A stretch of 64,000 bases of DNA from Arenimonas sp. SCN 70-307 (lineage in GTDB: Bacteria > Pseudomonadota > Gammaproteobacteria > Xanthomonadales > Xanthomonadaceae), in assembly GCF_001724815.1 (NCBI RefSeq), contig NZ_MEDO01000004.1:1-64000 (forward strand), read 5' to 3'. The notes beneath the pieces are model-generated. The model had not been told where the DNA came from and did not search any database. It saw only the letters and a list, made by a program, of their open reading frames with translations. Positions 1 through 64,000 of the stretch are shown here, in pieces. Numbering within the stretch: the stretch's first letter is position 1; every line of letters begins with the position of its first letter. The translations under genes and the position numbers were made by a program.

Positions 1-295
1 GTCGCTCGGCTCACGCAGCCCCGTGGAGTACCGAAAGTCTCTGGGAATCGCTGTCTAATCCGTCCAAGTTTTCTGCCGCACCCCCGGGTGGTCAATTTTC
101 GTCGCGCATCAACACGTCACAGCAAGAGTCAGGCCTTAGCTTGGCTTACATTCCTCTTAGCAAGGTCACCAACCAGATTGATAGCAGGGTTTTCAATCGC
201 CCCCTGGCCCATAAAGCCAAACTAGAGCTGGTGCTGAGCCGGTTGTCCAGCCGCCAGGCCTAATGCAGCATGGAAATGAACCTCGGAGCAAAGTC
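1..295. other. lower-GC left edge, no gene called
   Basis: This stretch is visibly poorer in G+C than the rest of the window. Frame 1 is open from base 1 to a TAG near 225, but the translation has no recognisable motif and no start is visible, so it could be the tail of a gene beginning outside the window or chance. I see no convincing promoter, terminator or RNA gene. Confidence 0.3.
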
Positions 296-727
296 ATGAC
301 GAGATCTATAGTCCTACTGCTAACCATCGCAGCGCTCGCAATGCCAAATCCATCAATAGCCCAAGGGCGGGTCGAAAGGCCGAGAGACACTACTCGGCCT
401 TCCGAGACAGGCGCCCAACAGGTAAAGCAATGCCTCCGAATTGCCCGAGAGATCGCGGAGCTATCGGATGCGGCAGATCAAGCACAGGCGGCCGGGGATA
501 TCGACAGTTTCAACGCGACAGTCGACCCTTATAACGCGGCCATTGCGAGGTGGAATGCCGGCTGCACGAGGCCTTACAACCCGGCTGATATGGTTCGGGC
601 GGAGAATGAACTTGGGTATCGCCTGTGCCAGTACACGCAATCTCCGTGCCTGAGCGAGGCTGAGCGAGGCGAAATCCTGCTCGAAGAGAAGCGCAGGCTT
701 CAGCAGGCCGAACGGAAAGGCCAGTAA
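296..727 (+). CDS. small exported protein, unknown function
   Basis: Predicted secreted or periplasmic protein of 143 aa that I do not recognise. The ATG at 296 is preceded by GGAG at 285-288 with 7 nt spacing and opens a signal peptide: MTRS, a hydrophobic run to about residue 18, then a small-residue cleavage zone near SIAQG. An in-frame ATG at 263 has no ribosome site and would put eleven polar residues before the signal, so 296 is preferred. The mature part is hydrophilic and helix-like, with four cysteines (about residues 46, 90, 111 and 118) that could form two disulfides in the periplasm. Base composition is lower in G+C than in downstream genes, compatible with recent acquisition. It is followed 45 bp later by another small exported or anchored protein. 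Confidence 0.7.
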   Translation: MTRSIVLLLTIAALAMPNPSIAQGRVERPRDTTRPSETGAQQVKQCLRIAREIAELSDAADQAQAAGDIDSFNATVDPYNAAIARWNAGCTRPYNPADMVRAENELGYRLCQYTQSPCLSEAERGEILLEEKRRLQQAERKGQ

Positions 728-772
728 CTGATTTTCGTACGATGAAAAACTCGCATTACCCAAGGGGCCAGG

Positions 773-1045
773 ATGAAGAAGTCGCTAGTCGGTGCGATCG
801 TCGGCTTGTTACTGCTCGCATTTTATTGGTTTGAGTTCCGGCCTAGCGAGATTCGAAGCTCTTGTGCCGCGTCTTCTCGAGAAGAGGCAGGAAGGCTGGC
901 AAGATCGCGCGCTGCCGCCGGTGAGTACACGGGGCTATCAAAGAAACAGCTTGACGAGGGTTGGTTCTATGCGGGAGACCAAGAGCGAGCCTACCAAGAC
1001 TGTCTGAGAGCATCCGGCTTAAGGGGGCCGAAAGACAATCTTTAA
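773..1045 (+). CDS. small membrane-anchored protein, unknown function
   Basis: Predicted 90-aa protein with a single N-terminal membrane segment (about residues 5-20, beginning MKKS) followed by a short polar domain outside the membrane. It carries two cysteines (about residues 31 and 77), the second in YQDCLRASGL. The ATG is preceded by a purine-rich AAGGGGCCAGG stretch that serves as ribosome site. It lies 45 bp after the preceding exported protein on the same strand and shares its lower G+C content, so the two may form a small operon. No family recognised. It might instead be a secreted protein if the N-terminal segment is cleaved. Confidence 0.6.
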   Translation: MKKSLVGAIVGLLLLAFYWFEFRPSEIRSSCAASSREEAGRLARSRAAAGEYTGLSKKQLDEGWFYAGDQERAYQDCLRASGLRGPKDNL

Positions 1046-1295
1046 AGGGGGGGGGTCGAAGCCGATCTCGGTCAACCAATTGGATTCCGCGGAGGAGGCG
1101 ACAGCCCGCCGATTAACGGTCCGGGCTCTTTCCTGCCCGAGCAGTAGTTGGTGTCATATCCCTCCAGTGGTTGGGAGTTGGTGTCACACCCCTTCTGGAC
1201 TGGGCCAGGATTTCAAGCCGCCTGAGAAGATTTCTCCATCCCGGCAAAGACTTGCCGAAACTGACATCGATTACTGAACCCCGACAGCGCCGCCC
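1046..1295. repeat. intergenic stretch with near-direct repeat and G tract
   Basis: The region opens with a run of nine G (1047-1055). Two copies of a short motif, AGTTGGTGTCATATCCCT at 1146-1163 and AGTTGGTGTCACACCCCT at 1176-1193, repeat with a 30-bp period. They could be remnants of a mobile-element end or protein-binding sites; the sequence does not decide. A 65-codon open frame at 1080-1277 has no ribosome site and an irregular composition, and I do not call it a gene. Confidence 0.4.
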
Positions 1296-3746
1296 TCACC
1301 CCACCAGCAACCGCCACCCCAGCCACGCCGGGATGCCGAGGAAGTAGAGCGCCCGCGCCAGCGTGAAGACGCGGCTGCGCAGGGCGGCGGCGCGGGCCGG
1401 GGCCAGGCGCAGGGCGGCGAAGGTGGCGGCTTCGGCCAGCAGGCGCAGCGCCGCGGCCACCAGGGCCAGGCCCAGCATCCACGACAGCCACCAGATGCCC
1501 AGGCCCAGCCACCAGGCGCCCCAGCCGTGCACCTGGGCTTCGCCGAAGGTCCCGCCGAAGGTGATCACCTGGTGCAGGCGGAAGGCGATGGCCGCCGGCA
1601 GCAGCGGGAACAGGCCGAACTTGAGCCAGGGCTGGTCGAGCCAGCGCGCGCGGCCGCTGGCGCGCACCTGGTCGCGGCGGGCGTCGGCGGCGGCTTGGGG
1701 CCCTTCCAGCCGGGCCGGCGAACCGCCCGCGGCCAGCGCCGCCAGCAGGGCCACCGGATCAGCCAGCTGCAGCTGCTGGCGCCAGGCCTGGCCGGAGCCG
1801 AGTTGCAGCACCGCGCCGCTGCCCGGCCACGGCAGCCGCCAGGGCCGCAGGCCGACGATGGACGCCAGCGGGATCTCGACCTGCTCGCGCCGTGACGCCA
1901 GCACCAGTGCCTCGCCGCGCACCTGCCAGCGTGCGGCGCACCACCCGCGCAGCATCCACGCCAGCGCCACCGGCAGCAGCACCGCCAGCGCGAACCCCTG
2001 CAGCTGGCCCAGCGTGGCCACCTGCCAGCCCACGCGCAGCGCCATGTCCAGCGCCAGCCAGGCCAGGCCGAGGCCCGCCACGGTTTGCAGCGCGGCGATC
2101 GCCACTCGCATCGCCGGCGTCAGCAGCAACACGCGGTCGTCGCCGCGGTGCCGGGCCGGGCGGCGCGACCAAACCTGCAGCGCCCAGGCCAGCGCCCACA
2201 GCGCCAGCGCGACGGCCGCCGCGCGGCCCACCCAGTCGCCCCAGCGCACGGCCAGGGTCGGCGGCGGCGACAGCACCGGCAGCGGCGCGGTCAGCACCGC
2301 CTGGTCGTTGGCCGGCGTGGCGGCCAGCACTTCGCCGGACGGATCGACGATGGCGCTCAGGCCGGTCGTGGTCACGCGCAGCTGCGGCAGCCGCGTCTCG
2401 ATGCTGCGGAAGGCCGCCACCGCCAGGTGCAGCTGCGCGCCGCGGCCGTCGCGGCTGAACCAGGCGTCGTTCGACAGGCCGATGATGGCCTGCGCGCCCA
2501 GGCGCGCACCGTCGATGGCCAGGGCCGGGCGCACGTCGTCCAGGCAGATCAGCGGCACCACTTCCACCTGGCGGCCGTCGGCGGTGCGCAGCGGCAGCAC
2601 GCGCGCGCCGTCGCCGGGCTGCCAGCCGCCGGCCCAGGGCAACCAGCGCCGAAGCACCGGGCCGTCGAGCCAGGCCGGCACGTGCTCGGTCAGCGGGAAG
2701 GGATGCGTCTTGCGATAGGTGCCGAGGCGACCCGTGCGCGGCTCCAGGAACACCGCGGCGTTGTACTCGCCGGCGGCGTCGAGGTCGTAGGTGCCGAACA
2801 CCAGCGGCAGGCCGATGGCGTCCACGAAGGCCTGGATCTCGGCGTCGAGCGCGGCGCCGTCTTCGCTGCGCGGGCTGCCGAAGGTGGTCGGGTACACCGT
2901 TTCCGGCCAGAGGATGACATCGGCGCCGTGCTCGCGCCGCGCCGACCACGACAGCGCGTAATGCGTGTCGAGTACGTGCCGCACCGCGCCGTAGGTGCCG
3001 CGCTCCTCGCGCAGGCTTGCGTAGTCACCCAGGTTGGCCTGCACCAGGGCCACGCGCAGCACCGGCGCGTCCTCGGGCAGGCCCGGCAGGCTCGCCAGGC
3101 GCCAGGCGCCATAGCCCGACCAGAAGGCCAGCAGCACCGCCACGGGAGCCAGCGTGCCGGCCACGCTGCGAAGGCCGCGCCGGCGACGCGCGATCGCCAG
3201 CGCGATGCCTTCGTTCACCAGCAGCAGCAGGAAGCTCAGCAGCGGCGCGCCGCCCAGGTCGGCGGCCTGGCGCAGCCAGGTGGCGCCGAGCAGGCCGTGG
3301 CCCAGGGTGTCGCCCAGCAGCTTGGGCCACAGCGCTTCGCAGGCCACCCACGCGGCGGCGGCGGCCAGCGCGCGCACGGCCGGGCCATGGCGGCGGCCGG
3401 CGAGTTCGCGCACCAGCGCATAAGCGATCCACTGCGGCTGCAGCAGCGGCGCGAGCAGCACCAGCGCGGTGAAGCCGCCCAGCGGGCCCAGCCCGGTGTA
3501 ATCGCCGACGGCGGCGCCGAACCAGCCCAGCACCGCGGCGGTGAAGGCCACCGACATCGCCCAGCCGGCCACCAGCGCGCCGCGCAGGCCGCGCTCGCCG
3601 TCGAGCGCCAGCAGCCAGGGCACCAGCACCACCAGCCCGATCCACCAGGCCGCGCCGCCCAGCGAAAACACGAACAGCGCGAACGCGCTGAGCAGCAGGG
3701 CCAGCGGCAGGCGCGCACGAAGCAGGAAGGACCGGTCCATGGCCAC
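1296..3746 (-). CDS. Lnt-like apolipoprotein N-acyltransferase with long C-terminal membrane extension
   Basis: Inner-membrane protein of 816 aa. Residues 1-220 hold several membrane segments. Residues about 228-490 form a carbon-nitrogen-hydrolase domain with the Lnt catalytic set: Glu282 in WPETVYP, Lys346 in YRKTHPF, Cys401 in PLICLDD, plus Glu354 in LTEHVP. In Lnt the nucleophilic Cys is normally followed by Tyr-Glu; here it is Leu-Asp-Asp, a departure at a functionally important position. Classical Lnt is about 510 aa, so roughly 290 residues (about 530-816) are extra: membrane segments flanking a soluble stretch. The GTG at 3746 is chosen because AAGGAG lies 6 nt upstream; an ATG two codons later is possible. 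It may acylate lipoproteins or be a paralogue with another acceptor. It follows two exported-protein genes in an apparent operon (20-bp gap). Confidence 0.8.
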   Translation of the reverse strand: MAMDRSFLLRARLPLALLLSAFALFVFSLGGAAWWIGLVVLVPWLLALDGERGLRGALVAGWAMSVAFTAAVLGWFGAAVGDYTGLGPLGGFTALVLLAPLLQPQWIAYALVRELAGRRHGPAVRALAAAAAWVACEALWPKLLGDTLGHGLLGATWLRQAADLGGAPLLSFLLLLVNEGIALAIARRRRGLRSVAGTLAPVAVLLAFWSGYGAWRLASLPGLPEDAPVLRVALVQANLGDYASLREERGTYGAVRHVLDTHYALSWSARREHGADVILWPETVYPTTFGSPRSEDGAALDAEIQAFVDAIGLPLVFGTYDLDAAGEYNAAVFLEPRTGRLGTYRKTHPFPLTEHVPAWLDGPVLRRWLPWAGGWQPGDGARVLPLRTADGRQVEVVPLICLDDVRPALAIDGARLGAQAIIGLSNDAWFSRDGRGAQLHLAVAAFRSIETRLPQLRVTTTGLSAIVDPSGEVLAATPANDQAVLTAPLPVLSPPPTLAVRWGDWVGRAAAVALALWALAWALQVWSRRPARHRGDDRVLLLTPAMRVAIAALQTVAGLGLAWLALDMALRVGWQVATLGQLQGFALAVLLPVALAWMLRGWCAARWQVRGEALVLASRREQVEIPLASIVGLRPWRLPWPGSGAVLQLGSGQAWRQQLQLADPVALLAALAAGGSPARLEGPQAAADARRDQVRASGRARWLDQPWLKFGLFPLLPAAIAFRLHQVITFGGTFGEAQVHGWGAWWLGLGIWWLSWMLGLALVAAALRLLAEAATFAALRLAPARAAALRSRVFTLARALYFLGIPAWLGWRLLVG

Positions 3747-3766
3747 GGGAAACTCCTTGGAAGAAA

Positions 3767-4393
3767 TCAGGGTTTGTTCGGACGCACCCAGCGCAGCGGC
3801 AGGCCCTTGGGCGCCAGCTCGGGCGGCACCACGCCGTCGGCCGGCAGCGCGATCGGGTTGCCGCTGGCGTCGAAGAGCCGGGCCTCCGGCGTGAACATCA
3901 GGATCGCCTCGATCGGCTGGCCGTCGTCGCTGAACTGGTGGTGGCGCATGTAGCCCTCGGGCAGCTCGAAGTCCTCGGGCACGGCCAGGCCCTCGAGCGG
4001 CGGGCTGGTGCCCGGCGGGTTGAAGGCGCCCAGGCCCGTGCGGATACCGGCTTCGTGCAGCGCGGTGATCAGCTCGGCGCCGGTGGGTTCCGGGTCGCCG
4101 GGGCGGAAATGCACGGCCAGGTCGTTCGGATCCACGCTGGGCAGTTCAACCGGAATCTCGGGCGTGGTCATCGGGCGCAGCGGGCGGGCGGCCGGCTCCG
4201 GTGCCGGCGTGTTGGCCACCGGCGCGGGTTCCGGCGCGGGTGCGGCGGGCCACAGCACCCAGGCCAGGCCCGCACCGACCGCCAGCAGCGCCACCAGCGC
4301 GACGCCCGGCGTAAGCCGGGCGCCGCGTTGGCGCGGCGTGACCGTCACGCCGTCCGGGTCGGACGGCGTGCGCGGCGGCGGCTGGCTGGCCAC
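3767..4393 (-). CDS. Pro-rich single-span membrane protein, unknown function
   Basis: Predicted 208-aa inner-membrane protein that I do not recognise. Residues 1-27 are polar and would stay in the cytoplasm. A single membrane segment follows (about 28-50), then a Pro/Ala-rich linker (about 50-75) and a periplasmic domain of about 130 residues. The start is a GTG at 4393. The gene lies 18 bp after the SGNH-hydrolase gene and 20 bp before the Lnt-like gene on the same strand, so it is probably co-transcribed with both and may work with them at the membrane or on exported lipids or proteins; that link rests only on position. Confidence 0.65.
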   Translation of the reverse strand: MASQPPPRTPSDPDGVTVTPRQRGARLTPGVALVALLAVGAGLAWVLWPAAPAPEPAPVANTPAPEPAARPLRPMTTPEIPVELPSVDPNDLAVHFRPGDPEPTGAELITALHEAGIRTGLGAFNPPGTSPPLEGLAVPEDFELPEGYMRHHQFSDDGQPIEAILMFTPEARLFDASGNPIALPADGVVPPELAPKGLPLRWVRPNKP

Positions 4394-4411
4394 GACCGGT
4401 GGCCCCCGTCC

Positions 4412-5500
4412 TCAGGGGCTGGCCGGGTTGTAGACCGACAGCGCCCAGCCCATGCGCTCATGGCCGGCGGTGTTCCAGACCGGGCTCTTGCCGCCGGCGA
4501 AGCTGGTGTAGCGCGGCGCCACGGTGCCCGAGCTGCCACCCCAGAGGCCGGCGCTGACGGTGCGGCCCAGGTAGGTCGGGTGCACGTCGTCGGACTGGAT
4601 GTAGTCGTAGCTGGCGGTGGAGGTGGTGCGCTTGAAGTTGGCGTCGCGCAGGGTCGGCTTGAGGCTGCCGGTGATGCGGGCCACGTAGCTGGCCTCGGTT
4701 TCGCCGGCCACGTAGCGCAGCGCGTCGGAATCCACCACGCCGTCGCCGTTGGTGTCGAAGTCCGCGCCCATGTACTGGGCGAAGCTGTCGGCGCACTGGA
4801 AGCCCTTCTGGCGGGCGTATTCGCACATCCAGTAGTTCATCCTGGCGATGGCCGGCAGGAAACGGTCGCGCAGGTTCACCGTCTGGCCGGTGGAGGCGTC
4901 GCGGCAGCTGCTCTGCACGTTGTCGGCGTTGTAGCCCGGGTAGTACAGGTTGGAGATGACCTTGAGCCGGGTGTTCGGGTGCGCGTTGGCGTTGATGTAG
5001 TCCATCGCACGGGCCACGTTGGTCTTGCAGGCGTTCACCGCCGCGTCCAGGCCGGCGTAGTTGCAGGTGCCGGTCTGCGACTTGAAGGACGAACGGGCCT
5101 GCAGGCCGTCGTTGCCGCACATCTCGAAGGTCACCACGCGGGTGCTGGCGGCCTGCATGTAGGAACGCTCGGCGACGATCTTGTTCTGGTACACGTCCGA
5201 GGCGATGGCGCCCGACTTGGCGCGGCGCACGCTTTCGATGTCGGCGTTCCACAGCGCCGAGAGGTACTCGGCATCCACCGTCGGCGCCGCGTACAGGCCG
5301 GCGTTGCTGATCGAGCCGTTGTAGCCGGCGTAGATCGAATCGCCGTAGGCCACCACGCGGTACTTCGCGGTGGTGCCGGAGCGGTCGATGGTCCACGAAA
5401 CGTTCTGGTTGAGCGTATTGGCCATCGTGGTGCCGCCGAAGGCGAGCAGCACGAGGGCGGGCAGGCACCGGCTGGCGGTACCGCGGAGCGACATCTTCAT
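4412..5500 (-). CDS. secreted SGNH/GDSL-family hydrolase
   Basis: Exported esterase- or lipase-like enzyme of 362 aa. A signal peptide spans about residues 1-27. SGNH landmarks follow: nucleophile Ser55 in YGDSIYAGY (block I), GND in CGNDGLQ (block III) and the DxxH pair in DDVHPTYLG near the C-terminus (block V). Between them lies DTNGDGVVD, a DxNxDGxxD calcium-loop (EF-hand/dockerin-like) motif. Several paired cysteines fit a disulfide-stabilised extracellular enzyme. ATG 5500 is chosen because the signal peptide starts there and GGGGACAGG lies just upstream; the longer open frame to 5686 is unlikely to be translated. First gene of the operon running toward the Lnt-like gene. Substrate unknown (acyl ester, acetylated sugar or lipid). 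Confidence 0.85.
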   Translation of the reverse strand: MKMSLRGTASRCLPALVLLAFGGTTMANTLNQNVSWTIDRSGTTAKYRVVAYGDSIYAGYNGSISNAGLYAAPTVDAEYLSALWNADIESVRRAKSGAIASDVYQNKIVAERSYMQAASTRVVTFEMCGNDGLQARSSFKSQTGTCNYAGLDAAVNACKTNVARAMDYINANAHPNTRLKVISNLYYPGYNADNVQSSCRDASTGQTVNLRDRFLPAIARMNYWMCEYARQKGFQCADSFAQYMGADFDTNGDGVVDSDALRYVAGETEASYVARITGSLKPTLRDANFKRTTSTASYDYIQSDDVHPTYLGRTVSAGLWGGSSGTVAPRYTSFAGGKSPVWNTAGHERMGWALSVYNPASP

Positions 5501-5698
5501 TCCCTGTCCCCTTGGTTGGTGTGGTGGTACGAAGTGGTGCGCAACGAAGCGGTCCCCCAACCGCCGCCCGGACGCTAGCGTATGGGTCGGGCCCCCGCAA
5601 TGTGCGCTGCAGCACAAAACCGGGCCCGGGCGGGGCGGGCTTCCTGAACGGGCCGGCCGCCAGTTAGAGTGGGCGAACGGTGCCACGGGGGTGGGTCA

Positions 5699-6895
5699 AT
5701 GGGCTTGGCGGGCCTGAAGGTGATGCTGGTCGAGGACCACGGGTTCCAGCGCCGGCTGGGGCTGCGCCTGCTCGCGGACCTGGGCCTGGACCACCTGCAC
5801 GAGGCGGCCGACGGCTACCAGGCCCTGGACCTGCTGCGCGGCATGCCCGAACCGCCCGATGTGGTGCTGGTGGACCTGGACATGCCCGGCATGGACGGCG
5901 TCGAGTTTATCGGCATCGTCGCCCAGGAAAAGCTCGCCCACTCCATCGCCGTGGTCAGCGCCATGGAGCCGGCCCTGCTGCACACCGTGCAGGTGATGGC
6001 CAAGGCCTCGGGCCTGCGCGTGCTGGGCTGCATCGAAAAGCCGCTCACCCCGGGCAAGCTCACCACGGTGCTGTCCCTCTATGAAAGCGCGCCCGGCCCG
6101 GCCATCGCCGCCGCCGAGGTCGAGGTCACGCTCGAGCAGGCCCGCACGGCGCTGTCGCGTGGCGAGGTGACGGCCTGGTTCCAGCCGCAGGCCGAGTTCG
6201 GCAACGGCAAGATCGTCGGCGTCGAGGCGCTGGCGCGCTGGCGCCTGGCCGACGGGCGCATGGTGCCGCCGGTGGCGTTCGTGCCGCTGATGGAAGCCGG
6301 TGGCCTGGTCGACGAGCTCACCAGCCTGATGCTGGTGCAGGCCTGTGCCTGGTCCAAGCGCTGGCAGGCACGCGGCCTGGACCTGAAGGTCTCGGTGAAC
6401 GTGTCGGCGCAGAACCTCACCGGCCCGGAAGTGGCCGACCGCTACGAGGCCATCCTGCGCGAGCACGGCGTCAGCCCCGAGCGCATCGTGCTCGAGATCA
6501 CCGAAAGCTCGGTGATGAGCGACACCGCCCGCGGCCTGGGCATGCTCGCGCGCCTGCGCCTGAAGGGCTTCGGCCTGAGCGTGGACGATTTCGGCACGGG
6601 CTATTCCTCGCTCTCGCAGCTGTCGCAGATCCCCTTCACCGAGCTCAAGATCGACCGCGGTTTCGTCGCCGGCGCGCCCACCCAGCCGCGCAAGCGCGCC
6701 ATGATCGAAACCAGCCTCGACCTGGCCAGGAAGCTCGGCCTGGCCGTGGTGGCCGAAGGCGTGGAAACCATCGAGGAATGGCAGCTGCTGGCCCAGCTGG
6801 GCTGCGACTACGCCCAGGGCTACCTGATTTCCGCGCCGGTGCCGGGCGAGCAGCTGCCCGACGCCATCCAGCGCTGGCGGCAGACGCAGCTCTAG
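5699..6895 (+). CDS. REC-EAL response regulator, c-di-GMP phosphodiesterase
   Basis: Response regulator of 398 aa. Residues about 5-125 form a receiver domain with phospho-acceptor Asp59 in LVDLDMPG and Lys in IEKPLTP. Residues about 145-390 form an EAL domain that retains the catalytic signature: EALARW, NVSAQNL, LEITESS, DDFGTGYSSL, LKIDRGF and AEGVET. The metal and substrate ligands look intact, so active hydrolysis of cyclic di-GMP is expected. There is no DNA-binding domain, which makes the architecture like Pseudomonas RocR. The ATG at 5699 is preceded by a G-rich site; an upstream ATG at 5669 lies outside the receiver fold. A TAGAGT -10-like box lies at 5665-5670. Only 6 bp separate it from the hybrid kinase gene, its likely phosphodonor. 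Confidence 0.9.
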   Translation: MGLAGLKVMLVEDHGFQRRLGLRLLADLGLDHLHEAADGYQALDLLRGMPEPPDVVLVDLDMPGMDGVEFIGIVAQEKLAHSIAVVSAMEPALLHTVQVMAKASGLRVLGCIEKPLTPGKLTTVLSLYESAPGPAIAAAEVEVTLEQARTALSRGEVTAWFQPQAEFGNGKIVGVEALARWRLADGRMVPPVAFVPLMEAGGLVDELTSLMLVQACAWSKRWQARGLDLKVSVNVSAQNLTGPEVADRYEAILREHGVSPERIVLEITESSVMSDTARGLGMLARLRLKGFGLSVDDFGTGYSSLSQLSQIPFTELKIDRGFVAGAPTQPRKRAMIETSLDLARKLGLAVVAEGVETIEEWQLLAQLGCDYAQGYLISAPVPGEQLPDAIQRWRQTQL

Positions 6896-6901
6896 GCCGC
6901 G

Positions 6902-9772
6902 ATGGCGACGCCCGGCCGCCCCAGGTTCGGCATCCGGGTGCAGCTGCTGGGCCTGTTCGGCCTGTTGCTGCTCACCGGTGCGGCGGTGCTGGGCCTGGAC
7001 GAGTACGAGCGCCAGCTCAACCAGCAGGTGCTGGTCGAACTCAAGGACGAATCCCTGGCCGGCCTGCGCCGCATCAAGGCGGTGTCCGACGCCTACGGCA
7101 TGGACATCGTCGACACCACCTTCCGCGTGCGCAACGACCTGATCAGCTGGGAAGAGGGCGTGCAGGTGGTCGACCACGCCCGCCTGCGCATCCGCGACCA
7201 CTGGCAGGCGCTGGAAAGCATGCCGCTGACCGAGGAGCAGGCGCAGATCTTCGCCCAGGTGGCGCGCGCCCGGCAGCGCGCCGACACGGCGGCCGAAACG
7301 CTGCGGCAGATCCTGCTGCAGAAGGACATCGTGGCGCTCGGCCGCTTCGCCGACACCGAGCTCTACCCGGCCATCGACCCGGTCACCACGCGGATGAAGC
7401 ACCTGGGCGACCTGGAGATGATCGAGGCCGAGCAGAAAGTGCGCGCCCAGGCCAAGCGCGCCCAGCGCGCCGCCTGGATCCGCACCTCGCTGAGTTTCGC
7501 CACACTGCTGGTGGTGGCGCTGGTGGGCCGCAAGCTGCTGCGGAACATCTACAAGGGCGTGGAATCGCTGACCGCGCTGGCCCAGCAGATGCGCCGGCAC
7601 GACTACCAGGGCAAGCCGCGCTACGAGCCCGAGGGTGAACTGGGCGAGGTGATGGACGCCTTCCTGGCCATGCGCGACGACGTGCGCAAGGTCGAGGCCG
7701 AACTCAACGAACAACTGGCCCGCAACGAGCAGGTGCGGGCGGCGCTGCAGGAGCGCGAGCTTTTCCAGCGCTCGCTGTTCGCCGCGGCGCGCGTCGCCAT
7801 CATGTCCATGGACGGCGAGGGCCGCTTCACCAGCTTCAACCCGCAGGCCGAGCGCCTGACCGGCCACCGCGCCGACCAGGTCAGCGGCCGCGCCGGCCTG
7901 GACCTGCTGGTGCGCCCGGACGAGATCGAAAAGCTCTCGGCGCGGCTCACCGCCGCCAGCGACCAGCCGGTGCCGGCCGACGCGCGCCTGTTCACGCGCC
8001 TGATCGACCAGGCGCCCGAGCCGATGGAGCTGTGCTTCCTGCGCAAGGACGGCAGCGAGGTGCCGGTGCTGCTGGCCACTTCGGCCATGCGCGACGCCAC
8101 CGGGCGCACGGTCGGCTACCTGGCGGTGGCCACCGACCTCACCCAGATCAAGCAGCTCGAGCAGCGCCTGCGCGCTTCCGAAGCACGCGCGCTGGAGGCC
8201 AGCGACGCCAAGTCGAACTTCGTGGCCGCCATGAGCCACGAGATCCGCACGCCGATGATCGGCGTCACCGGCATGCTCGAGGTGCTCGAGCACAGCCCGC
8301 TCGACGAGGAGCAGCGCCGCACCATCGAGGTCATCCGGCAGTCGGCGCGTTCGCTGCTGCAGATCATCGGCGACATCCTGGACTTCTCCAAGGTCGAGGC
8401 CGGCCGGCTCGAGCTCTCGCCCACCACCATCTCGCTGCCGCGGCTGCTGCAGTCCACCGTGGCCAACTTCAGCGGTTCGGCTTCGTCCAAGGGCCTGGTG
8501 CTGCTGTGCGAGGTGGACGACCGCATCGGCCCGGCCCACCGCGCCGACGGCCTGCGGCTGCGGCAGATCCTGTCGAACTTCCTGTCCAACGCCATCAAGT
8601 TCACCGAGAAGGGCGTGGTGGAGGCGGCGCTGGAATGGCAGGGCCGCGAGGGCGAGGGCGACCGCGTTTGCTTCCGCATCACCGACACCGGCATCGGCGT
8701 CACCGCCGAGCAGCAGGCGCGGCTGTTCCAGCCCTTCCAGCAGGCCGAGGGCAGCACCACGCGGCGTTTCGGCGGCACCGGCCTGGGCCTGGTGATCTCG
8801 CGCCGCCTGGCCGAACTGATGGGCGGCGAGATCCACATGGAAAGCACGCCGGGGGCCGGCACGACGCTGCGCCTGGTGCTGGTGCTGCCGCGTGGCCACG
8901 AGGAGGAGCTCGAGCCCGAGGCCGCGCCCGGCCCGGCCTCGGGCTTCCTGGCCCGGCCGCTGCCTTCGGTCGAGCAGGCGCTGGCCGAGCGCAGCCTGGT
9001 GCTGGTGGTGGACGACCACCCGACCAACCGCCTGGTCGTGGCGCGCCAGCTGGCCCTGGCCGGCTACGCCAGCGAAAGCGCCGAGGACGGCCGCAAGGGC
9101 CTGGAGGCCTGGCGCAGCGGCCGCTACGCGCTGGTGCTGTCGGACGTGCACATGCCCGAGATGGACGGCTACGAATTCGCCCGCGCGCTTCGCGCCGACG
9201 AGGCCGCGCGCCGGCTGCCGCGCACGCCGGTGGTGGCGCTCACCGCGGCGGCGCTCAAGGGCGAAGCCGAACGCTGCATCGCCGCCGGCATGGACGCCTA
9301 CCTCGCCAAGCCGGTGTCGATCCCCGAACTGGTGGCCACGCTGCAGCGGTGGCTGCCGCACACCGTGCCGCTGGCCGGCGACGTGCGCGCCGCCGCGCCG
9401 CTGCCGCAGCTCACGGGCGATCCGCTGCCGCTGGACCCGTCGGTGCTGGCGCCGCTGACCGGCGGCGACCCGGAGGCGACGAAGGAAGTGCTGGACGATT
9501 TCCTGGCCACCACCGAATCGGACATGGCCCCGCTGCGCAGTGCCCGCGCCGGCGGCGACCTCGCCGCGCTGGCGCGGCAGGCGCACAAGGTGAAAGGCGC
9601 CGCGCGCCTGGTGGGCGCGATGCCGCTGGGCGAAGCCGCCGCCGCGGTGGAAGCGGCGGCCAAGGCCGGCGAATGGGACCAGGTGCTGCCCTGCGTCGCC
9701 GACCTCGAAACCGCCTTCGAGCGCCTCAAGCGCCATCTGGCGAACCAGGTTGATTTTATCCAACCAGGTTGA
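6902..9772 (+). CDS. tripartite hybrid sensor histidine kinase (TM-PAS-HK-REC-HPt)
   Basis: Membrane sensor kinase of 956 aa. Domains in order: membrane segment (about 12-32), periplasmic helical sensor (33-190), second membrane segment (about 195-210), HAMP-like linker and coiled coil (210-290), PAS domain (about 290-415), HisKA with His446 in MSHEIRTPM, HATPase with the N box LSNAIKFTEKG and GTGLGL, receiver with Asp748 in LSDVHMPEMDG and Lys803 in LAKPVS, and a C-terminal HPt domain with His895 in AHKVKGAARLVG. This is a BarA/ArcB-type phosphorelay kinase. It follows the REC-EAL gene by 6 bp and most likely phosphorylates it, so signal input sets c-di-GMP breakdown. The last eight residues (QVDFIQPG) and the stop lie inside a long palindromic repeat and are not part of the HPt fold. 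Confidence 0.9.
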   Translation: MATPGRPRFGIRVQLLGLFGLLLLTGAAVLGLDEYERQLNQQVLVELKDESLAGLRRIKAVSDAYGMDIVDTTFRVRNDLISWEEGVQVVDHARLRIRDHWQALESMPLTEEQAQIFAQVARARQRADTAAETLRQILLQKDIVALGRFADTELYPAIDPVTTRMKHLGDLEMIEAEQKVRAQAKRAQRAAWIRTSLSFATLLVVALVGRKLLRNIYKGVESLTALAQQMRRHDYQGKPRYEPEGELGEVMDAFLAMRDDVRKVEAELNEQLARNEQVRAALQERELFQRSLFAAARVAIMSMDGEGRFTSFNPQAERLTGHRADQVSGRAGLDLLVRPDEIEKLSARLTAASDQPVPADARLFTRLIDQAPEPMELCFLRKDGSEVPVLLATSAMRDATGRTVGYLAVATDLTQIKQLEQRLRASEARALEASDAKSNFVAAMSHEIRTPMIGVTGMLEVLEHSPLDEEQRRTIEVIRQSARSLLQIIGDILDFSKVEAGRLELSPTTISLPRLLQSTVANFSGSASSKGLVLLCEVDDRIGPAHRADGLRLRQILSNFLSNAIKFTEKGVVEAALEWQGREGEGDRVCFRITDTGIGVTAEQQARLFQPFQQAEGSTTRRFGGTGLGLVISRRLAELMGGEIHMESTPGAGTTLRLVLVLPRGHEEELEPEAAPGPASGFLARPLPSVEQALAERSLVLVVDDHPTNRLVVARQLALAGYASESAEDGRKGLEAWRSGRYALVLSDVHMPEMDGYEFARALRADEAARRLPRTPVVALTAAALKGEAERCIAAGMDAYLAKPVSIPELVATLQRWLPHTVPLAGDVRAAAPLPQLTGDPLPLDPSVLAPLTGGDPEATKEVLDDFLATTESDMAPLRSARAGGDLAALARQAHKVKGAARLVGAMPLGEAAAAVEAAAKAGEWDQVLPCVADLETAFERLKRHLANQVDFIQPG

Positions 9773-9821
9773 ATTTGCCTGGGGCAAATTCAACCTGGTT
9801 GGATAAAATCAACCTGGTTCG
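9741..9821. repeat. perfect 39-bp palindrome spanning the kinase stop codon
   Basis: The arms 9741-9779 and 9783-9821 are exact reverse complements around a 3-nt loop TGG. Each arm contains two near-copies of AACCAGGTTGA followed by a T-rich block. The left arm encodes the end of the hybrid kinase including TGA. The unit AACCAGGTTGAATT matches 9 of 14 positions of GGTCAGGTTCACTT found in three other palindromes of this window. In RNA it would be a very strong hairpin and could terminate transcription or protect the mRNA end, though no clear T run follows. Confidence 0.85.
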
Positions 9822-9891
9822 TCGGCTTTCGTTGACGCTGGGGCGATTTGCGGCTCTCATTGGGCGCAACTGATCCACGGCGAGGCGAAAC

Positions 9892-10569
9892 GTGTTCCAG
9901 ATCAACCCGGCCTTTGCCGTCCCGCTGGTGATGGCCAGGCTCGACGATTGCCAGGCGCTCAACGCCGAACTGCGCGCGCTGTTCCTCGAGAAGGAAGCCC
10001 AGGGCGACAAGTACCGCAACCCCGAGCCGCTGGTGTACCGCAACGATGCCCTGTTCGAGAGCAACTTCCGGCTCTTCGACTGGCCGCAGCCCTGCATCGC
10101 CCAGCTGCGCACCTTCTGCCTGCGCAACCTCTACCGCGCCATCGGCGAGCTCAACGGCTACGACCAGGCGATGCTGCAGAAGCTGCACATCTCGGTCGAG
10201 TCGTGGTTCCACATCGCCCGCCGCGGCGGCTACTTCGGCGCGCACAACCACGCCATGCACTCGTGGTCGGGCGTGTACTGCGTCAAGCACGAGGACGACG
10301 ACCCGAAGTCCAGCTCGGGCCTGCTCACCTTCATGTACCCCAACTCGGCCGCCTCGATGTTCCTGGACATGTCGCTGGCGGGCATGAAGGGCCAGTACGC
10401 GCTCAGCCCGCGCATGCTGCGGCTCGAGGCCGGCCAGCTGGTGCTGTTCCCCTCCTGGCTGCTGCACGAGGTGCTGCCCTACGACGGCACCAGCGAGCGC
10501 ATCACCGTGGCCTTCAACGCCCGCTTCGCGCTCGAGGGCGCGCGCCCGGCCGAGGTGCCGCTGGGCTGA
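9892..10569 (+). CDS. putative 2-oxoglutarate/Fe(II)-dependent oxygenase
   Basis: Soluble protein of 225 aa resembling the small family of putative 2OG-Fe(II) oxygenases (Pfam 2OG-FeII_Oxy_5 type). The typical features are the iron-site region HNHAMHSWSGVYCV, where His residues precede an S-G-V-Y strand, and the late motif FPSWLLHEVLPY, where the second His sits in PSWLxHxVxP. The Arg in SERITVAFNARF is a candidate 2-oxoglutarate carboxylate ligand. Start is GTG 9892 with GGCGAGG upstream. The substrate is unknown; relatives hydroxylate small molecules or protein side chains. It is followed 16 bp later by an auxin-efflux-carrier-type transporter, probably in the same transcript. Confidence 0.75.
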   Translation: MFQINPAFAVPLVMARLDDCQALNAELRALFLEKEAQGDKYRNPEPLVYRNDALFESNFRLFDWPQPCIAQLRTFCLRNLYRAIGELNGYDQAMLQKLHISVESWFHIARRGGYFGAHNHAMHSWSGVYCVKHEDDDPKSSSGLLTFMYPNSAASMFLDMSLAGMKGQYALSPRMLRLEAGQLVLFPSWLLHEVLPYDGTSERITVAFNARFALEGARPAEVPLG

Positions 10570-10585
10570 GCCCGGCGGCCGCGCC

Positions 10586-11503
10586 ATGGATGCCTTCTGG
10601 CTGATCCTGGCGATGCTGGGGCTGGGGCTCGGCTTCCAGCACCTGCGCACCTTCCCGGACAACGCCGCGGAAGTGCTCAACAAGGTGGTGCTCTACGTCT
10701 GCCTGCCGGCGGCGGTGCTGCTGTACGCGCCGCGCCTGCAGCTGGGTGCCGGCGTGCTGGCAGTGGCGGCCGTGCCCTGGGCGCTGGTGGGCGTCACCGT
10801 GCTGGCCGTGGCCGGCCTCACGCGCCTGCTGGGCCTGCGTCGCGACGAGAAGGCGGTGCTGCTGCTGTGCGTGGCCCTGGGCAACACCAGCTTCCTGGGC
10901 TACCCGCTGGTGCGCGCCCTGCTGGGCGAAGACGCGCTGCCCTACGCGGTGGTGTACGACCAGTTCGGCGCCTTCCTCATCCTCTCCACCTTCGGCCTCT
11001 ACGTGCTGGCGCGCTACGGCGGCGACGCCGACCCCACCGCGCGCGAGATCGGCCGCCGCATCGTCACCTTCCCGCCCTTCCTGGCGATGGTCTTCGGCCT
11101 GACGCTGATGCCGGCCGAGCCGCCCGCGTGGATCGCCGGGGGCCTGCAGCGCCTGTCCGATGCACTGCTGCCGCTGGTGGTGCTGGCGATCGGCCTGGGC
11201 CTGAAGCTGAAACTGCCGCGCGACGAGCTCAGGCCGCTGGCCGCGGGCCTCACGCTCAAGCTCGGGGTGATGCCGGCCGTCGCGCTGGCACTCGTGTGGC
11301 TGCTGCCGCTGGGTCTGGAGCCGGTGGCGCGCGACACCGTCGTGCTCGAATCCGCCATGCCGCCCATGGTCACCGCCGCCGCCTTGGCGATATCGCACAG
11401 GCTCGCCCCCGGCCTGGCGTCGGCGATGGTGGGCTACGGCATCCTGCTTTCACTCGCCACCCTGCCCGCCTGGACCTGGCTCCTCAAAGCCATGCCCCTG
11501 TAG
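10586..11503 (+). CDS. AEC-family (auxin efflux carrier-like) transporter
   Basis: Integral inner-membrane protein of 305 aa with about ten hydrophobic segments and the layout of the AEC/PF03547 family: two five-helix repeats, conserved GNTSFLGYPLVRALLG in the fourth/fifth-helix region and VVYDQFG soon after. Bacterial members export or exchange organic acids such as malate or malonate; the substrate here cannot be read. The gene begins 16 bp after the putative 2OG oxygenase, suggesting an operon and possibly a shared dicarboxylate theme. Its stop codon TAG (11501-11503) lies within a TGTAGGAGCGGC motif like the head of the REP element at 13047. It converges on the Ycf46-like gene, leaving only 7 bp between the two stops. 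Confidence 0.85.
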   Translation: MDAFWLILAMLGLGLGFQHLRTFPDNAAEVLNKVVLYVCLPAAVLLYAPRLQLGAGVLAVAAVPWALVGVTVLAVAGLTRLLGLRRDEKAVLLLCVALGNTSFLGYPLVRALLGEDALPYAVVYDQFGAFLILSTFGLYVLARYGGDADPTAREIGRRIVTFPPFLAMVFGLTLMPAEPPAWIAGGLQRLSDALLPLVVLAIGLGLKLKLPRDELRPLAAGLTLKLGVMPAVALALVWLLPLGLEPVARDTVVLESAMPPMVTAAALAISHRLAPGLASAMVGYGILLSLATLPAWTWLLKAMPL

Positions 11504-11510
11504 GAGCGGC
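11499..11510 (+). repeat. solitary REP-head motif
   Basis: The 12-mer TGTAGGAGCGGC matches the conserved head of the REP pair at 13047-13125 (TGTAGGAGCGCC) but lacks the following hairpin. It supplies the stop codon of the AEC transporter. It may be a degraded element or coincidence. Confidence 0.4.
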
Positions 11511-12998
11511 TCAGTCGGCGGGCACGGTGCGGCCGCGGGCCCACTCGCGCAGCGCGTTGACCTGTTCGGCCATCAGCACGCTCAGCGGGCGGGTGGCCTT
11601 CACTTCCGACAGCACGCGCGCCTCGTCGACCGGCAGGCCGTCGGCGTGCGCGGCGTAGAGCGCGCTCACCACGGCCTGCTCGATCTCGGCGCCGGAGAAA
11701 CCGTCGGTGGCCTGCGCCAGCGCATCGAGCGAAAAGCCTTCCCAGTCCACCTCGCGGCGCGCCAGGTGCAGGCGGAAGATTTCGGCGCGGGCGCCGTGGT
11801 CGGGCAGGTCCACGAAGAAGATCTCGTCGAAGCGGCCCTTGCGCAGCAGCTCCGGCGGCAGGTCGTGGACTGCATTCGCGGTCGCCACCAGGAACACCTT
11901 CGACTTGCGCTCGGCCATCCAGGTGAGGAAATAACCCAGCACGCGCCGCGACACGCCGCCGTCCTCGCTGCTGCCGCTGGCGGCCAGGCCCTTCTCCAGC
12001 TCGTCGATCCACAGCACGCAGGGCGCCAGCTGCTCGGCCGAGGCCAGGGCGTCGCGCAGGTTCTTCTCGGTTTCGCCGTGGTACTTGTTGTAGAGCGTGC
12101 CGAAATCCAGGCGCACCAGCGGCACGCCGAAACCGCCGGCCACGGCCTTGGCCGCCAGCGACTTGCCGCAGCCCTGCACGCCCAGCAGCAGCATGCCCTT
12201 GGGCGGGTCCAGGCCCGGCGGCAGGTTGTCGGCGGTGAAGGCGGCGCGGCGCTGGTTCACCCAGGCCTTCAGGCGCGCGAGCCCGGCCACGTCGGCGAAC
12301 TGCGCGGTGTCGTATTCGAAATGCAGGTGGCCGGACTTGTTGAGCAGCTCGAACTTGAGCTTGGCCAGCTCGGGCAGGTCGCCCAGGCGCAGGGCGCCGT
12401 CGCTGAAGATCAGGTGCCGCGCCAGCCGGCGCGCCTCGGTGAGCGACAGCCCGCGCAGGTTGCGCACGATGGCCTTGAGCGCGTCCTGGTCCACCTCGAC
12501 CCGGCGGCCGCCGTGCTCGCGCATGTAGATCGCCGCCTCGTCCTGCACCACCTTCAGCAGCGCGCGTTCGTCCGGCAGGCGCAGGCTGAAGCGCACCGCC
12601 AGGTGCTCGAGGTCGGGCGGCAGCTCGATCTTCGCGCCCACCAGCACCAGGGTGTGCTCCTTGCTGCCGCGGCGCTCGAGCGTCTCGCGCAGCAGGCGCT
12701 GGGTGGTGGCGTAGCCCAGGTAGGGGTGGAAATCGAGAAGCAGGCAGACGCTGCGCTGGTCGAGCCCGCGGATGGCGCGGATCGTGGTGGTGGCGTCGGG
12801 TGGCGCCAGCGGCGGATCCTCGCCGTCGAGGTCGACGCGACGCAGACCCTCGGTGATCGACCAGCGGTACAGCGGCCGCCACACGTTCATCAGCAGGTGC
12901 CGGAACAGGTCCACCACCCGCCCCTCGTCCGGCGTCTCGATGACGATCAGCGCCGTGTTGGCGCGCACCAGCGAGGTCAGGTCCTGCAGCTCACTCAT
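11511..12998 (-). CDS. Ycf46-like AAA ATPase
   Basis: Cytosolic AAA+ ATPase of 495 aa, the usual length of the Ycf46 family. The N-terminal half (about 1-240) is the family-specific domain. The AAA module begins near residue 260, with Walker A GVQGCGKSLAAKA, Walker B CVLWIDELEKG, sensor region VFLVATANAVHDLP and the second arginine region RKGRFDEIFFVDLP. Ycf46 proteins are known from cyanobacteria, where one member influences inorganic carbon use; the role in proteobacteria is not settled. ATG 12998 begins MSELQDLTSLVRANTALI as in the family; the longer open frame upstream runs through a REP element and is rejected. Convergent with the AEC transporter. Confidence 0.88.
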   Translation of the reverse strand: MSELQDLTSLVRANTALIVIETPDEGRVVDLFRHLLMNVWRPLYRWSITEGLRRVDLDGEDPPLAPPDATTTIRAIRGLDQRSVCLLLDFHPYLGYATTQRLLRETLERRGSKEHTLVLVGAKIELPPDLEHLAVRFSLRLPDERALLKVVQDEAAIYMREHGGRRVEVDQDALKAIVRNLRGLSLTEARRLARHLIFSDGALRLGDLPELAKLKFELLNKSGHLHFEYDTAQFADVAGLARLKAWVNQRRAAFTADNLPPGLDPPKGMLLLGVQGCGKSLAAKAVAGGFGVPLVRLDFGTLYNKYHGETEKNLRDALASAEQLAPCVLWIDELEKGLAASGSSEDGGVSRRVLGYFLTWMAERKSKVFLVATANAVHDLPPELLRKGRFDEIFFVDLPDHGARAEIFRLHLARREVDWEGFSLDALAQATDGFSGAEIEQAVVSALYAAHADGLPVDEARVLSEVKATRPLSVLMAEQVNALREWARGRTVPAD

Positions 12999-13046
12999 CG
13001 ATGGTCCCCGGGCAAGAACGCCAAGGGTATCCAATTCGAAGCCCCT

Positions 13047-18972
<5,926 letters not shown>

Positions 18973-19098
18973 GCGCCCCCCGTGGAAACGGTGTGTCACC
19001 CCACGCTCACACACGCGTCTAGAGTTTCTGCTCGGCAACCTTCCCCGGCCGCCGCCGGCCGGGGTAGAGTGGCCCCACGTCCCGCTGCGGAGCCCGGC

Positions 19099-19731
19099 AT
19101 GCGCACGATCCTGGTCGCAAGTTCGAAGGGAGGCGCCGGCAAGTCCACGGTCGCCACCAACCTGGCGGCGCACTTCGCGCTCGAGGGCAAGGCCACGGCC
19201 ATCCTCGACGCCGACAAGCAGAAGTCCTCGACGCACTGGTGCGAAAAGCGCGCCCAGATGGCCTCGGCCGTGCTGCCGCTCGATGGCTGCCGGCGCAACT
19301 GGGACAAGCACCTGCCCGAGGGCATCCAGCGCCTGGTGGTGGACGCCGCCGCCGGCGCCATGGGCCCCGACCTCACCGCCGTGCTCGACATCGCCGACGC
19401 GGTGGTGGTGCCGGTGCTGCCCTCGGCCATCGACATCGAGGCCACCGTGCCTTTCCTCGACAGCCTGGTCGCCCATCCGCGGGTGAAGAAGGGCAAGCTG
19501 CCCGTCGGCCTGGTCGGCAACCGCCTCAAGCCCTGGACCAGCGCGTCGCAGCAGGCCATGGAGCAGCTGCAGGCCTGGCCGTATCCGCTGGTGGCCCAGC
19601 TGCGCGACACCCAGGCCTACGTGCTGCTGGCCGGCCTGGGCAAGTCGGTGTTCGATTACCACTCCGAGCAGGTGCGCAGCCACCAGGACGACTGGGCGCC
19701 GCTGCTGAAGTGGCTGAGAAAATCCCTCTGA
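19099..19731 (+). CDS. orphan ParA-like ATPase
   Basis: Cytosolic P-loop ATPase of 210 aa in the ParA/MinD superfamily. It begins MRTILVASSKGGAGKSTVATNLA with the deviant Walker A KGGAGKST, has LDADKQKSSTHWCEKRA as the switch I region (the normal ParA pattern is D-x-D-P-Q; here D-A-D-K-Q-K-S) and LVVDAAAGAMGPDL as the switch II region. No parB-like or parS-like partner is next to it, so it is likely an orphan with a positioning or regulatory role rather than a chromosome-partition ParA. A TAGAGT box at 19065-19070 is a candidate -10, preceded by the palindrome CCCCGGCC-N6-GGCCGGGG (19043-19064). It is divergent from gltB and 16 bp upstream of sixA. Confidence 0.85.
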   Translation: MRTILVASSKGGAGKSTVATNLAAHFALEGKATAILDADKQKSSTHWCEKRAQMASAVLPLDGCRRNWDKHLPEGIQRLVVDAAAGAMGPDLTAVLDIADAVVVPVLPSAIDIEATVPFLDSLVAHPRVKKGKLPVGLVGNRLKPWTSASQQAMEQLQAWPYPLVAQLRDTQAYVLLAGLGKSVFDYHSEQVRSHQDDWAPLLKWLRKSL

Positions 19732-19747
19732 GCCGACAAGGACCGTC

Positions 19748-20224
19748 ATGCGCGAACTGATCCTGCTGCGCCACGCCCACGCCGAACCGGCCGCCCCCGG
19801 CCAGGACGACCTCGACCGCCCGCTGTCGCTGCAGGGCCAGGCCGAGGCCGAGGCCGCCGGGCGCTGGTTGCGCGAGCACGGCTACCTGCCCGACCGCGTG
19901 CTGGTGTCGCCGGCGCGGCGCACCCGCGAGACCTGCGAGACGGTGATGGCCGCGCTGGGCTACGTCGAGTGCCGGCAGGAGCCGCGCATCTACGACGCCA
20001 CGCCGGGCCGCCTGATGCAGGTGGCCGACGACAACCGCGACCAGGCGCGCCTGCTGATGGTCGGCCACAACCCCGGCTTCGAGCAGCTGGCGGCCCTGCT
20101 GTCCTCGGGCCAGTCGGGCGATTTCCGCGGCATGCCGGCCGGCGCCGTCGCGGTGCTGCAGATGCCCGAGGACGCCGGCTTCGAGCCCGGCATCGCCCGG
20201 CTCACCGCCTTCTGGTGGCCCTGA
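19748..20224 (+). CDS. sixA: SixA-type phosphohistidine phosphatase
   Basis: Histidine-phosphatase-superfamily protein of 158 aa, the size of SixA. The catalytic His9 lies in LLRHAHAEP (RHG/RHA motif), Arg and Ser in VSPARRTRET, and the second catalytic His in VGHNPGFEQL. In E. coli SixA removes phosphate from the HPt domain of the ArcB hybrid kinase and from PtsN-related phosphotransfer proteins. An HPt-bearing hybrid kinase is encoded elsewhere in this window (6902-9772), though no link can be shown. Sits in a string of same-strand genes with the ParA-like ATPase upstream (16 bp) and the YceI-like gene downstream (4 bp). Confidence 0.9.
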   Translation: MRELILLRHAHAEPAAPGQDDLDRPLSLQGQAEAEAAGRWLREHGYLPDRVLVSPARRTRETCETVMAALGYVECRQEPRIYDATPGRLMQVADDNRDQARLLMVGHNPGFEQLAALLSSGQSGDFRGMPAGAVAVLQMPEDAGFEPGIARLTAFWWP

Positions 20225-20228
20225 GCGG

Positions 20229-20813
20229 ATGAACCCGCGCGCCGGGCTGGTCCTGGCGGCCTCCCTGCTGCTGCCTGCGGCGGCCGCGGCCCAGGCACCA
20301 GGGCCGGAACCGGCGCCCCAGCTAGACAGCCAGCAGTCGCGCGCCACCATCGAGGTCGACCTGCGTGTCGGTGGCCGGGTGGAGGGCGTCTTCGGCCGCC
20401 TCGAGGGCGAACTCGAACGCCTGCCCGGCGGCCAGCTCAAGGTCTCGGTGCGGCTCGACGCCCAGGGCCTGGTGCTCGACGGCCCGGAATGGATGGCGCG
20501 CTCGATGCGCTCGCCCAAGTTCCTCGACGTGCAGGCCCACCCCTGGATCCACTTCCGCTCGGCGCCCTTCGAGCCCGCCCTGGTCGAAGCCGGCGGCGTG
20601 ATGGCCGGCGAGCTCGAGCTGCGCGAGGTGCGCCGGCCCGTGCGTTTCGAGGTGGACCCGGAAAGCTGCGACGCCCCCGGCTACGACTGCGACATCCACG
20701 TTTCGGGCGAGGTCAGCCGCCGCGAATTCGGAATGGACGCTTACCGGGTGTGGCTCAAGGACGAAGTAGGCTTCGACTTCCGGGTGCGCCTGCGGCAACC
20801 TGAGCCGCGATGA
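20229..20813 (+). CDS. YceI-family periplasmic protein
   Basis: Exported protein of 194 aa: signal peptide about residues 1-22 ending AAAAAQA, then a YceI-like lipocalin-type barrel that in known members binds polyisoprenoid lipids in the periplasm. Visible family features are the conserved AxSxxxKFLDVQAHPWIHFRS-like segment (here SMRSPKFLDVQAHPWI), the GxLxLrxvxrPVxFxV strand (GELELREVRRPVRFEV) and GEVSRREFGMDAY near the end. Two cysteines in ESCDAPGYDCDIH could form a disulfide. The stop overlaps the start of the phospholipase-D lipoprotein gene by 4 bp, so the two are probably co-translated. Ligand unknown. Confidence 0.85.
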   Translation: MNPRAGLVLAASLLLPAAAAAQAPGPEPAPQLDSQQSRATIEVDLRVGGRVEGVFGRLEGELERLPGGQLKVSVRLDAQGLVLDGPEWMARSMRSPKFLDVQAHPWIHFRSAPFEPALVEAGGVMAGELELREVRRPVRFEVDPESCDAPGYDCDIHVSGEVSRREFGMDAYRVWLKDEVGFDFRVRLRQPEPR

Positions 20814-22648
20814 ACCTGCGCCTGCCCCTGCTGCTTTGCCTGCTGCTGCTGGCCTCCGGCTGCGCCACCATCAGCCCGGAACAGCGGCGCGCGGCCTTCG
20901 ACGCCGTCGAGGCCGCGCATGCCGTCGCCGAATCGTGCACCGACCCGGGCGACGCTGCCTGCCGGCCGGTGGACTCGCCCCTGCTCGCCCTGGGCGAGCA
21001 GGCGCTGGCCGCCTCCGCGCCGGGCGCGCCGCGCCACCACGTCACCCTGCTCGAGCGCGGCCAGGACGCGCTGGTGGCGCGCGTGCACCTGATCCGCGCC
21101 GCGCGCGAGAGCATCGAACTGCAGAGCTTCATCTACGACACCGACGAAAGCGGCCTGCTGGTGCTCGAGGAGCTGCTGGCGGCGGCGCGCCGCGGCGTGA
21201 AGGTGCGCGTGCTGCTCGACCAGCTCTACGGCCTGCCCAACCCCGGCCTGCAGGCCAGCCTGGCCGGCGCGCACCCGAACTTCGAGCTGCGCCTGTACAA
21301 CCCCACCTTCAACGAAGCCAAGACCCAGCAGCTCGAGTACGCCGCCGGCATCCTGTGCTGCTTCGGCGACTTCAACCGGCGCATGCACACCAAGCTGCTG
21401 CTGGTGGACGGCCACACCGGCATCACCGGCGGCCGCAACATCCAGGACCGCTACTTCGACTGGGGCCCGAGCTACAACTACCGCGACCGCGACATCCTGG
21501 TGGCCGGCCCGGTGGCCGCCGCCATGCGCGGGAACTTCGAGTCCTTCTGGACCTTCGAGCGCAGCCGCCAGGCCCAGGCCCTGCGCGATGTCTCCGAGCG
21601 CTTGGCCAACGCCGGCTCGCCGCCGCATCCCTACCTCGACCCGGGGCGCGAGAAGTCGCCGCGCGTGCAGGCCATGCAGGCGCTGTCGGCCAATGGCACG
21701 GCGGTGTGGGAGCGTCTGGCCCCGCTGACGCTCGAGGTCGGCCAGGTCGACTTCCACGCCGACCTGCCCAACAAGCACGTGGGCGGCCAGAAGGCGCACG
21801 AGGACGCTTCGGTGGCCATGCGCGACCTGGTCGAATCCACCCGGTCCGAGCTAGTGCTGCAGACGCCCTACCTGGTGCTCTCGCGCGAGGCGCGCCGGCT
21901 GTTCCGGCTCATGCACCGGCGCGAGGACCCGCCGGCGGTGTGGATCTCGACCAATTCGCTGGCCGCCACCGACGCCTTCCCGGTGTACGCGATGAGCCAC
22001 AAGTACAAGCGGCTCTACCTGCGCGAGCTGGGTTTCCGCATCCGCGAGTACAAACCCTATCCGGCGAAGTCGCCGATCGAGGTGGCGGCCACCGGCGCCC
22101 TGGGCCCGAGGATGGCCACGCTGCCGATCTTCGGCTCGGGCTCGGCCGGTTCGGCCTCGGGGCCGGTGCCGCTCAAGCGCGCCGGCGTGCGCGTGGGCCT
22201 GCATGCGAAGTCGATCGTCATCGACGACCGCATCGGCGTGGTGGGCAGCCACAACTTCGACCCGCGCTCGGACAACCTCAACACCGAGTCGATGGTGGTG
22301 GTGCACGACCACGAATTCGCCGTGGCGCTGCGCGCCAGCATCGAACTCGACATGCAGCCGCAGAACGCCTGGACCATCGCCCGGCGCGAGAAGCCGCCGA
22401 TCTTCTCGGGCCTGAGCTACAGCCTGGGCAAGCTCTCGGAGAAGCTGCCGATCTTCGACATCTGGCCCTTCCCCTATGCCAGCAGCTTCGAGCTGCGCGA
22501 GGGCTGCAACCCGCTGCCGCCCGAGGACCCGGGTTTCTACGACTGCCACGAGGACGTGGGCGCCTTCCCCGAGGTCGACCTGCCGCTCAAGACCGTCTAC
22601 ACCCGCATCGTGACGGCCTTCGGCGCCGGCCTGGTGCCGATTCTCTGA
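20810..22648 (+). CDS. phospholipase D-like lipoprotein (cardiolipin synthase-like)
   Basis: Lipoprotein of 612 aa with signal peptide and lipobox LASGC (Cys about residue 18). It has two phospholipase-D HKD half-sites: HTKLLLVDGHTGITGGRN near residue 195 and HAKSIVIDDRIGVVGSHN near 465. Both have the HxKxxxxD core and the downstream N, so a complete catalytic pair is present. The size and the region between the halves match periplasm-facing PLD-family proteins related to cardiolipin synthase C rather than the classical membrane-spanning ClsA. The expected activity is transphosphatidylation or hydrolysis of phospholipids. Several cysteines in the C-terminal 50 residues may be disulfide-bonded. 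Translationally coupled to the YceI-like gene. Confidence 0.85.
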   Translation: MNLRLPLLLCLLLLASGCATISPEQRRAAFDAVEAAHAVAESCTDPGDAACRPVDSPLLALGEQALAASAPGAPRHHVTLLERGQDALVARVHLIRAARESIELQSFIYDTDESGLLVLEELLAAARRGVKVRVLLDQLYGLPNPGLQASLAGAHPNFELRLYNPTFNEAKTQQLEYAAGILCCFGDFNRRMHTKLLLVDGHTGITGGRNIQDRYFDWGPSYNYRDRDILVAGPVAAAMRGNFESFWTFERSRQAQALRDVSERLANAGSPPHPYLDPGREKSPRVQAMQALSANGTAVWERLAPLTLEVGQVDFHADLPNKHVGGQKAHEDASVAMRDLVESTRSELVLQTPYLVLSREARRLFRLMHRREDPPAVWISTNSLAATDAFPVYAMSHKYKRLYLRELGFRIREYKPYPAKSPIEVAATGALGPRMATLPIFGSGSAGSASGPVPLKRAGVRVGLHAKSIVIDDRIGVVGSHNFDPRSDNLNTESMVVVHDHEFAVALRASIELDMQPQNAWTIARREKPPIFSGLSYSLGKLSEKLPIFDIWPFPYASSFELREGCNPLPPEDPGFYDCHEDVGAFPEVDLPLKTVYTRIVTAFGAGLVPIL

Positions 22649-22757
22649 GCCGGCGGCGGCCCGGTGGCCCCGGCCCGGAACCGCGTTCGATTGACGCTGC
22701 CGGCGGGCCGGCCTAGGCTGGCCGTCCTTGTCCACTGAAACCGCCGGACCCGCCCGC

Positions 22758-23366
22758 ATGCCCCTGCAGATCAGCTTCGAACTCTCCGACCGCGACCTCG
22801 CCCACTTCACCCAGGCCATGGAGGCCGCCCGCGCCGCCGCCGCCGGCAAGAGCGCCGACGAGATCATCGCCGCCTCGGCCAAGCTGCTCGAAGGCGCCGG
22901 CAAGGTCGAGGTGCCCGACTTCATCGCCGAGCGCCTGGACCGGCTCGACGCCCTGATCGCGATGCTGCGCGACGACGGCTGGCACCTGCCGGAGGAAGAC
23001 AAGCAGCGCGTGCTGTCGGCCCTGGTCTATTTCGCCGACCCGAAGGACGTCATCCCGGACAGCGTGCCGGTGCTGGGCTACTTCGACGACGCCATCGCCA
23101 TCGAGATGTGCGTGAAGGACCTCAAGCACGAGCTCGATGCCTACGACGAGTTCTGCGAGTTCCGCCAGGGCGAGGCCGAGCGCCGCGGCCTGGATCCGGC
23201 CCAGGTTGGCCGCGCCGACTGGCTCGAGGCCCGCCGCGATGAGCTGGTCGACCGCATGCACCGCCGCCGCAACCGCCAGACCGGCAGCGGCTACGGCGAC
23301 AGCTCGGGCTACCAGCGCCGCGGCTACACCACGCCCTACCGCCCGGGCATGATCCGCGTCCGCTGA
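22758..23366 (+). CDS. YkvA-like (DUF1232) protein
   Basis: Protein of 202 aa with a DUF1232/YkvA core near residues 90-120: ALVYFADPKDVIPDSVPVLG followed by YFDDAIAIEM. This short helical module is found in many bacteria next to membranes and has no settled biochemical role. The N-terminal 80 residues are helical and charged. The C-terminus (about 170-202) is rich in Arg, Gly and Tyr and probably disordered, possibly contacting nucleic acid or phospholipid. The ATG at 22758 is chosen; a TTG ten codons upstream (22728) is possible but weakly supported. Followed by a thioesterase gene after 10 bp. Confidence 0.75.
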   Translation: MPLQISFELSDRDLAHFTQAMEAARAAAAGKSADEIIAASAKLLEGAGKVEVPDFIAERLDRLDALIAMLRDDGWHLPEEDKQRVLSALVYFADPKDVIPDSVPVLGYFDDAIAIEMCVKDLKHELDAYDEFCEFRQGEAERRGLDPAQVGRADWLEARRDELVDRMHRRRNRQTGSGYGDSSGYQRRGYTTPYRPGMIRVR

Positions 23367-23376
23367 GCCGCGCCCC

Positions 23377-23817
23377 GTGCAAGGCCCTGACGAAGGCCCA
23401 TTCCGCCAGCGGCCGGGCCTGGACGCCCTCAACGCCCTCTTGCCCGGCACCGCGCCGGGCAACCTGGGCATCGTGCTGACCGAGCACGGCCACGACTTCC
23501 TGCGCGGCACCATGCCGGTGGACGAACGCACCCGCCAGCCATTCGGGCTGCTGCACGGCGGCTCGTCGGTGTTGCTGGCCGAAACCCTGGCCAGCCTCGG
23601 CGGCTGGCTGTGCCTGCCGGCGGATTCCGGCCAGCAGCTGGCCGGCCTGGAGATCAATGCCAACCACATCCGCGCCGTCACCGCCGGCCTGGTGACCGGC
23701 ACCGCGCGCCCGGTCCACGTCGGCCGCGCCACCCAGGTCTGGGAAATCCGCATCGAGGACGCGCGCGGCCGCCTGGCCTGCCTGGCGCGCATGACCGGCG
23801 CCGTCATCCGCGCCTGA
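23377..23817 (+). CDS. hotdog-fold acyl-CoA thioesterase (PaaI/YdiI type)
   Basis: Cytosolic hotdog-fold thioesterase of 146 aa. The family signature is FGLLHGGSSVLLAETLASLGG, where Glu is the catalytic base, followed by LEINANHIRAV and the strand VGRATQVWEIRIED. This pattern is shared by YdiI/MenI (1,4-dihydroxy-2-naphthoyl-CoA hydrolase), EntH and PaaI-like proteins; specificity cannot be told from the sequence, and no men or paa genes are nearby. The start is GTG 23377. Ten bp after the YkvA-like gene; followed by an acyltransferase gene with its own promoter, so it may end the transcript. Confidence 0.85.
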   Translation: MQGPDEGPFRQRPGLDALNALLPGTAPGNLGIVLTEHGHDFLRGTMPVDERTRQPFGLLHGGSSVLLAETLASLGGWLCLPADSGQQLAGLEINANHIRAVTAGLVTGTARPVHVGRATQVWEIRIEDARGRLACLARMTGAVIRA

Positions 23818-23861
23818 GCCCGCGTACCCCGGCGTCGGGTGTTTCCCGCGCCGCGCTGTTG

Positions 23862-23867
23862 CACAAT
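23862..23867 (+). promoter_or_regulatory. -10 box, leaderless start of acyltransferase gene
   Basis: CACAAT at 23862-23867 lies 7 nt before the ATG at 23875, in the context CACAATGCGGCCAATG. Transcription would start at or beside the ATG. The same arrangement is seen at 49402 and 62778. No clear -35 was found. Confidence 0.5.
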
Positions 23868-23874
23868 GCGGCCA

Positions 23875-24666
23875 ATGTCGACCTCCCCCGATGCGGCCCG
23901 CCCGTCCTCCGACTGGCGCCGACCGCTGCGCTACCTCTGGCGTCTGCCGCTGCTGCTGGTGCACCTGCTGGTGGCGCTGCCGGTGACGCTGCTGCTGATC
24001 AACCCCCTCAGCGCGCGCATCGCGCCCGGCGGCGAGCGGCTCGACCACCGCGCCATCCGGCTGTGGTCGGCCGGCCTGATGCGCATCTTCGGTTTCCGCC
24101 TGCGCCGCTACGGCACGCCGCTGCCGGGCGCGGTGATGTTCGTGGCCAACCACGTCAGCTGGATCGACATCGAGCTGATGCACAGCCAGCGCATGATGGG
24201 CTTCGTGGCCAAGGCCGAGATCGCCCGCTGGCCGCTGGTGGGCTGGCTGGCCAGCCGCGGCGGCACCATCTACCACCACCGCGGCAGCAATGACTCGCTG
24301 CACGGCGTGATGCACCAGATGGTGCAGCGCCTGCAGTCGGGCCAGGCCGTGGGCGTGTTCCCGGAAGGCCGCACCACCCGCGGCGACGCGGTGGGCGTGT
24401 TCCATGCGCGCATCTTCCAGCCGGCGGTGCTGGCCGGCGTGCCGGCGCAGCCGGTGGCGCTCAAGTACGGCCAGCGCGGCAATGCCCAGACCATCGTCGC
24501 CTTCGGCGAGCGCGAGAGCTTCTTCGCCAACTTCGTGCGCCTGCTGGGCGAGCCGGGGCGCGTGGCCGAGGTGCATTTCCTCGAGCCCGTGGCGGCCAGC
24601 GAGGATGGCCGCCGGCGCATGGCCGAAACCTGCCGCGAGCGCATCGCCGCGGCGATGGCGGGCTGA
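23875..24666 (+). CDS. 1-acyl-sn-glycerol-3-phosphate acyltransferase-like protein
   Basis: PlsC-type acyltransferase of 263 aa. A hydrophobic N-terminal region (about residues 22-45) anchors it to the inner membrane. The catalytic motif is NHVSWID (NHxxxxD) near residue 90 and the glycerol-phosphate-binding motif is FPEGRTTRGD near 165. The expected reaction is transfer of an acyl group to lysophosphatidic acid or a related lysolipid (for example in ornithine lipid or phosphatidic acid synthesis). ATG 23875 fits the promoter box 7 nt upstream; an ATG at 23839 is less likely. The gene is followed 6 bp later by a YheT-type hydrolase. Confidence 0.87.
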   Translation: MSTSPDAARPSSDWRRPLRYLWRLPLLLVHLLVALPVTLLLINPLSARIAPGGERLDHRAIRLWSAGLMRIFGFRLRRYGTPLPGAVMFVANHVSWIDIELMHSQRMMGFVAKAEIARWPLVGWLASRGGTIYHHRGSNDSLHGVMHQMVQRLQSGQAVGVFPEGRTTRGDAVGVFHARIFQPAVLAGVPAQPVALKYGQRGNAQTIVAFGERESFFANFVRLLGEPGRVAEVHFLEPVAASEDGRRRMAETCRERIAAAMAG

Positions 24667-24672
24667 GCGGCG

Positions 24673-25701
24673 ATGGCGCACCGGGCCGAGTTCCGCCCGC
24701 CGCGCTGGCTGCGCAACCCGCACCTGCAGTCGGTGCTCAGTTCACTGCCGCCGCGCCGCGCCGCCGGCGAACGCGCGCTGCGCCGGCTGGGCGCGGTCAC
24801 CACCGAGCACGTGGTCGAGGTGGACGACGGCGTGCGCCTGCAGGGTTTCCACAGCCTCGTGCCCGGCGCGGAGCCGCGCGGCCTGGTGCTGCTGCTGCAC
24901 GGCTGGGAGGGCAGCGCCGAGTCGGGCTACATGCGCCACAGCGCCGCCACCCTGCTGGCGCGCGGCTTCGAGGTGTTCCGGCTCAATTTCCGCGACCACG
25001 GCGACACCCACCACCTCAACGAGGACCTGTTCCACTCCTGCCGGCTCGGTGAAGTGGTGCAGGCGGCGGTGGAAGTCTCGCGGCGCTTTCCCTCGCGGCC
25101 GATGCTGGCGGCGGGATTCTCGCTGGGCGGCAACTTCGCCCTGCGACTGGCCCTGGCCGCACCCGCCGCCGGGCTGCCGCTGGTGCATGCGGCGGCGGTG
25201 TGCCCGGCCATCGACCCGGCCGCCGTGCTCGGCGCGCTCGAGACCGGGCCGCGCTTCTACCACTGGTACTTCATGCGCAAGTGGCGGCGCTCGCTGCTGC
25301 GCAAGCGCGCGCTGTTCCCCGAGCGGCACGACTTCGGCGACGAGGTGATGGCGCTGGACATGCGCGGCCTCACCGACTGGATGGTGCGCCGGCACACGGC
25401 GATGCCGGGCATCAACGACTACTTCGACGGCTACGCGGTCGCCGGCGGCCGCCTGGCCGCGCTGCAGGTGCCGGTGAGCGTGCTGGCCGCGGCCGACGAC
25501 CCGGTGATCCCGGTCGACGGCTTCCCGGGCCTGGCCCTGCCGGCGCACTCGCGCCTGGAGATCGCCGAGTTCGGTGGCCACTGCGGCTTCCTGGAGGGCC
25601 TGCACCTGGGCGGCTTCGGCGAGCGCTGGGTGGCCGAGCGGCTGGAAGCCGCGGCCTCGGCCGCCGGGGCGGCTACAATGGCCGTTTCCGCGCCTGCCTG
25701 A
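24673..25701 (+). CDS. YheT-family alpha/beta hydrolase
   Basis: Cytosolic alpha/beta hydrolase of 342 aa with the YheT beginning FRPPRWLRNPHLQSV. Oxyanion region LLLHGWEGSAESGY, nucleophile Ser in AAGFSLGGNFALR (about residue 152), acid Asp in AADDPVIP, and catalytic His in FGGHCGFLEG. The family is often annotated as hydrolase or esterase; natural substrates are mostly unknown. The gene sits 6 bp after the acyltransferase and 11 bp before the TPR gene, and its 3' end contains the promoter-like TACAAT that may drive the TPR gene. Confidence 0.9.
   Translation: MAHRAEFRPPRWLRNPHLQSVLSSLPPRRAAGERALRRLGAVTTEHVVEVDDGVRLQGFHSLVPGAEPRGLVLLLHGWEGSAESGYMRHSAATLLARGFEVFRLNFRDHGDTHHLNEDLFHSCRLGEVVQAAVEVSRRFPSRPMLAAGFSLGGNFALRLALAAPAAGLPLVHAAAVCPAIDPAAVLGALETGPRFYHWYFMRKWRRSLLRKRALFPERHDFGDEVMALDMRGLTDWMVRRHTAMPGINDYFDGYAVAGGRLAALQVPVSVLAAADDPVIPVDGFPGLALPAHSRLEIAEFGGHCGFLEGLHLGGFGERWVAERLEAAASAAGAATMAVSAPA
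25674..25679 (+). promoter_or_regulatory. -10 box inside yheT-like gene
   Basis: TACAAT at 25674-25679 within GGCTACAATGGCC matches the -10 consensus at five of six positions and lies 33 nt upstream of the TPR gene start. A matching -35 was not seen. Confidence 0.4.
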
Positions 25702-25712
25702 AGAACACGCCC

Positions 25713-27734
25713 ATGCTTGCTGACATCACCGAAGCCCTCGGCCGCGGCGACACCGCCGCCGCCCTGGCCCACGCCCGCGACCTCCTGGCCCAGGAGCCGG
25801 GGAACGCCCAGGCCCACCAGCTGCTCGGTGTCGCCCTGCAGCGCACCGGCGACGTCCGCGGCGCCCGCGCCGCCTTCGAGCGCGCGGTCGAGCTGGCCCC
25901 CGACCAGGCCGAGCACCGCGTCAGCCTGGCCTCGATGCAGCTGGCCAGCGGCGAGCGCGAGCCGGCCCTGCGCCTGCTGGCCGAAGCCGTGCAGCTCAAC
26001 CCGAACCTGCTGGTGGCCTACGTGCTGCTGGCCCAGGACGCGCTGGCCAACGGCAACATCGACGAGGCCGAACGCAACCTGCGCCTGGCCCAGCGCATCG
26101 CGCCCGCGCATCCGCAGGTGCTGGTGATCGAGGGCTATGTCTCCGACGCCCGCGGCCAGCCCGACCATTCGCTCAAGGCCTTCACCCGCGCGGTGCAGGC
26201 GGCGCCCAAGTCGCCCACCGCCCAGCTGGCCATGGGCCGCGCCTACATGGCCCGCGGCATGTGGCCCTTCGCCGAGCAGGCCTTCGCCAACGCGCTGGCC
26301 AACGACGCGGCGTACGCCTACACCACGGTGCAGCTGCTGGTGCGCGCGCGCGTCGCCCAGGGCAAGGAAGACGAGGCCTTCCAGGCCGTCGACGAGGCCC
26401 TGGCCAAGCGCCCGGGCGATGTCGCGCTGCACGCGCTGCGCGGCCAGATGCACCTCGACCTGGGCCGCGTGGCCACGGCGCTGGAGGACTTCAGCGCGGT
26501 GCTCGACGCCCAGCCGGCCGCGCTGCCCGTGCTCGAGACCATGATCCCGCTGATGGTGCAGTCCGGCCGCGGCGCCGAAGTGCTCGCCCGCGCCGAGGCG
26601 GCCGTGGCCGCCGCGCCCGGCAACGACGGCGCCTGGCGCCTGCTGCACCAGGCCACCGTCGCCACCGGCGGCGACCCGCTGGCCGTGCTCGCGCGCTGGC
26701 GCGAGGCGCTGCCCGGCTCGCTGGCCTGCCTGGAAGTGAACGCCATCCACGAAGAATCGCGCGGCAATTTCGAGGCCGCGCTGCGCCTGGCCGACGAGGC
26801 CCTGGCGCGCAATCCGGAGCTGTTCACCAGCAACCTGATCAAGGCCCGCGAGGAAGCGCGCTCGGCCCCCGAGGCCGCGCTGGCGCGCCTGCAGGGCATG
26901 CTCGACAAGGCCACCGCCGACCCGGTGCGCCGCGTCATCGAACACGCGCTGGGCACCGTGCTCGACCTGATGGGCCGCCACGCCGAGGCCGCCGAGCGCT
27001 TCCGCGCCATGCTGCGCTTGCCGGTGGAGCAGCCGGTGCCGCTGCCGAACGTGCTGCCGGCCAGCGAAGGCACGGCCGGCAGCGCCGGTTCGAGCTTCCT
27101 GTGGACCATCACCGGCCTGGACGCGCGCCACCTGCTGGGCACGCTCAAGTCGCGCCTGGGCATCCAGTTCTGCACCGACCGCATCGGCAACCTGATCGCG
27201 CCCGACGGTTTCGGCGTGCTGCGCTTCGAGCCCGGCCATCCGGAAGCCGGCAGTGCCGAGCGCTGGCGCCAGTGGCGCGAGGCCCAGGGCCTCGACCCGG
27301 CGAAGATCGTCGACTGGATGCCGCACGTGGACGCCCAGAGCCTGGCCGCCCTCGGCGACAGCCGCTGGCTGGCGGTGCTGGTGGATCCGCGCGATGCCTT
27401 CCTCAACTGGATGGTGCGCGGCGCCTTCCAGGGCTACGCCTTCCCGGCCGAGCCGGCGATGGCCGCCGAGTGGCTGGCGCGCACGCTCGAGTCGCTGGCC
27501 GACCTGGGCGAGCGCGAGCCGGGCAAGCTGGTGCTGGTGCACCTGGACCAGGACGCGGCCGTGGCCGCCGAGACGCTGGAAAAGGCCCTGGGCCTGTCCG
27601 AGCCGCTGCCCTCGCTGGTGGGCCGCGACCTGCGCTTCCCGGCCGGCCACTGGCGCCACTACCTGCCGTCCTTCGAGGCCGAGTTCGCGCGCCTGGGCGC
27701 GGTGGCCCAGCGCCTGGGTTACCCGGCCGCCTGA
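25713..27734 (+). CDS. TPR protein with degenerate sulfotransferase-like C-terminus
   Basis: Protein of 673 aa without signal peptide. Residues about 1-440 are a row of tetratricopeptide repeats; the first ones (for example AHQLLGVALQRTGDVRGARA and AEAVQLNPNLLVAYVLLAQDAL) show the W/L/G/Y-A-F-A-P spacing. The C-terminal 220 residues contain VLVDPRDAFLNWMVRGAFQG, reminiscent of the R-D-P-R-D-x-x-x-S-x motif of TPR-linked sulfotransferases. The first Arg is replaced by Val-Asp and the PAPS-binding loop (a PRSGTT-type motif) is not visible, so catalytic activity is doubtful. It may have become a binding protein. Only 11 bp after the YheT-like gene. The family link of the C-terminus is my inference. 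Confidence 0.7.
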   Translation: MLADITEALGRGDTAAALAHARDLLAQEPGNAQAHQLLGVALQRTGDVRGARAAFERAVELAPDQAEHRVSLASMQLASGEREPALRLLAEAVQLNPNLLVAYVLLAQDALANGNIDEAERNLRLAQRIAPAHPQVLVIEGYVSDARGQPDHSLKAFTRAVQAAPKSPTAQLAMGRAYMARGMWPFAEQAFANALANDAAYAYTTVQLLVRARVAQGKEDEAFQAVDEALAKRPGDVALHALRGQMHLDLGRVATALEDFSAVLDAQPAALPVLETMIPLMVQSGRGAEVLARAEAAVAAAPGNDGAWRLLHQATVATGGDPLAVLARWREALPGSLACLEVNAIHEESRGNFEAALRLADEALARNPELFTSNLIKAREEARSAPEAALARLQGMLDKATADPVRRVIEHALGTVLDLMGRHAEAAERFRAMLRLPVEQPVPLPNVLPASEGTAGSAGSSFLWTITGLDARHLLGTLKSRLGIQFCTDRIGNLIAPDGFGVLRFEPGHPEAGSAERWRQWREAQGLDPAKIVDWMPHVDAQSLAALGDSRWLAVLVDPRDAFLNWMVRGAFQGYAFPAEPAMAAEWLARTLESLADLGEREPGKLVLVHLDQDAAVAAETLEKALGLSEPLPSLVGRDLRFPAGHWRHYLPSFEAEFARLGAVAQRLGYPAA

Positions 27735-27737
27735 GCC

Positions 27738-28532
27738 TCAGCCGCCGGCCGGCAGGCCGAGCAGCAGCGCCACGCCCAGGCCGATGCGGTACCAGGCGAA
27801 GGGCGCGAAGCGGTGGGTGGTGATGTAGCGCAGCAGCCAGCGCACGGCGGCGAAGCCCGTCGCCGTCGCCGCCACGAAAGCCACCGCCAGGCCGGCCCAG
27901 TCTTCGTCGCCGGCCTGGCCCTCGAGCAGGGTTTCGAGCAGCGCATAGCCGCTGGCGGCGAACATGGTGGGGATGCCCACCAGGAACACGAATTCGGCGG
28001 CGCGGGGCTTGTTGTTCAGGCCCAGCAGCATGGCGATGAAGATCGCCGCCGCCGAGCGCGAGGTGCCGGGGAACACGCCGGCCAGCACCTGGGCCAGGCC
28101 CACGGCAACGACGATCTTCCAGGTGACGGTGTCGCTGGGCGGGCCGCGCTCGGCCAGGCGCTCGGCCACCAGCATCCAGACGCCGCCGATCACCAGCGCC
28201 CAGGCGATGGGCGTCACCGTTTCGGGCAGTTCCCAGCCCAGCAGGCGCACCGGCAGGCCGACCACCGCGGTGACCGCGAAGGCGACGGCGATCTTGAGCA
28301 GGTAGTCGCGCTGCGCCGCCACGCCCCAGCCCGTGGCCAGCTGCCACAGGCGCTCGCGGTAGACCAGGGTGATGGCCAGGATGGCGCCGGCCTGGATCGA
28401 GATGTTGAACAGGTCCGAGCGCGCGCCCAGCCAGTGCTGGGCGATCAGCAGGTGGCCCGTGCTGGAGATCGGCAGGAACTCGGTCAGGCCTTCGATGATG
28501 CCGAGCAGCAGGGCGTTGAACAGGTCGCTCAC
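27738..28532 (-). CDS. uppP: undecaprenyl-diphosphatase (BacA/UppP)
   Basis: Polytopic inner-membrane enzyme of 264 aa, the family's usual size. It dephosphorylates undecaprenyl pyrophosphate to recycle the lipid carrier of cell-wall synthesis and gives bacitracin tolerance. Signatures: EGLTEFLPISSTGHLL (E-rich motif, first catalytic region) and GVFPGTSRSAAAIF (PGxSRSxx motif). GTG 28532 gives the standard N-terminus SDLFNALLLGIIEG; an ATG at 28565 would add eleven residues. A palindrome at 28606-28647 and the glnA control region lie upstream on the divergent side. The gene ends 4 bp from the TPR gene, convergent. Confidence 0.95.
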   Translation of the reverse strand: MSDLFNALLLGIIEGLTEFLPISSTGHLLIAQHWLGARSDLFNISIQAGAILAITLVYRERLWQLATGWGVAAQRDYLLKIAVAFAVTAVVGLPVRLLGWELPETVTPIAWALVIGGVWMLVAERLAERGPPSDTVTWKIVVAVGLAQVLAGVFPGTSRSAAAIFIAMLLGLNNKPRAAEFVFLVGIPTMFAASGYALLETLLEGQAGDEDWAGLAVAFVAATATGFAAVRWLLRYITTHRFAPFAWYRIGLGVALLLGLPAGG

Positions 28533-28605
28533 GGTGGTCCGGGTCGGGGGCTGGCCGTGAAGCATAGCCGCCTTGCCGGTTGTCGGGCGCGGCGGGGAAA
28601 GGCAC

Positions 28606-28647
28606 GGGGTCGGAGGTAATTCGCTGAAGCGAATTACCTCCGACCCC
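28606..28647. repeat. perfect 20-bp palindrome, GGGGTCGGAGG family
   Basis: GGGGTCGGAGGTAATTCGCT (28606-28625) and its exact reverse complement (28628-28647) are separated by GA. The outer 16 nt, GGGGTCGGAGGTAATT, follow the same GGGGYCRG...TT pattern as the palindromes at 30293, 45744, 59583 and 62724. It lies between divergent uppP and glnA, only 11 bp upstream of the first NtrC-like site. Confidence 0.85.
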
Positions 28648-28658
28648 AGGCCTTCGCG

Positions 28659-28706
28659 CGCACCAACTTGGCGCCAAGCAAGAAATACACGCACCAAACA
28701 AGTGCA
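28659..28706 (+). promoter_or_regulatory. two NtrC-like enhancer sites upstream of glnA
   Basis: Site 1, CGCACCAACTTGGCGCC (28659-28675), and site 2, CGCACCAAACAAGTGCA (28690-28706), resemble the NtrC consensus TGCACC-N5-GGTGCA at about 9 and 10 of 12 defined positions. Their centres are 31 bp apart, about three helical turns, and site 2 is about 85 bp upstream of the sigma-54 -12 element, the usual enhancer distance. Confidence 0.75.
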
Positions 28707-28768
28707 ACCTGGTCTGGCGAATCACGCCATGGCCATTACAAATCAAGCACTTGGCGAACCCCGTCCCC

Positions 28769-28785
28769 TTGGCACACCCCTTGCA
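28769..28785 (+). promoter_or_regulatory. sigma-54 promoter of glnA
   Basis: TTGGCACACCCCTTGCA matches the RpoN consensus TGGCAC-N5-TTGCA exactly, with the invariant GG at 28771-28772 and GC at 28783-28784, ten bases between them. The start of transcription should fall near 28796, leaving a leader of about 26 nt before the glnA ATG. Confidence 0.92.
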
Positions 28786-28821
28786 ACCCTCCAGCATCCC
28801 CAACCCCGCCGGAGCCCTCCC

Positions 28822-30231
28822 ATGCCGTACAGCCACATCGAGAAACTGATCAAGGACCACGCCATCGAGTTCGTGGACCTGCGCTTCGCCGACCTGCGCG
28901 GCGTGCAGCACCACGTCACCTTCCCGGTGTCGATCGTCGAGCCGGCGCTGTTCGAGGACGGCAAGATGTTCGACGGCAGCTCGATTTCCGGTTGGCGCGG
29001 CATCAACGAGTCCGACATGATCCTGCTGCCGGATCCGGACACCGCGGTGCTCGACCCGTTCACCGCCGACCCGACCCTGATCCTGACCTGCGACGTGCTC
29101 GACCCGGCCACCATGCAGGGCTACTCGCGCTGCCCGCGCGGCATCGCCAAGCGCGCCGAGGCCTTCCTCAAGGCCAGCGGCGTCGCCGACCAGGCCTTCT
29201 TCGGCCCCGAGCCCGAGTTCTTCATCTTCGACTCGGTGCGCTGGGCCAACGAGATGGGCAACACCTTCTTCGAGGTCGACTCCGAGGAAGCGCACTGGAA
29301 CAGCAAGAAGAAGTACGAGGGCGGCAACTCCGGATACCGCCCGGGCGTGAAGGGCGGCTACTTCCCGGTGGCGCCGACCGATTCGCTGCACGACATCCGC
29401 GCCGAGATGTGCAAGCTGCTGATGGCCGCCGGCCAGGAAGTGGAAGTGCACCACCACGAGGTGGCCAACGCCGGCCAGTGCGAGATCGGCACCAAGTTCA
29501 ACTCGCTGGTGAAGAAGGCCGACGAGCTGTTCATGCTCAAGTACATCGTCAAGAACGTGGCGCACCGCAACGGCAAGACCGCCACCTTCATGCCCAAGCC
29601 GCTGGTGGGCGACAATGGCAGCGGCATGCACGTGCACCAGTCGCTGGCCAAGGGCGGCGTGAACCTGTTCACCGGCGACGGCTACGGCGGCCTGTCGCAG
29701 CTGGCGTTGTGGTACATCGGCGGCATCTTCAAGCACGCCCGCGCCATCAACGCCTTCTCCAACTCGGGCACCAACAGCTACAAGCGCCTGGTGCCGGGCT
29801 TCGAGGCGCCGGTGATGCTGGCCTACTCGGCTTCCAACCGCTCGGCCTCGTGCCGCATCCCCTACGTGGCCAACCCGAAGGCGCGCCGCATCGAGATGCG
29901 CTTCCCGGACCCGATCCAGTCGGGCTACCTGACCTTCACCGCGCTGATGATGGCCGGCCTGGACGGCATCAAGAACAAGATCGACCCGGGCGCGCCGAGC
30001 GACAAGGACCTCTACGACCTGCCGCCGGAAGAAGAGAAGAACATCCCGACCGTCTGCCACTCGCTCGACCAGGCCCTCGAGGCGCTGGACAAGGACCGCG
30101 AGTTCCTCAAGGCCGGCGGCGTGATGAGCGACGACTTCATCGACGGCTACATCGCGCTGAAGATGCAGGAAGTGACCAAGTTCCGCGCGGCCACCCACCC
30201 GCTCGAGTACCAGCTGTACTACGGCGTCTGA
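28822..30231 (+). CDS. glnA: glutamine synthetase type I
   Basis: Glutamine synthetase, 469 aa, the standard GSI length. It makes glutamine from glutamate, ammonia and ATP and works with GltBD. Recognisable parts: N-terminal beta-grasp with [15 protein letters not shown], catalytic [43 protein letters not shown], and [10 protein letters not shown]. The adenylylation loop is present as [14 protein letters not shown] with its Tyr near residue 397, so GlnE-type control is expected. ATG 28822 is preceded by CCGGAG. The upstream sigma-54 promoter with paired NtrC-like sites shows induction under nitrogen limitation. A hairpin terminator and a long palindrome follow. Confidence 0.97.
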
Positions 30232-30257
30232 GCCTCCCCCACGAGCCAGTCGGACGC

Positions 30258-30291
30258 CAGCGGCCCGGGCCACCCCCCGGGCCGCTGCTTT
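30258..30291 (+). terminator. rho-independent terminator of glnA
   Basis: Arms CAGCGGCCCGGG (30258-30269) and CCCGGGCCGCTG (30276-30287) pair perfectly around a 6-nt loop and are followed by CTTT. It lies 27 bp after the glnA stop. The T run is short, so efficiency is uncertain. Confidence 0.75.
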
Positions 30292-30292
30292 G

Positions 30293-30356
30293 ATGGGGCC
30301 AGGGAACATCGACGTTTCAGGCAAAGGCTTGAAGCGTTAATGTTCCCTGGCCCCAT
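30293..30356. repeat. nested palindrome, GGGGCCAGGG family
   Basis: Outer arms ATGGGGCCAGGGAACAT (30293-30309) and its exact reverse complement (30340-30356) enclose 30 nt that form a second, imperfect hairpin (CGACGTTTCAGG against CTTGAAGCGTTA, with some mismatches). The outer 16 nt GGGGCCAGGGAACATT-like end fits the pattern of the other palindromes. It lies just after the glnA terminator and 26 bp before the next gene. Confidence 0.8.
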
Positions 30357-30382
30357 TTTCCTGCCTGCCCCCGAGGTTCCCG

Positions 30383-31708
30383 ATGCTGAAGTGGCTTCGC
30401 AAATCCTTCGTGTGGCTGCTGGCGCTGTTGGTGGGCTACGTGCTGCTGGTGCAGGTGCTGCGCTGGATCGCCTTCGGCGAGGAGGAGCGCGCCGCGCTGG
30501 CGCTGATGGAACCGCTGCCGCCGCCGCCGGCGGGCGAGGGCGGCTTCAAGTACCTGGCCTTCCCGGACCTCGACATCCCGGCGGACGAACTCGACGCCGC
30601 GCTCGCGCGCGACCTGGCGGCGTTCGGCGAGTGGCATGCCGGCGCCGCCGACCGGATGACGATGCGCGGCGAGTCCAAGGAAGTGTGGGAGTCGCCGCTG
30701 AAGGCTGATTACCCGGCGCGCGCCGCGCTCAATCTGCCCAAGGGCGCCTGCGACATCAACGAACCCGACTGCCTGGCGGTGATGCGCGGCAACGAACCGG
30801 TCGTGCGCGAATGGCTGCAGGCCGAGACCGTCCGGCTCGACCTCGCCGAGCGCGCGCTGGCGTCCGACCACCTCGCCAATCCCTACCCGCTGGCCATCGA
30901 CTCACCGCTCGCCGGCTTCCAGATGTTGCGCCTGCCGCTCAATGCCATCGCGCTGCAGGCCCTCGACGGCGACCTGCCCGGCGCACTTGATCGCGCCTGC
31001 GGCCTGCTGGCCGCCGAGCGCCGCTTCTTCGCCCAGGACGGCATGCTGATCGACAAGATGGTGCACGGTGCCCTCATCGAAGGCGCCGCCGGCCTGGTGC
31101 TGGGCCTCCGCCGCGCCGACCCGGCCGCGCCGATGCCGGCGTCCTGCGCGCAGGCGCTGGCGCCGGTGGTGCAGGAGCATTACCTGGCCTGCGGCGCCTT
31201 CAAGCATGAGTACGGCATGGTGGCCTCGGTCTCGCGCCAGGTCGATGGCGGTGGCCGCGAGGGCTGGCATCCGCGACAGGCCGTGATGCGCTGGACCCTC
31301 ACCAGCGAGCGCCTGATGCGCGGCTGGAGCGCCACCCACTTCGCGCCTCTGTGCAGCGACGAAGGCAAGGCCGCCATCCTCGCCGGCGACGTGCCCGTGG
31401 CCTCCTTCGTGCCCTCGGACTTTGCCTCGGTCGACTTCTGGGCCGCGCCCTTCAGCCGAACCCTGGCCGACATCGCCGCACCCACCTACGACCGGTACCA
31501 GGACCGCCTGCTCGACCACGCCGCCTCGCTGCGCCTGCACCTGGCCGCCATCGCCGCGGTCGGCGGCGAGCTGCCCATCGACGCCGTGCCGGAAAACGCC
31601 GCCTCGCCCGGCTACACCCTCACCGTCGAGGACGGCCACTGGGTGCTGCCGCTGCGCCTCGCGCCGAACAACACGAGCAACCCGATCCGCATCGCGCTGC
31701 CGGAGTAA
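30383..31708 (+). CDS. N-terminally anchored protein, unknown function
   Basis: Protein of 441 aa that I do not recognise. Residues about 8-30 form one membrane segment after the basic start MLKWLRK, followed by a large domain of about 410 residues outside the membrane, mostly alpha-helical by appearance, with scattered cysteines (KGACDINEPDC, LDRACGLL, PASCAQAL, YLACGAF, APLCSDEG) that may pair in the periplasm. No catalytic motif is evident. The start ATG 30383 lies just after the palindrome. The gene ends 3 bp before a cupin gene on the same strand, so co-transcription is likely. Confidence 0.75.
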   Translation: MLKWLRKSFVWLLALLVGYVLLVQVLRWIAFGEEERAALALMEPLPPPPAGEGGFKYLAFPDLDIPADELDAALARDLAAFGEWHAGAADRMTMRGESKEVWESPLKADYPARAALNLPKGACDINEPDCLAVMRGNEPVVREWLQAETVRLDLAERALASDHLANPYPLAIDSPLAGFQMLRLPLNAIALQALDGDLPGALDRACGLLAAERRFFAQDGMLIDKMVHGALIEGAAGLVLGLRRADPAAPMPASCAQALAPVVQEHYLACGAFKHEYGMVASVSRQVDGGGREGWHPRQAVMRWTLTSERLMRGWSATHFAPLCSDEGKAAILAGDVPVASFVPSDFASVDFWAAPFSRTLADIAAPTYDRYQDRLLDHAASLRLHLAAIAAVGGELPIDAVPENAASPGYTLTVEDGHWVLPLRLAPNNTSNPIRIALPE

Positions 31709-31711
31709 GCC

Positions 31712-32068
31712 ATGCCCCAGGTGATCAAGCTGCCGCTGCCCGTCGTGCCGGACACCGCACCCATCGCCGCCGACCGCGTCCTCGCCGGCGAGCCCGTGCA
31801 GGACACCTGGCTCGAGTTCGCCGACGAGGCCAGCGGCTTCTACGTCGGCCGCTGGCGCTGCACGCCGGGCAAGTGGCGCATCGCCTACACCGAGCGCGAG
31901 TACTGCCTGCTGCTGTCGGGCGTGAGCGTGCTCACCGACGAGGACGGCCAGGCCACCACCCTGCGTGCCGGCGACGCCTTCGTCATCCCGGCCGGCTTCC
32001 GCGGCACCTGGGAAGTGCTCGAGACCACCACCAAGCGTTTCGTCATCAGCGAACCGCCGGCGGGCTGA
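31712..32068 (+). CDS. cupin-domain protein (cupin_3/DUF861 type)
   Basis: Small single-cupin protein of 118 aa, the usual size of the cupin_3 (DUF861) family, which includes ureidoglycine aminohydrolase-like and stress proteins. The barrel motifs are visible: YTEREYCLLLSGVSVLTDEDG (motif 1 region, with Glu in place of some metal-binding His) and AGDAFVIPAGFRGTWEVLE (motif 2). With few histidines at the metal site, it may not bind a metal in the classical way. Three bp after the anchored unknown protein gene. Ligand or substrate unknown. Confidence 0.82.
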   Translation: MPQVIKLPLPVVPDTAPIAADRVLAGEPVQDTWLEFADEASGFYVGRWRCTPGKWRIAYTEREYCLLLSGVSVLTDEDGQATTLRAGDAFVIPAGFRGTWEVLETTTKRFVISEPPAG

Positions 32069-32081
32069 GCCCGGAGGGGGC

Positions 32082-32132
32082 TTGCACCCTCCGAAACCAC
32101 TGTGCATACTGTGCATATAACAGCAGCACAGT
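32082..32132 (+). promoter_or_regulatory. promoter and probable GntR operator
   Basis: TTGCAC (32082-32087), 17-nt spacer and CATACT (32105-32110) form a good sigma-70 promoter. Overlapping the -10 is a repeat structure: ACTGTGC (32099-32105) pairs with GCACAGT (32126-32132), and ACTGTGCATA occurs twice in tandem (32099-32108 and 32108-32117). This is the position expected for autoregulation by the GntR/YtrA-like protein encoded next. Confidence 0.65.
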
Positions 32133-32144
32133 AAGCCCGCGCCC

Positions 32145-32543
32145 ATGGAATTGCTCCTGTCGGCCAGCGACCCGCGGCCGATGTACCAGCAGATCGTCGA
32201 CCAGGTCACCGCCAGGGTGATGGCCGGCGATTGGGCCCCCGGCCAGGCCCTGCCCTCGATCCGCGAACTGGCGGCCGACAGCGGCGTGAGCGTGATCACG
32301 GTGCGCCGCGCCTACGAGGAGCTCGAGCGCGCCGGCGTCATCGCCACCCGCCAGGGCAAGGGCTCGGTGGTGGCCGAGCGCGCCGACCTGCCCGGCGTGC
32401 TGATGCACGAGGAACTGCGCCGCCAGCTCGAGGCCCTGCTGGCGCTCGCCGCGCGCCTGGGCCTCGACCGCGACGAACTGCACCGCCTGCTCGACGCCGC
32501 CGACGACGCGCGCACTCCCACCCCGCCAGGAAACACGCCATGA
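32145..32543 (+). CDS. GntR-family (YtrA-like) transcriptional regulator
   Basis: Regulator of 132 aa. Residues 10-75 form the GntR winged helix (PMYQQIVDQVTARVMAGDWA, LPSIRELAADSGVSVITVRR, YEELERAGVI, QGKGSVV). It is followed by only a short helical tail, as in the YtrA subfamily, which dimerises through two helices and lacks a ligand domain. YtrA-type regulators usually repress an ABC transporter in the same operon; here the stop overlaps the start of an ABC ATPase as ATGA. A repeat-rich operator covers the -10 of its promoter. Confidence 0.9.
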   Translation: MELLLSASDPRPMYQQIVDQVTARVMAGDWAPGQALPSIRELAADSGVSVITVRRAYEELERAGVIATRQGKGSVVAERADLPGVLMHEELRRQLEALLALAARLGLDRDELHRLLDAADDARTPTPPGNTP

Positions 32544-33424
32544 CCCCCGCCTTTTCACTCAGCGGCATCAGCAAGCGCTACCCGCAGTTCGCGCTGCAGG
32601 ACATCAGCCTTTCGCTGCCCGAGGGGCAGGTGATGGGCCTGGTGGGCGTGAACGGCGCCGGCAAGACCACGCTGCTGCGCCTGCTCACCGGCCTGGCCGC
32701 GCCCGATGCCGGCGAGGTGCGCGTGCTCGGCCACCGCCTGCCCGAGGGCCAGGTGGCCGCCAAGCGCGAGATCGGCTTCGCCTCGGAAGACATGCGCCTG
32801 TACCGCACGCAGAGCCTGCGCTGGCACATGGACCTGGTGCGCCGCGCCTTCCCCGGCTGGGACGCCGACTACGCCGCCGCCCTGGTGCAGCGCTTCGACC
32901 TGCGCGCCGACCAGCCCCTCGATGGCTTCTCGCACGGCCAGCGGGTCAAGGCCCTGCTGCTGCTGTGCCTGGCCCGTCGCCCGCGCCTGCTGCTGCTCGA
33001 CGAACCCACCACCGGCCTCGACCCGGTGGCGCGCATCGAGGTGCTCGAGGCCCTGGCCGACGTGCTGCGCGACGAACGCCGCAGCGTGCTGTTCTCCTCG
33101 CACAACACCCACGACGTGGAGCAGCTCGCCGACGCGATCACCTTCGTGCACCAGGGTCGCCTGGTGGCCAGCGACGACAAGCACGCCTTCATCGACCGCT
33201 GGCGCCGCCTGCTCTGCCAGGGCACGCCGCCCGACGGGCTGTCGGCCTGGCCGGAGCTCGCCAGCGTGCGCACCAGCGGCAGCCTGGTCGAGCTCAAGGT
33301 GCGCCAATGGCGCGACGACCTGCCCGCACGCCTCGCCGCCAGCGGCCTGCAGGTGCAACGCGACGACCCGATGGCGCTCGAGGACATCTTCATCACCGCC
33401 GTTCGTTCGGGAGCCGTGGCATGA
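32540..33424 (+). CDS. ABC transporter ATP-binding protein
   Basis: ATPase subunit of 294 aa. Walker A GVNGAGKTT (about residue 38), Walker B LLLLDEPTTGLDP and H loop SSHNTHDVEQLAD are intact. The signature motif reads FSHGQRVKA instead of LSGGQ, a His-Gly variation at the second position, also seen in YtrB-like ATPases. The C-terminal 80 residues form an extra domain typical of export-type ABC ATPases. Overlaps the GntR regulator (4 bp) and the permease gene (4 bp), so the three are translated as a unit. YtrB-like systems respond to cell-wall-active compounds; the substrate here is unknown. Confidence 0.9.
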   Translation: MTPAFSLSGISKRYPQFALQDISLSLPEGQVMGLVGVNGAGKTTLLRLLTGLAAPDAGEVRVLGHRLPEGQVAAKREIGFASEDMRLYRTQSLRWHMDLVRRAFPGWDADYAAALVQRFDLRADQPLDGFSHGQRVKALLLLCLARRPRLLLLDEPTTGLDPVARIEVLEALADVLRDERRSVLFSSHNTHDVEQLADAITFVHQGRLVASDDKHAFIDRWRRLLCQGTPPDGLSAWPELASVRTSGSLVELKVRQWRDDLPARLAASGLQVQRDDPMALEDIFITAVRSGAVA

Positions 33425-34098
33425 ACCTCAACCTCCCCGTGGTGCGCCTGCTGGTGCTCAAGGACTGGCAGCTGTTCCAGAAGCAGCTGGCGCTGTACGT
33501 GCTCGCCGGCTTCGTGGCGCTGTGCTTCATCGGCCTGGGCAAGCCCTGGGCCTTCTACGTGGGCTCGCTGATGCTGATCATCGTGATGGTGGCCAGCGCC
33601 TGCTTCTCGATCTCCACCTCGCTGCTGGTCGAGCGCAAGGACAAGACCCTGGCCTTCGCCATGAGCCTGCCGGTGTCGCCGCTCGACTTCACCGCCGCCA
33701 AGCTGGCGGGCAACCTGCTCACCTTCGCCGTGCCTTTCGTTGTCATCCTGGCCGGCACCGTGGGCGTGGTGCTGGCCACGCCGCTGCCGGACGGGCTGGT
33801 GGTGTATTCGCTGCTGGTCTTCGCCTGGATCGGCTTCGCCTTCGCCGTCTCGCTCGCCGTGGCGATGTCGGTCGAATCCGAAGGCTGGGCCACCTTCGCG
33901 ATGATCGGTTCGATGGTGCTGATCAATCCCTACCTGATGGCGCTCGGCCAGGTGCCGGCCATCCAGACGCGCATCGCGCAGGACGCGATCGTGTGGACGC
34001 CCGAGGCCCTGGGCCTGCTGGCCGTGCTCGGCGGGTTGGGCCTGCTGGTGCTGGCGGCCACCGCCTGGCACCACGCGCGCAAGCCGGCGTTCTACTGA
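33421..34098 (+). CDS. ABC transporter permease
   Basis: Integral membrane protein of 225 aa with six hydrophobic segments, of the ABC-2 type used by exporters. The conserved loop SLLVERKDKTLAFAMSLPVSP lies between the second and third segments, a typical coupling region in this class (E-R-K-x-x-T-L). Starts at ATG 33421 overlapping the ATPase stop. Together with the ATPase and GntR regulator it makes a regulator-ATPase-permease operon. Confidence 0.88.
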   Translation: MNLNLPVVRLLVLKDWQLFQKQLALYVLAGFVALCFIGLGKPWAFYVGSLMLIIVMVASACFSISTSLLVERKDKTLAFAMSLPVSPLDFTAAKLAGNLLTFAVPFVVILAGTVGVVLATPLPDGLVVYSLLVFAWIGFAFAVSLAVAMSVESEGWATFAMIGSMVLINPYLMALGQVPAIQTRIAQDAIVWTPEALGLLAVLGGLGLLVLAATAWHHARKPAFY

Positions 34099-34101
34099 GC
34101 C

Positions 34102-35214
34102 GTGGCCGAAGGCGAAAACGCGCGGCTTCACTACTTCGACCACCTGCGCGCGCTGGCCATGCTGGCCGGCGTGTTCTTCCACGCCGCGCTGGCCTACAGC
34201 CCGCTGATGCAGCCCTGGTGGCCGCCGGCCGACCGCGCCACGCTGCCGGCGGTGGACCTGGTGGCCTGGGGCCTGCACCTGGTGCGCATGCCGCTGTTTT
34301 TCCTGGTGGCGGGCTGGTTCGCCGCGCACCTCATCGCGCGACGCGGCGGCGCGGCGCTGGCGCGCCAGCGATTGCGGCGCATCGGGCTGCCCTTCCTCGT
34401 CGCCTGGCCGCTGGTGGCCTGGTCGCTCTCCGCCAGCACGGGCTGGGCGGCGATGCACGTCGAGCACTCTTCGGCCGTGCTCGCCCTGGTGCGCGAGTGG
34501 ATGCAGCAGCCCGACCCGCCCTCGCCGCCGCCCGGCACGGCGCACCTGTGGTTCCTGTACTACCTGCTGCTGCTGTCGGTGCTGCACTGGGTGGCGCGCA
34601 CGCTGGAACTGGGCCGCCGCGCCGCCGCGCTGCTGCAGCGCCACCCGGCCTGGGTGCTGCTGGGCCTGCCCTTGCTGCTGCTGCCGGCGCTGGCGTCGGT
34701 GAGCGCCCCGCACCCCGCGCCCGAGGGCCTGCTGCCCACGTTCTGGGCACTGGGTTTCTATGGCGCGTTTTACGCGTTGGGCGTGCTTCTCCAGGGCCAG
34801 CCCGACTGGCTGGCGCGCCTGGCACCGCTGTCGAAATGGCTGTGGGCGGGCATCGCCGTCGCCTACCTGCTGTTCCTGCGCGGGCTGGCCAACGCGTCGC
34901 CCGCGCCCACCGCCTCGTGGCCGATCGCCGCGCTCGAAGCGGTGCTGGCGACCTGGCTCACGCTGGCCTGCCTGCTCGCTGGTCGGCGCTGGCTCGACCG
35001 GCCCAGCGCGCCCATGCGTTACCTCTCGCAGGCGTCCTACACGCTCTACCTCGTGCACTTGCCGCTGCTGTTCGCGCTGCAGTACGGGCTGATGGACCTC
35101 GGATGGAGCGCCGGCGCCAAGCTCGGGCTGTCCTGCGCGGGCACGCTGGCCGGCGGCCTGCTCGTGTACCAGCTGACGGTGCGGCACACGCCCCTGGCCC
35201 GCTTCATCGGCTGA
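34102..35214 (+). CDS. acyltransferase-3 family membrane protein (OpgC-like)
   Basis: Polytopic inner-membrane protein of 370 aa with about ten membrane segments. The family's early motif is YFDHLRALAMLAGVFFHAAL (R and H shared with OpgC/MdoC and OafA-type acyltransferases), and the late SQASYTLYLVHLPLLFAL is typical too. Such enzymes transfer acyl groups such as acetyl or succinyl to periplasmic glucans, polysaccharides or peptidoglycan. Start is GTG 34102, only 3 bp after the ABC permease, so it may belong to the GntR-controlled operon. Acceptor unknown. Confidence 0.82.
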   Translation: MAEGENARLHYFDHLRALAMLAGVFFHAALAYSPLMQPWWPPADRATLPAVDLVAWGLHLVRMPLFFLVAGWFAAHLIARRGGAALARQRLRRIGLPFLVAWPLVAWSLSASTGWAAMHVEHSSAVLALVREWMQQPDPPSPPPGTAHLWFLYYLLLLSVLHWVARTLELGRRAAALLQRHPAWVLLGLPLLLLPALASVSAPHPAPEGLLPTFWALGFYGAFYALGVLLQGQPDWLARLAPLSKWLWAGIAVAYLLFLRGLANASPAPTASWPIAALEAVLATWLTLACLLAGRRWLDRPSAPMRYLSQASYTLYLVHLPLLFALQYGLMDLGWSAGAKLGLSCAGTLAGGLLVYQLTVRHTPLARFIG

Positions 35215-35252
35215 GCCGCGCCCAGGCCGCGCGGCTCCACTATGCTTGGGCG

Positions 35253-36290
35253 ATGACGCCCGACGCGCCACCGCTGGACCAGCTCGCCACGCCCGTTGCC
35301 TGGCTCGACGCCGAGGGCCGGCTGCAGGGCTGCAACCCGGCCTTCGCCAGCTGGCTGGGCATCAGCGCGCGTCGCCTGCAGGGCGTGGCGCTGGCCGAGC
35401 TCGACGCCGAGGGCGGGCGATTGTCGGAGCTGCTGCCGCGCTTGCCGGCTTCGGGCGAGGCGCTGCGCGTGCGCCGCGGCCGGCTGGCGTTTCCCGGCGC
35501 CGCCGAGCATTTCGCCGAGCTGTGGCTGGCGCGCACCGCGGACGGCGGCATCTGCCTCGAGGCGCACCCGGCCGACGAATTCCCCGGCGAAGATCCCGCC
35601 ACCGCACTGCCGGCCGCGCTCTCGGCCGCGCTCAAGGGGCTGGCGCACGAGATCCGCAATCCGCTGGCCGGCATGAAGGGCGCGGCGCAGCTGCTGGCGC
35701 GCCGCGTCGAGGGCGAGGATTCGCGCGAGCTGGTGGAGCTGATCGGCAGCGAGGTCGACCGCCTCGCGGCCCTGGTCGAGCGCCTGATGAACCCCGCGCC
35801 GCCGCGCGAATTCGCGCCCACCAACATCCACGCGGTGCTCGAGCGCGTGCGCCAGCTGGCGGAGGCCGAAGCGGGCTGGTCGGTGAAGCTGGTGCGCGAC
35901 TTCGATCCGTCGCTGCCCGAGTTCCAGGGCGACGCCGACCGCCTGGTGCAGGCGCTGTGGAACCTGGTGCGCAACGCGCTCGAATCGGGTGCGTCCACGG
36001 TGGCGCTGCGCACGCGCGCCGAGCACCACGTGCTGATCGGCGACACCGCGCACAAGCTCGCGCTGCGCGTGGAAATCGCCGACGACGGCCGCGGCGTGCC
36101 CGAGGACCTGGCCGAGCGCATCTTCCTGCCGCTGGTGTCCGGCCGCGCCGAAGGCACCGGCCTGGGCCTGCCGCTAGCGCAGCAGGTGGCGCGCGAGCAC
36201 CGCGGCTCGCTGGGCTACCGCTCGCGCCCCGGCCACACCGTGTTCACCCTGCTGCTGCCCGTTCCCGACGCCCCGGAGGAGACCGAATGA
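35253..36290 (+). CDS. glnL: nitrogen regulation sensor kinase NtrB
   Basis: Cytosolic histidine kinase of 345 aa. N-terminal PAS domain (about residues 8-110, LDAEGRLQGCNPAFASWLG), HisKA with phosphorylated His in LKGLAHEIRNPLAGMKG, and HATPase with N box WNLVRNALESG, G1 ADDGRGVP and GTGLGLPLA. This is the NtrB/GlnL architecture; the protein phosphorylates or dephosphorylates NtrC according to PII signalling. ATG 35253 is preceded by TATGCT (35241-35246), a probable -10 only 6 nt from the start. ntrC is not adjacent: four genes lie between. Stop overlaps the start of the next membrane-protein gene by 4 bp. Confidence 0.93.
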   Translation: MTPDAPPLDQLATPVAWLDAEGRLQGCNPAFASWLGISARRLQGVALAELDAEGGRLSELLPRLPASGEALRVRRGRLAFPGAAEHFAELWLARTADGGICLEAHPADEFPGEDPATALPAALSAALKGLAHEIRNPLAGMKGAAQLLARRVEGEDSRELVELIGSEVDRLAALVERLMNPAPPREFAPTNIHAVLERVRQLAEAEAGWSVKLVRDFDPSLPEFQGDADRLVQALWNLVRNALESGASTVALRTRAEHHVLIGDTAHKLALRVEIADDGRGVPEDLAERIFLPLVSGRAEGTGLGLPLAQQVAREHRGSLGYRSRPGHTVFTLLLPVPDAPEETE

Positions 36291-36853
36291 ACACCATAGC
36301 CGCGCCGCGCTCCACCTTCGTCAACGTCGTGGGCTGGGTGTTCCTGGTGTTCTCCGGGTTGGGCGTGCTGGTGGGCCTGCTGCAGAACCTGATGATCCAC
36401 ACGATCTTCCCCGCGGACATCTTCGAGCAGATCGCCACGCAGCAGCCCGAACCGGGCATGCCGCCCTACGTGCAGTGGATCTTCGGCCATATCAAGCTCT
36501 TCTTCGCGCTGGGATTGCTGCTGTCGCTGGCTCATTTCATCGCCGCGCTCGGCCTGCTGCGCCGCTGGGGCTGGGCGCGCTGGCTGTTCATCGGCCTGAT
36601 GGCCTTCGGCATCGTTTCCAGCCTCGGCGGCCTGGTGCTGCAGGCCTCGATGATGTCGGGCATGTACGAGCAGTTCTCGGTGCTGCACGACGGCGGCCGG
36701 GGGCAGATGCCCGACATGCGCGCCTTCTTCATCGGCATCGGCGTGTTCTCGGCGCTGATGTCGCTGGCCTTTTGCGTGCTCTACGGCTGGATCATCAAGC
36801 TCCTGCTGGAGCCGGCGGTGGCGGCGGAGTTCCGCGCCGCTCAGGCCGTGTAG
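36287..36853 (+). CDS. four-span membrane protein, unknown function
   Basis: Predicted inner-membrane protein of 188 aa with four hydrophobic segments (about residues 12-35, 65-90, 95-120 and 145-172). No family recognised. GGAGGAG is placed 6 nt before ATG 36287, and the start overlaps the ntrB stop (ATGA), so it is translated with ntrB. That is unexpected because the usual partner there is ntrC. Its last 13 bp overlap the end of the RES toxin gene on the opposite strand, which suggests that the toxin-antitoxin block arrived or extended up to this gene. Confidence 0.75.
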   Translation: MNTIAAPRSTFVNVVGWVFLVFSGLGVLVGLLQNLMIHTIFPADIFEQIATQQPEPGMPPYVQWIFGHIKLFFALGLLLSLAHFIAALGLLRRWGWARWLFIGLMAFGIVSSLGGLVLQASMMSGMYEQFSVLHDGGRGQMPDMRAFFIGIGVFSALMSLAFCVLYGWIIKLLLEPAVAAEFRAAQAV

Positions 36854-37551
36854 TCGAAGGCCAGCTGCTCGTCGCCGCGGCGCCAGAGCGCGCGGCCCGG
36901 CTGCACCGCCAGCCACCAGGTCTGGGTGGCGCCCACCGGGCGCGGCGAAGCGAAGCCCTCGGGCAGCAGCAGCGCCGTGCAGGCACCGTGCGCCGGGTCG
37001 CGCACCGAGCGGTAGCGGATGGCGCCGAGGTTCGCCTCGCGCGCGCAACGCGCCAGCGCCTGGGTGTGGCGGTAGTCGTCGGGCGCACTCCAGCGCGCCG
37101 CATCGGCCGACAGCGGCGGGCGACGCAGGTCGATGGCAGACGTGGCGATGCTGGTGCGGAAGGCGGTCTGCGCCACCGGCTCGAGCCGCGTCAGGCCGCT
37201 GGCGTCGGCCAGGAAGCGCGAGCGCCAGTAGCCGATCTCGGCGCAGGCGGTGGCCAGCCGGTCGGCGCCGTAGAACACGCCCGGTTCGCCGGCGGCGCGA
37301 AAGCGCGAGCCACTCGGCAGCGGCGGATAGCGGAAGGGCGTTGCCAGCAGGTAATGCAGCCCGCGCGCCGCGGCCGGCAGCGGCGGCTTGGCCGCCTCGA
37401 GCAGCTGTTCGAGCAGGCGCTGCTCGGCCGCCGAGTCCACCAGCTTCAGGGTCGAGGCCTCGTGCTGGGCTTCGACCACGCGCCAGGCGCTGCCGCGCCA
37501 GGCCCGCGCCTCAGACGCGAGCGCGGTGGGCGTCCAGGTAGTCGGTGACAT
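36841..37551 (-). CDS. RES-domain toxin (NAD-degrading type)
   Basis: RES-domain protein of 236 aa, the toxin of RES-Xre toxin-antitoxin systems. Known members degrade cellular NAD+. The domain spans about residues 20-225, starting WRVVEAQHEAS. It includes GSRFRAAGEPGVFYGADRLATACAEIGYWR, where the Arg, Tyr and Glu of the family are conserved, and RYRSVRDPAHGACTALL, the R-S-V-R and alanine-rich C-terminal motif. The start overlaps the antitoxin gene by 41 bp, so translation is probably coupled. Its end overlaps the membrane-protein gene on the other strand by 13 bp. Confidence 0.88.
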   Translation of the reverse strand: MSPTTWTPTALASEARAWRGSAWRVVEAQHEASTLKLVDSAAEQRLLEQLLEAAKPPLPAAARGLHYLLATPFRYPPLPSGSRFRAAGEPGVFYGADRLATACAEIGYWRSRFLADASGLTRLEPVAQTAFRTSIATSAIDLRRPPLSADAARWSAPDDYRHTQALARCAREANLGAIRYRSVRDPAHGACTALLLPEGFASPRPVGATQTWWLAVQPGRALWRRGDEQLAFDYTA

Positions 37552-37888
37552 GCACGAGGCCGCGCGGGCTGAGGATGAGCTCGCGCGGGCGGCCGTTGAG
37601 GCCGGCGTTGTCGCCGTCGAGCCAGGCGCGCGCGGCTTCCTGCCCGCCGGTGATCGAGTCGAGCGAGCGGAACAGGCGCACCAGCAGCAAGGCCAGCTCG
37701 CCGGGCTTGGAATCCGGTTCGAGCCGGTAGCTGCCCTGGTGCAGGCGGGTCACCGTGGCCTGGCTCAGGCCGAGGATGCGGCCCAGGGCCACGTTCGGGA
37801 TGCCCAACTGGGCGGCGGCCCGCGACACGGCCTTGGCCAGCACGGCGGCGGCTTCCGGGGCGGCGACGGTTTGCGGTTGGCTGCGCAT
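37511..37888 (-). CDS. Xre/MbcA/ParS-type antitoxin (DUF2384)
   Basis: Antitoxin of 125 aa paired with the RES toxin. N-terminal Xre helix-turn-helix (about residues 30-60: VALGRILGLSQATVTRLHQG). The C-terminal toxin-binding domain of the DUF2384/MbcA-ParS family shows the signature ARAWLDGDNAGLNGRPRELI. A strong ribosome site, AAAGGAGG, precedes ATG 37888. An inverted repeat in front of the gene (37901-37934) is a probable operator for autorepression. Confidence 0.9.
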   Translation of the reverse strand: MRSQPQTVAAPEAAAVLAKAVSRAAAQLGIPNVALGRILGLSQATVTRLHQGSYRLEPDSKPGELALLLVRLFRSLDSITGGQEAARAWLDGDNAGLNGRPRELILSPRGLVHVTDYLDAHRARV

Positions 37889-37900
37889 GCGGCCTCCTTT

Positions 37901-37934
37901 CCTGAGAAACAATGCTCCAGTTTCGTTTCTCAGG
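37901..37934 (-). promoter_or_regulatory. inverted-repeat operator of the RES-Xre pair
   Basis: CCTGAGAAAC (37901-37910) and GTTTCTCAGG (37925-37934) are exact reverse complements with a 14-nt spacer that includes a further TTTC. The left arm lies 12 bp upstream of the antitoxin start, just ahead of its ribosome site, as expected for an Xre autoregulatory operator. Confidence 0.75.
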
Positions 37935-37956
37935 CAAGTCCGGGGCCAGAAGGCCC

Positions 37957-38547
37957 TTACCGGAGCTGGGACCAGAGGTAGAAGCCGCCGAGGGCGCCGA
38001 AGACGATGGCGAAGACGACGAGCTGCTTTACCAGGTCCTTGACCATCGTCTGGCGGGCGGTCGGCAGGGGTGGGTAGTGCCGGGCGACGCGGGCCTCCAC
38101 CTCCCCGGCCAATTTCGCGGGCGAGCCGCGCTGGCCGACATGCAGGTCGTCGAGCGGGGCGCCCGGCCCCCAGCCGTCCTCCGGCGGGAGCAGTTCGTCC
38201 TCGATCAGCAGGCTGGCCCGGTAGCGGCGGCCCATGACCAGTTGGACCAGCAACACCGTCTCGGCGGACAGGCTGCCCTGGCCGCCGAAGGACAGCAGCG
38301 TGTCTCCCGCCTCGGTCGCCCCCTCCGGCAGATCGGCAGGATCCACCCCGGACAGCGGCTGGACGGCATAGTTGAATCCGCTCGGTTCGCCATCGACCAC
38401 CACGGGCACCCAGCCCCCGACGTCCTGGTCCAGGGCAAAGCCCGCAGGGAAGTCCATCGCCACGCCGGTTTCCGCAATGTCGGCCGCCAGCTGCGCGACG
38501 GTGGGAAGGGCGTCCTTGCGGACGATCAGGGCGCTGTCGACGCTCAT
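37957..38547 (-). CDS. C-terminally anchored protein, unknown function
   Basis: Protein of 196 aa that I do not recognise. It has no signal peptide. Most of the chain is a soluble, acidic alpha/beta-like domain, and the last 25 residues form a membrane segment (QLVVFAIVFGALGGFYLW), i.e. a tail-anchored topology. ATG 38547 is preceded by GGAG at suitable distance; longer frames upstream would run across the NtrC site. It is on the same strand as, and 68 bp upstream of, the RES-Xre antitoxin, and slightly less GC-rich than surrounding genes, so it may belong to the same acquired block. Its promoter would be divergent from that of ntrC. Confidence 0.65.
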   Translation of the reverse strand: MSVDSALIVRKDALPTVAQLAADIAETGVAMDFPAGFALDQDVGGWVPVVVDGEPSGFNYAVQPLSGVDPADLPEGATEAGDTLLSFGGQGSLSAETVLLVQLVMGRRYRASLLIEDELLPPEDGWGPGAPLDDLHVGQRGSPAKLAGEVEARVARHYPPLPTARQTMVKDLVKQLVVFAIVFGALGGFYLWSQLR

Positions 38548-38599
38548 CAGAGGAACTCCACCGGGCGGGTTCGCCGGAGTGTAATGGACGGCCAGCGCT

Positions 38600-38616
38600 T
38601 GCACTATGATGGTGCA
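38600..38616 (+). promoter_or_regulatory. NtrC binding site on the ntrC -10 box
   Basis: TGCACTATGATGGTGCA matches TGCACC-N5-GGTGCA at 11 of 12 defined positions and is nearly palindromic. Its middle, TATGAT (38605-38610), is a good -10 for ntrC, whose ATG is at 38640. Binding of NtrC here would block RNA polymerase, an arrangement like the autoregulated glnL promoter of enteric bacteria. Confidence 0.82.
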
Positions 38617-38639
38617 AACCAAGTCCGCCGGGGCCCGCC

Positions 38640-40058
<1,419 letters not shown>

Positions 40059-40118
40059 CCGCGCTTTAAGGCGCGCCGGCGCATGCTCGGCCGCCACGCA
40101 TCCCCACGGAGAATGCCA

Positions 40119-40784
40119 ATGCAGACCAGGACCACGCTGATCGCCGCCGCCCTCGCCCTCGCGCTCGCCGCCTGCAGTCCGGCCGATGACGCCGCTGCGC
40201 CGGCCGCCAACGAATACGGCGACGCCGCCGCGCCCGCCGCCACCGAACCCGCCGCCGGGCCGGCGCCGGCCGACGCCGCTTCGGGCATCGCCCTGGCCGC
40301 GCAGGCGCGCGTGGTGCTGCAGGAAGTGCAGGGCAGCGGCGTCAGCGGCGAGCTGGTGTTCGATCCGGATGGCGACGCGCTGCGCCTCACCGGCGACGTG
40401 CGCGGCCTGACGCCGGGCGCCACCCACGGCTTCCACGTGCACGAAACCGGCGACTGCAGCGCGCCCGACGCCACCAGCGCCGGCGGCCACTTCAACCCGA
40501 TGGGCGCGCCGCACGGCGACAGCCAGGGCGGCGTGCCGCACCACGCCGGCGACATGCCCAACCTGGTGGCCGGCGACGACGGCGTGGCCCAGGCCGACAA
40601 GCGCCTGGCCGGCCTGCGCATCGGCGACGGCAGCGAGGTGGACGTGGTGGGCCGCGCCCTGATCGTGCACGCCCAGCCCGACGACTACACCACCCAGCCC
40701 ACCGGCAACGCCGGCGCGCGCATCGCCTGCGGCGTGATCGAGCTGGCCAACCCGGCGCCGGCCTACGAAGGCCCGGCGCAGTGA
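40119..40784 (+). CDS. sodC: Cu/Zn superoxide dismutase, lipoprotein
   Basis: Periplasmic Cu/Zn superoxide dismutase of 221 aa, converting superoxide to oxygen and hydrogen peroxide. Signal peptide with lipobox ALAAC (Cys about residue 19), then an Ala/Pro-rich linker to about residue 55. Metal ligands are visible: HGFHVHETGDCSAP (copper His pair and the disulfide Cys), SAGGHFNPMGAPHG (bridging and zinc His), HAGDMPNL (zinc Asp region) and IVHAQPDDYTTQPTGNAGARIACGV (copper His, active-site Arg and second disulfide Cys). ATG 40119 is chosen for its ACGGAG ribosome site at suitable distance; ATG 40113 is too close. The GNAT gene starts within its stop. Confidence 0.93.
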   Translation: MQTRTTLIAAALALALAACSPADDAAAPAANEYGDAAAPAATEPAAGPAPADAASGIALAAQARVVLQEVQGSGVSGELVFDPDGDALRLTGDVRGLTPGATHGFHVHETGDCSAPDATSAGGHFNPMGAPHGDSQGGVPHHAGDMPNLVAGDDGVAQADKRLAGLRIGDGSEVDVVGRALIVHAQPDDYTTQPTGNAGARIACGVIELANPAPAYEGPAQ

Positions 40785-41242
40785 CGCCAGCCTGGCGCAT
40801 CCGTCCCGCGGGCGTGGCCGACGTGCCGCGCCTGCGCGACTGGGCCGTGGCCATGGCCCGCGAAACCGAAGACAAGGCGCTCGACCCGGCCACGGTCGAG
40901 GCCGGCATCCGCGCAGTGCTCGAGGAGCCGCGGCGCGGCGCCTATTTCGTCGCCGAGCGCGAGGGCGTGCCGGGCGGCACGCTGATGCTCACCTACGAGT
41001 GGAGCGACTGGCGCAACGGCGACTGGTGGTGGATCCAGAGCGTGTACGTCGATCCGGCCTGTCGCCGCCAGGGCTGCTACGCCGCGCTTTACCGCCACGT
41101 GTCCGAAGCCGCGAAGGCCACGCCCGGCGTGTGCGGGCTGCGCCTGTACGTCGAGCACCACAACGCCGCCGCGCAGCGCACCTACGAATCGCTGGGCATG
41201 GCCGACGCCGGCTACCGCATGTACGAGGCGCCGACGCGCTGA
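40781..41242 (+). CDS. GNAT-family N-acetyltransferase
   Basis: Acetyltransferase of 153 aa with the GNAT fold: N-terminal strand IRPAGVADVPRLRDW, motif A WWIQSVYVDPACRRQGCYAALYRH (acetyl-CoA binding, Q/R-x-x-G-x-G/A loop as RRQGCYA), and motif B LRLYVEHHNAAAQRTYESLGM. It probably acetylates a small molecule or amino group; the substrate cannot be deduced. Start is GTG 40781 overlapping the sodC stop by 4 bp, so it is translationally coupled to sodC. It converges on the patatin gene with an 8-bp gap. Confidence 0.85.
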   Translation: MTPAWRIRPAGVADVPRLRDWAVAMARETEDKALDPATVEAGIRAVLEEPRRGAYFVAEREGVPGGTLMLTYEWSDWRNGDWWWIQSVYVDPACRRQGCYAALYRHVSEAAKATPGVCGLRLYVEHHNAAAQRTYESLGMADAGYRMYEAPTR

Positions 41243-41249
41243 GCCCGGC

Positions 41250-43466
41250 TCAGCGCGCGCGACCCAGCTCGAGCAGGAAGATGCCCTCGCCGCCTTCGCG
41301 GATGCCGTAGCCCAGCTGCAGCGGGCCGAGCCAGGAATCGAAGCCGAAATAGACGCTGCCGTGCAGCTCCGACTCGCCGTCGTCCAGGTCCTGGCCGGTG
41401 CCCCAGATGCGCCCGTATTCCACCGTGCCGCCCAGCACCGCCGGCCGGCCCAGCACGCGGCCCAGCTCCCAGGTGTAGCCGCCGTAGGCCAGGGCGTAGT
41501 TCTCCGCCAGGCGCTCGTTGGGGCGGTAGCCGGCGAAACGGGTCAGGCCGCCGAGCCGGAACAGGCCGGGCAGCGAAACGAGGTCGTCGCTGCTGGTGTG
41601 CCAGCGCAGGCCGCCGAAGCCCGAATGCCGGCCGATGGCGCCGGCGCCGATCAGGTCGAAGTTGAACTGTTCGTAGTTGGTGTCGGCACCGAGCGCCTCG
41701 CGCGCCACCACCACCGAGGCCGTGGCCTGCACGCCCTGGCGCGGCAGGTAGCTCGAGTCGATGCGGTCGTAGGTGTAGGCCAGCTCGGCCTCGCCCTGGT
41801 TCCATCCCAGGCCATCGAACAGGGGCTCGCCCAGGTCCAGGCGGATGTCGCCGGTGCGACGGCGCAGGCCGACCGTGGCGGCGCCGAAGTTGCCGTACTC
41901 GCGGCCCAGCATCACTTCGCCGCCGTAGTTGGGCGCGCGGTAGTTGGCCAGGCGCTCGCCGTTGCCGTTGAACAGGCCGAAGCGCGGGCTTTCGTAGCTC
42001 GCCTGCGCCACCAGGAACCAGTCGCCCTGGCGGCCCAGCGGCTGGTAGTAGTCCAGCAGCAGGCCGGGTTCGTCGCCCAGCTGCAGCAGGCCGCGCAGCT
42101 CGCCGCCGAGCGGGTTCACCGGCGCGCGCATCACGCCGGCGCGCAGGTTGACGAAGAAGTCGCCGCTGAAGTCGGAGTACAGGCTCAGGCCGGTCTCGAG
42201 GTAGTTCGGGCCGTGGCGGTGCGGCACCACGGTGACGAGCAGGCCGTTGCTGCCGTTCTCCTCGATCAGGTCGTAGGACACCTGGTCGAGCGTGGCCAGG
42301 CCGTGGATGGCCTGCAGGTTCTTCTCCAAGCGCGCGGTGTCGAGCGGCTGGCCGGGCGCGATGTCGATGCGGCTGAGCAGGAAGGTGTCGTCGTAGCGGC
42401 TGCGGTTGTCCAGGCGCACGAAGTGCACCACCGGCGGCTCGCGCGAGGGCTGCCTGGCCGACGCCAGGCGCGCTTCGTGCGCCGCGGCGTCCAGGCCCAG
42501 GGCCGCCAGCCGCGGGCGCACCGCGTCCAGGCTTTCCTCGCCGATGCGCAGCGCCTGTTCGAACTTGGCGAAGTCGGCCGTGCCCACGTCGGCGCCCAGT
42601 GCCGGCCGCACCAGCACGTCGTCCGGGCCGAGCGTGCGCGCCTGCGCATCGGTGCCGCCGACGGTCATGAAGCCGCTGATCTGGTCGATGATCTGCACCA
42701 GCCCGGCCGATTCATCGAGCTTGGCCAGCGGCGTGCCCACGTCCACGGCGATGACGATGTCGGCGCCCATCGCGCGCACCACGTCCACCGGCAGCTGGTT
42801 GGCCAGGCCGCCGTCGATGAGCACGCGCTCGCCCAGCACCACCGGCTTGAACACGCCGGGGATGGACAGGCTGGCGCGCATCGCCATCGCCAGGTTGCCT
42901 TCGCCCAGCACCACGGTCTGGCCGGTGTTGAGGTCGGTGGCGACGGCGCGGTAGGGAATCGGCAGCTCGTCGAAGTCCTTCGAAAAACCGACCGGCTGCG
43001 TCAGGCGCTCGAGCAGCAGCGTGACGCGCTGGCCCGAGAGCACGCCGGCGGGCAGCTTGATGCCGGTGTTGCCGATGCCCGGCCGCGCCGGCAGCAGGGC
43101 CAGGTCGTCGTCGCGCTTGCGGCGGAAGCTGCGGTCGGGGCGGCTGACGCTGTCGCGGAACACCGCCGACCAGTCCAGTGCGCGCATCTCGCGCTCCAGC
43201 GCGTCGGCGTCCATGCCCGAGGCGTAGAGGCCGCCGACGATCGCGCCCATCGAGGTGCCGGCGATGCAATCCACCGGCACCTTCAGGCGCTCGAGCTCGC
43301 GCAGCACGGCCACGTGGGCGAAGCCGCGCGCACCACCGCCGCCCAGCACCAGGCCGATGCGCGGACGGTCGGGATCGCCGCCGCCGGCGCGGCAGGGCAG
43401 CACGTCGTCGGCCGCGGCCGGCAGGGCGGCCGCCAACAGCAGCAGGAAGGACAGGAACGCGCGCAT
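41250..43466 (-). CDS. PlpD-like patatin phospholipase with outer-membrane barrel
   Basis: Protein of 738 aa resembling Pseudomonas PlpD, a type V-D self-secreted lipase. Signal peptide (about residues 1-19), then a patatin domain with oxyanion loop GGGGARG, nucleophile Ser72 in GTSMG and catalytic Asp in IDGG (about residue 217). A POTRA-like segment follows (about 350-420: VHFVRLDNRSRYDDTFLLSR). The C-terminal beta-barrel of the BamA/Omp85 superfamily (about 430-738) includes the GFGGLRWHTSS and GLTRFAGYRPNE strands and ends LLELGRAR. The domain order and length match PlpD, so release or surface exposure of the lipase domain is likely. It stands alone on the minus strand. Confidence 0.9.
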   Translation of the reverse strand: MRAFLSFLLLLAAALPAAADDVLPCRAGGGDPDRPRIGLVLGGGGARGFAHVAVLRELERLKVPVDCIAGTSMGAIVGGLYASGMDADALEREMRALDWSAVFRDSVSRPDRSFRRKRDDDLALLPARPGIGNTGIKLPAGVLSGQRVTLLLERLTQPVGFSKDFDELPIPYRAVATDLNTGQTVVLGEGNLAMAMRASLSIPGVFKPVVLGERVLIDGGLANQLPVDVVRAMGADIVIAVDVGTPLAKLDESAGLVQIIDQISGFMTVGGTDAQARTLGPDDVLVRPALGADVGTADFAKFEQALRIGEESLDAVRPRLAALGLDAAAHEARLASARQPSREPPVVHFVRLDNRSRYDDTFLLSRIDIAPGQPLDTARLEKNLQAIHGLATLDQVSYDLIEENGSNGLLVTVVPHRHGPNYLETGLSLYSDFSGDFFVNLRAGVMRAPVNPLGGELRGLLQLGDEPGLLLDYYQPLGRQGDWFLVAQASYESPRFGLFNGNGERLANYRAPNYGGEVMLGREYGNFGAATVGLRRRTGDIRLDLGEPLFDGLGWNQGEAELAYTYDRIDSSYLPRQGVQATASVVVAREALGADTNYEQFNFDLIGAGAIGRHSGFGGLRWHTSSDDLVSLPGLFRLGGLTRFAGYRPNERLAENYALAYGGYTWELGRVLGRPAVLGGTVEYGRIWGTGQDLDDGESELHGSVYFGFDSWLGPLQLGYGIREGGEGIFLLELGRAR

Positions 43467-43527
43467 CCGGGCAAGCCTCGTCGCCGGCGGGGGCCGGCCT
43501 TGGCCGCAGTCTATCGGCGCGCGATGT

Positions 43528-44403
43528 TTATTCGGCGAGAACCGTGCGTGGGTCGCGCCCGGCCGGGCAGTGGTCGAAGGTGACCGGCACGCCGTGCGCG
43601 CCGAGCACCGCGGCCAGCTGGCGCTGGCGCATCTGGAAGCGGTCGAAGGCGCGCGAGAGACGCTCGGCGTCGGCTCCGGCCGGCGCGAAGCCGCCCTCGG
43701 CCCAGGCGTCGATGTCGAGCAGGGCCATGCGCACGCCGCCGTTTTCGTACACGGCCAGCGGCTCGGGCGGGGTGTCGAGCCACTGCACGTCCCCGGGCGA
43801 AAGCAGCGCGGCCTCGAGCAGCGGCCACAGCGGGGCGAGGCCCGCGTGTTCGTACTGCATGGCCATCATCGCGGCCAGGTCGTTGAGCGTAAGCAGGCGC
43901 GCGTGCTCCACCGGCACCGCGAAGCCCGACTGCGCCAGCAGCGCGGTGTCGGCGCCGGCCATGCCGGTGTCGAGCAGCACCTGTTCCAGGCGCTCGCCCA
44001 CCGGCGCCACGGCCTCGGGCGCGCCGCGCAGCAGCACCGGCAGCAGCTTGAGCGGGCCACCGGCGAATTCCGCCGACGGGCGCAGCGATTCGGGCAGGCC
44101 GGCGCCGTCGGCGCCGAAGCCCACCACCCGGCCGCCGGCGGCACCGGGTGCGCGCGCCACCAGGCGCTCGAGTTCGGCGTGCAGCGGCCAGCCCGGGCGC
44201 AGCAGTTCCACCGGGTCGAACAGGCCGGCCACCAGGGCGAGGTCGAGCCCGGCGGCCTCGGGCACCAGCCTGGCCAGGTCGCGCGCCACCAGGCCGGCCA
44301 GCTCGCCGGCCGCAGCCACGTCCAGCGCGGTCTTCCCGGGCTCGGCGCCGGGCGCCAGTTCGAGCGCGAGGGCGGCCAGGACGCTCAGTTCGGGCTTGGA
44401 CAT
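43528..44403 (-). CDS. conserved hypothetical protein
   Basis: Protein of 291 aa without signal peptide or membrane segments, rich in Ala and Leu, probably mostly helical; no domain recognised. ATG 44403 is the first start after the divergent promoter region; the frame is open further upstream but that part is antisense to the thiolase gene. It shares the 60-bp divergent control region with the thiolase gene, which hints at common regulation, and ends 61 bp before the patatin gene start on the same strand. Confidence 0.6.
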   Translation of the reverse strand: MSKPELSVLAALALELAPGAEPGKTALDVAAAGELAGLVARDLARLVPEAAGLDLALVAGLFDPVELLRPGWPLHAELERLVARAPGAAGGRVVGFGADGAGLPESLRPSAEFAGGPLKLLPVLLRGAPEAVAPVGERLEQVLLDTGMAGADTALLAQSGFAVPVEHARLLTLNDLAAMMAMQYEHAGLAPLWPLLEAALLSPGDVQWLDTPPEPLAVYENGGVRMALLDIDAWAEGGFAPAGADAERLSRAFDRFQMRQRQLAAVLGAHGVPVTFDHCPAGRDPRTVLAE

Positions 44404-44423
44404 ACGGTGGCGTGCGGTGTCGG

Positions 44424-44444
44424 GGTATGATCCGACATCATACC
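44424..44444. promoter_or_regulatory. palindromic divergent promoter region
   Basis: GGTATGAT (44424-44431), CCGAC, ATCATACC (44437-44444): an exact 8-bp inverted repeat in which TATGAT occurs once on each strand, so each half could be the -10 of one of the two divergent genes (44403 and 44464). It could equally be a single operator. Starts lie 20-21 bp away on either side. Confidence 0.6.
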
Positions 44445-44463
44445 TTCCACGTCGGAGTGACCG

Positions 44464-45741
44464 ATGTCGCCTTCCCGTCGCGTCGCCATCCTGGGCGGCG
44501 TCCGCATTCCCTTCGTACGCAACAACACCGCCTACCACGACGTGGGCAACCTGGGCATGTCGATCAAGGCCCTGGGCGCCCTGGTCGAGAAGTTCGGCCT
44601 GCACGGCCAGCAGCTCGGCGAAGTGGCGATGGGCGCGGTGCTCAAGCACAGCAGCGACTGGAACATCGGCCGCGAGGCCACGCTCAGCTCGGGCCTGTCG
44701 CCGGCCACGCCGGGCATCACGCTCCAGCGCGCCTGCGGCACTTCGCTCGACACCGTGATCACGGTGGCCAACAAGATCGCGCTCGGCCAGATCGACGCCG
44801 GCATCGGCGGCGGTTCCGACACCACTTCCGACGTGCCGATCGCGGTCAACAAGCGCCTGCGCCGCCGCCTGCTCGACGCCAACATGGCGCGCAGCTTCGG
44901 CGCGCGCCTGAAGGCCTTCAAAGGCTTCAGCTTCAAGGAGCTCAAGCCCGAGTTCCCGGGCGTGGGCGAACCGCGCACCGGCAAGTCGATGGGCGAACAC
45001 TGCGAGATGATGGCCAAGGAATGGGGCATCACCCGCGAGGCCCAGGACCAGCTGGCCTACGAGTCGCACACCAAGGCCGCGATGGCCTACGAGCGCGGCT
45101 TCTTCCGCGACCTGGTGGTGCCTTTCCGCGGCGTCGAGCGCGACAACATCCTGCGCCCCGACACTACCGTCGAGAAGCTCGCCACGCTCAAGCCCGCCTT
45201 CGACAAGACCTCGGGCAAGGGCACGCTGACCGCCGGCAATTCCACCCCGCTCACCGACGGCGCCTCGGCGGCGCTGCTGGCCAGCGAGGAGTGGGCCGCC
45301 GCGCACGGGCTCGAGGTGCAGGCCTACCTGCGCGACGCCCAGGTGGCCGCCGTTGATTTCGTGCACGGCGAAGGCCTGCTGATGGCGCCGTGCTGGGCCG
45401 TGGCCCAGCTGCTCCAGCGCAACAAGCTCTCGCTGCAGGATTTCGACTTCTACGAGATCCACGAAGCCTTCGCGGCGCAGGTGCTGTGCACGCTCAAGGC
45501 CTGGGAAGACCCGGTCTTCTGCAAGGAAAAGCTCGGCCTCGACGCGCCCCTGGGTTCGATCGACCGCAGCAAGCTCAACGTCGTCGGCAGCTCGCTGGCC
45601 GTGGGCCACCCCTTCGCCGCCACCGGCGCGCGCATCGTCGCCACCGCCGCCAAGCTGCTCAAGGAAAAGGGTTCGGGCCGCGTGCTGATCTCGGTGTGCA
45701 CCGCCGGCGGCATGGGCGTCGCCGCCATCGTCGAGCGCTGA
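44464..45741 (+). CDS. acetyl-CoA C-acyltransferase (thiolase, FadI-like)
   Basis: Thiolase of 425 aa. Acylated Cys91 in LQRACGTSLD, catalytic His in YEIHEAFAAQ, His in GHPFAATGAR, and second catalytic Cys in VCTAGGMGVA. The length and the insert around residues 130-170 (RRLLDANMARSFGARLKAFK) match the FadI type of 3-ketoacyl-CoA thiolase rather than the 390-residue biosynthetic form. It probably cleaves 3-ketoacyl-CoA to acyl-CoA and acetyl-CoA in fatty-acid oxidation. No fadJ-like partner is next to it. ATG 44464 follows GTCGGAGTG. It ends 2 bp before a long palindrome that separates it from convergent hemY. Confidence 0.9.
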   Translation: MSPSRRVAILGGVRIPFVRNNTAYHDVGNLGMSIKALGALVEKFGLHGQQLGEVAMGAVLKHSSDWNIGREATLSSGLSPATPGITLQRACGTSLDTVITVANKIALGQIDAGIGGGSDTTSDVPIAVNKRLRRRLLDANMARSFGARLKAFKGFSFKELKPEFPGVGEPRTGKSMGEHCEMMAKEWGITREAQDQLAYESHTKAAMAYERGFFRDLVVPFRGVERDNILRPDTTVEKLATLKPAFDKTSGKGTLTAGNSTPLTDGASAALLASEEWAAAHGLEVQAYLRDAQVAAVDFVHGEGLLMAPCWAVAQLLQRNKLSLQDFDFYEIHEAFAAQVLCTLKAWEDPVFCKEKLGLDAPLGSIDRSKLNVVGSSLAVGHPFAATGARIVATAAKLLKEKGSGRVLISVCTAGGMGVAAIVER

Positions 45742-45743
45742 GC

Positions 45744-45828
45744 AGGCACAAGAAACGGGGTCAGGTTCACTTATTTCCCGGGGCAACGCCCCGGGAAATA
45801 AGTGAACCTGACCCCGTTTCTTGTGCCT
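45744..45828. repeat. perfect 41-bp palindrome, GGGGTCAGGTTCACTT family
   Basis: Arms 45744-45784 and 45788-45828 are exact reverse complements around a 3-nt loop AAC. The conserved GGGGTCAGGTTCACTT begins 13 nt inside each arm; the outer AGGCACAAGAAAC and the inner ATTTCCCGGGGC are also perfectly repeated. It fills the whole gap between the convergent thiolase and hemY genes and its edge forms part of the hemY stop codon. It should act as a strong two-way hairpin. Confidence 0.9.
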
Positions 45829-47074
45829 AAGGCGGCAGCAGCGGGATGCCGTGGGCGTTGCGGACTTCCGCCACGGCCTGGTCGGCGATCTGCTCGCGCA
45901 GGCTGCGGCCGCCGAGCGCCAGCGGCGGTTCGCCGCGGGCCACGCGCAGGGCGTTGGCGTAGGCGATCTGCGCCTTGCCGGCGTCGCCCTGGGCGGTGAA
46001 CACGTGGCCCAGGCTTTCCCAGGCGTCGGGACCGGCGCCCTGGGCGAGCGCGCGGTGCAGGAAATCCTCGGCCTTGCCCCACAGCTGCTGCGCGCGGCAC
46101 AGGCAGCCCAGCGCGGTCAGCAGGCCGGGACTGGACGGATGCTGGGCCAGCCAGGCTTCGGCCCGGCCCAGGCGCTGGCCATCGCGGCCCGGCGGCAGGC
46201 GGCCGTACAGCGCGGCAAGTGATTCGTCCCAGTTGGCTTCGAGCGCGTCGGCCACGGCGTGCGCACCGGCATCCTCCAGGCCCAGCGGCGCCGCGCGCAG
46301 CGCGAAGGCGGACGCCACCGGCGCGCTGGTCTTGAGCGGCTGCGGCAGCGCGTGCCAGCGCTGCTGCAGCTCGTCGGCCTGCGCCGCCTGCGCCAGCGTG
46401 GCGGCGGCGATGCGGGTTTCGAGCGCCGCCAGCGCCGCGGGCTCCAGCGCCTGGTCGCGGCGCAGCGTGCCCAGAAGTGCCTGTGCTTCGATGGCGCGGC
46501 CCGCGGCCACCAGCGCCTCGGCGCGCAGCACGCCGGCCCGCGGCGAGTTCGCGCCGGGCTGGCCGCCCAGGGCTTCCAGCGCTTCGCTGGCCTTGCCCTG
46601 GCCGAGCAGGCGCTCGGCCTGGTCGAGCGCGGCGGCGCTGGCGTCATGCGCCAGCAGCGCGGCGTGGTGTCGGGCCACGGCCTCGGCGTCGCCGCGCGCG
46701 GCCGCGGCGCGGCGCGCGCCCAGCAGCGCCGGCGTGCGCAGCTCCTTGTCGGCGGCGGCCTTGGCCAGCAGCTGCTCCGCGCGCTGCCAGCGGCCCTGGT
46801 GCAGGGCCTCGAGGCCGCTCACCAGGCGGTTGCGCGCCAGCCGGTGCGCGTGCCGCCGCCAGGCCCGGAAGGGCAGGCGCAGTAGCCACCACAGCGACCA
46901 CAGCGCGAACCACAGCAGGCCCCAGGCCAGCACGAAATACGCCAGGGTGGTGGTGTAGGTCAGGCCGCGGAAGCGCACCACCACGTCGCCCAGGTCCTGC
47001 GAGAACCAGTGCCAGCCCAGCGCGCCCAGCACCGCCAGCGCCAGCCACCACAGCAGGCTGCGGTAGAGGTTCAT
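45827..47074 (-). CDS. hemY: HemY-like heme-biosynthesis membrane protein
   Basis: HemY-type protein of 415 aa, found in the hemCDXY cluster of gammaproteobacteria. Two membrane segments at the N-terminus (about residues 5-25 and 40-65: TYTTTLAYFVLAWGLLWFAL), then a tetratricopeptide-like region in the periplasm or cytosol (about 100-400). The family is associated with late tetrapyrrole biosynthesis but its exact role is unclear; it is not the protoporphyrinogen oxidase that carries the same name in Bacillus. The start overlaps the hemX stop (ATGA). The stop codon TAG is partly made by a palindromic repeat. Confidence 0.88.
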   Translation of the reverse strand: MNLYRSLLWWLALAVLGALGWHWFSQDLGDVVVRFRGLTYTTTLAYFVLAWGLLWFALWSLWWLLRLPFRAWRRHAHRLARNRLVSGLEALHQGRWQRAEQLLAKAAADKELRTPALLGARRAAAARGDAEAVARHHAALLAHDASAAALDQAERLLGQGKASEALEALGGQPGANSPRAGVLRAEALVAAGRAIEAQALLGTLRRDQALEPAALAALETRIAAATLAQAAQADELQQRWHALPQPLKTSAPVASAFALRAAPLGLEDAGAHAVADALEANWDESLAALYGRLPPGRDGQRLGRAEAWLAQHPSSPGLLTALGCLCRAQQLWGKAEDFLHRALAQGAGPDAWESLGHVFTAQGDAGKAQIAYANALRVARGEPPLALGGRSLREQIADQAVAEVRNAHGIPLLPP

Positions 47075-48093
47075 GGCGCGCCGCGGCCCCGGCGCAGGTC
47101 GCGCAGCTGCTGCAGGGCCGCGCCCTGGTCGGGCAGGGCCGGCGCCAGCGACTGGCCGGACAGCGCCGACAGGCGCTCGCGGCGCTCGCGCAGCAGCGCG
47201 TCGTCGGCATACAGCCGCTGCAACCACTGGTCGATGCGCACCAGGCTGGCCTGGAAGGACGGGTCGTCGCGGCGCTCCATGGCGGTGCGCGCCAAGGCGA
47301 GTTCCAGCGCCAGCGTCGCTTCGCCGGTGGCGCGGTCGGCCGGGGAAATCAGGTCCTGGCTCGAGCTCGGGCGCACCTGCACCACGGCGTCGAGCACGCG
47401 GCGCCAGCCACTGCTGCCCTCGCCGGCCGCCGGCGGCGTGCCGGGCGCGCGGCTGGTCAGGCGCGGCAGCGTGGTTTCGAGCGCGTCGAGTTCGCCGGCT
47501 GCCAGCGCACGCGGGTCGTCGGGCAGCGCGCGCAGCGCCGCCAGCTCCTGGGCGATGGTCTGGCGCAGGCTGATGAACTGCGGGTCGGTGAGCGGCGCCA
47601 GCGCCTGCTGGGCCAGCGCGGTGGCGCGGATCGCGCCCTCCTTGTCGCCGGCCACCACCAGGCGCGCCTGCGCCAGGCCCAGCAGCAGCTCGACTTCATC
47701 CAGGCGCAGCGCCTGCGCGCCTTCGGCGGCCTGGGTGGAGAGCTCGCGCAGGTTTTCCTCGAGGATGGCGGCGCGCTGGCCCACGCCCAGCACTTCCTCG
47801 CGCAGCAGGCCGGTGCGGGCCTGGGTGTCGACCACGCGCTGTTCGATGCCCTGCTGGTTGCGGCGCAGCGAGGCGACGGCCTGCTCGGCCTCGAGCAGGC
47901 GCGCGTCCAGGGCTTCCGGGCTCAGGTCCGGGCCGTCGGCGGGCGTGGCGCCGCGCTGGCTCCACCACCAGGCGCCGCCGGCGCCCACGGCCACCAGTAC
48001 CAGCGCGCCAAGCAGCCAGCCGAACAGCCCCGGGCCGCGGCCAGGGGAGCGGGAAATCACGGTCTCGTCTTGCTCGGTGTCCACGGGGGGCAT
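47071..48093 (-). CDS. hemX: HemX-like protein
   Basis: HemX-type protein of 340 aa (PF04375), once annotated as uroporphyrinogen-III C-methyltransferase but without that enzyme's SAM-binding motifs. A cytosolic N-terminal tail, one membrane segment (about residues 24-44), a coiled-coil stretch (about 60-110) and a helical domain (QALAPLTDPQFISLRQTIAQ, QDLISPADRATGEATLALEL). It lies between hemD and hemY with a 4-bp overlap to hemY and a 23-bp gap to hemD, forming the classical block. The role is presumed to be organising tetrapyrrole enzymes at the membrane. Confidence 0.88.
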   Translation of the reverse strand: MPPVDTEQDETVISRSPGRGPGLFGWLLGALVLVAVGAGGAWWWSQRGATPADGPDLSPEALDARLLEAEQAVASLRRNQQGIEQRVVDTQARTGLLREEVLGVGQRAAILEENLRELSTQAAEGAQALRLDEVELLLGLAQARLVVAGDKEGAIRATALAQQALAPLTDPQFISLRQTIAQELAALRALPDDPRALAAGELDALETTLPRLTSRAPGTPPAAGEGSSGWRRVLDAVVQVRPSSSQDLISPADRATGEATLALELALARTAMERRDDPSFQASLVRIDQWLQRLYADDALLRERRERLSALSGQSLAPALPDQGAALQQLRDLRRGRGAP

Positions 48094-48116
48094 CAACGCG
48101 GGAATCGTTGCCAATC

Positions 48117-48893
48117 CTACCGGAAGCGTCCCTGGCCAACATCGGCGGCCAGGGCCCCGAGCATCGTTTCCGGTGCCGCGCCCGGTGCCAGCACGAGCGC
48201 CCGGAAGCCCAGCGCCGCCAGTTGCGCCGCCAGGCGCGGGCTGCTCACCACCGCCGGGCGCGCGCGCAGGGCCTCGCGGCCCGCTTCGTCGAGGGGTTTC
48301 CACAGCCCGTCGAAGGCTTCCGAACTGCTCACCAGCAGCGCCGTCTGCGCCGGCAGCTTGCGCAGGCGGCGCAGGCGCGCCGCGCGCGGGTGCACGGCCA
48401 CGCGCTGGTAGACGTTGGCGCGATGGACGGCGGCGCCGCGCTGGGCCAGGGTTTCGGGAATCAGCCCGCGCCCGCCCGGTGCCGTCAGCAGGCCCACCGC
48501 GGACGGCGGCGGCTTGAGCGCAGGCAGCGCGAGCAGCGCTTCGGAATCGGTGCCGCTGTCCGGGAAGGCGGCGCCCGCCACGCCCGCGCGCTCCAGCGCC
48601 GCCGCCGTGCCGGCACCCAGCGCCAGCCAGCGCTGTCCGGGCGCGGCCGCCAGCGCCAGCTGCTGGCTGGCGAAGCGCACCGCCGCCGGGCTGGTGACCA
48701 CCACCACCGGGCAGGCCAGGGCGGCGACCAGCGCCGGCCTCGCCGGCAGCGGACGCAGGGCCAGCGTGGACACCGACACCACGCCGGCACCGAGCGCCGA
48801 CGCGGCCCGGCGCACCGGCGCGTGGCTGCCCGAGGGGCGCAGCGAGATGACGTACCATCCCGCCAGCGCTGGCGCGGACCCGATCTTGTCCAT
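48117..48893 (-). CDS. hemD: uroporphyrinogen-III synthase
   Basis: Uroporphyrinogen-III synthase of 258 aa, closing hydroxymethylbilane to uroporphyrinogen III with inversion of ring D. The family is poorly conserved in sequence; the evidence is the two-domain layout, VVVTSPAAVRFA near residue 66, GLLTAPGGRGLIPETLAQRGA near 133, VYQRVAVHP, and LLVSSSEAFDGLW near 188, together with hemX and hemY immediately downstream. ATG 48893. hemC, usually upstream, is not in this position; the next gene upstream is divergent, so hemC must lie elsewhere. Confidence 0.88.
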   Translation of the reverse strand: MDKIGSAPALAGWYVISLRPSGSHAPVRRAASALGAGVVSVSTLALRPLPARPALVAALACPVVVVTSPAAVRFASQQLALAAAPGQRWLALGAGTAAALERAGVAGAAFPDSGTDSEALLALPALKPPPSAVGLLTAPGGRGLIPETLAQRGAAVHRANVYQRVAVHPRAARLRRLRKLPAQTALLVSSSEAFDGLWKPLDEAGREALRARPAVVSSPRLAAQLAALGFRALVLAPGAAPETMLGALAADVGQGRFR

Positions 48894-48931
48894 GCCGACA
48901 GCTTGGCACAGCCTTCGGGAATCGGCATTGC

Positions 48932-49381
48932 ATGGACCTGCTCGACGAACTCAACGCCCACTACGACGCCATGCCGCCGGTGGCGGCGATGCAGGTGCGC
49001 GCGGTGCACTACGACGGCCAGCGCCTGCGCCTGCACGCGCCGCTGGCGTGCAACGTCAACGACAAGGCCTGCGCCTTCGGCGGCAGCCTGGTGAGCCTGA
49101 TGACCCTGGCCGGCTGGGGCCTGCTGACCCTGCGCCTGCGCGAGGCCGGCATCCAGGCCGAGGTCTACGTGGCCGACAGCCAGGTGCGCTACCTCGCGCC
49201 CGTGTACACCGACCTCGAGGCCGAGGCCTGGCTGGCCCCCGAGGTGGACTGGGACGCGGTGCTGGCGGCCTGGGCCGCCCGCGGCCGCGCCCGCGCCGGC
49301 GTGCTGGCCCGGGTGGCCGGCGCCGACGGTGGCAACGCGGCCGAACTCAGCGGCCGGTTCGCGGCCTTGCGGCCGGCGTGA
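48932..49381 (+). CDS. YiiD C-terminal-type thioesterase
   Basis: Putative hotdog-fold thioesterase of 149 aa matching the C-terminal domain of YiiD (PF09500) as a free-standing protein. The hallmark is the N-x-N-D-K-x-x-A-F-G-G-S-L segment, here NVNDKACAFGGSLVSLMTLA, followed by the YVADSQVRYLAPVYTDLEAE strand pair. The substrate is probably an acyl-CoA or acyl-ACP but is unknown. Divergent from hemD with a 38-bp gap; the next gene has its own promoter. Confidence 0.82.
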   Translation: MDLLDELNAHYDAMPPVAAMQVRAVHYDGQRLRLHAPLACNVNDKACAFGGSLVSLMTLAGWGLLTLRLREAGIQAEVYVADSQVRYLAPVYTDLEAEAWLAPEVDWDAVLAAWAARGRARAGVLARVAGADGGNAAELSGRFAALRPA

Positions 49382-49401
49382 GCACGGCGGCGCGAGGCGG
49401 G

Positions 49402-49407
49402 CATAAT
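49402..49407 (+). promoter_or_regulatory. -10 box, leaderless start of lipoprotein gene
   Basis: CATAAT at 49402-49407 in the context CATAATGCGGCCATG lies 6 nt before ATG 49414, so transcription should begin at the start codon. The GCGGCC spacer is shared with the box at 23862. Confidence 0.55.
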
Positions 49408-49413
49408 GCGGCC

Positions 49414-49833
49414 ATGAACCGGATCCTGCGCCCGCTCGTCCTGACCTGCCTGGTGCTCCTGCTCGCCGCCTGCGCCGGCGGCGGCGGCCAGCGCAGCCCC
49501 CGCGACCAGATGCTCTACCACTACGTGAGCGCGGTGCGCTGGAGCGACTTCGACGCCGCCTACGGGTTCCTCGACCCGGCCTGGCTGGCCGCCAACCCCA
49601 TGACCGACGCCGAGCGCGAGCGCTACCGGCAGTTCCAGGTCTCGGGCTACGAGGTCAAGTCGGCGCGCGAACCGGCCGAGGGCGAGTACGAGCAGGTGGT
49701 CGAGGTGCGGGTGGTCAACCGCCACACCCAGGTGGAGAAGCTCATCACCGACCGCCAGCGCTGGCGTTACGACGCCCAGGCCAAGCGCTGGTGGCTGGCC
49801 AGCGGCCTGCCCGACCTGGACGCGGCGCGCTGA
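49414..49833 (+). CDS. small lipoprotein, unknown function
   Basis: Predicted lipoprotein of 139 aa. Signal peptide MNRILRPLVLTCLVLLLAAC with lipobox LAAC (Cys20). The mature part, after a Gly-rich linker, is a compact alpha/beta-like domain (YVSAVRWSDFDAAYGFLDPA, YEVKSAREPAEGEYEQVVEV, WRYDAQAKRWWLASGLP) that looks like a small NTF2-like or DUF4878-type fold, which is my inference. Likely translated from a leaderless mRNA given the -10 box 6 nt upstream. Sits between a thioesterase gene and a rhodanese gene on the same strand, each with its own promoter-like box. Confidence 0.75.
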   Translation: MNRILRPLVLTCLVLLLAACAGGGGQRSPRDQMLYHYVSAVRWSDFDAAYGFLDPAWLAANPMTDAERERYRQFQVSGYEVKSAREPAEGEYEQVVEVRVVNRHTQVEKLITDRQRWRYDAQAKRWWLASGLPDLDAAR

Positions 49834-49861
49834 TCGGTTTGGCCGGCGGGGCCCGCGGCCC

Positions 49862-49867
49862 CATAAT
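49862..49867 (+). promoter_or_regulatory. -10 box upstream of rhodanese gene
   Basis: CATAAT at 49862-49867 within CCCCATAATGCCCGG lies 30 nt before ATG 49898. No -35 identified. Confidence 0.45.
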
Positions 49868-49897
49868 GCCCGGCCCACCTGCGTCGAACCGTCTTCC

Positions 49898-50329
49898 ATG
49901 GATCGCCTGACCGAATTCTTCCAAGCCAACCTGGTGCTGTCGCTGGTGTTCGCCGGCCTCACCGTGGCGCTCATCTACACCGAGATCGCCCGCCTGTTCC
50001 GGGGCTTCAAGGGCATCACGCCGGCCCAGCTCACCGACCTGATCAACCGCGAGGGCGCGCTGGTGCTCGACATCCGCGGCCAGGGCGAGTTCGAGAAGGG
50101 CCACATCATCGGCTCCAAACACCTGCTGCCCAGCCAGGTCGACCCCGAGGGCAAGCTCCTGGCCAAGGCCAAGGTGTCGCCGGTGGTGGTGGTCTGCGCC
50201 GCGGGCATCACCGCTTCCGGCGTCGCCGGCCGGCTGGTGAAGGCCGGCTACAAGCAGGTCAGCATCCTCGAGGGCGGCATCGGCGCCTGGCAGCAGGCCG
50301 GCCTGCCGCTGGCCAAGGGCAAGGCCTGA
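49898..50329 (+). CDS. membrane-anchored rhodanese-like protein (YibN type)
   Basis: Protein of 143 aa with one N-terminal membrane segment (about residues 10-30) and a rhodanese domain (about 42-138). The active-site Cys is present in VVVVCAAGITASG, and the conserved LDIRGQGEFEKGHIIGSKH and EGGIGAWQQAGLP motifs are recognisable. It corresponds to YibN, which in E. coli also stands just upstream of grxC-secB-gpsA; here secB and gpsA follow directly and grxC is missing from the block. The domain should carry sulfur as a persulfide; the physiological acceptor is unknown. Confidence 0.88.
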   Translation: MDRLTEFFQANLVLSLVFAGLTVALIYTEIARLFRGFKGITPAQLTDLINREGALVLDIRGQGEFEKGHIIGSKHLLPSQVDPEGKLLAKAKVSPVVVVCAAGITASGVAGRLVKAGYKQVSILEGGIGAWQQAGLPLAKGKA

Positions 50330-50371
50330 GGCCCCGCGCCGGTGCTTTCGCGCGGGCCTCGGGCGCCGTGC

Positions 50372-50377
50372 GATAAT
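50372..50377 (+). promoter_or_regulatory. -10 box upstream of secB
   Basis: GATAAT at 50372-50377 in GTGCGATAATCCCCGG lies 42 nt upstream of the secB ATG and matches five of six -10 positions. Confidence 0.45.
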
Positions 50378-50419
50378 CCCCGGTCTTTCCACGATTCCCC
50401 TTAATTCCCGGAGCAAACC

Positions 50420-50917
50420 ATGGCCGAGCAGAACAACGGCGCCGTCGCCGCGAGCGAACAGCAGGCGCAGTTCACCATCCAGAAGATCTACGTCAAGGAC
50501 ATCTCCTTCGAGGCGCCCAACGCGCCGCAGGTCTTCAACGAAACCGGCCAGCCGCAGCTCGAGCTCAGCCTCAACCAGAAGGTCGGCCGCGTGGGCGAGG
50601 ACCTGTTCGAGTGCGTGCTCGCGGTCACCGTGACCTGCAAGATCGCCGACAAGACCGTCTACCTGGCCGAGGTCGAGCAGGCCGGCCTGTTCCAGCTCGC
50701 CGGCTTCGACGAGCGCACCCTGGACATGATGCTCGGCACCTACTGCCCGAACGTGCTGTTCCCGTACGCCCGCCAGACCGTGGGCGACCTGGTCGCCTCG
50801 GGCGGCTTCCCGCCGTTCTACCTGCAGCCGATCAACTTCGAGGCGCTGTACGCCGAGGGCCTGCGCCGCCGCGCCGAGCAGGCCCAGGCCGCCGCCCCGG
50901 GCGCCGGCAACGCCTGA
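50420..50917 (+). CDS. secB: protein-export chaperone SecB
   Basis: Cytosolic tetrameric chaperone SecB, 165 aa, which holds preproteins unfolded and hands them to SecA. The family core is clear: [69 protein letters not shown] and [22 protein letters not shown] 50420 with CCGGAG 9 nt upstream. gpsA follows after 10 bp, the common proteobacterial order. Confidence 0.97.
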
Positions 50918-50927
50918 CCCGGGCCGC

Positions 50928-51956
50928 GTGCCGGTGAATTCGGCCAAGCCATCGATCGCCGTGCTCGGGAGTGGCTCCTGGGGCACGGCGCTGGCCAGCC
51001 TGATCGCCCGCAACGGGCACCCGACCACGATCTGGGGGCGCGACGCCGCCCAGGTCGCGGCCATCGCCCGCACGCACGAGAACCCGCGCTACCTGCCGGG
51101 CATCCCGCTGCCCGAATCGCTGGCGGCCAGCACCGACCTGGCCGCCACCGTGGCCGGTGCCGACCTGGTGCTGGCGGTGACGCCCAGCCATGCCTTCACC
51201 GAAACCCTGCATGCGCTGGCGCCGCACCGTCGCGCCGGCGCCGGCGTGGCCTGGGCCACCAAGGGCTTCGAGCCCGGCTCGGGCCGCTTCCTGCATGAAG
51301 TCGCCGCCGAAGCCCTGGGTGCCGACGTGCCGCTGGCCGTGGTCACCGGGCCGTCCTTCGCCAAGGAAGTGGCCCAGGGCCTGCCCACCGCGGTCACCGT
51401 GCACTCCGACGACGAGGCCTTCGCCCAGTCGGTGGCCGGTTCGCTGCACGGCCCCACCTTCCGCGCCTACACCGGCAACGACATGCTCGGCGCCGAGCTG
51501 GGTGGCGCCATGAAGAACGTGCTGGCGGTCGCCACCGGCGTCGCCGACGGCATGCAGCTGGGCCTCAACGCCCGCGCCGGCCTGATCACCCGCGGCCTGA
51601 ACGAGATGCTGCGGCTCAACCTCGCGCTCGGCGGCAAGGCCGAGACGCTGATGGGCCTGGCGGGCCTGGGCGACCTGGTGCTCACCTGCACGGGCGACCT
51701 CTCCCGCAACCGTCGCCTCGGCCTCGCCCTCGGCCGCGGCCAGTCCATCGCCGAGGCGGTGGCGGCCATCGGCCAGGTGGTGGAGTCGGTGCAGACCGCC
51801 GACGAAGTGATGCGCCTGGCCGAGCGCCACGGCATCGAGCTGCCGATCTCGGCCCTGGTGCGCGAAGTGCTGCACGGCACGATCACCCCGGTCGAAGGCC
51901 TTAAGATGCTGCTCGCCCGCGAGCAGAAGCCGGAGTTCCCCGAAGGCCTGCTCTGA
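50928..51956 (+). CDS. gpsA: glycerol-3-phosphate dehydrogenase [NAD(P)+]
   Basis: Makes sn-glycerol 3-phosphate from dihydroxyacetone phosphate for phospholipid synthesis; 342 aa. Rossmann motif [12 protein letters not shown] near residue 12, then [11 protein letters not shown], the catalytic Lys region [31 protein letters not shown], and [21 protein letters not shown]. Start is GTG 50928 or the GTG two codons later. Follows secB by 10 bp. A two-way hairpin terminator lies directly downstream. Confidence 0.96.
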
Positions 51957-51978
51957 GCCGCGTTTCCCGCGCGCAAAA

Positions 51979-52010
51979 AGAAAGCCCGGCCGAAGCCGGG
52001 CTTTCTCGTT
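51979..52010. terminator. bidirectional rho-independent terminator
   Basis: AGAAAGCCCGGC (51979-51990), loop CGAA, GCCGGGCTTTCT (51995-52006), followed by CGTTTTC on the plus strand and, read from the minus strand, a T-rich flank (complement of CAAAAAG). It separates convergent gpsA and the Ax21-like gene. Confidence 0.9.
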
Positions 52011-52026
52011 TTCGATCCGTGGGGGA

Positions 52027-52575
52027 TCAGAAGCTGGCGCGCAGGCCGAGCAGGTAGGTCTCGCCGCCGTCGGCGAACTCGACCTCACCCACCACGCCCC
52101 AGGTCTGGCTGAACTTGTACTGGCCGCCGACCGTGGCGCTGAAGTCGCCGCTGAAGTCGCTGCCGTCGATGTAGTTGGCCTTGAGCAGGCCCTCGAACTT
52201 GTCCGAGAACGAGCCGCGCAGGCCGACCGAGGTGCGGTAGCCGTCGATGTCGCCGAAGCCGTTGACGTCGGCGTTGATGTAGGCCAGCTCCGCGATCAGG
52301 GCGGTGTTGGCCGACAGGCCGTGGGCGTAGCCGATGCCCAGGTCGTAGGTGTCGACGTCGATGTTGGTGTTGTCGATCTCGACGGTGTTGTAGCCGCCGA
52401 AGCCGTAGAAGCCCGACTGGCCGAACTCGAACGAGCCACGCACGCCGAAGCCGTCGGCGTCGCCGTCGACGTTGACGTAGTTGCCTTCGACGTAGGTGTA
52501 GCTGAGCTTGTCGTCGGCCTGGGCCGACAGCGGGAGCAGGGAAGCCAGGGCAAGGGCAATGAGGGAGCGCTTCAT
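52027..52575 (-). CDS. Ax21/Omp1X-like outer-membrane protein
   Basis: Exported beta-barrel-type protein of 182 aa. Signal peptide MKRSLIALALASLLPLSAQA, then alternating strands such as LSYTYVEGNYVNVDGD, DLGIGYAHGLSANTALIAEL, FEGLLKANYIDGSDFSG and a terminal phenylalanine (LLGLRASF), typical of outer-membrane barrels. The start of the mature protein and its length resemble the Ax21 (Omp1X) family of Xanthomonas and relatives. Ax21 was reported as a secreted signal, a claim later withdrawn; it is best regarded as an outer-membrane protein carried on vesicles. The mature part is acidic with many Asp-Gly repeats. It is monocistronic, bounded by a terminator. Confidence 0.8.
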   Translation of the reverse strand: MKRSLIALALASLLPLSAQADDKLSYTYVEGNYVNVDGDADGFGVRGSFEFGQSGFYGFGGYNTVEIDNTNIDVDTYDLGIGYAHGLSANTALIAELAYINADVNGFGDIDGYRTSVGLRGSFSDKFEGLLKANYIDGSDFSGDFSATVGGQYKFSQTWGVVGEVEFADGGETYLLGLRASF

Positions 52576-52692
52576 GTTTTTGTACTTCCGTTGTTGTTGG
52601 GGGAGGCCCCGCATCGCGAGGCTGGGGGCCAGTATCCGAATCCAAACGTAACGAAGGATTAACCCGGCACTGACTCGCACTTAACCGTGTCG

Positions 52693-53166
52693 TCAGTCAT
52701 GGGTGCGAGCGCCTGCGTAGCCGAACTGGCGCCAGGCCTCGAACACAGCCACGGCGACGGCGTTGGAGAGATTGAGGCTGCGCTGGCCGGCGCGCATCGG
52801 CAGCGTGAGCTGGTTTTGCGGCGCGACGCCCGTGAGGACCTCCGGCGGCAGGCCGCGGGTCTCCGGTCCGAACAGCAGCGCATCACCCTGGCGATAGGCG
52901 GGCTCGTCGAAACGCCGCGTTGCACGCGCGCTGAACGCGAACAGCCGCGGCTGGCCCAGTGCGTCCAGGCAGTCATCGAGGCTGGCATGGCAGCGCATGC
53001 TGGCGAACTCGTGGTAGTCCAGGCCGGCGCGGCGCAGGCGCGCGTCGTCGAGCTCGAAACCGAGCGGCTCGACCAGGTGCAGGTGGGCGCCGGTGTTGGC
53101 GCATAGCCGGATCACGTTGCCCGTATTGGGCGGGATCTCGGGCTGGTAAAGGATGACGTGCAGCAT
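52693..53166 (-). CDS. trmL: tRNA (cytidine(34)-2'-O)-methyltransferase
   Basis: SPOUT-class methyltransferase of 157 aa, modifying the wobble base ribose of leucine tRNAs. Typical features: [21 protein letters not shown] at the N-terminus, [23 protein letters not shown] (cofactor-binding knot) and [26 protein letters not shown] at the C-terminus. ATG 53166. A single-gene unit on the minus strand, followed by the Ax21-like gene after about 118 bp; a small gene of unknown function lies 36 bp upstream on the same strand. Confidence 0.95.
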
Positions 53167-53202
53167 CGCGGCATTATCGCCGCGCGAGGGTCGGGGCGGG
53201 GC

Positions 53203-53430
53203 TCAGCCGGCGCAGTGCAGGCGGCGGACCAGCAGGCCCAGGTCGCCGGGCATGCGCGACAGGCCGCGCGGGCCGGCCTGGCCCGGACCCGATTCGCAGG
53301 CCAGGCCCGCCGAGACCACGTCGCCCAGGGTCTTTTGCAGGCTGGGCGGTTCGAACAGCAGGGCGGCCAGGCCCAGGGCCAGCAGCGGCAGGGCGGCCAG
53401 GCTTCGGCGCAGGTGCGTTTGGTGGGACAT
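53203..53430 (-). CDS. small exported or anchored protein, unknown
   Basis: Possible 75-aa protein. N-terminal hydrophobic stretch (about residues 9-27: RSLAALPLLALGLAALLFEP), then a polar tail with two cysteines (LACESGP and RLHCAG). ATG 53430 has GGAAG 6 nt upstream; the frame is open to 53505 but earlier starts lack a ribosome site. No family recognised. It follows the exported protein gene 53533-54318 on the same strand by about 100 bp. Confidence 0.45.
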   Translation of the reverse strand: MSHQTHLRRSLAALPLLALGLAALLFEPPSLQKTLGDVVSAGLACESGPGQAGPRGLSRMPGDLGLLVRRLHCAG

Positions 53431-53532
53431 GGCGGCTTCCGGTTTCAGGAGGTGGCACCAAGGTTTTGCAGGAAGCGTGCCATCCACCATGGCCTTTGGA
53501 ATCAAAGACTTGGCGGTGTCCGGGCTGTCCGC

Positions 53533-54311
53533 TCAGCCGCCGCGGACGCTGCAGGCGGACAGTGGCTCGGCCGACAGGGCCTGCCACTGGTCCGGGGCGG
53601 CCGGCCCGGCCGGGCGGGGGAAGTCGATGCGCGCCAGCAGCTGGTCCTTGCCCTGGTCGTCGCGCAGGTTGCTCAGGCCCTCGAAGCGCAGCAGGCGGCG
53701 GCTGTCGCGGCCGTAGGCCACGTCGATGTGCGGCGCCAGCCAGCCCAGCAGGCCGCCCAGGCGCAGCCGGAAGAACTCGGCCGGCTCGCCCGCCACTTCG
53801 CCGGCGCCGCGGCGGCGCACGGTGAAGTCGTAGGCGTCGAGCCGGGAAGGCACCGCGAACTGCAGCGGCACCGGCTTGCCGTCGAGCAGCGGCTGCCAGC
53901 GCTCGCGGATGAACTCGTCGAAGCCGGCATCGGCCACCAGGGCCTCGCCGCCGGCCACCGGCGCACTGCGCTCGGCGGCCTGCGGGCCGCGCCGCACCCA
54001 CAGCTCGCCGGCGTCGCCGGCGCGGCGCAAGCCCTCGCGATAGCCCAGGCGCACGTCCTCGAAGGAGAACGCGGGCGCGAGCGAGGAGTCGCCGTAATCG
54101 ACCTGCTTGCGCGCGAAGGCGGTGCCGTCGGTGCAGCGGTAGACCACCAGGCGCCTGCGCAGCTCGCCGTCGGCGTGGTCGAGCAGGTGCTGCTCGCGAT
54201 AGAGCAGCGCGCCGCTGTCGGGGTCGCGCGCAAGGCCTTCCTGGAACTGCAGCGAGGCGGCCGCCGGCGCGGCGAGCGCGGCGATCGAAACAGCCAGCAT
54301 CAGGCGAAGCT

Positions 54312-54318
<7 letters not shown>
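53533..54318 (-). CDS. periplasmic protein, unknown function
   Basis: Predicted exported protein of 261 aa. Signal peptide (about residues 1-21: MVKLRLMLAVSIAALAAPAA), then a beta-rich domain (SLQFQEGLARDPDSGALLYR, LRRRLVVYRCTDGTAFARKQ, PLQFAVPSRLDAYDFTVRRR, IDVAYGRDSRRLLRFEGLS). The alternation and lack of catalytic motif suggest a ligand-binding or envelope-assembly protein; I know the pattern only as conserved hypothetical in related bacteria. The first 7 bp overlap the end of the SDR gene, so the two are co-transcribed. Confidence 0.75.
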
Positions 54319-55025
<707 letters not shown>

Positions 55026-55121
55026 CTCCCGACTATGGCCTTCGGCCTAGTGTATGGCCCGTCAATGCAGGCTAGGATTCAAGCCCCCCGGGCTGTCCGG
55101 GTGAAGAACAGGAACCCACGC

Positions 55122-57983
55122 ATGACCCAGTCCCGTCTTCCGCGCGTGCGCGCGCTGGTCCTGGCCCTCGGCTTCGCCGTGGCCACCCTCTCGCCCGTGC
55201 ATGCGCGCGACGCCGCCAACGAGGCCGGTTCGTCGGTGCAGGCCGATATTCCGTTCGAGCAGTTCACCCTGCCCAACGGCCTGCGCGTGGTGGTGCACAC
55301 CGACCGCAAGGCGCCGATCGTGGCGGTGAACGTCTGGTACCACGTGGGCGCCAAGAACGAGCTGCCGGGCCGCACCGGCTTCGCGCACCTGTTCGAGCAC
55401 CTGATGTTCCAGTCGAGCGAGAACCACCAGGGCGAGTTCTTCACCCCGTTCGAGCTGGTCGGCGCCACCGACCAGAACGGCACCACCAACTCCGACCGCA
55501 CCAACTACTTCCAGAACGTGCCCACCACCGCGCTCGACATGGCGCTGTGGATGGAGTCCGACCGCATGGGCCACTTCCTCGGCGCGGTCAGCCAGGAAGT
55601 GCTCGACGAGCAGCGCGGCGTGGTGCAGAACGAGAAGCGCCAGGGCGAGAACCAGCCCTATGGCCAGGTCTTCCAGCGCCTGCTCAAGGCCAGCTACCCC
55701 GAGGGCCACCCGTACAGCTGGCCGGTGATCGGCTCGATGTCCGACCTCAACGCCGCCTCGCTCGAGGACGTGCAGAACTTCTTCAAGAGCTGGTACGGCC
55801 CGAACAACGCCGTGCTGGTGCTCGCCGGCGACATCGACGTCGAGACGGCGAAGAAGAAGGTGACCCGCTACTTCGGCGACATCCCGGCCGGCCCGACCCT
55901 GGCCCAGCCCAAGGTCGACCCGGCGCCGCGCACCGAATCGACCCGCGACGAGTTCACCGACCGCGTGCCGCAGGCGCGCATCTACCGCGCCTGGAACATC
56001 GCCGAGTACGGCAACGTCGACGTCGAGCGCCTGCAGCTGCTTTCGCAGGTGCTGGGCGGCTCGCGTGCCTCGCGCCTGGACAAGCGCCTGGTGCACGGCG
56101 AGAAGATCGCCGACCGCGTCTCGGCCAGCGCCTGGGGCAACCAGCTCGGCGGAATGTTCTTCATCAGCGCCGACGTGAAGGCCGGCGTCGACCCGGCCGT
56201 GGTCGAGAAGGCCCTGGACGAGGAGCTGCGCCGCCTGGTGGCCGAAGGCCCGACCGAGAGCGAACTCGAGCAGGCCCGCACCACCTTCAAGGCGGGATTC
56301 ATCCGCGGCATCGAGCGCATCGGCGGCTTCGGCGGCAAGGCCGACGCGCTGGCCGAGTGCACGGTGTACATGGGCGACCCGGGCTGCTTCCGCGAGAGCC
56401 TGGCCGCCATCGACGCCGCCACCGCCGCGGACCTCAAGGCCGCCGGCCAGCGCTGGCTGGCGCGCGGCGACCACACCATCGTGGTCACCCCGGGCGAGCG
56501 CGTGCCGACCGTCGAGGACGAGAGCGTCGCGCACCCGGACATGCCGGCCGTGCCGCCCGCCGACCCGAAGTACACCACGGTCGCCAGCGACGTCGATCGT
56601 TCCAAGGGCCCGCCGGTGACCACCGAGTTCCCGGACCTGGTGTTCCCGGAGCTCAAGCGCACCCAGCTGTCCAACGGCATCACCCTCGTGCTCGCCGAGC
56701 GCCCGGGCCTGCCGGTGGTGCAGATGAGCCTGCAGCTGCCGGGCGGCTACGTGGCCGACGTGGGCCGCAAGCTCGGCACCGCCAGCTTCACCATGGGCAT
56801 GCTCGACGAGGGCGCCGGCAAGTACAGCGCACTGGAGTTCGGCAACGAGGCCGAACGCCTGGGCGCCAACCTCGGCTCGAGCGCAGCGCTCGACGGCGGC
56901 AGCGCCTTCCTGTCGGCGCTGAAGGAGAACCTCGACGAGTCGGTGGCGCTGTTCGCCACCATGCTGCGCACCCCGCGCTTCGACGACGCCGAGATCGAGC
57001 GCGTTCGCCAGGGCTGGATCGCGACGATCAAGCAGGAGAAGGCGCGCCCGAACTCGGCCGCCACCCGCCTGCTGCCGCCGCTGCTGTACGGAAAGGGCCA
57101 TCCTTACGCCATCCCGTTCAGCGGCACCGGCGACGAAGCCTCGATCGCCTCGCTCACCCGCGATGAACTGCTGGCCTACCACCGCGACTTCGTCCGCCCC
57201 GAGGGCTCGACCCTGATCGTGGTGGGCGACACCACGCTCGACGAGATCGTGCCGGTGCTCGAGAAGCACCTGGGCCAGTGGAAGGGCCAGGGCCAGGCCC
57301 CGGCGCTGCCCGCGGTGGCCACCGTGGCGCTGCCGCAGTCGCCGCGCGTGTTCCTGGTCGACCAGCCGGGCGCGATCCAGGCCAACATCTACGTCGGCCA
57401 GCTGGCGCCCTCGACCATGGACGAGAAGGCGACCGAGTTCGAGATCGCCAACGCCGTGCTCGGCGGCGAGTTCAGCTCGCGCCTGAACATGAACCTGCGC
57501 GAGGACAAGCACTGGGCCTACGGCAGCTACAGCTTCGTGCAGGCCGCCAAGGGCCAGCGCCCGTGGATGGCCTTCGCGGCCGTGCAGATCGACAAGACCG
57601 CCGAGTCGATGGCCGAGCTGCAGCGCGAGATCAGCCAGTACGCCACCGGCGAAGCACCGGCCACGCCGGAGGAAGTGGCCAAGATCCAGGCCAGCGAAAT
57701 CCGCAGCCTGCCGGGCTCGTACGAAACCGCCAACGCCGTGCTCGGCGCCATCGGCGGCATCGTGCGCTACAACCGTCCGGACGACTACGTGGTGCAGCGC
57801 AAGGACAAGATCGAGGCGCTCACCCCCGAGATCGTCAACGCCGCCGCCGGCACCATCCGTCCCGGTTCGCTGACCTGGGTGGTGGTGGGCGACCTCCAGC
57901 AGATCGAGCAAGGCGTGCGCGCCCTCGGCCTGGGCGAGGTGCACGTGATCGACGCCGACGGCAACCCGGTGGCCGGCAAGTAA
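55122..57983 (+). CDS. periplasmic M16 metallopeptidase, two domains
   Basis: Insulinase/pitrilysin-family zinc peptidase of 953 aa. Signal peptide (about residues 1-29, ending PVHARD). First M16 unit with the inverted zinc motif HLFEHLMF (HxxEH) at about residue 90 and the downstream Glu in VVQNEKRQGE (the third ligand region). The second, non-catalytic unit starts near residue 510 (LSNGITLVLAERPGLPVVQM) and lacks HxxEH, so the chain is one active and one inactive half, as in other periplasmic M16B proteins. It probably degrades peptides in the periplasm. ATG 55122 is preceded by AGGAACC. A terminator hairpin follows. Confidence 0.93.
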   Translation: MTQSRLPRVRALVLALGFAVATLSPVHARDAANEAGSSVQADIPFEQFTLPNGLRVVVHTDRKAPIVAVNVWYHVGAKNELPGRTGFAHLFEHLMFQSSENHQGEFFTPFELVGATDQNGTTNSDRTNYFQNVPTTALDMALWMESDRMGHFLGAVSQEVLDEQRGVVQNEKRQGENQPYGQVFQRLLKASYPEGHPYSWPVIGSMSDLNAASLEDVQNFFKSWYGPNNAVLVLAGDIDVETAKKKVTRYFGDIPAGPTLAQPKVDPAPRTESTRDEFTDRVPQARIYRAWNIAEYGNVDVERLQLLSQVLGGSRASRLDKRLVHGEKIADRVSASAWGNQLGGMFFISADVKAGVDPAVVEKALDEELRRLVAEGPTESELEQARTTFKAGFIRGIERIGGFGGKADALAECTVYMGDPGCFRESLAAIDAATAADLKAAGQRWLARGDHTIVVTPGERVPTVEDESVAHPDMPAVPPADPKYTTVASDVDRSKGPPVTTEFPDLVFPELKRTQLSNGITLVLAERPGLPVVQMSLQLPGGYVADVGRKLGTASFTMGMLDEGAGKYSALEFGNEAERLGANLGSSAALDGGSAFLSALKENLDESVALFATMLRTPRFDDAEIERVRQGWIATIKQEKARPNSAATRLLPPLLYGKGHPYAIPFSGTGDEASIASLTRDELLAYHRDFVRPEGSTLIVVGDTTLDEIVPVLEKHLGQWKGQGQAPALPAVATVALPQSPRVFLVDQPGAIQANIYVGQLAPSTMDEKATEFEIANAVLGGEFSSRLNMNLREDKHWAYGSYSFVQAAKGQRPWMAFAAVQIDKTAESMAELQREISQYATGEAPATPEEVAKIQASEIRSLPGSYETANAVLGAIGGIVRYNRPDDYVVQRKDKIEALTPEIVNAAAGTIRPGSLTWVVVGDLQQIEQGVRALGLGEVHVIDADGNPVAGK

Positions 57984-58009
57984 GCCAGCCCCGGTACATT
58001 GCGGGTTAA

Positions 58010-58045
58010 GCACGGGCGGGGCGAGAATCCCGCCCGTGCCTTTTT
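58010..58045 (+). terminator. rho-independent terminator
   Basis: GCACGGGCGGG (58010-58020) and CCCGCCCGTGC (58029-58039) pair perfectly and are followed by CTTTTT. It ends the peptidase transcript. Because it lies directly ahead of the next gene's ribosome site, and TACATT (57995-58000) just upstream could be a -10, it might also attenuate that gene. Confidence 0.9.
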
Positions 58046-58056
58046 GGAGATTCGGG

Positions 58057-58452
58057 ATGCGAAAGATCGCTTTGGCCCTGGCCCTTGTTCCCCTCGTCGC
58101 CGCCTGTACGTGGGTCAAGATGGCGCCGGGTGGCGCGCAGGTCCGCGTGGCGGCCGCCGGCCAGGACCTTTCGTCCTGCGAGCGCCGCGGCGAGATCTCG
58201 GTGTCGGTCAGGGACCGCCTGGGCCCCTACTCGCGCAACGACATCAAGGTGCGCGACGAGCTCGAGACCCTGGCCCGCAACGAGGCGCCCGGCCTGGGCG
58301 CCGACACGGTGCAGCCCAAGGCCGCGCCCAACGACGGCGAGCAGCGATTCCTGGCCTTCAGCTGCCGCGGCGCCGCCCCGGCCGCGGCCGCCCGCCCGGC
58401 CGCCGGCAACCGCTCCGACGACGGCGTCGAGACCTATCCCATCGAGGATTGA
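58057..58452 (+). CDS. DUF4156-family lipoprotein
   Basis: Lipoprotein of 131 aa. Signal peptide MRKIALALALVPLVAAC with lipobox VAAC (Cys17). The DUF4156 pattern is visible: TWVKMAPGGAQVRVA, DLSSCERRGEISVSV, VRDELETLARNEAPGLGADTVQP, and FLAFSCRG, including the two cysteines that may pair. These lipoproteins are widespread in proteobacteria and uncharacterised. ATG 58057 has TTTGGAG 9 nt upstream, overlapping the end of the preceding terminator's T run. Confidence 0.85.
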   Translation: MRKIALALALVPLVAACTWVKMAPGGAQVRVAAAGQDLSSCERRGEISVSVRDRLGPYSRNDIKVRDELETLARNEAPGLGADTVQPKAAPNDGEQRFLAFSCRGAAPAAAARPAAGNRSDDGVETYPIED

Positions 58453-58457
58453 CGCCC

Positions 58458-58485
58458 CCGGCGGCCTTCGCGTGAAGGCCGCCGG
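58458..58485. terminator. hairpin after the DUF4156 gene
   Basis: CCGGCGGCCTTC (58458-58469) and GAAGGCCGCCGG (58474-58485) pair perfectly with a 4-nt loop. No T run follows, so it may end transcripts only weakly or mark an mRNA end. Confidence 0.6.
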
Positions 58486-58551
58486 AAGTTGAGCCAGGGG
58501 GGCGAAACGGGTAACTTTGACGGGTTTCCCCAACGCCGGGCATCCCCGCTT

Positions 58552-59568
58552 ATGTTGTTCAAGCATGTTTCCATTGCCGGCCTTGCCCATATCGATGCGC
58601 CGCATCGCCTGAGCTCGGCCGACATCAATGCCCGGCTCAAGCCGACCATGGACCGCCTCGGCATCAAGACCGACGTGCTCCAGGACATCGCCGGCATCTA
58701 TGCCCGCCGCCTGTGGGACGACGAGGTGCAGGCCTCCGACGCCGCCACGCTCGCCGCCGAGAAAGCCATCGCCGACGCCGGCGTCGACCGCGCCAAGATC
58801 GGCCTGCTGGTCAACACCTCGGTCAGCCGCGACTACCTCGAGCCGTCCACCGCCTCCATCGTCTCGGGCAACCTGGGCCTGGGCGAGAACTGCCAGAACT
58901 TCGACGTCGCCAATGCCTGCCTGGCCTTCATCAATGGCATGGACATCGCCAGCCGCATGATCGAGCGCGGCGAAATCGAATACGCCCTGGTCGTCGACGG
59001 CGAAACCGCCAACCTCGCCTACAAGAAGACGCTCGAGCGCCTGAGCGGCCCGGACGTCACCGAAGAGCAGTTCCGCAACGAGCTGGCCACGCTGACGCTC
59101 GGCTGCGGCGCCGCGGCCATGGTGCTCTCGCGCAGCGAGCTCACCCCGGACGCGCCGCGCTACAAGGGCGGCGTCACCAAGGCCGCCACGCAGTGGAACA
59201 CGCTGTGCCGCGGCAACCTCGACCGCATGGTCACCGACACCCGCATGCTGCTGATCGAAGGCCTCAAGCTCGCCACCGCCACCTTCGGCGCGGCGCGCCA
59301 GGCGCTGGGCTGGGTGGTGGACGAGCTCGACGAGTTCGTCATCCACCAGGTCTCGCAGGTGCACACCCAGGCCTTCATCAAGGCCTTCGGCATCGACCCG
59401 AACAAGGTGATGACCATCTTCAACGAGCACGGCAACATCGGCCCGGCCTCGGTGCCGATCGTGCTGAGCAAGCTCAAGGAAATGGGCCGCCTCAAGAAGG
59501 GCAGCCGCGTCGCCCTGCTGGGCATCGGCTCGGGCCTGAACTGCTCGATGGCCGAGGTCGAGTGGTAA
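58552..59568 (+). CDS. oleA: OleA, acyl-CoA condensing thiolase of olefin biosynthesis
   Basis: First enzyme of long-chain olefin biosynthesis, 338 aa: it condenses two fatty acyl-CoA molecules to a beta-keto acid. The N-terminus MLFKHVSIAGLAHIDAPHRL and length are those of Xanthomonas OleA. The catalytic residues line up: Cys123 in DVANACLAFI, Glu97 in RDYLEPSTAS, His265 in FVIHQVS and Asn295 in EHGNIGP. ATG 58552 is preceded by no strong ribosome site; the longer frame from 58489 adds an unrelated leader. oleB and oleC lie 3.2 kb further on, interrupted by a reversed efflux operon with flanking palindromes. Confidence 0.96.
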   Translation: MLFKHVSIAGLAHIDAPHRLSSADINARLKPTMDRLGIKTDVLQDIAGIYARRLWDDEVQASDAATLAAEKAIADAGVDRAKIGLLVNTSVSRDYLEPSTASIVSGNLGLGENCQNFDVANACLAFINGMDIASRMIERGEIEYALVVDGETANLAYKKTLERLSGPDVTEEQFRNELATLTLGCGAAAMVLSRSELTPDAPRYKGGVTKAATQWNTLCRGNLDRMVTDTRMLLIEGLKLATATFGAARQALGWVVDELDEFVIHQVSQVHTQAFIKAFGIDPNKVMTIFNEHGNIGPASVPIVLSKLKEMGRLKKGSRVALLGIGSGLNCSMAEVEW

Positions 59569-59582
59569 GAAGAAAGGGAAAA

Positions 59583-59669
59583 AGAAAGGGGGTCAGGTTC
59601 ACTTTTCGGGAGTAGCTGTTTCGCAAATGCGAAGTCCGCCTCCCGAAAAGTGAACCTGACCCCCTTTCT
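59583..59669. repeat. palindrome with nested hairpin, GGGGTCAGGTTCACTT family
   Basis: Arms 59583-59612 and 59640-59669 (30 bp each) are exact reverse complements; each contains GGGGTCAGGTTCACTT. The 27-nt centre (59613-59639) forms its own small hairpin TTCGC-AAAT-GCGAA. It fills the gap between oleA and the ABC ATPase gene and supplies the latter's stop codon. Confidence 0.9.
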
Positions 59670-60372
59670 ATTCGTCGCTGGCGATGCGGCCGTCGACCAG
59701 GGTGATGGTACGGTCGCACTGCGCCGACAGCCGCGGGTCGTGGGTCACCAGCAGCACCGCGCAGCCGAACTCGCGGTTGAACTTGCGGAACAGCGCGAAC
59801 ACGTCCGCCGCCGAATGGCTGTCGAGGTTGCCCGTCGGTTCGTCCGCCAGCAGCAGGGCCGGGCGCGTGGACAGCGCACGCGCCACGGCCACGCGCTGCT
59901 GCTGGCCGCCGGAAAGCTGGTCCGGCCGGCGCTGCTCCAGGCCCGACAGCCCCACCTGCGCCAGCAGCTCGCGGCCCCAGGCCAGCTGGGCCGGCGTGGG
60001 CTTGCCGCCGGCCACGATCAGCGGCATCAGCACGTTCTCCAGCGCGGTGAAGGCCTGGATGAGATGGTGGAACTGGAACACGAAGCCGATCGACTCGCGC
60101 CGCAGCCGCGTGCGGCCTTCATCGTCCATGCGCCGCGTGGGCTGGCCGAGCAGGTAGAGCTCGCCTTCGGTCGGCTGGTCGAGCAGGCCCACCACGTTGA
60201 GCAGGGTGCTCTTGCCCGAGCCCGAGGCGCCGACGAGCGCCGCGAAGTCGCGACGGTGCAAGGACAGGTCGAGGCCGTGCAGCACCTCCACCTCGGTCGG
60301 CTTGCCGACGTTGTAGCGCTTGCGCAGGCCCTCGAGCCGCAGCACTTCCTGGGCGGCGTCGTGCTCAGACAT
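59668..60372 (-). CDS. MacB/LolD-type ABC ATP-binding protein
   Basis: ATPase of 234 aa of the MacB/LolD class. Walker A GASGSGKST, Q loop FVFQFHHLIQAFTALENV, signature LSGGQQQRVAVARAL, Walker B LLLADEPTGNLD and switch His THDPR are all intact. It works with the FtsX-type permease and the adaptor encoded upstream on the same strand: either an efflux pump or a lipoprotein transport system. Overlaps the permease gene by 8 bp. Its stop TAG is formed by the flanking palindrome. Confidence 0.93.
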   Translation of the reverse strand: MSEHDAAQEVLRLEGLRKRYNVGKPTEVEVLHGLDLSLHRRDFAALVGASGSGKSTLLNVVGLLDQPTEGELYLLGQPTRRMDDEGRTRLRRESIGFVFQFHHLIQAFTALENVLMPLIVAGGKPTPAQLAWGRELLAQVGLSGLEQRRPDQLSGGQQQRVAVARALSTRPALLLADEPTGNLDSHSAADVFALFRKFNREFGCAVLLVTHDPRLSAQCDRTITLVDGRIASDE

Positions 60373-61567
60373 GGCGGATCGCCTCCACGGGGTCGAGCGC
60401 CGCCGCGCGCCGCGCCGGCACCGCCGCCGCGACGATGCCGGTGACGGTGGCCAGCCCCGCGGCCGCCACCGGCAGCCAGGGATCGACCGGGATGTAGAAC
60501 AGCCGCGGCCCGAAGGTGTTGAACACCCACACCAGGCCGTAGCCCGCGCCGCCGCCGACCACCGAACCGGCCAGCCCGAAGATCGCGCCCTGCAGCAGGA
60601 ACACCTGCAGCATCTGCCGGCGCGTGGTGCCCATCGCCCGCAGGATGCCGATCTCGCGCGTGCGCTGCACCACGCTCACGCTGAGCACGCTGGCGATGCC
60701 CAAGGCCACGCTTAGCGCCACGAACAGGCTGATCATGCGCGTGCTCAGGCTCTGCGAGCGCAGCGCGTTCATCAGCTGCGCGTTGGTTTCCATCCAGCTC
60801 TCGGCCTTGGCGCCGGTGAGCCGGGACAGCCGCGCGGCGACCTCGCGTGCGCCGAAGATGTCGTCCACCGTCACGTCGATGACGGTGGCGCCGCCGGGCA
60901 GGTCGAGCAGCGACTGGGTCTGCTTCATGTCCAGGTAGACGTAGCGCGAATCGAGCTCGCGCACGCCCAGCTCGAATATGCCGGCCACGTTGAGCACGGC
61001 TTCGCGGCCCTGGCCGGCGTCCAGGCGCAGCTTGTCGCCCACCTGCAGGCCGAGGTCGCGCGCGAGCTGGCTGCCGATCACCGCATCGCCGGCGCCGACG
61101 CGGAAGCTGCCGGCGACGATGTCCTCCTGCACCGGGATGATGCGCAGGTAGCGCGCCGGCTCGATGCCCACCAGCGCCACCGATTCCACCGCCTCGCCGC
61201 GGCGCGCGAAGGCCGGCCCCGAGATCACCGGCGACACCGCCCGCACCTGCTCGAGCGCATCGGCCGCCGCCACCACCTGCTGCCAGTTGTTGATCGAGCG
61301 CAGGCGCTGCGCGCGCCGCGTCTCGAGCAGCAGCTGCACCGCGCCGTCGGGCGCGGGCAGCACCACGTTGTTCTCTTCGGTGGGCTGGACGCGGATGTGC
61401 GCCTGGGTGCCGAGCGTGCGCTCGATGATGTTCGACTGCAGGCCGGTGATCAGTGCGGTCAGGAACACGATCACCGCCACGCCCACGGCGATGCCCACGA
61501 GGATCAGCGTGCTCTGCGCCTTGCCTTCGCGCAGGAAGCGGGTGGCGATGGTCCACTGCGCCCACAT
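60365..61567 (-). CDS. FtsX/MacB-type ABC permease
   Basis: Permease of 400 aa with the MacB/LolE topology: one membrane segment at the N-terminus (about 20-42), a large periplasmic domain (about 43-270), then three C-terminal membrane segments (about 280-300, 325-350 and 365-388), and the sequence RTREIGILRAMGTTRRQM at the coupling region typical of FtsX-like permeases. Expected to bind the ATPase inside the cell and the adaptor protein outside. Six bp after the adaptor gene, overlapping the ATPase gene by 8 bp, so the three make one operon. Confidence 0.92.
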   Translation of the reverse strand: MWAQWTIATRFLREGKAQSTLILVGIAVGVAVIVFLTALITGLQSNIIERTLGTQAHIRVQPTEENNVVLPAPDGAVQLLLETRRAQRLRSINNWQQVVAAADALEQVRAVSPVISGPAFARRGEAVESVALVGIEPARYLRIIPVQEDIVAGSFRVGAGDAVIGSQLARDLGLQVGDKLRLDAGQGREAVLNVAGIFELGVRELDSRYVYLDMKQTQSLLDLPGGATVIDVTVDDIFGAREVAARLSRLTGAKAESWMETNAQLMNALRSQSLSTRMISLFVALSVALGIASVLSVSVVQRTREIGILRAMGTTRRQMLQVFLLQGAIFGLAGSVVGGGAGYGLVWVFNTFGPRLFYIPVDPWLPVAAAGLATVTGIVAAAVPARRAAALDPVEAIRHV

Positions 61568-61572
61568 CGGCG

Positions 61573-62652
61573 TCAGTCCAGCTTCGCCGGCAGTTCCTTG
61601 CGCGTGGCCGGGTCCTGGCCAGCGCCCGGCGGGGCCATCGGCGTCGTGCGCACGCGCTGGCCCTCGGCCACCGGCGCGGACGCGTCGGCCAGCACCACGT
61701 CGCCGGGCGCCAGGCCTTCGATCACTTCGCTCAGGGCCAGGCCGCGCAGGCCCAGCGTCACTTCACGGCGCACCGCGCGGCCGTCGGAGGCGAGCCAGAC
61801 TTCGGCGCGGTTGCCGTCGATCGCGCCCAGCGCGTCGTTGGGCACCACGAGCGCCCGTTCGCGCCGGCCGGTCTCGATGTTCACCGACACGGTCATGTCC
61901 TGGCGCAGGAAGTCGGGCACCGGCGACACGGTGAGGCGGATGTCGACCGAGCCGCGCTGCGCGTCGACCGACGGCGCGATGAAGCCCACGGTCGCGTCGA
62001 AGGGCTGGCCGGGGAAGGCGTCGGCCACGCAGCGGGCCGGCTGGCCCAGGGCCAGCACGCCCAGGTTGCGCTCGTCGAGCGGCACCAGCACCTCGGTGTC
62101 GCCGTCGCGGGCGATCTCGAACAGCACGCGGCCCGGCTGCACCAGGTCGCCGGGCTCGGCGTTGCGGGTGAGCACGGTGCCGGCGACTTCGGCGCGCACG
62201 AGGGCCTTCTCGAGCTGGGCGCGGGCGGTGGCCACGCGGGCGCGTGCGGCGGTTTCGGCCTGGCGGGCCTGTTCGAGGTCCTCGCGAGCGATGAACTGGC
62301 GCTCGAACAGCCCGGCCCGGCGCACGGCTTCGCGGCGGGCCTGCCCGAGCGCGGCCTCGGCCTCGCGCACGGCGGCCTCGAGGTCGTCGGCGCGCAGCAC
62401 GGCCAGCACGTCGCCGGGCTGCACGCGGTCGCCCTCGCGCACGCGGCGTTCGAGCACCACGCCGGTCACCGGGCTGCCGGCCTGGGCGCGCGACACCGCC
62501 GCCACGCGGCCGGTCGCCACCACGGTCTGCACCAGCGGCTGCTCGCGCAGTTCGTAGGCGGCCAGCTCGGGCCCGCGCAGCGCCCCCACGGCCATCCAGC
62601 CCGCCAGGGCCGCTATCGGCAGGACGAGCAGTACAAGGCGGCGGCGGGTCAT
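61573..62652 (-). CDS. MacA/HlyD-type periplasmic adaptor protein
   Basis: Membrane-fusion protein of 359 aa. N-terminal anchor (about residues 7-25), then a lipoyl-like hybrid motif (VVATGRVAAVSRAQAGSPVTGVVLERRVREGDRV), an alpha-hairpin (about 95-160: AVREAEAALGQARREAVRRA and so on), a second lipoyl half (AEVAGTVLTRNAEPGDLVQPG) and a C-terminal beta-barrel. This is the MacA layout. First gene of the operon with the FtsX-type permease and ATPase, so the trio looks like a MacAB-type exporter; the substrate is unknown. It starts 72 bp from a palindrome that borders oleB. Confidence 0.92.
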   Translation of the reverse strand: MTRRRLVLLVLPIAALAGWMAVGALRGPELAAYELREQPLVQTVVATGRVAAVSRAQAGSPVTGVVLERRVREGDRVQPGDVLAVLRADDLEAAVREAEAALGQARREAVRRAGLFERQFIAREDLEQARQAETAARARVATARAQLEKALVRAEVAGTVLTRNAEPGDLVQPGRVLFEIARDGDTEVLVPLDERNLGVLALGQPARCVADAFPGQPFDATVGFIAPSVDAQRGSVDIRLTVSPVPDFLRQDMTVSVNIETGRRERALVVPNDALGAIDGNRAEVWLASDGRAVRREVTLGLRGLALSEVIEGLAPGDVVLADASAPVAEGQRVRTTPMAPPGAGQDPATRKELPAKLD

Positions 62653-62723
62653 GCGGGCTCCGTGGCAGGGACTACCAGCGCGACGATACCCAAACCCCCG
62701 TGACGACGTCAGTCACGAGAAAG

Positions 62724-62770
62724 GGGGTCAGGTTCACTTCCGGGCCGGCCCGGGAAGTGAACCTGACCCC
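62724..62770. repeat. short palindrome, GGGGTCAGGTTCACTT family
   Basis: GGGGTCAGGTTCACTT at 62724-62739 and its reverse complement at 62755-62770 enclose a GC-rich centre CCGGGCCGGCCCGGG with one unpaired base. It is the shortest member of the set. The -10 box of oleB begins 8 bp downstream. Confidence 0.88.
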
Positions 62771-62777
62771 GTTCTTA

Positions 62778-62783
62778 TAGAAT
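62778..62783 (+). promoter_or_regulatory. -10 box, leaderless start of oleB
   Basis: TAGAAT at 62778-62783 in TAGAATGCGGGGCATG lies 7 nt before ATG 62791, so the message should start at the start codon. No ribosome site is available upstream. Confidence 0.5.
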
Positions 62784-62790
62784 GCGGGGC

Positions 62791-63720
62791 ATGGAAAACC
62801 ACACTTTCAGCGCCGAACAGGCCCGCGTGCTCGCCAAGGGGCCGTTCCCGGACTACCCCTTCACCCCCAAGACCTTCCGCCATCCCAACGGGCTGGCCCA
62901 GAGCTACCTCGACGAGGGCCAGGGCGAGGCGGTGCTGATGCTGCACGGCAACCCGTCGTGGTCCTACTACTGGCGCAAGCTGGTGCTGGGCCTGCGCGAC
63001 GGCTACCGCTGCATCGTGCCCGACCACGTCGGCATGGGCCTGTCGGACAAGCCCGACGACAAGGGCTACCAGTACACCCTGCGCAGCCGCGTCCAGGACC
63101 TCGACCGCGTGCTCTCGCACGCCGGCGTCGGCGACGAGCTCACCCTGGCCGTGCACGACTGGGGCGGCATGATCGGCTTTGGCTGGGCGCTCAAGCACGG
63201 CGCGCGCATCAAGCGCCTGGTGGTGCTCAACACCGCCTCCTTCCCGCTGCCGGCGTCCAAGCCCATGCCCTGGCAGCTCAAGCTCGGCCGCGACTACAAC
63301 CTCGGCGCGCTGGCCATCCGCGGCTTCAACGCCTTCGCCGCCGGCGCCACCCGCCAGGGCGTGGTGCACAAGATGCCGGCCGACGTGCAGCGCGCCTACG
63401 AGGCGCCCTACGACAGCTGGAAGAACCGCATCTCGACCCTGCGCTTCGTGCAGGACATCCCGCTGCGCGCCGGCGACCGCGCCTGGGACCTGGTGGAGGA
63501 GGCCGGCAAGCGCCTTCCCGAATACGCCAACCGCCCGGCCTTCATCGGCTGGGGCCTGCGCGACTTCGTGTTCGACCACCACTTCCTCAAGGGCTTCACC
63601 GACGCGCTGCCCAAGGCCGAGGTGCACGCCTTCGAAGACGGCGGCCACTACGTGCTCGAGGACAAGGCCGACACCCTCGTCCCCGCCATCCGCGCCTTCC
63701 TGGAGCGCAACCCGCTTTGA
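62791..63720 (+). CDS. oleB: OleB, beta-lactone decarboxylase
   Basis: Alpha/beta hydrolase of 309 aa resembling haloalkane dehalogenases, which in the olefin pathway removes CO2 from the beta-lactone made by OleC. The signatures are LHGNPSWSYYWRK, PDHVGMGLSDKP, the nucleophile Asp in AVHDWGGMIG (about residue 123), and the catalytic His near the C-terminus in EDGGHYVLED. ATG 62791 is preferred over ATG 62782, which is part of the -10 region. Its last bases overlap the start of oleC. Confidence 0.93.
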   Translation: MENHTFSAEQARVLAKGPFPDYPFTPKTFRHPNGLAQSYLDEGQGEAVLMLHGNPSWSYYWRKLVLGLRDGYRCIVPDHVGMGLSDKPDDKGYQYTLRSRVQDLDRVLSHAGVGDELTLAVHDWGGMIGFGWALKHGARIKRLVVLNTASFPLPASKPMPWQLKLGRDYNLGALAIRGFNAFAAGATRQGVVHKMPADVQRAYEAPYDSWKNRISTLRFVQDIPLRAGDRAWDLVEEAGKRLPEYANRPAFIGWGLRDFVFDHHFLKGFTDALPKAEVHAFEDGGHYVLEDKADTLVPAIRAFLERNPL

Positions 63721-64000
63721 GCGAGGCCTGCAACATCGCGGCGGCGCTGCCGCGGCTGGCGGCCGCGGGGCCGGGGCAGGTCGCGATGCGCTGCCCCGGC
63801 CGTCGCGGGGCCAACGGATTTGCGCGTTACGACGTCACGCTCAGCTACGGCGAGCTCGACCGGCGTTCGGACGCCATCGCCGCCGGGCTCGCCGCGCAGG
63901 GCATCGGCCGCGGCCACCGCGTGGTGGTGATGGTGCGGCCCTCGCCCGAGTTCTTCCTGCTGATGTTCGCCCTGTTCAAGGCCGGCGCCGTGCCGGTGCT
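63717..64000 (+). CDS. oleC: OleC, beta-lactone synthetase (start only)
   Basis: The first 94 codons of an AMP-forming ligase-like enzyme, running off the window edge. In the olefin pathway OleC turns the beta-hydroxy acid into a beta-lactone with ATP. Frame: TTG 63717 (overlapping the oleB stop by 4 bp), then SEACNIAAALPRLA, RCPGRRGANGFARYDVTLSY and VVVMVRPSPEFFLLMFALFK, which match the N-terminus of Xanthomonas OleC proteins. The start codon could be TTG 63717, which gives the best coupling; no ATG is available until Met about residue 24. Confidence 0.9.
   Translation, partial: MSEACNIAAALPRLAAAGPGQVAMRCPGRRGANGFARYDVTLSYGELDRRSDAIAAGLAAQGIGRGHRVVVMVRPSPEFFLLMFALFKAGAVPV

Follow-up and report, generated by a model that had tools for sequence, protein, structure and literature searches.

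Palindromes behind genes of an Arenimonas genome as probable non-autonomous elements of several parallel TIRYT systems

The window analyzed here, a 64-kb stretch of DNA from Arenimonas sp. SCN 70-307, contains six palindromes that are real and beyond chance occurrence, all of them at the places given in the initial annotation or no more than a few bases away. Three of these have ends that we denote type 3 (GGGGTCAGGTTCACTT). The first (45744..45828) possesses 41-bp arms matching at 100%, with ends at 45757-45772 (plus strand) and 45800-45815 (minus strand) and a hairpin of 27 nt inside; the second (59583..59669) has ends at 59589-59604 (plus) and 59648-59663 (minus) that enclose 43 nt with an 8-bp inner stem; each of the two is placed between convergent called genes. 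The third (62724..62770) has ends at 62724-62739 (plus) and 62755-62770 (minus) and an inside of 15 nt. The type-1 element (28606..28647), with ends GGGGTCGGAGGTAATT around 10 nt, lies between two probable ORF starts, one belonging to a minus-strand ORF and the other to a plus-strand ORF that ends at 30231; the longest open frames, which have TTG starts, cross the element. Downstream of the latter ORF, and directly 3' of what by eye is a GC-rich terminator-like hairpin, is the type-2 element (30293..30356; 87% arms; ends GGGGCCAGGGAACAT at 30295-30309 and 30340-30354). In the type-4 element (9741..9821; 39-bp arms, 100%), each arm consists of two nested copies of a GAACCAGGTTGATTTTAT-type end, and the stop and last codons of the plus-strand ORF 6902-9772 come from this element. 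For comparison, the window also includes a doublet of another kind, the classical GTAG REP doublet TGTAGGAGCGCC...GGCGCTCCTACA (13047..13125).

The initial annotation assigned one 16-nt end pattern to all six palindromes. Several sequence variants of one pattern, arranged as inverted pairs, are indeed present (the type-3 consensus is approximately AAGAAASGGGGTCAGGTTCACTT), but the type-4 unit, GAACCAGGTT[GC]ATTTTAT, lacks the GGGG pattern and represents a separate family. The description of the palindromes as beginning with a 16-mer that ends in TT holds only in part: the 16-mers start at 28606, 30295, 45757, 59589 and 62724, so that three of the palindromes start outside their 16-mer, and the left arm of type 2 finishes in TC, with ...CATT on the right arm only.

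Across the 2.93-Mb genome, type 3 is represented by 102 exact sites (control, 0) and by 105 sites with at most one mismatch, type 1 by 32 sites with at most one mismatch (no site for the reversed-pattern control in either case), and type 4 by 34 sites with at most two mismatches (reversed-pattern control, 1). Type 2 is nearly single-copy, with one exact pair and one diverged single end that contains a mismatch; hence words found only once or twice or mostly singly, which would speak against a family, are nearly the case for type 2 and not for types 1 and 3. The exact type-3 word is patchy, being present in 21 of 100 genomes, this one counted. Among the 100 exact type-3 sites examined, 84 form 42 pairs; doubled ends occur (C1:142997, C14:329092), yet the pairs are mostly inverted, and direct repeats were rejected as the main arrangement. 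An inner stem of at least 3 bp is present in 54 of 68 pairs, compared with 3.7% of shuffles. The typical element thus consists of two inverted short ends around an inside of free sequence that is usually self-complementary, that is, an inverted doublet with a variable hairpin spacer as in REPINs. Comparison of 30 insides of at least 20 nt (types 1, 3 and 4) with 554,888 bases yielded nothing beyond a sister copy and other type-4 ends except matches of 14-23 nt with E values of 0.003 or weaker; because these bases amount to 19% of the genome, this is weak evidence against capture of the insides from elsewhere in it.

The predicted preference for gene ends was borne out for type 3: the nearest called gene end is a 3' end for 30 of the 42 elements and for 2013 of 4800 random intergenic points, and, with the 7 of 42 elements called 'inside' a gene omitted from the orientation count, 17 of 35 lie at convergent junctions, versus 55 of 275; the gene calls underlying these orientation and distance counts are crude. 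Type 4 shows no such preference (1 of 4 elements). No target-site duplication was detected for the 42 type-3 elements, direct repeats of at least 3 at their feet, with four offsets, being no commoner than in shuffles.

The statement in the initial annotation that the window has no transposase holds as far as PF01797 is concerned: all four matches in the genome, L001 and L002 described below among them, lie outside it. A search for Y1 transposases between the same ends, which had been suggested along with a transposase for each type, identified two Y1 (HUH) transposase genes, each single-copy in this genome (G000): L001 (C10:17343-18041), between doubled inverted type-3 ends, and L002 (C4:89999-90679, about 26 kb past the window), between doubled type-4 ends. 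Exact type-1 or type-2 ends were found at none of the four PF01797 matches, so that a dedicated enzyme is indicated for types 3 and 4 only; type-1-like ends adjoin transposases in other genera. On another contig, REPs of the GTAG family that are near-identical to the REP at 13047 flank a further Y1 locus, L003, and in the nearest relative (G021) a second transposase sits between palindromes of yet another family, type 5. Using a GGGG-type pattern that was drawn up after the ends at transposase loci had been seen, and which type 4 cannot match, we detected an inverted end at 76 of the 111 transposase loci, as against 9 of 111 in the direct-orientation control; at the other 35 loci this pattern gives no end. 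Protein and end distances are correlated over 68 loci, 8 of the 76 being left out (Mantel r 0.374; 0 of 2000 permutations as high), and also among locus pairs below 60% identity (r 0.271; 0 of 1000), showing that the ends differ along with the transposase across species.

The H60-x-H62 motif and Y120 are invariant in 23 aligned sequences. For the structure model of a relative, L125 (pLDDT 93.5), the best PDB match in a Foldseek search is 4er8, a REP-associated tyrosine transposase (E 6e-8); as regards the C-terminal helix-turn-helix (HTH) extension that characterizes TnpA-Y1 subclass 2.1, the model contains C-terminal helices at 158-173, 178-189 and 197-207, and Pfam applied to the whole protein gives no HTH. 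Scores against the NCBIfam REP transposase model (65.5 and 74.7) fall below the cut-off of 80. Counting against the TIRYT reading set out below, no transposase bearing type-1 ends was found in this genome, which has 32 type-1 sites, and G002 retains 30 exact sites of type 3 while giving only a weak match to the protein (E 2e-6); copies therefore persist in genomes with no evident enzyme.

Equivalent sites in congeners are empty, occupied by another family, or occupied by a REP-like doublet, and therefore the elements come and go, in line with the earlier view of them as mobile, non-autonomous copies; movement itself was not observed. In this comparison, the stretches of G021 were selected for their synteny with type-3 sites already known in that genome, which over-represents intact ones. 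In another comparison, of two type-3 sets, both had been picked by exact 16-mers, which makes the exactness of their ends partly a product of selection. At one common site (C14:329122 in G000, compared with G019), homologous 41-nt insides were considered and rejected: 23 of 41 positions match, and since 19 of 41 agree even in the opposite orientation, homology is not established.

These observations make it very likely that the palindromes belong, as non-autonomous mobile elements, to several parallel TIRYT systems, i.e., Y1 HUH transposases of the REP-transposase branch associated with terminal inverted repeats. Cutting and joining of single-stranded DNA has been demonstrated biochemically for TnpA-REP. 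By analogy, the cognate enzyme would cut and join single-stranded DNA at the ends, so that elements could be copied or excised as hairpins and then re-inserted in exposed DNA behind genes; the insides would drift or be acquired, since nothing beyond the ends and the hairpin would matter.

A different route to such palindromes, in which ends accrete around ready-made hairpins and insertion of whole elements is only one of two routes, we rate below even chances. On this account, the enzyme would attach a single end to a hairpin, whether of the host or of an element, at its 5' foot, and the overhang would be copied by the hairpin's own 3' end, producing a symmetric pair in one step. At C24:34316, a hairpin like GGCCCGC-loop-GCGGGCC lies inside type-3 ends in G000 and inside type-5 ends in G021, and the equivalent site has the naked terminator GGCCCGC-loop-GCGGGCC in G003 and G004, where both flanks align, and also in G019 and G011, where one flank does; in this one place, type-3 ends seem to be wrapped around a pre-existing terminator hairpin. 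At C24:33430 a similar core carries a type-3 end on one side only in G000, and in G021 it is flanked left and right by type-5 ends. G021 also contains five concentric nests with type 3 inside type 5, at one of which G000 has plain type 3. Accretion would also fit the published accounts, as far as available, of excised REPINs as hairpins with a 5' tail (PMC3116915) and of TIRs composed of degenerate REP units and unrelated stem-loops in two Pseudomonas species (PMC3733652). Against it, a clear naked ancestor is seen at one site only: no earlier hairpin resembling the inside was found at 45744 in 13 congeners, or at C15:41015 and C5:8212 in G021; the C24:33430 core is missing from 13 other congeners with both flanks aligned; and no naked core was seen at C14:591036. 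Furthermore, the three GGCCCGC insides of G000 may belong to a single lineage that spread by copying, and a single chimera, copied, seems to underlie four of the five nests. Four sites carry different families in G000 and G021; a common core is present at two of them and lacking at the other two. We infer accretion from these sites, and only tentatively, with slightly less conviction still, extend it to the proposal that ends specific to each transposase are attached, in place and symmetrically, at the feet of hairpins already present, both host terminators and elements of other families, whereby palindromes would grow in concentric shells, the ends of one family could replace those of another around the same core, and the enzymes, besides moving fixed elements, would be hairpin taggers that capture terminators and mobilize them. 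If ends do accrete around terminators, the puzzle of exact ends, free self-complementary insides and the gene-end habit would come down to a test by one assay.

A reading of the palindromes as ordinary REPs or REPINs that belong to a GTAG-type RAYT is improbable. The doublet layout, the free hairpin spacer and the single-copy transposase are as in REPINs (PMC3116915, in the part available), and the same genome has a GTAG REP family flanking the Y1 locus L003, but the ends have neither a GTAG/GTGG foot nor a hairpin inside a single end, and the GTAG family and its transposase occupy separate loci. Host transcription terminators that are immobile and alike by look only would account for the preference for gene ends and convergent junctions, and the outer arms of type 3, rich in A and in T, would be fit for two-way termination; however, exact 16-mers at 102 places, the same ends as transposase flanks, and filled, empty and replaced sites among congeners led us to reject this quite improbable reading. 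The remaining candidate, uptake-signal-like words kept exact by transformation, would have exact words, free insides and inverted pairs by gene ends, and in Neisseria uptake words are paired at gene ends. It is hardly credible and was rejected on copy number (about 100, not the hundreds to thousands reported in the available part of PMC2346458), on pairing (84 of the 100 examined sites), on the presence of several words per genome with three tied to a transposase, and on patchiness.

The preferred reading, several parallel TIRYT systems, places the elements in a kind that is published, although the initial annotation knew of no description of the set. TIRYT transposases probably correspond to subclass 2.1 of TnpA-Y1 (Quentin et al. 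2018; PMC6006769), and transposases of this probable TIRYT subclass were present in 14.9% of the strains surveyed there, according to the available text. The kind is the TIRYT/TIRtron system of Di Nocera et al. 2013 (PMC3733652), and the doublets have the architecture of REPINs; in the accessible part of that article, a RAYT-related Y1 HUH transposase is flanked by long inverted repeats (TIRs), which occur genome-wide as single, dimeric or grouped copies, are in some cases self-complementary, frequently but not universally contain GGGGWSAS, and form two families with two transposases in S. maltophilia K279a. Likewise, L001 and L002 encode Y1 transposases with HUH and single Tyr motifs, and are flanked by long terminal inverted repeats (types 3 and 4, respectively) rather than REPs; type 3 (GGGGTCAG) fits GGGGWSAS, type 1 (GGGGTCGG) and type 2 (GGGGCCAG) are each one letter off, and type 4 lacks the motif.

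REPINs, as described in the available part of Bertels and Rainey 2011 (PMC3116915), similarly consist of two inverted conserved 16-mers with a hairpin and a less conserved spacer, the length and folding of which seem to matter and in which compensatory changes are common; unlike in REPINs, the ends of types 1-4 are not REPs and the transposase goes with TIRs. Coevolution of REPs and RAYTs, and hybrid clusters of two REP types, have been described (PMC2817692, in the portion available). The Y1 HUH fold, and presumably a single-strand mechanism, are shared with IS200/IS605, the ends of which are subterminal hairpins and not long inverted repeats as here, and from which the single-copy type-3 and type-4 transposases also differ; a MITE of a DDE transposase differs in its target-site duplication. 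The literature matches listed for an oligonucleotide looked unrelated by title, and no wrapped terminator or nested TIR families are described in the available portions of PMC6006769, PMC3733652, PMC2817692, PMC3116915, PMC8049555 and PMC8266576. In this genus several systems coexist, and the same gene ends are found in natural before-and-after states, from which one can learn what the enzymes recognize, by what path palindromes originate and spread, and whether such elements provide bacteria with new or mobile terminators. Compared with the TIRYT/TIRtron descriptions available, the elements analyzed here are set apart by doublets with free self-complementary insides, site-by-site turnover among congeners, a wrapped host terminator, and two TIR families nested concentrically.

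All six palindromes listed in the initial annotation are present in the window, and their end sequences were counted in the complete set of contigs of Arenimonas sp. SCN 70-307 (2,928,465 bases, 35 contigs). The type 3 end GGGGTCAGGTTCACTT, which bounds the palindromes at 45744, 59583 and 62724, occurs 54 times in the forward and 51 times in the reverse orientation with at most one mismatch (53 and 49 exact; control 0). The type 1 end GGGGTCGGAGGTAATT (palindrome at 28606) is found 16 times on each strand with at most one mismatch, 26 of the 32 matches being exact (control 0), and the type 4 end AACCAGGTTGAATTT (palindrome at 9741) is found 17 times on each strand with up to two mismatches (controls 1 and 0); compared with the controls, these counts exclude chance. 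The type 2 end GGGGCCAGGGAACAT (palindrome at 30293) forms a single exact pair and has one lone site with a mismatch; a diverged second copy, recognized by DNA similarity at C14:436367 (contig 14), carries two end changes, both matched on both arms. The 100 exact type 3 sites examined in context comprise 42 inverted pairs and 16 other sites, including the four ends of a transposase unit, ends with mutated partners, doubled ends and a small number that stand alone. The proposal of a repeated, paired family thus holds for types 1 and 3, with type 3 mostly paired, and nearly fails for type 2, which is nearly single-copy.

Four loci in this genome match PF01797. One of them (L001, C10:17343-18041) has doubled type 3 ends on both sides and another (L002), at 89999-90679 of the contig that contains the window, has doubled type 4 ends, so that Y1 transposase genes flanked by the same ends, as anticipated, exist for these two types. 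The locus on contig C27 (L003) is flanked by GTAG REP doublets, and L004 is a weak match. A classical GTAG REP doublet is also located in the window (13047-13125), its REPs being near-identical to those of the separate Y1 locus L003; the two represent a further palindrome-transposase system in this genome. Among 100 genomes (this one and 99 relatives), the L001 protein has some match in 81 and the exact type 3 16-mer is present in 21; the relative G002 has 30 exact type 3 sites and a weak protein match, and therefore ends can outlive the enzyme. The named relatives are the best 80 of at least 582 confirmed in one scan of genome contigs. An inverted GGGG-type end, a pattern defined after inspection of the loci and unable to match type 4, was detected at 76 of 111 transposase loci (9 of 111 in the control orientation). 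End sequence tracks the protein (Mantel r 0.374, 68 loci; 0 of 2000 permutations as high). Among the matches listed, type-1-like ends GGGGACGGAGGTAATT adjoin transposase loci L098 and L104, altered versions of them adjoin L170 and L199, and type-2-like ends GGTGTCAGGGACAATT adjoin L084 and L132. The best structural match of the model predicted for the relative L125 (72% identical to the L001 protein; pLDDT 93.5) is 4er8, a REP-associated tyrosine transposase. An exact copy of the G022 sequence L086 is contained in L142, a contig whose title, Rhizobium sp. MAG, is probably wrong.

Beyond the 16-mer, the matched outer part of type 3 elements is conserved as AAGAAA followed by C or G. Across 68 type 3 pairs (42 from this genome and 26 from five congeners), the base preceding the 16-mer is identical between the arms in 64 (C/C in 38, G/G in 26). 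The insides, 3 to 49 nt long with clusters at 3-18, 23-36 and 40-49, mostly differ in sequence from copy to copy; nevertheless, the inside opens with a stem of 3 bp or more in 54 of the 68 and of 5 bp or more in 42, compared with 3.7% and 0.45% of shuffles, respectively. No target duplication was seen at the feet of 42 elements.

By admittedly crude gene calls, the closest gene terminus is a 3' one in 30 of 42 type 3, 11 of 14 type 1 and 1 of 4 type 4 elements; for intergenic points drawn at random, the figure is 2013 of 4800. Convergent genes flank 17 of the 35 type 3 elements that lie between called genes (another 7, assigned to gene interiors, were excluded), versus 55 of 275 junctions (Fisher p 0.0005). 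The element at 28606 was also assigned to a gene interior because the longest open frames there (TTG starts) cross it. The type 4 palindrome at 9741-9821 encodes the terminal codons (...ANQVDFIQPG) and the stop of the long ORF at 6902-9772 (+), which, judging by its motifs, we take to resemble a hybrid histidine kinase. Repeat arrays resembling GCGGATGAACACGGATAAA are found close to gene ends at L014, L280 and L337. A ~90-bp stretch of the window around ~32624-32740, with many matches at ~71-88% both in this genome and in others of the genus, is perhaps a conserved coding stretch.

The 45744 site, compared in 13 congeners, is empty in three (G022, G011, G019) and elsewhere holds a type 1 palindrome whose ends are slightly altered (G021), a GTGGGAGGGAC REP-like doublet (G016), a GGGGTCAGAGTCGATTT palindrome (G004), a GATCTGACCCTTTG array whose motif also flanks the transposase L099 of the same genome (G013), 436 nt of other DNA with long inverted-repeat stretches discerned by eye (G012, L116), or 3 to 20 nt that are element-free, some resembling end remnants (G003, G020, G023, G002, G010). 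Among four congeners, the 62724 site contains type 3 with a different inside (G026), a decayed type 3 (G021), a type-4-like palindrome (G023) and no palindrome (G020). Among ten, the 28606 site has type 1 with a different inside of equal length (G021), GTAG REP doublets (G019, G016) and another palindrome (G023), with no element recognized in the other six. Type 2 is absent at the 30293 site from G021, G023 and G016, the congeners with both flanks aligned. When 60 elements were sought in G021, 26 were located, one of which was dropped as spurious (67-69% identity). The 16 remaining type 3 sites (flanks 83-97% identical) include five with intact type 3, a class exaggerated by picking G021 stretches by its known type 3 sites, two decayed, three with another family and six without a recognized element. 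For type 1, G021 shares five of six located sites in one state or another; for type 4, none of the three located sites holds type 4 in G021. The inside is the same in only one of the five intact sites and, at C5:5104 and C24:26972, a swap of the base pair beside the 16-mer also affects both arms; therefore, insides at shared sites usually differ and ends remain exact.

A fifth family, type 5 (GGGGAC[AG]GGTGCA[AT]TT), is present at C14:103, C14:615766, C1:12318 (with a long perfect hairpin inside) and C1:124628 and, in G021, at C16:12365; G021 also has a transposase of this family's own, located between type 5 palindromes. Two 114-bp palindromes at C18:60517 and C3:80087 (GGTCCGYCGTRCGCGCAGTCCTTTGCCGGGG...) are unrelated to the other families. 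At C24:34316, compared across 29 congener loci, four congeners have a naked terminator with the stem GGCCCGC/GCGGGCC: G003 and G004, where both flanks align, and G019 and G011, where the left flank alone does; this genome has a similar hairpin, GAAAAAGGCCCGC-CGA-GCGGGCCTTTTTC, within type 3 ends, and G021 has GAAACAGGCCCGC-loop-GCGGGCCTGTTTC within type 5 ends (GGGGACGGGTGCATTT). REP-like doublets occur there in G016 and G012, and G020 (one flank) has another palindrome; the two flanks of the site in G026 are on separate contigs, of which one carries a naked terminator that differs from this one and the other a REP-like doublet. The GGCCCGC/GCGGGCC stem motif occurs four times in the 554,888 bases searched, three of them in elements. 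A related core at C24:33430 has one type 3 end here and two type 5 ends in G021, and is absent from 13 other congeners (both flanks aligned), one of which has a REP-like doublet. In five concentric palindromes of G021, type 5 encloses type 3; at one of these nested sites, C14:600906, this genome has type 3 alone. At C14:591036, the congeners showed no naked terminator, so the inside there may have come with a copied element; for most other insides, the DNA compared contains no naked counterpart.

These elements, then, form families with cognate transposase units, turn over at individual sites, keep exact ends around self-complementary insides and favor gene ends. The available text of PMC8266576 describes TnpA-REP enzymes that cut single strands beside their own hairpin and rejoin them via a 5'-phosphotyrosine, and that of PMC3116915 describes REPINs whose hairpin spacers are less conserved and show compensatory changes, and whose excised forms have a 5' tail. 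By analogy, the enzymes acting on terminal inverted repeats (TIRs) would treat their own ends in the same manner. A hairpin that has a 5' overhang can serve as its own primer for fill-in; this would account for the symmetric addition to a terminator as well as for the joint change of the arms.

Although the set was originally thought to be undescribed, the palindromes are in kind the TIRYT/TIRtron system of PMC3733652, the available text of which reports TIR families in dimers and one strain with two families and two transposases. The doublets described here share the REPIN build. To the extent of the literature found, in part as partial text, the new features are insides of TIR doublets that are free yet self-complementary, turnover at individual gene ends, and elements in wrapped or nested form.
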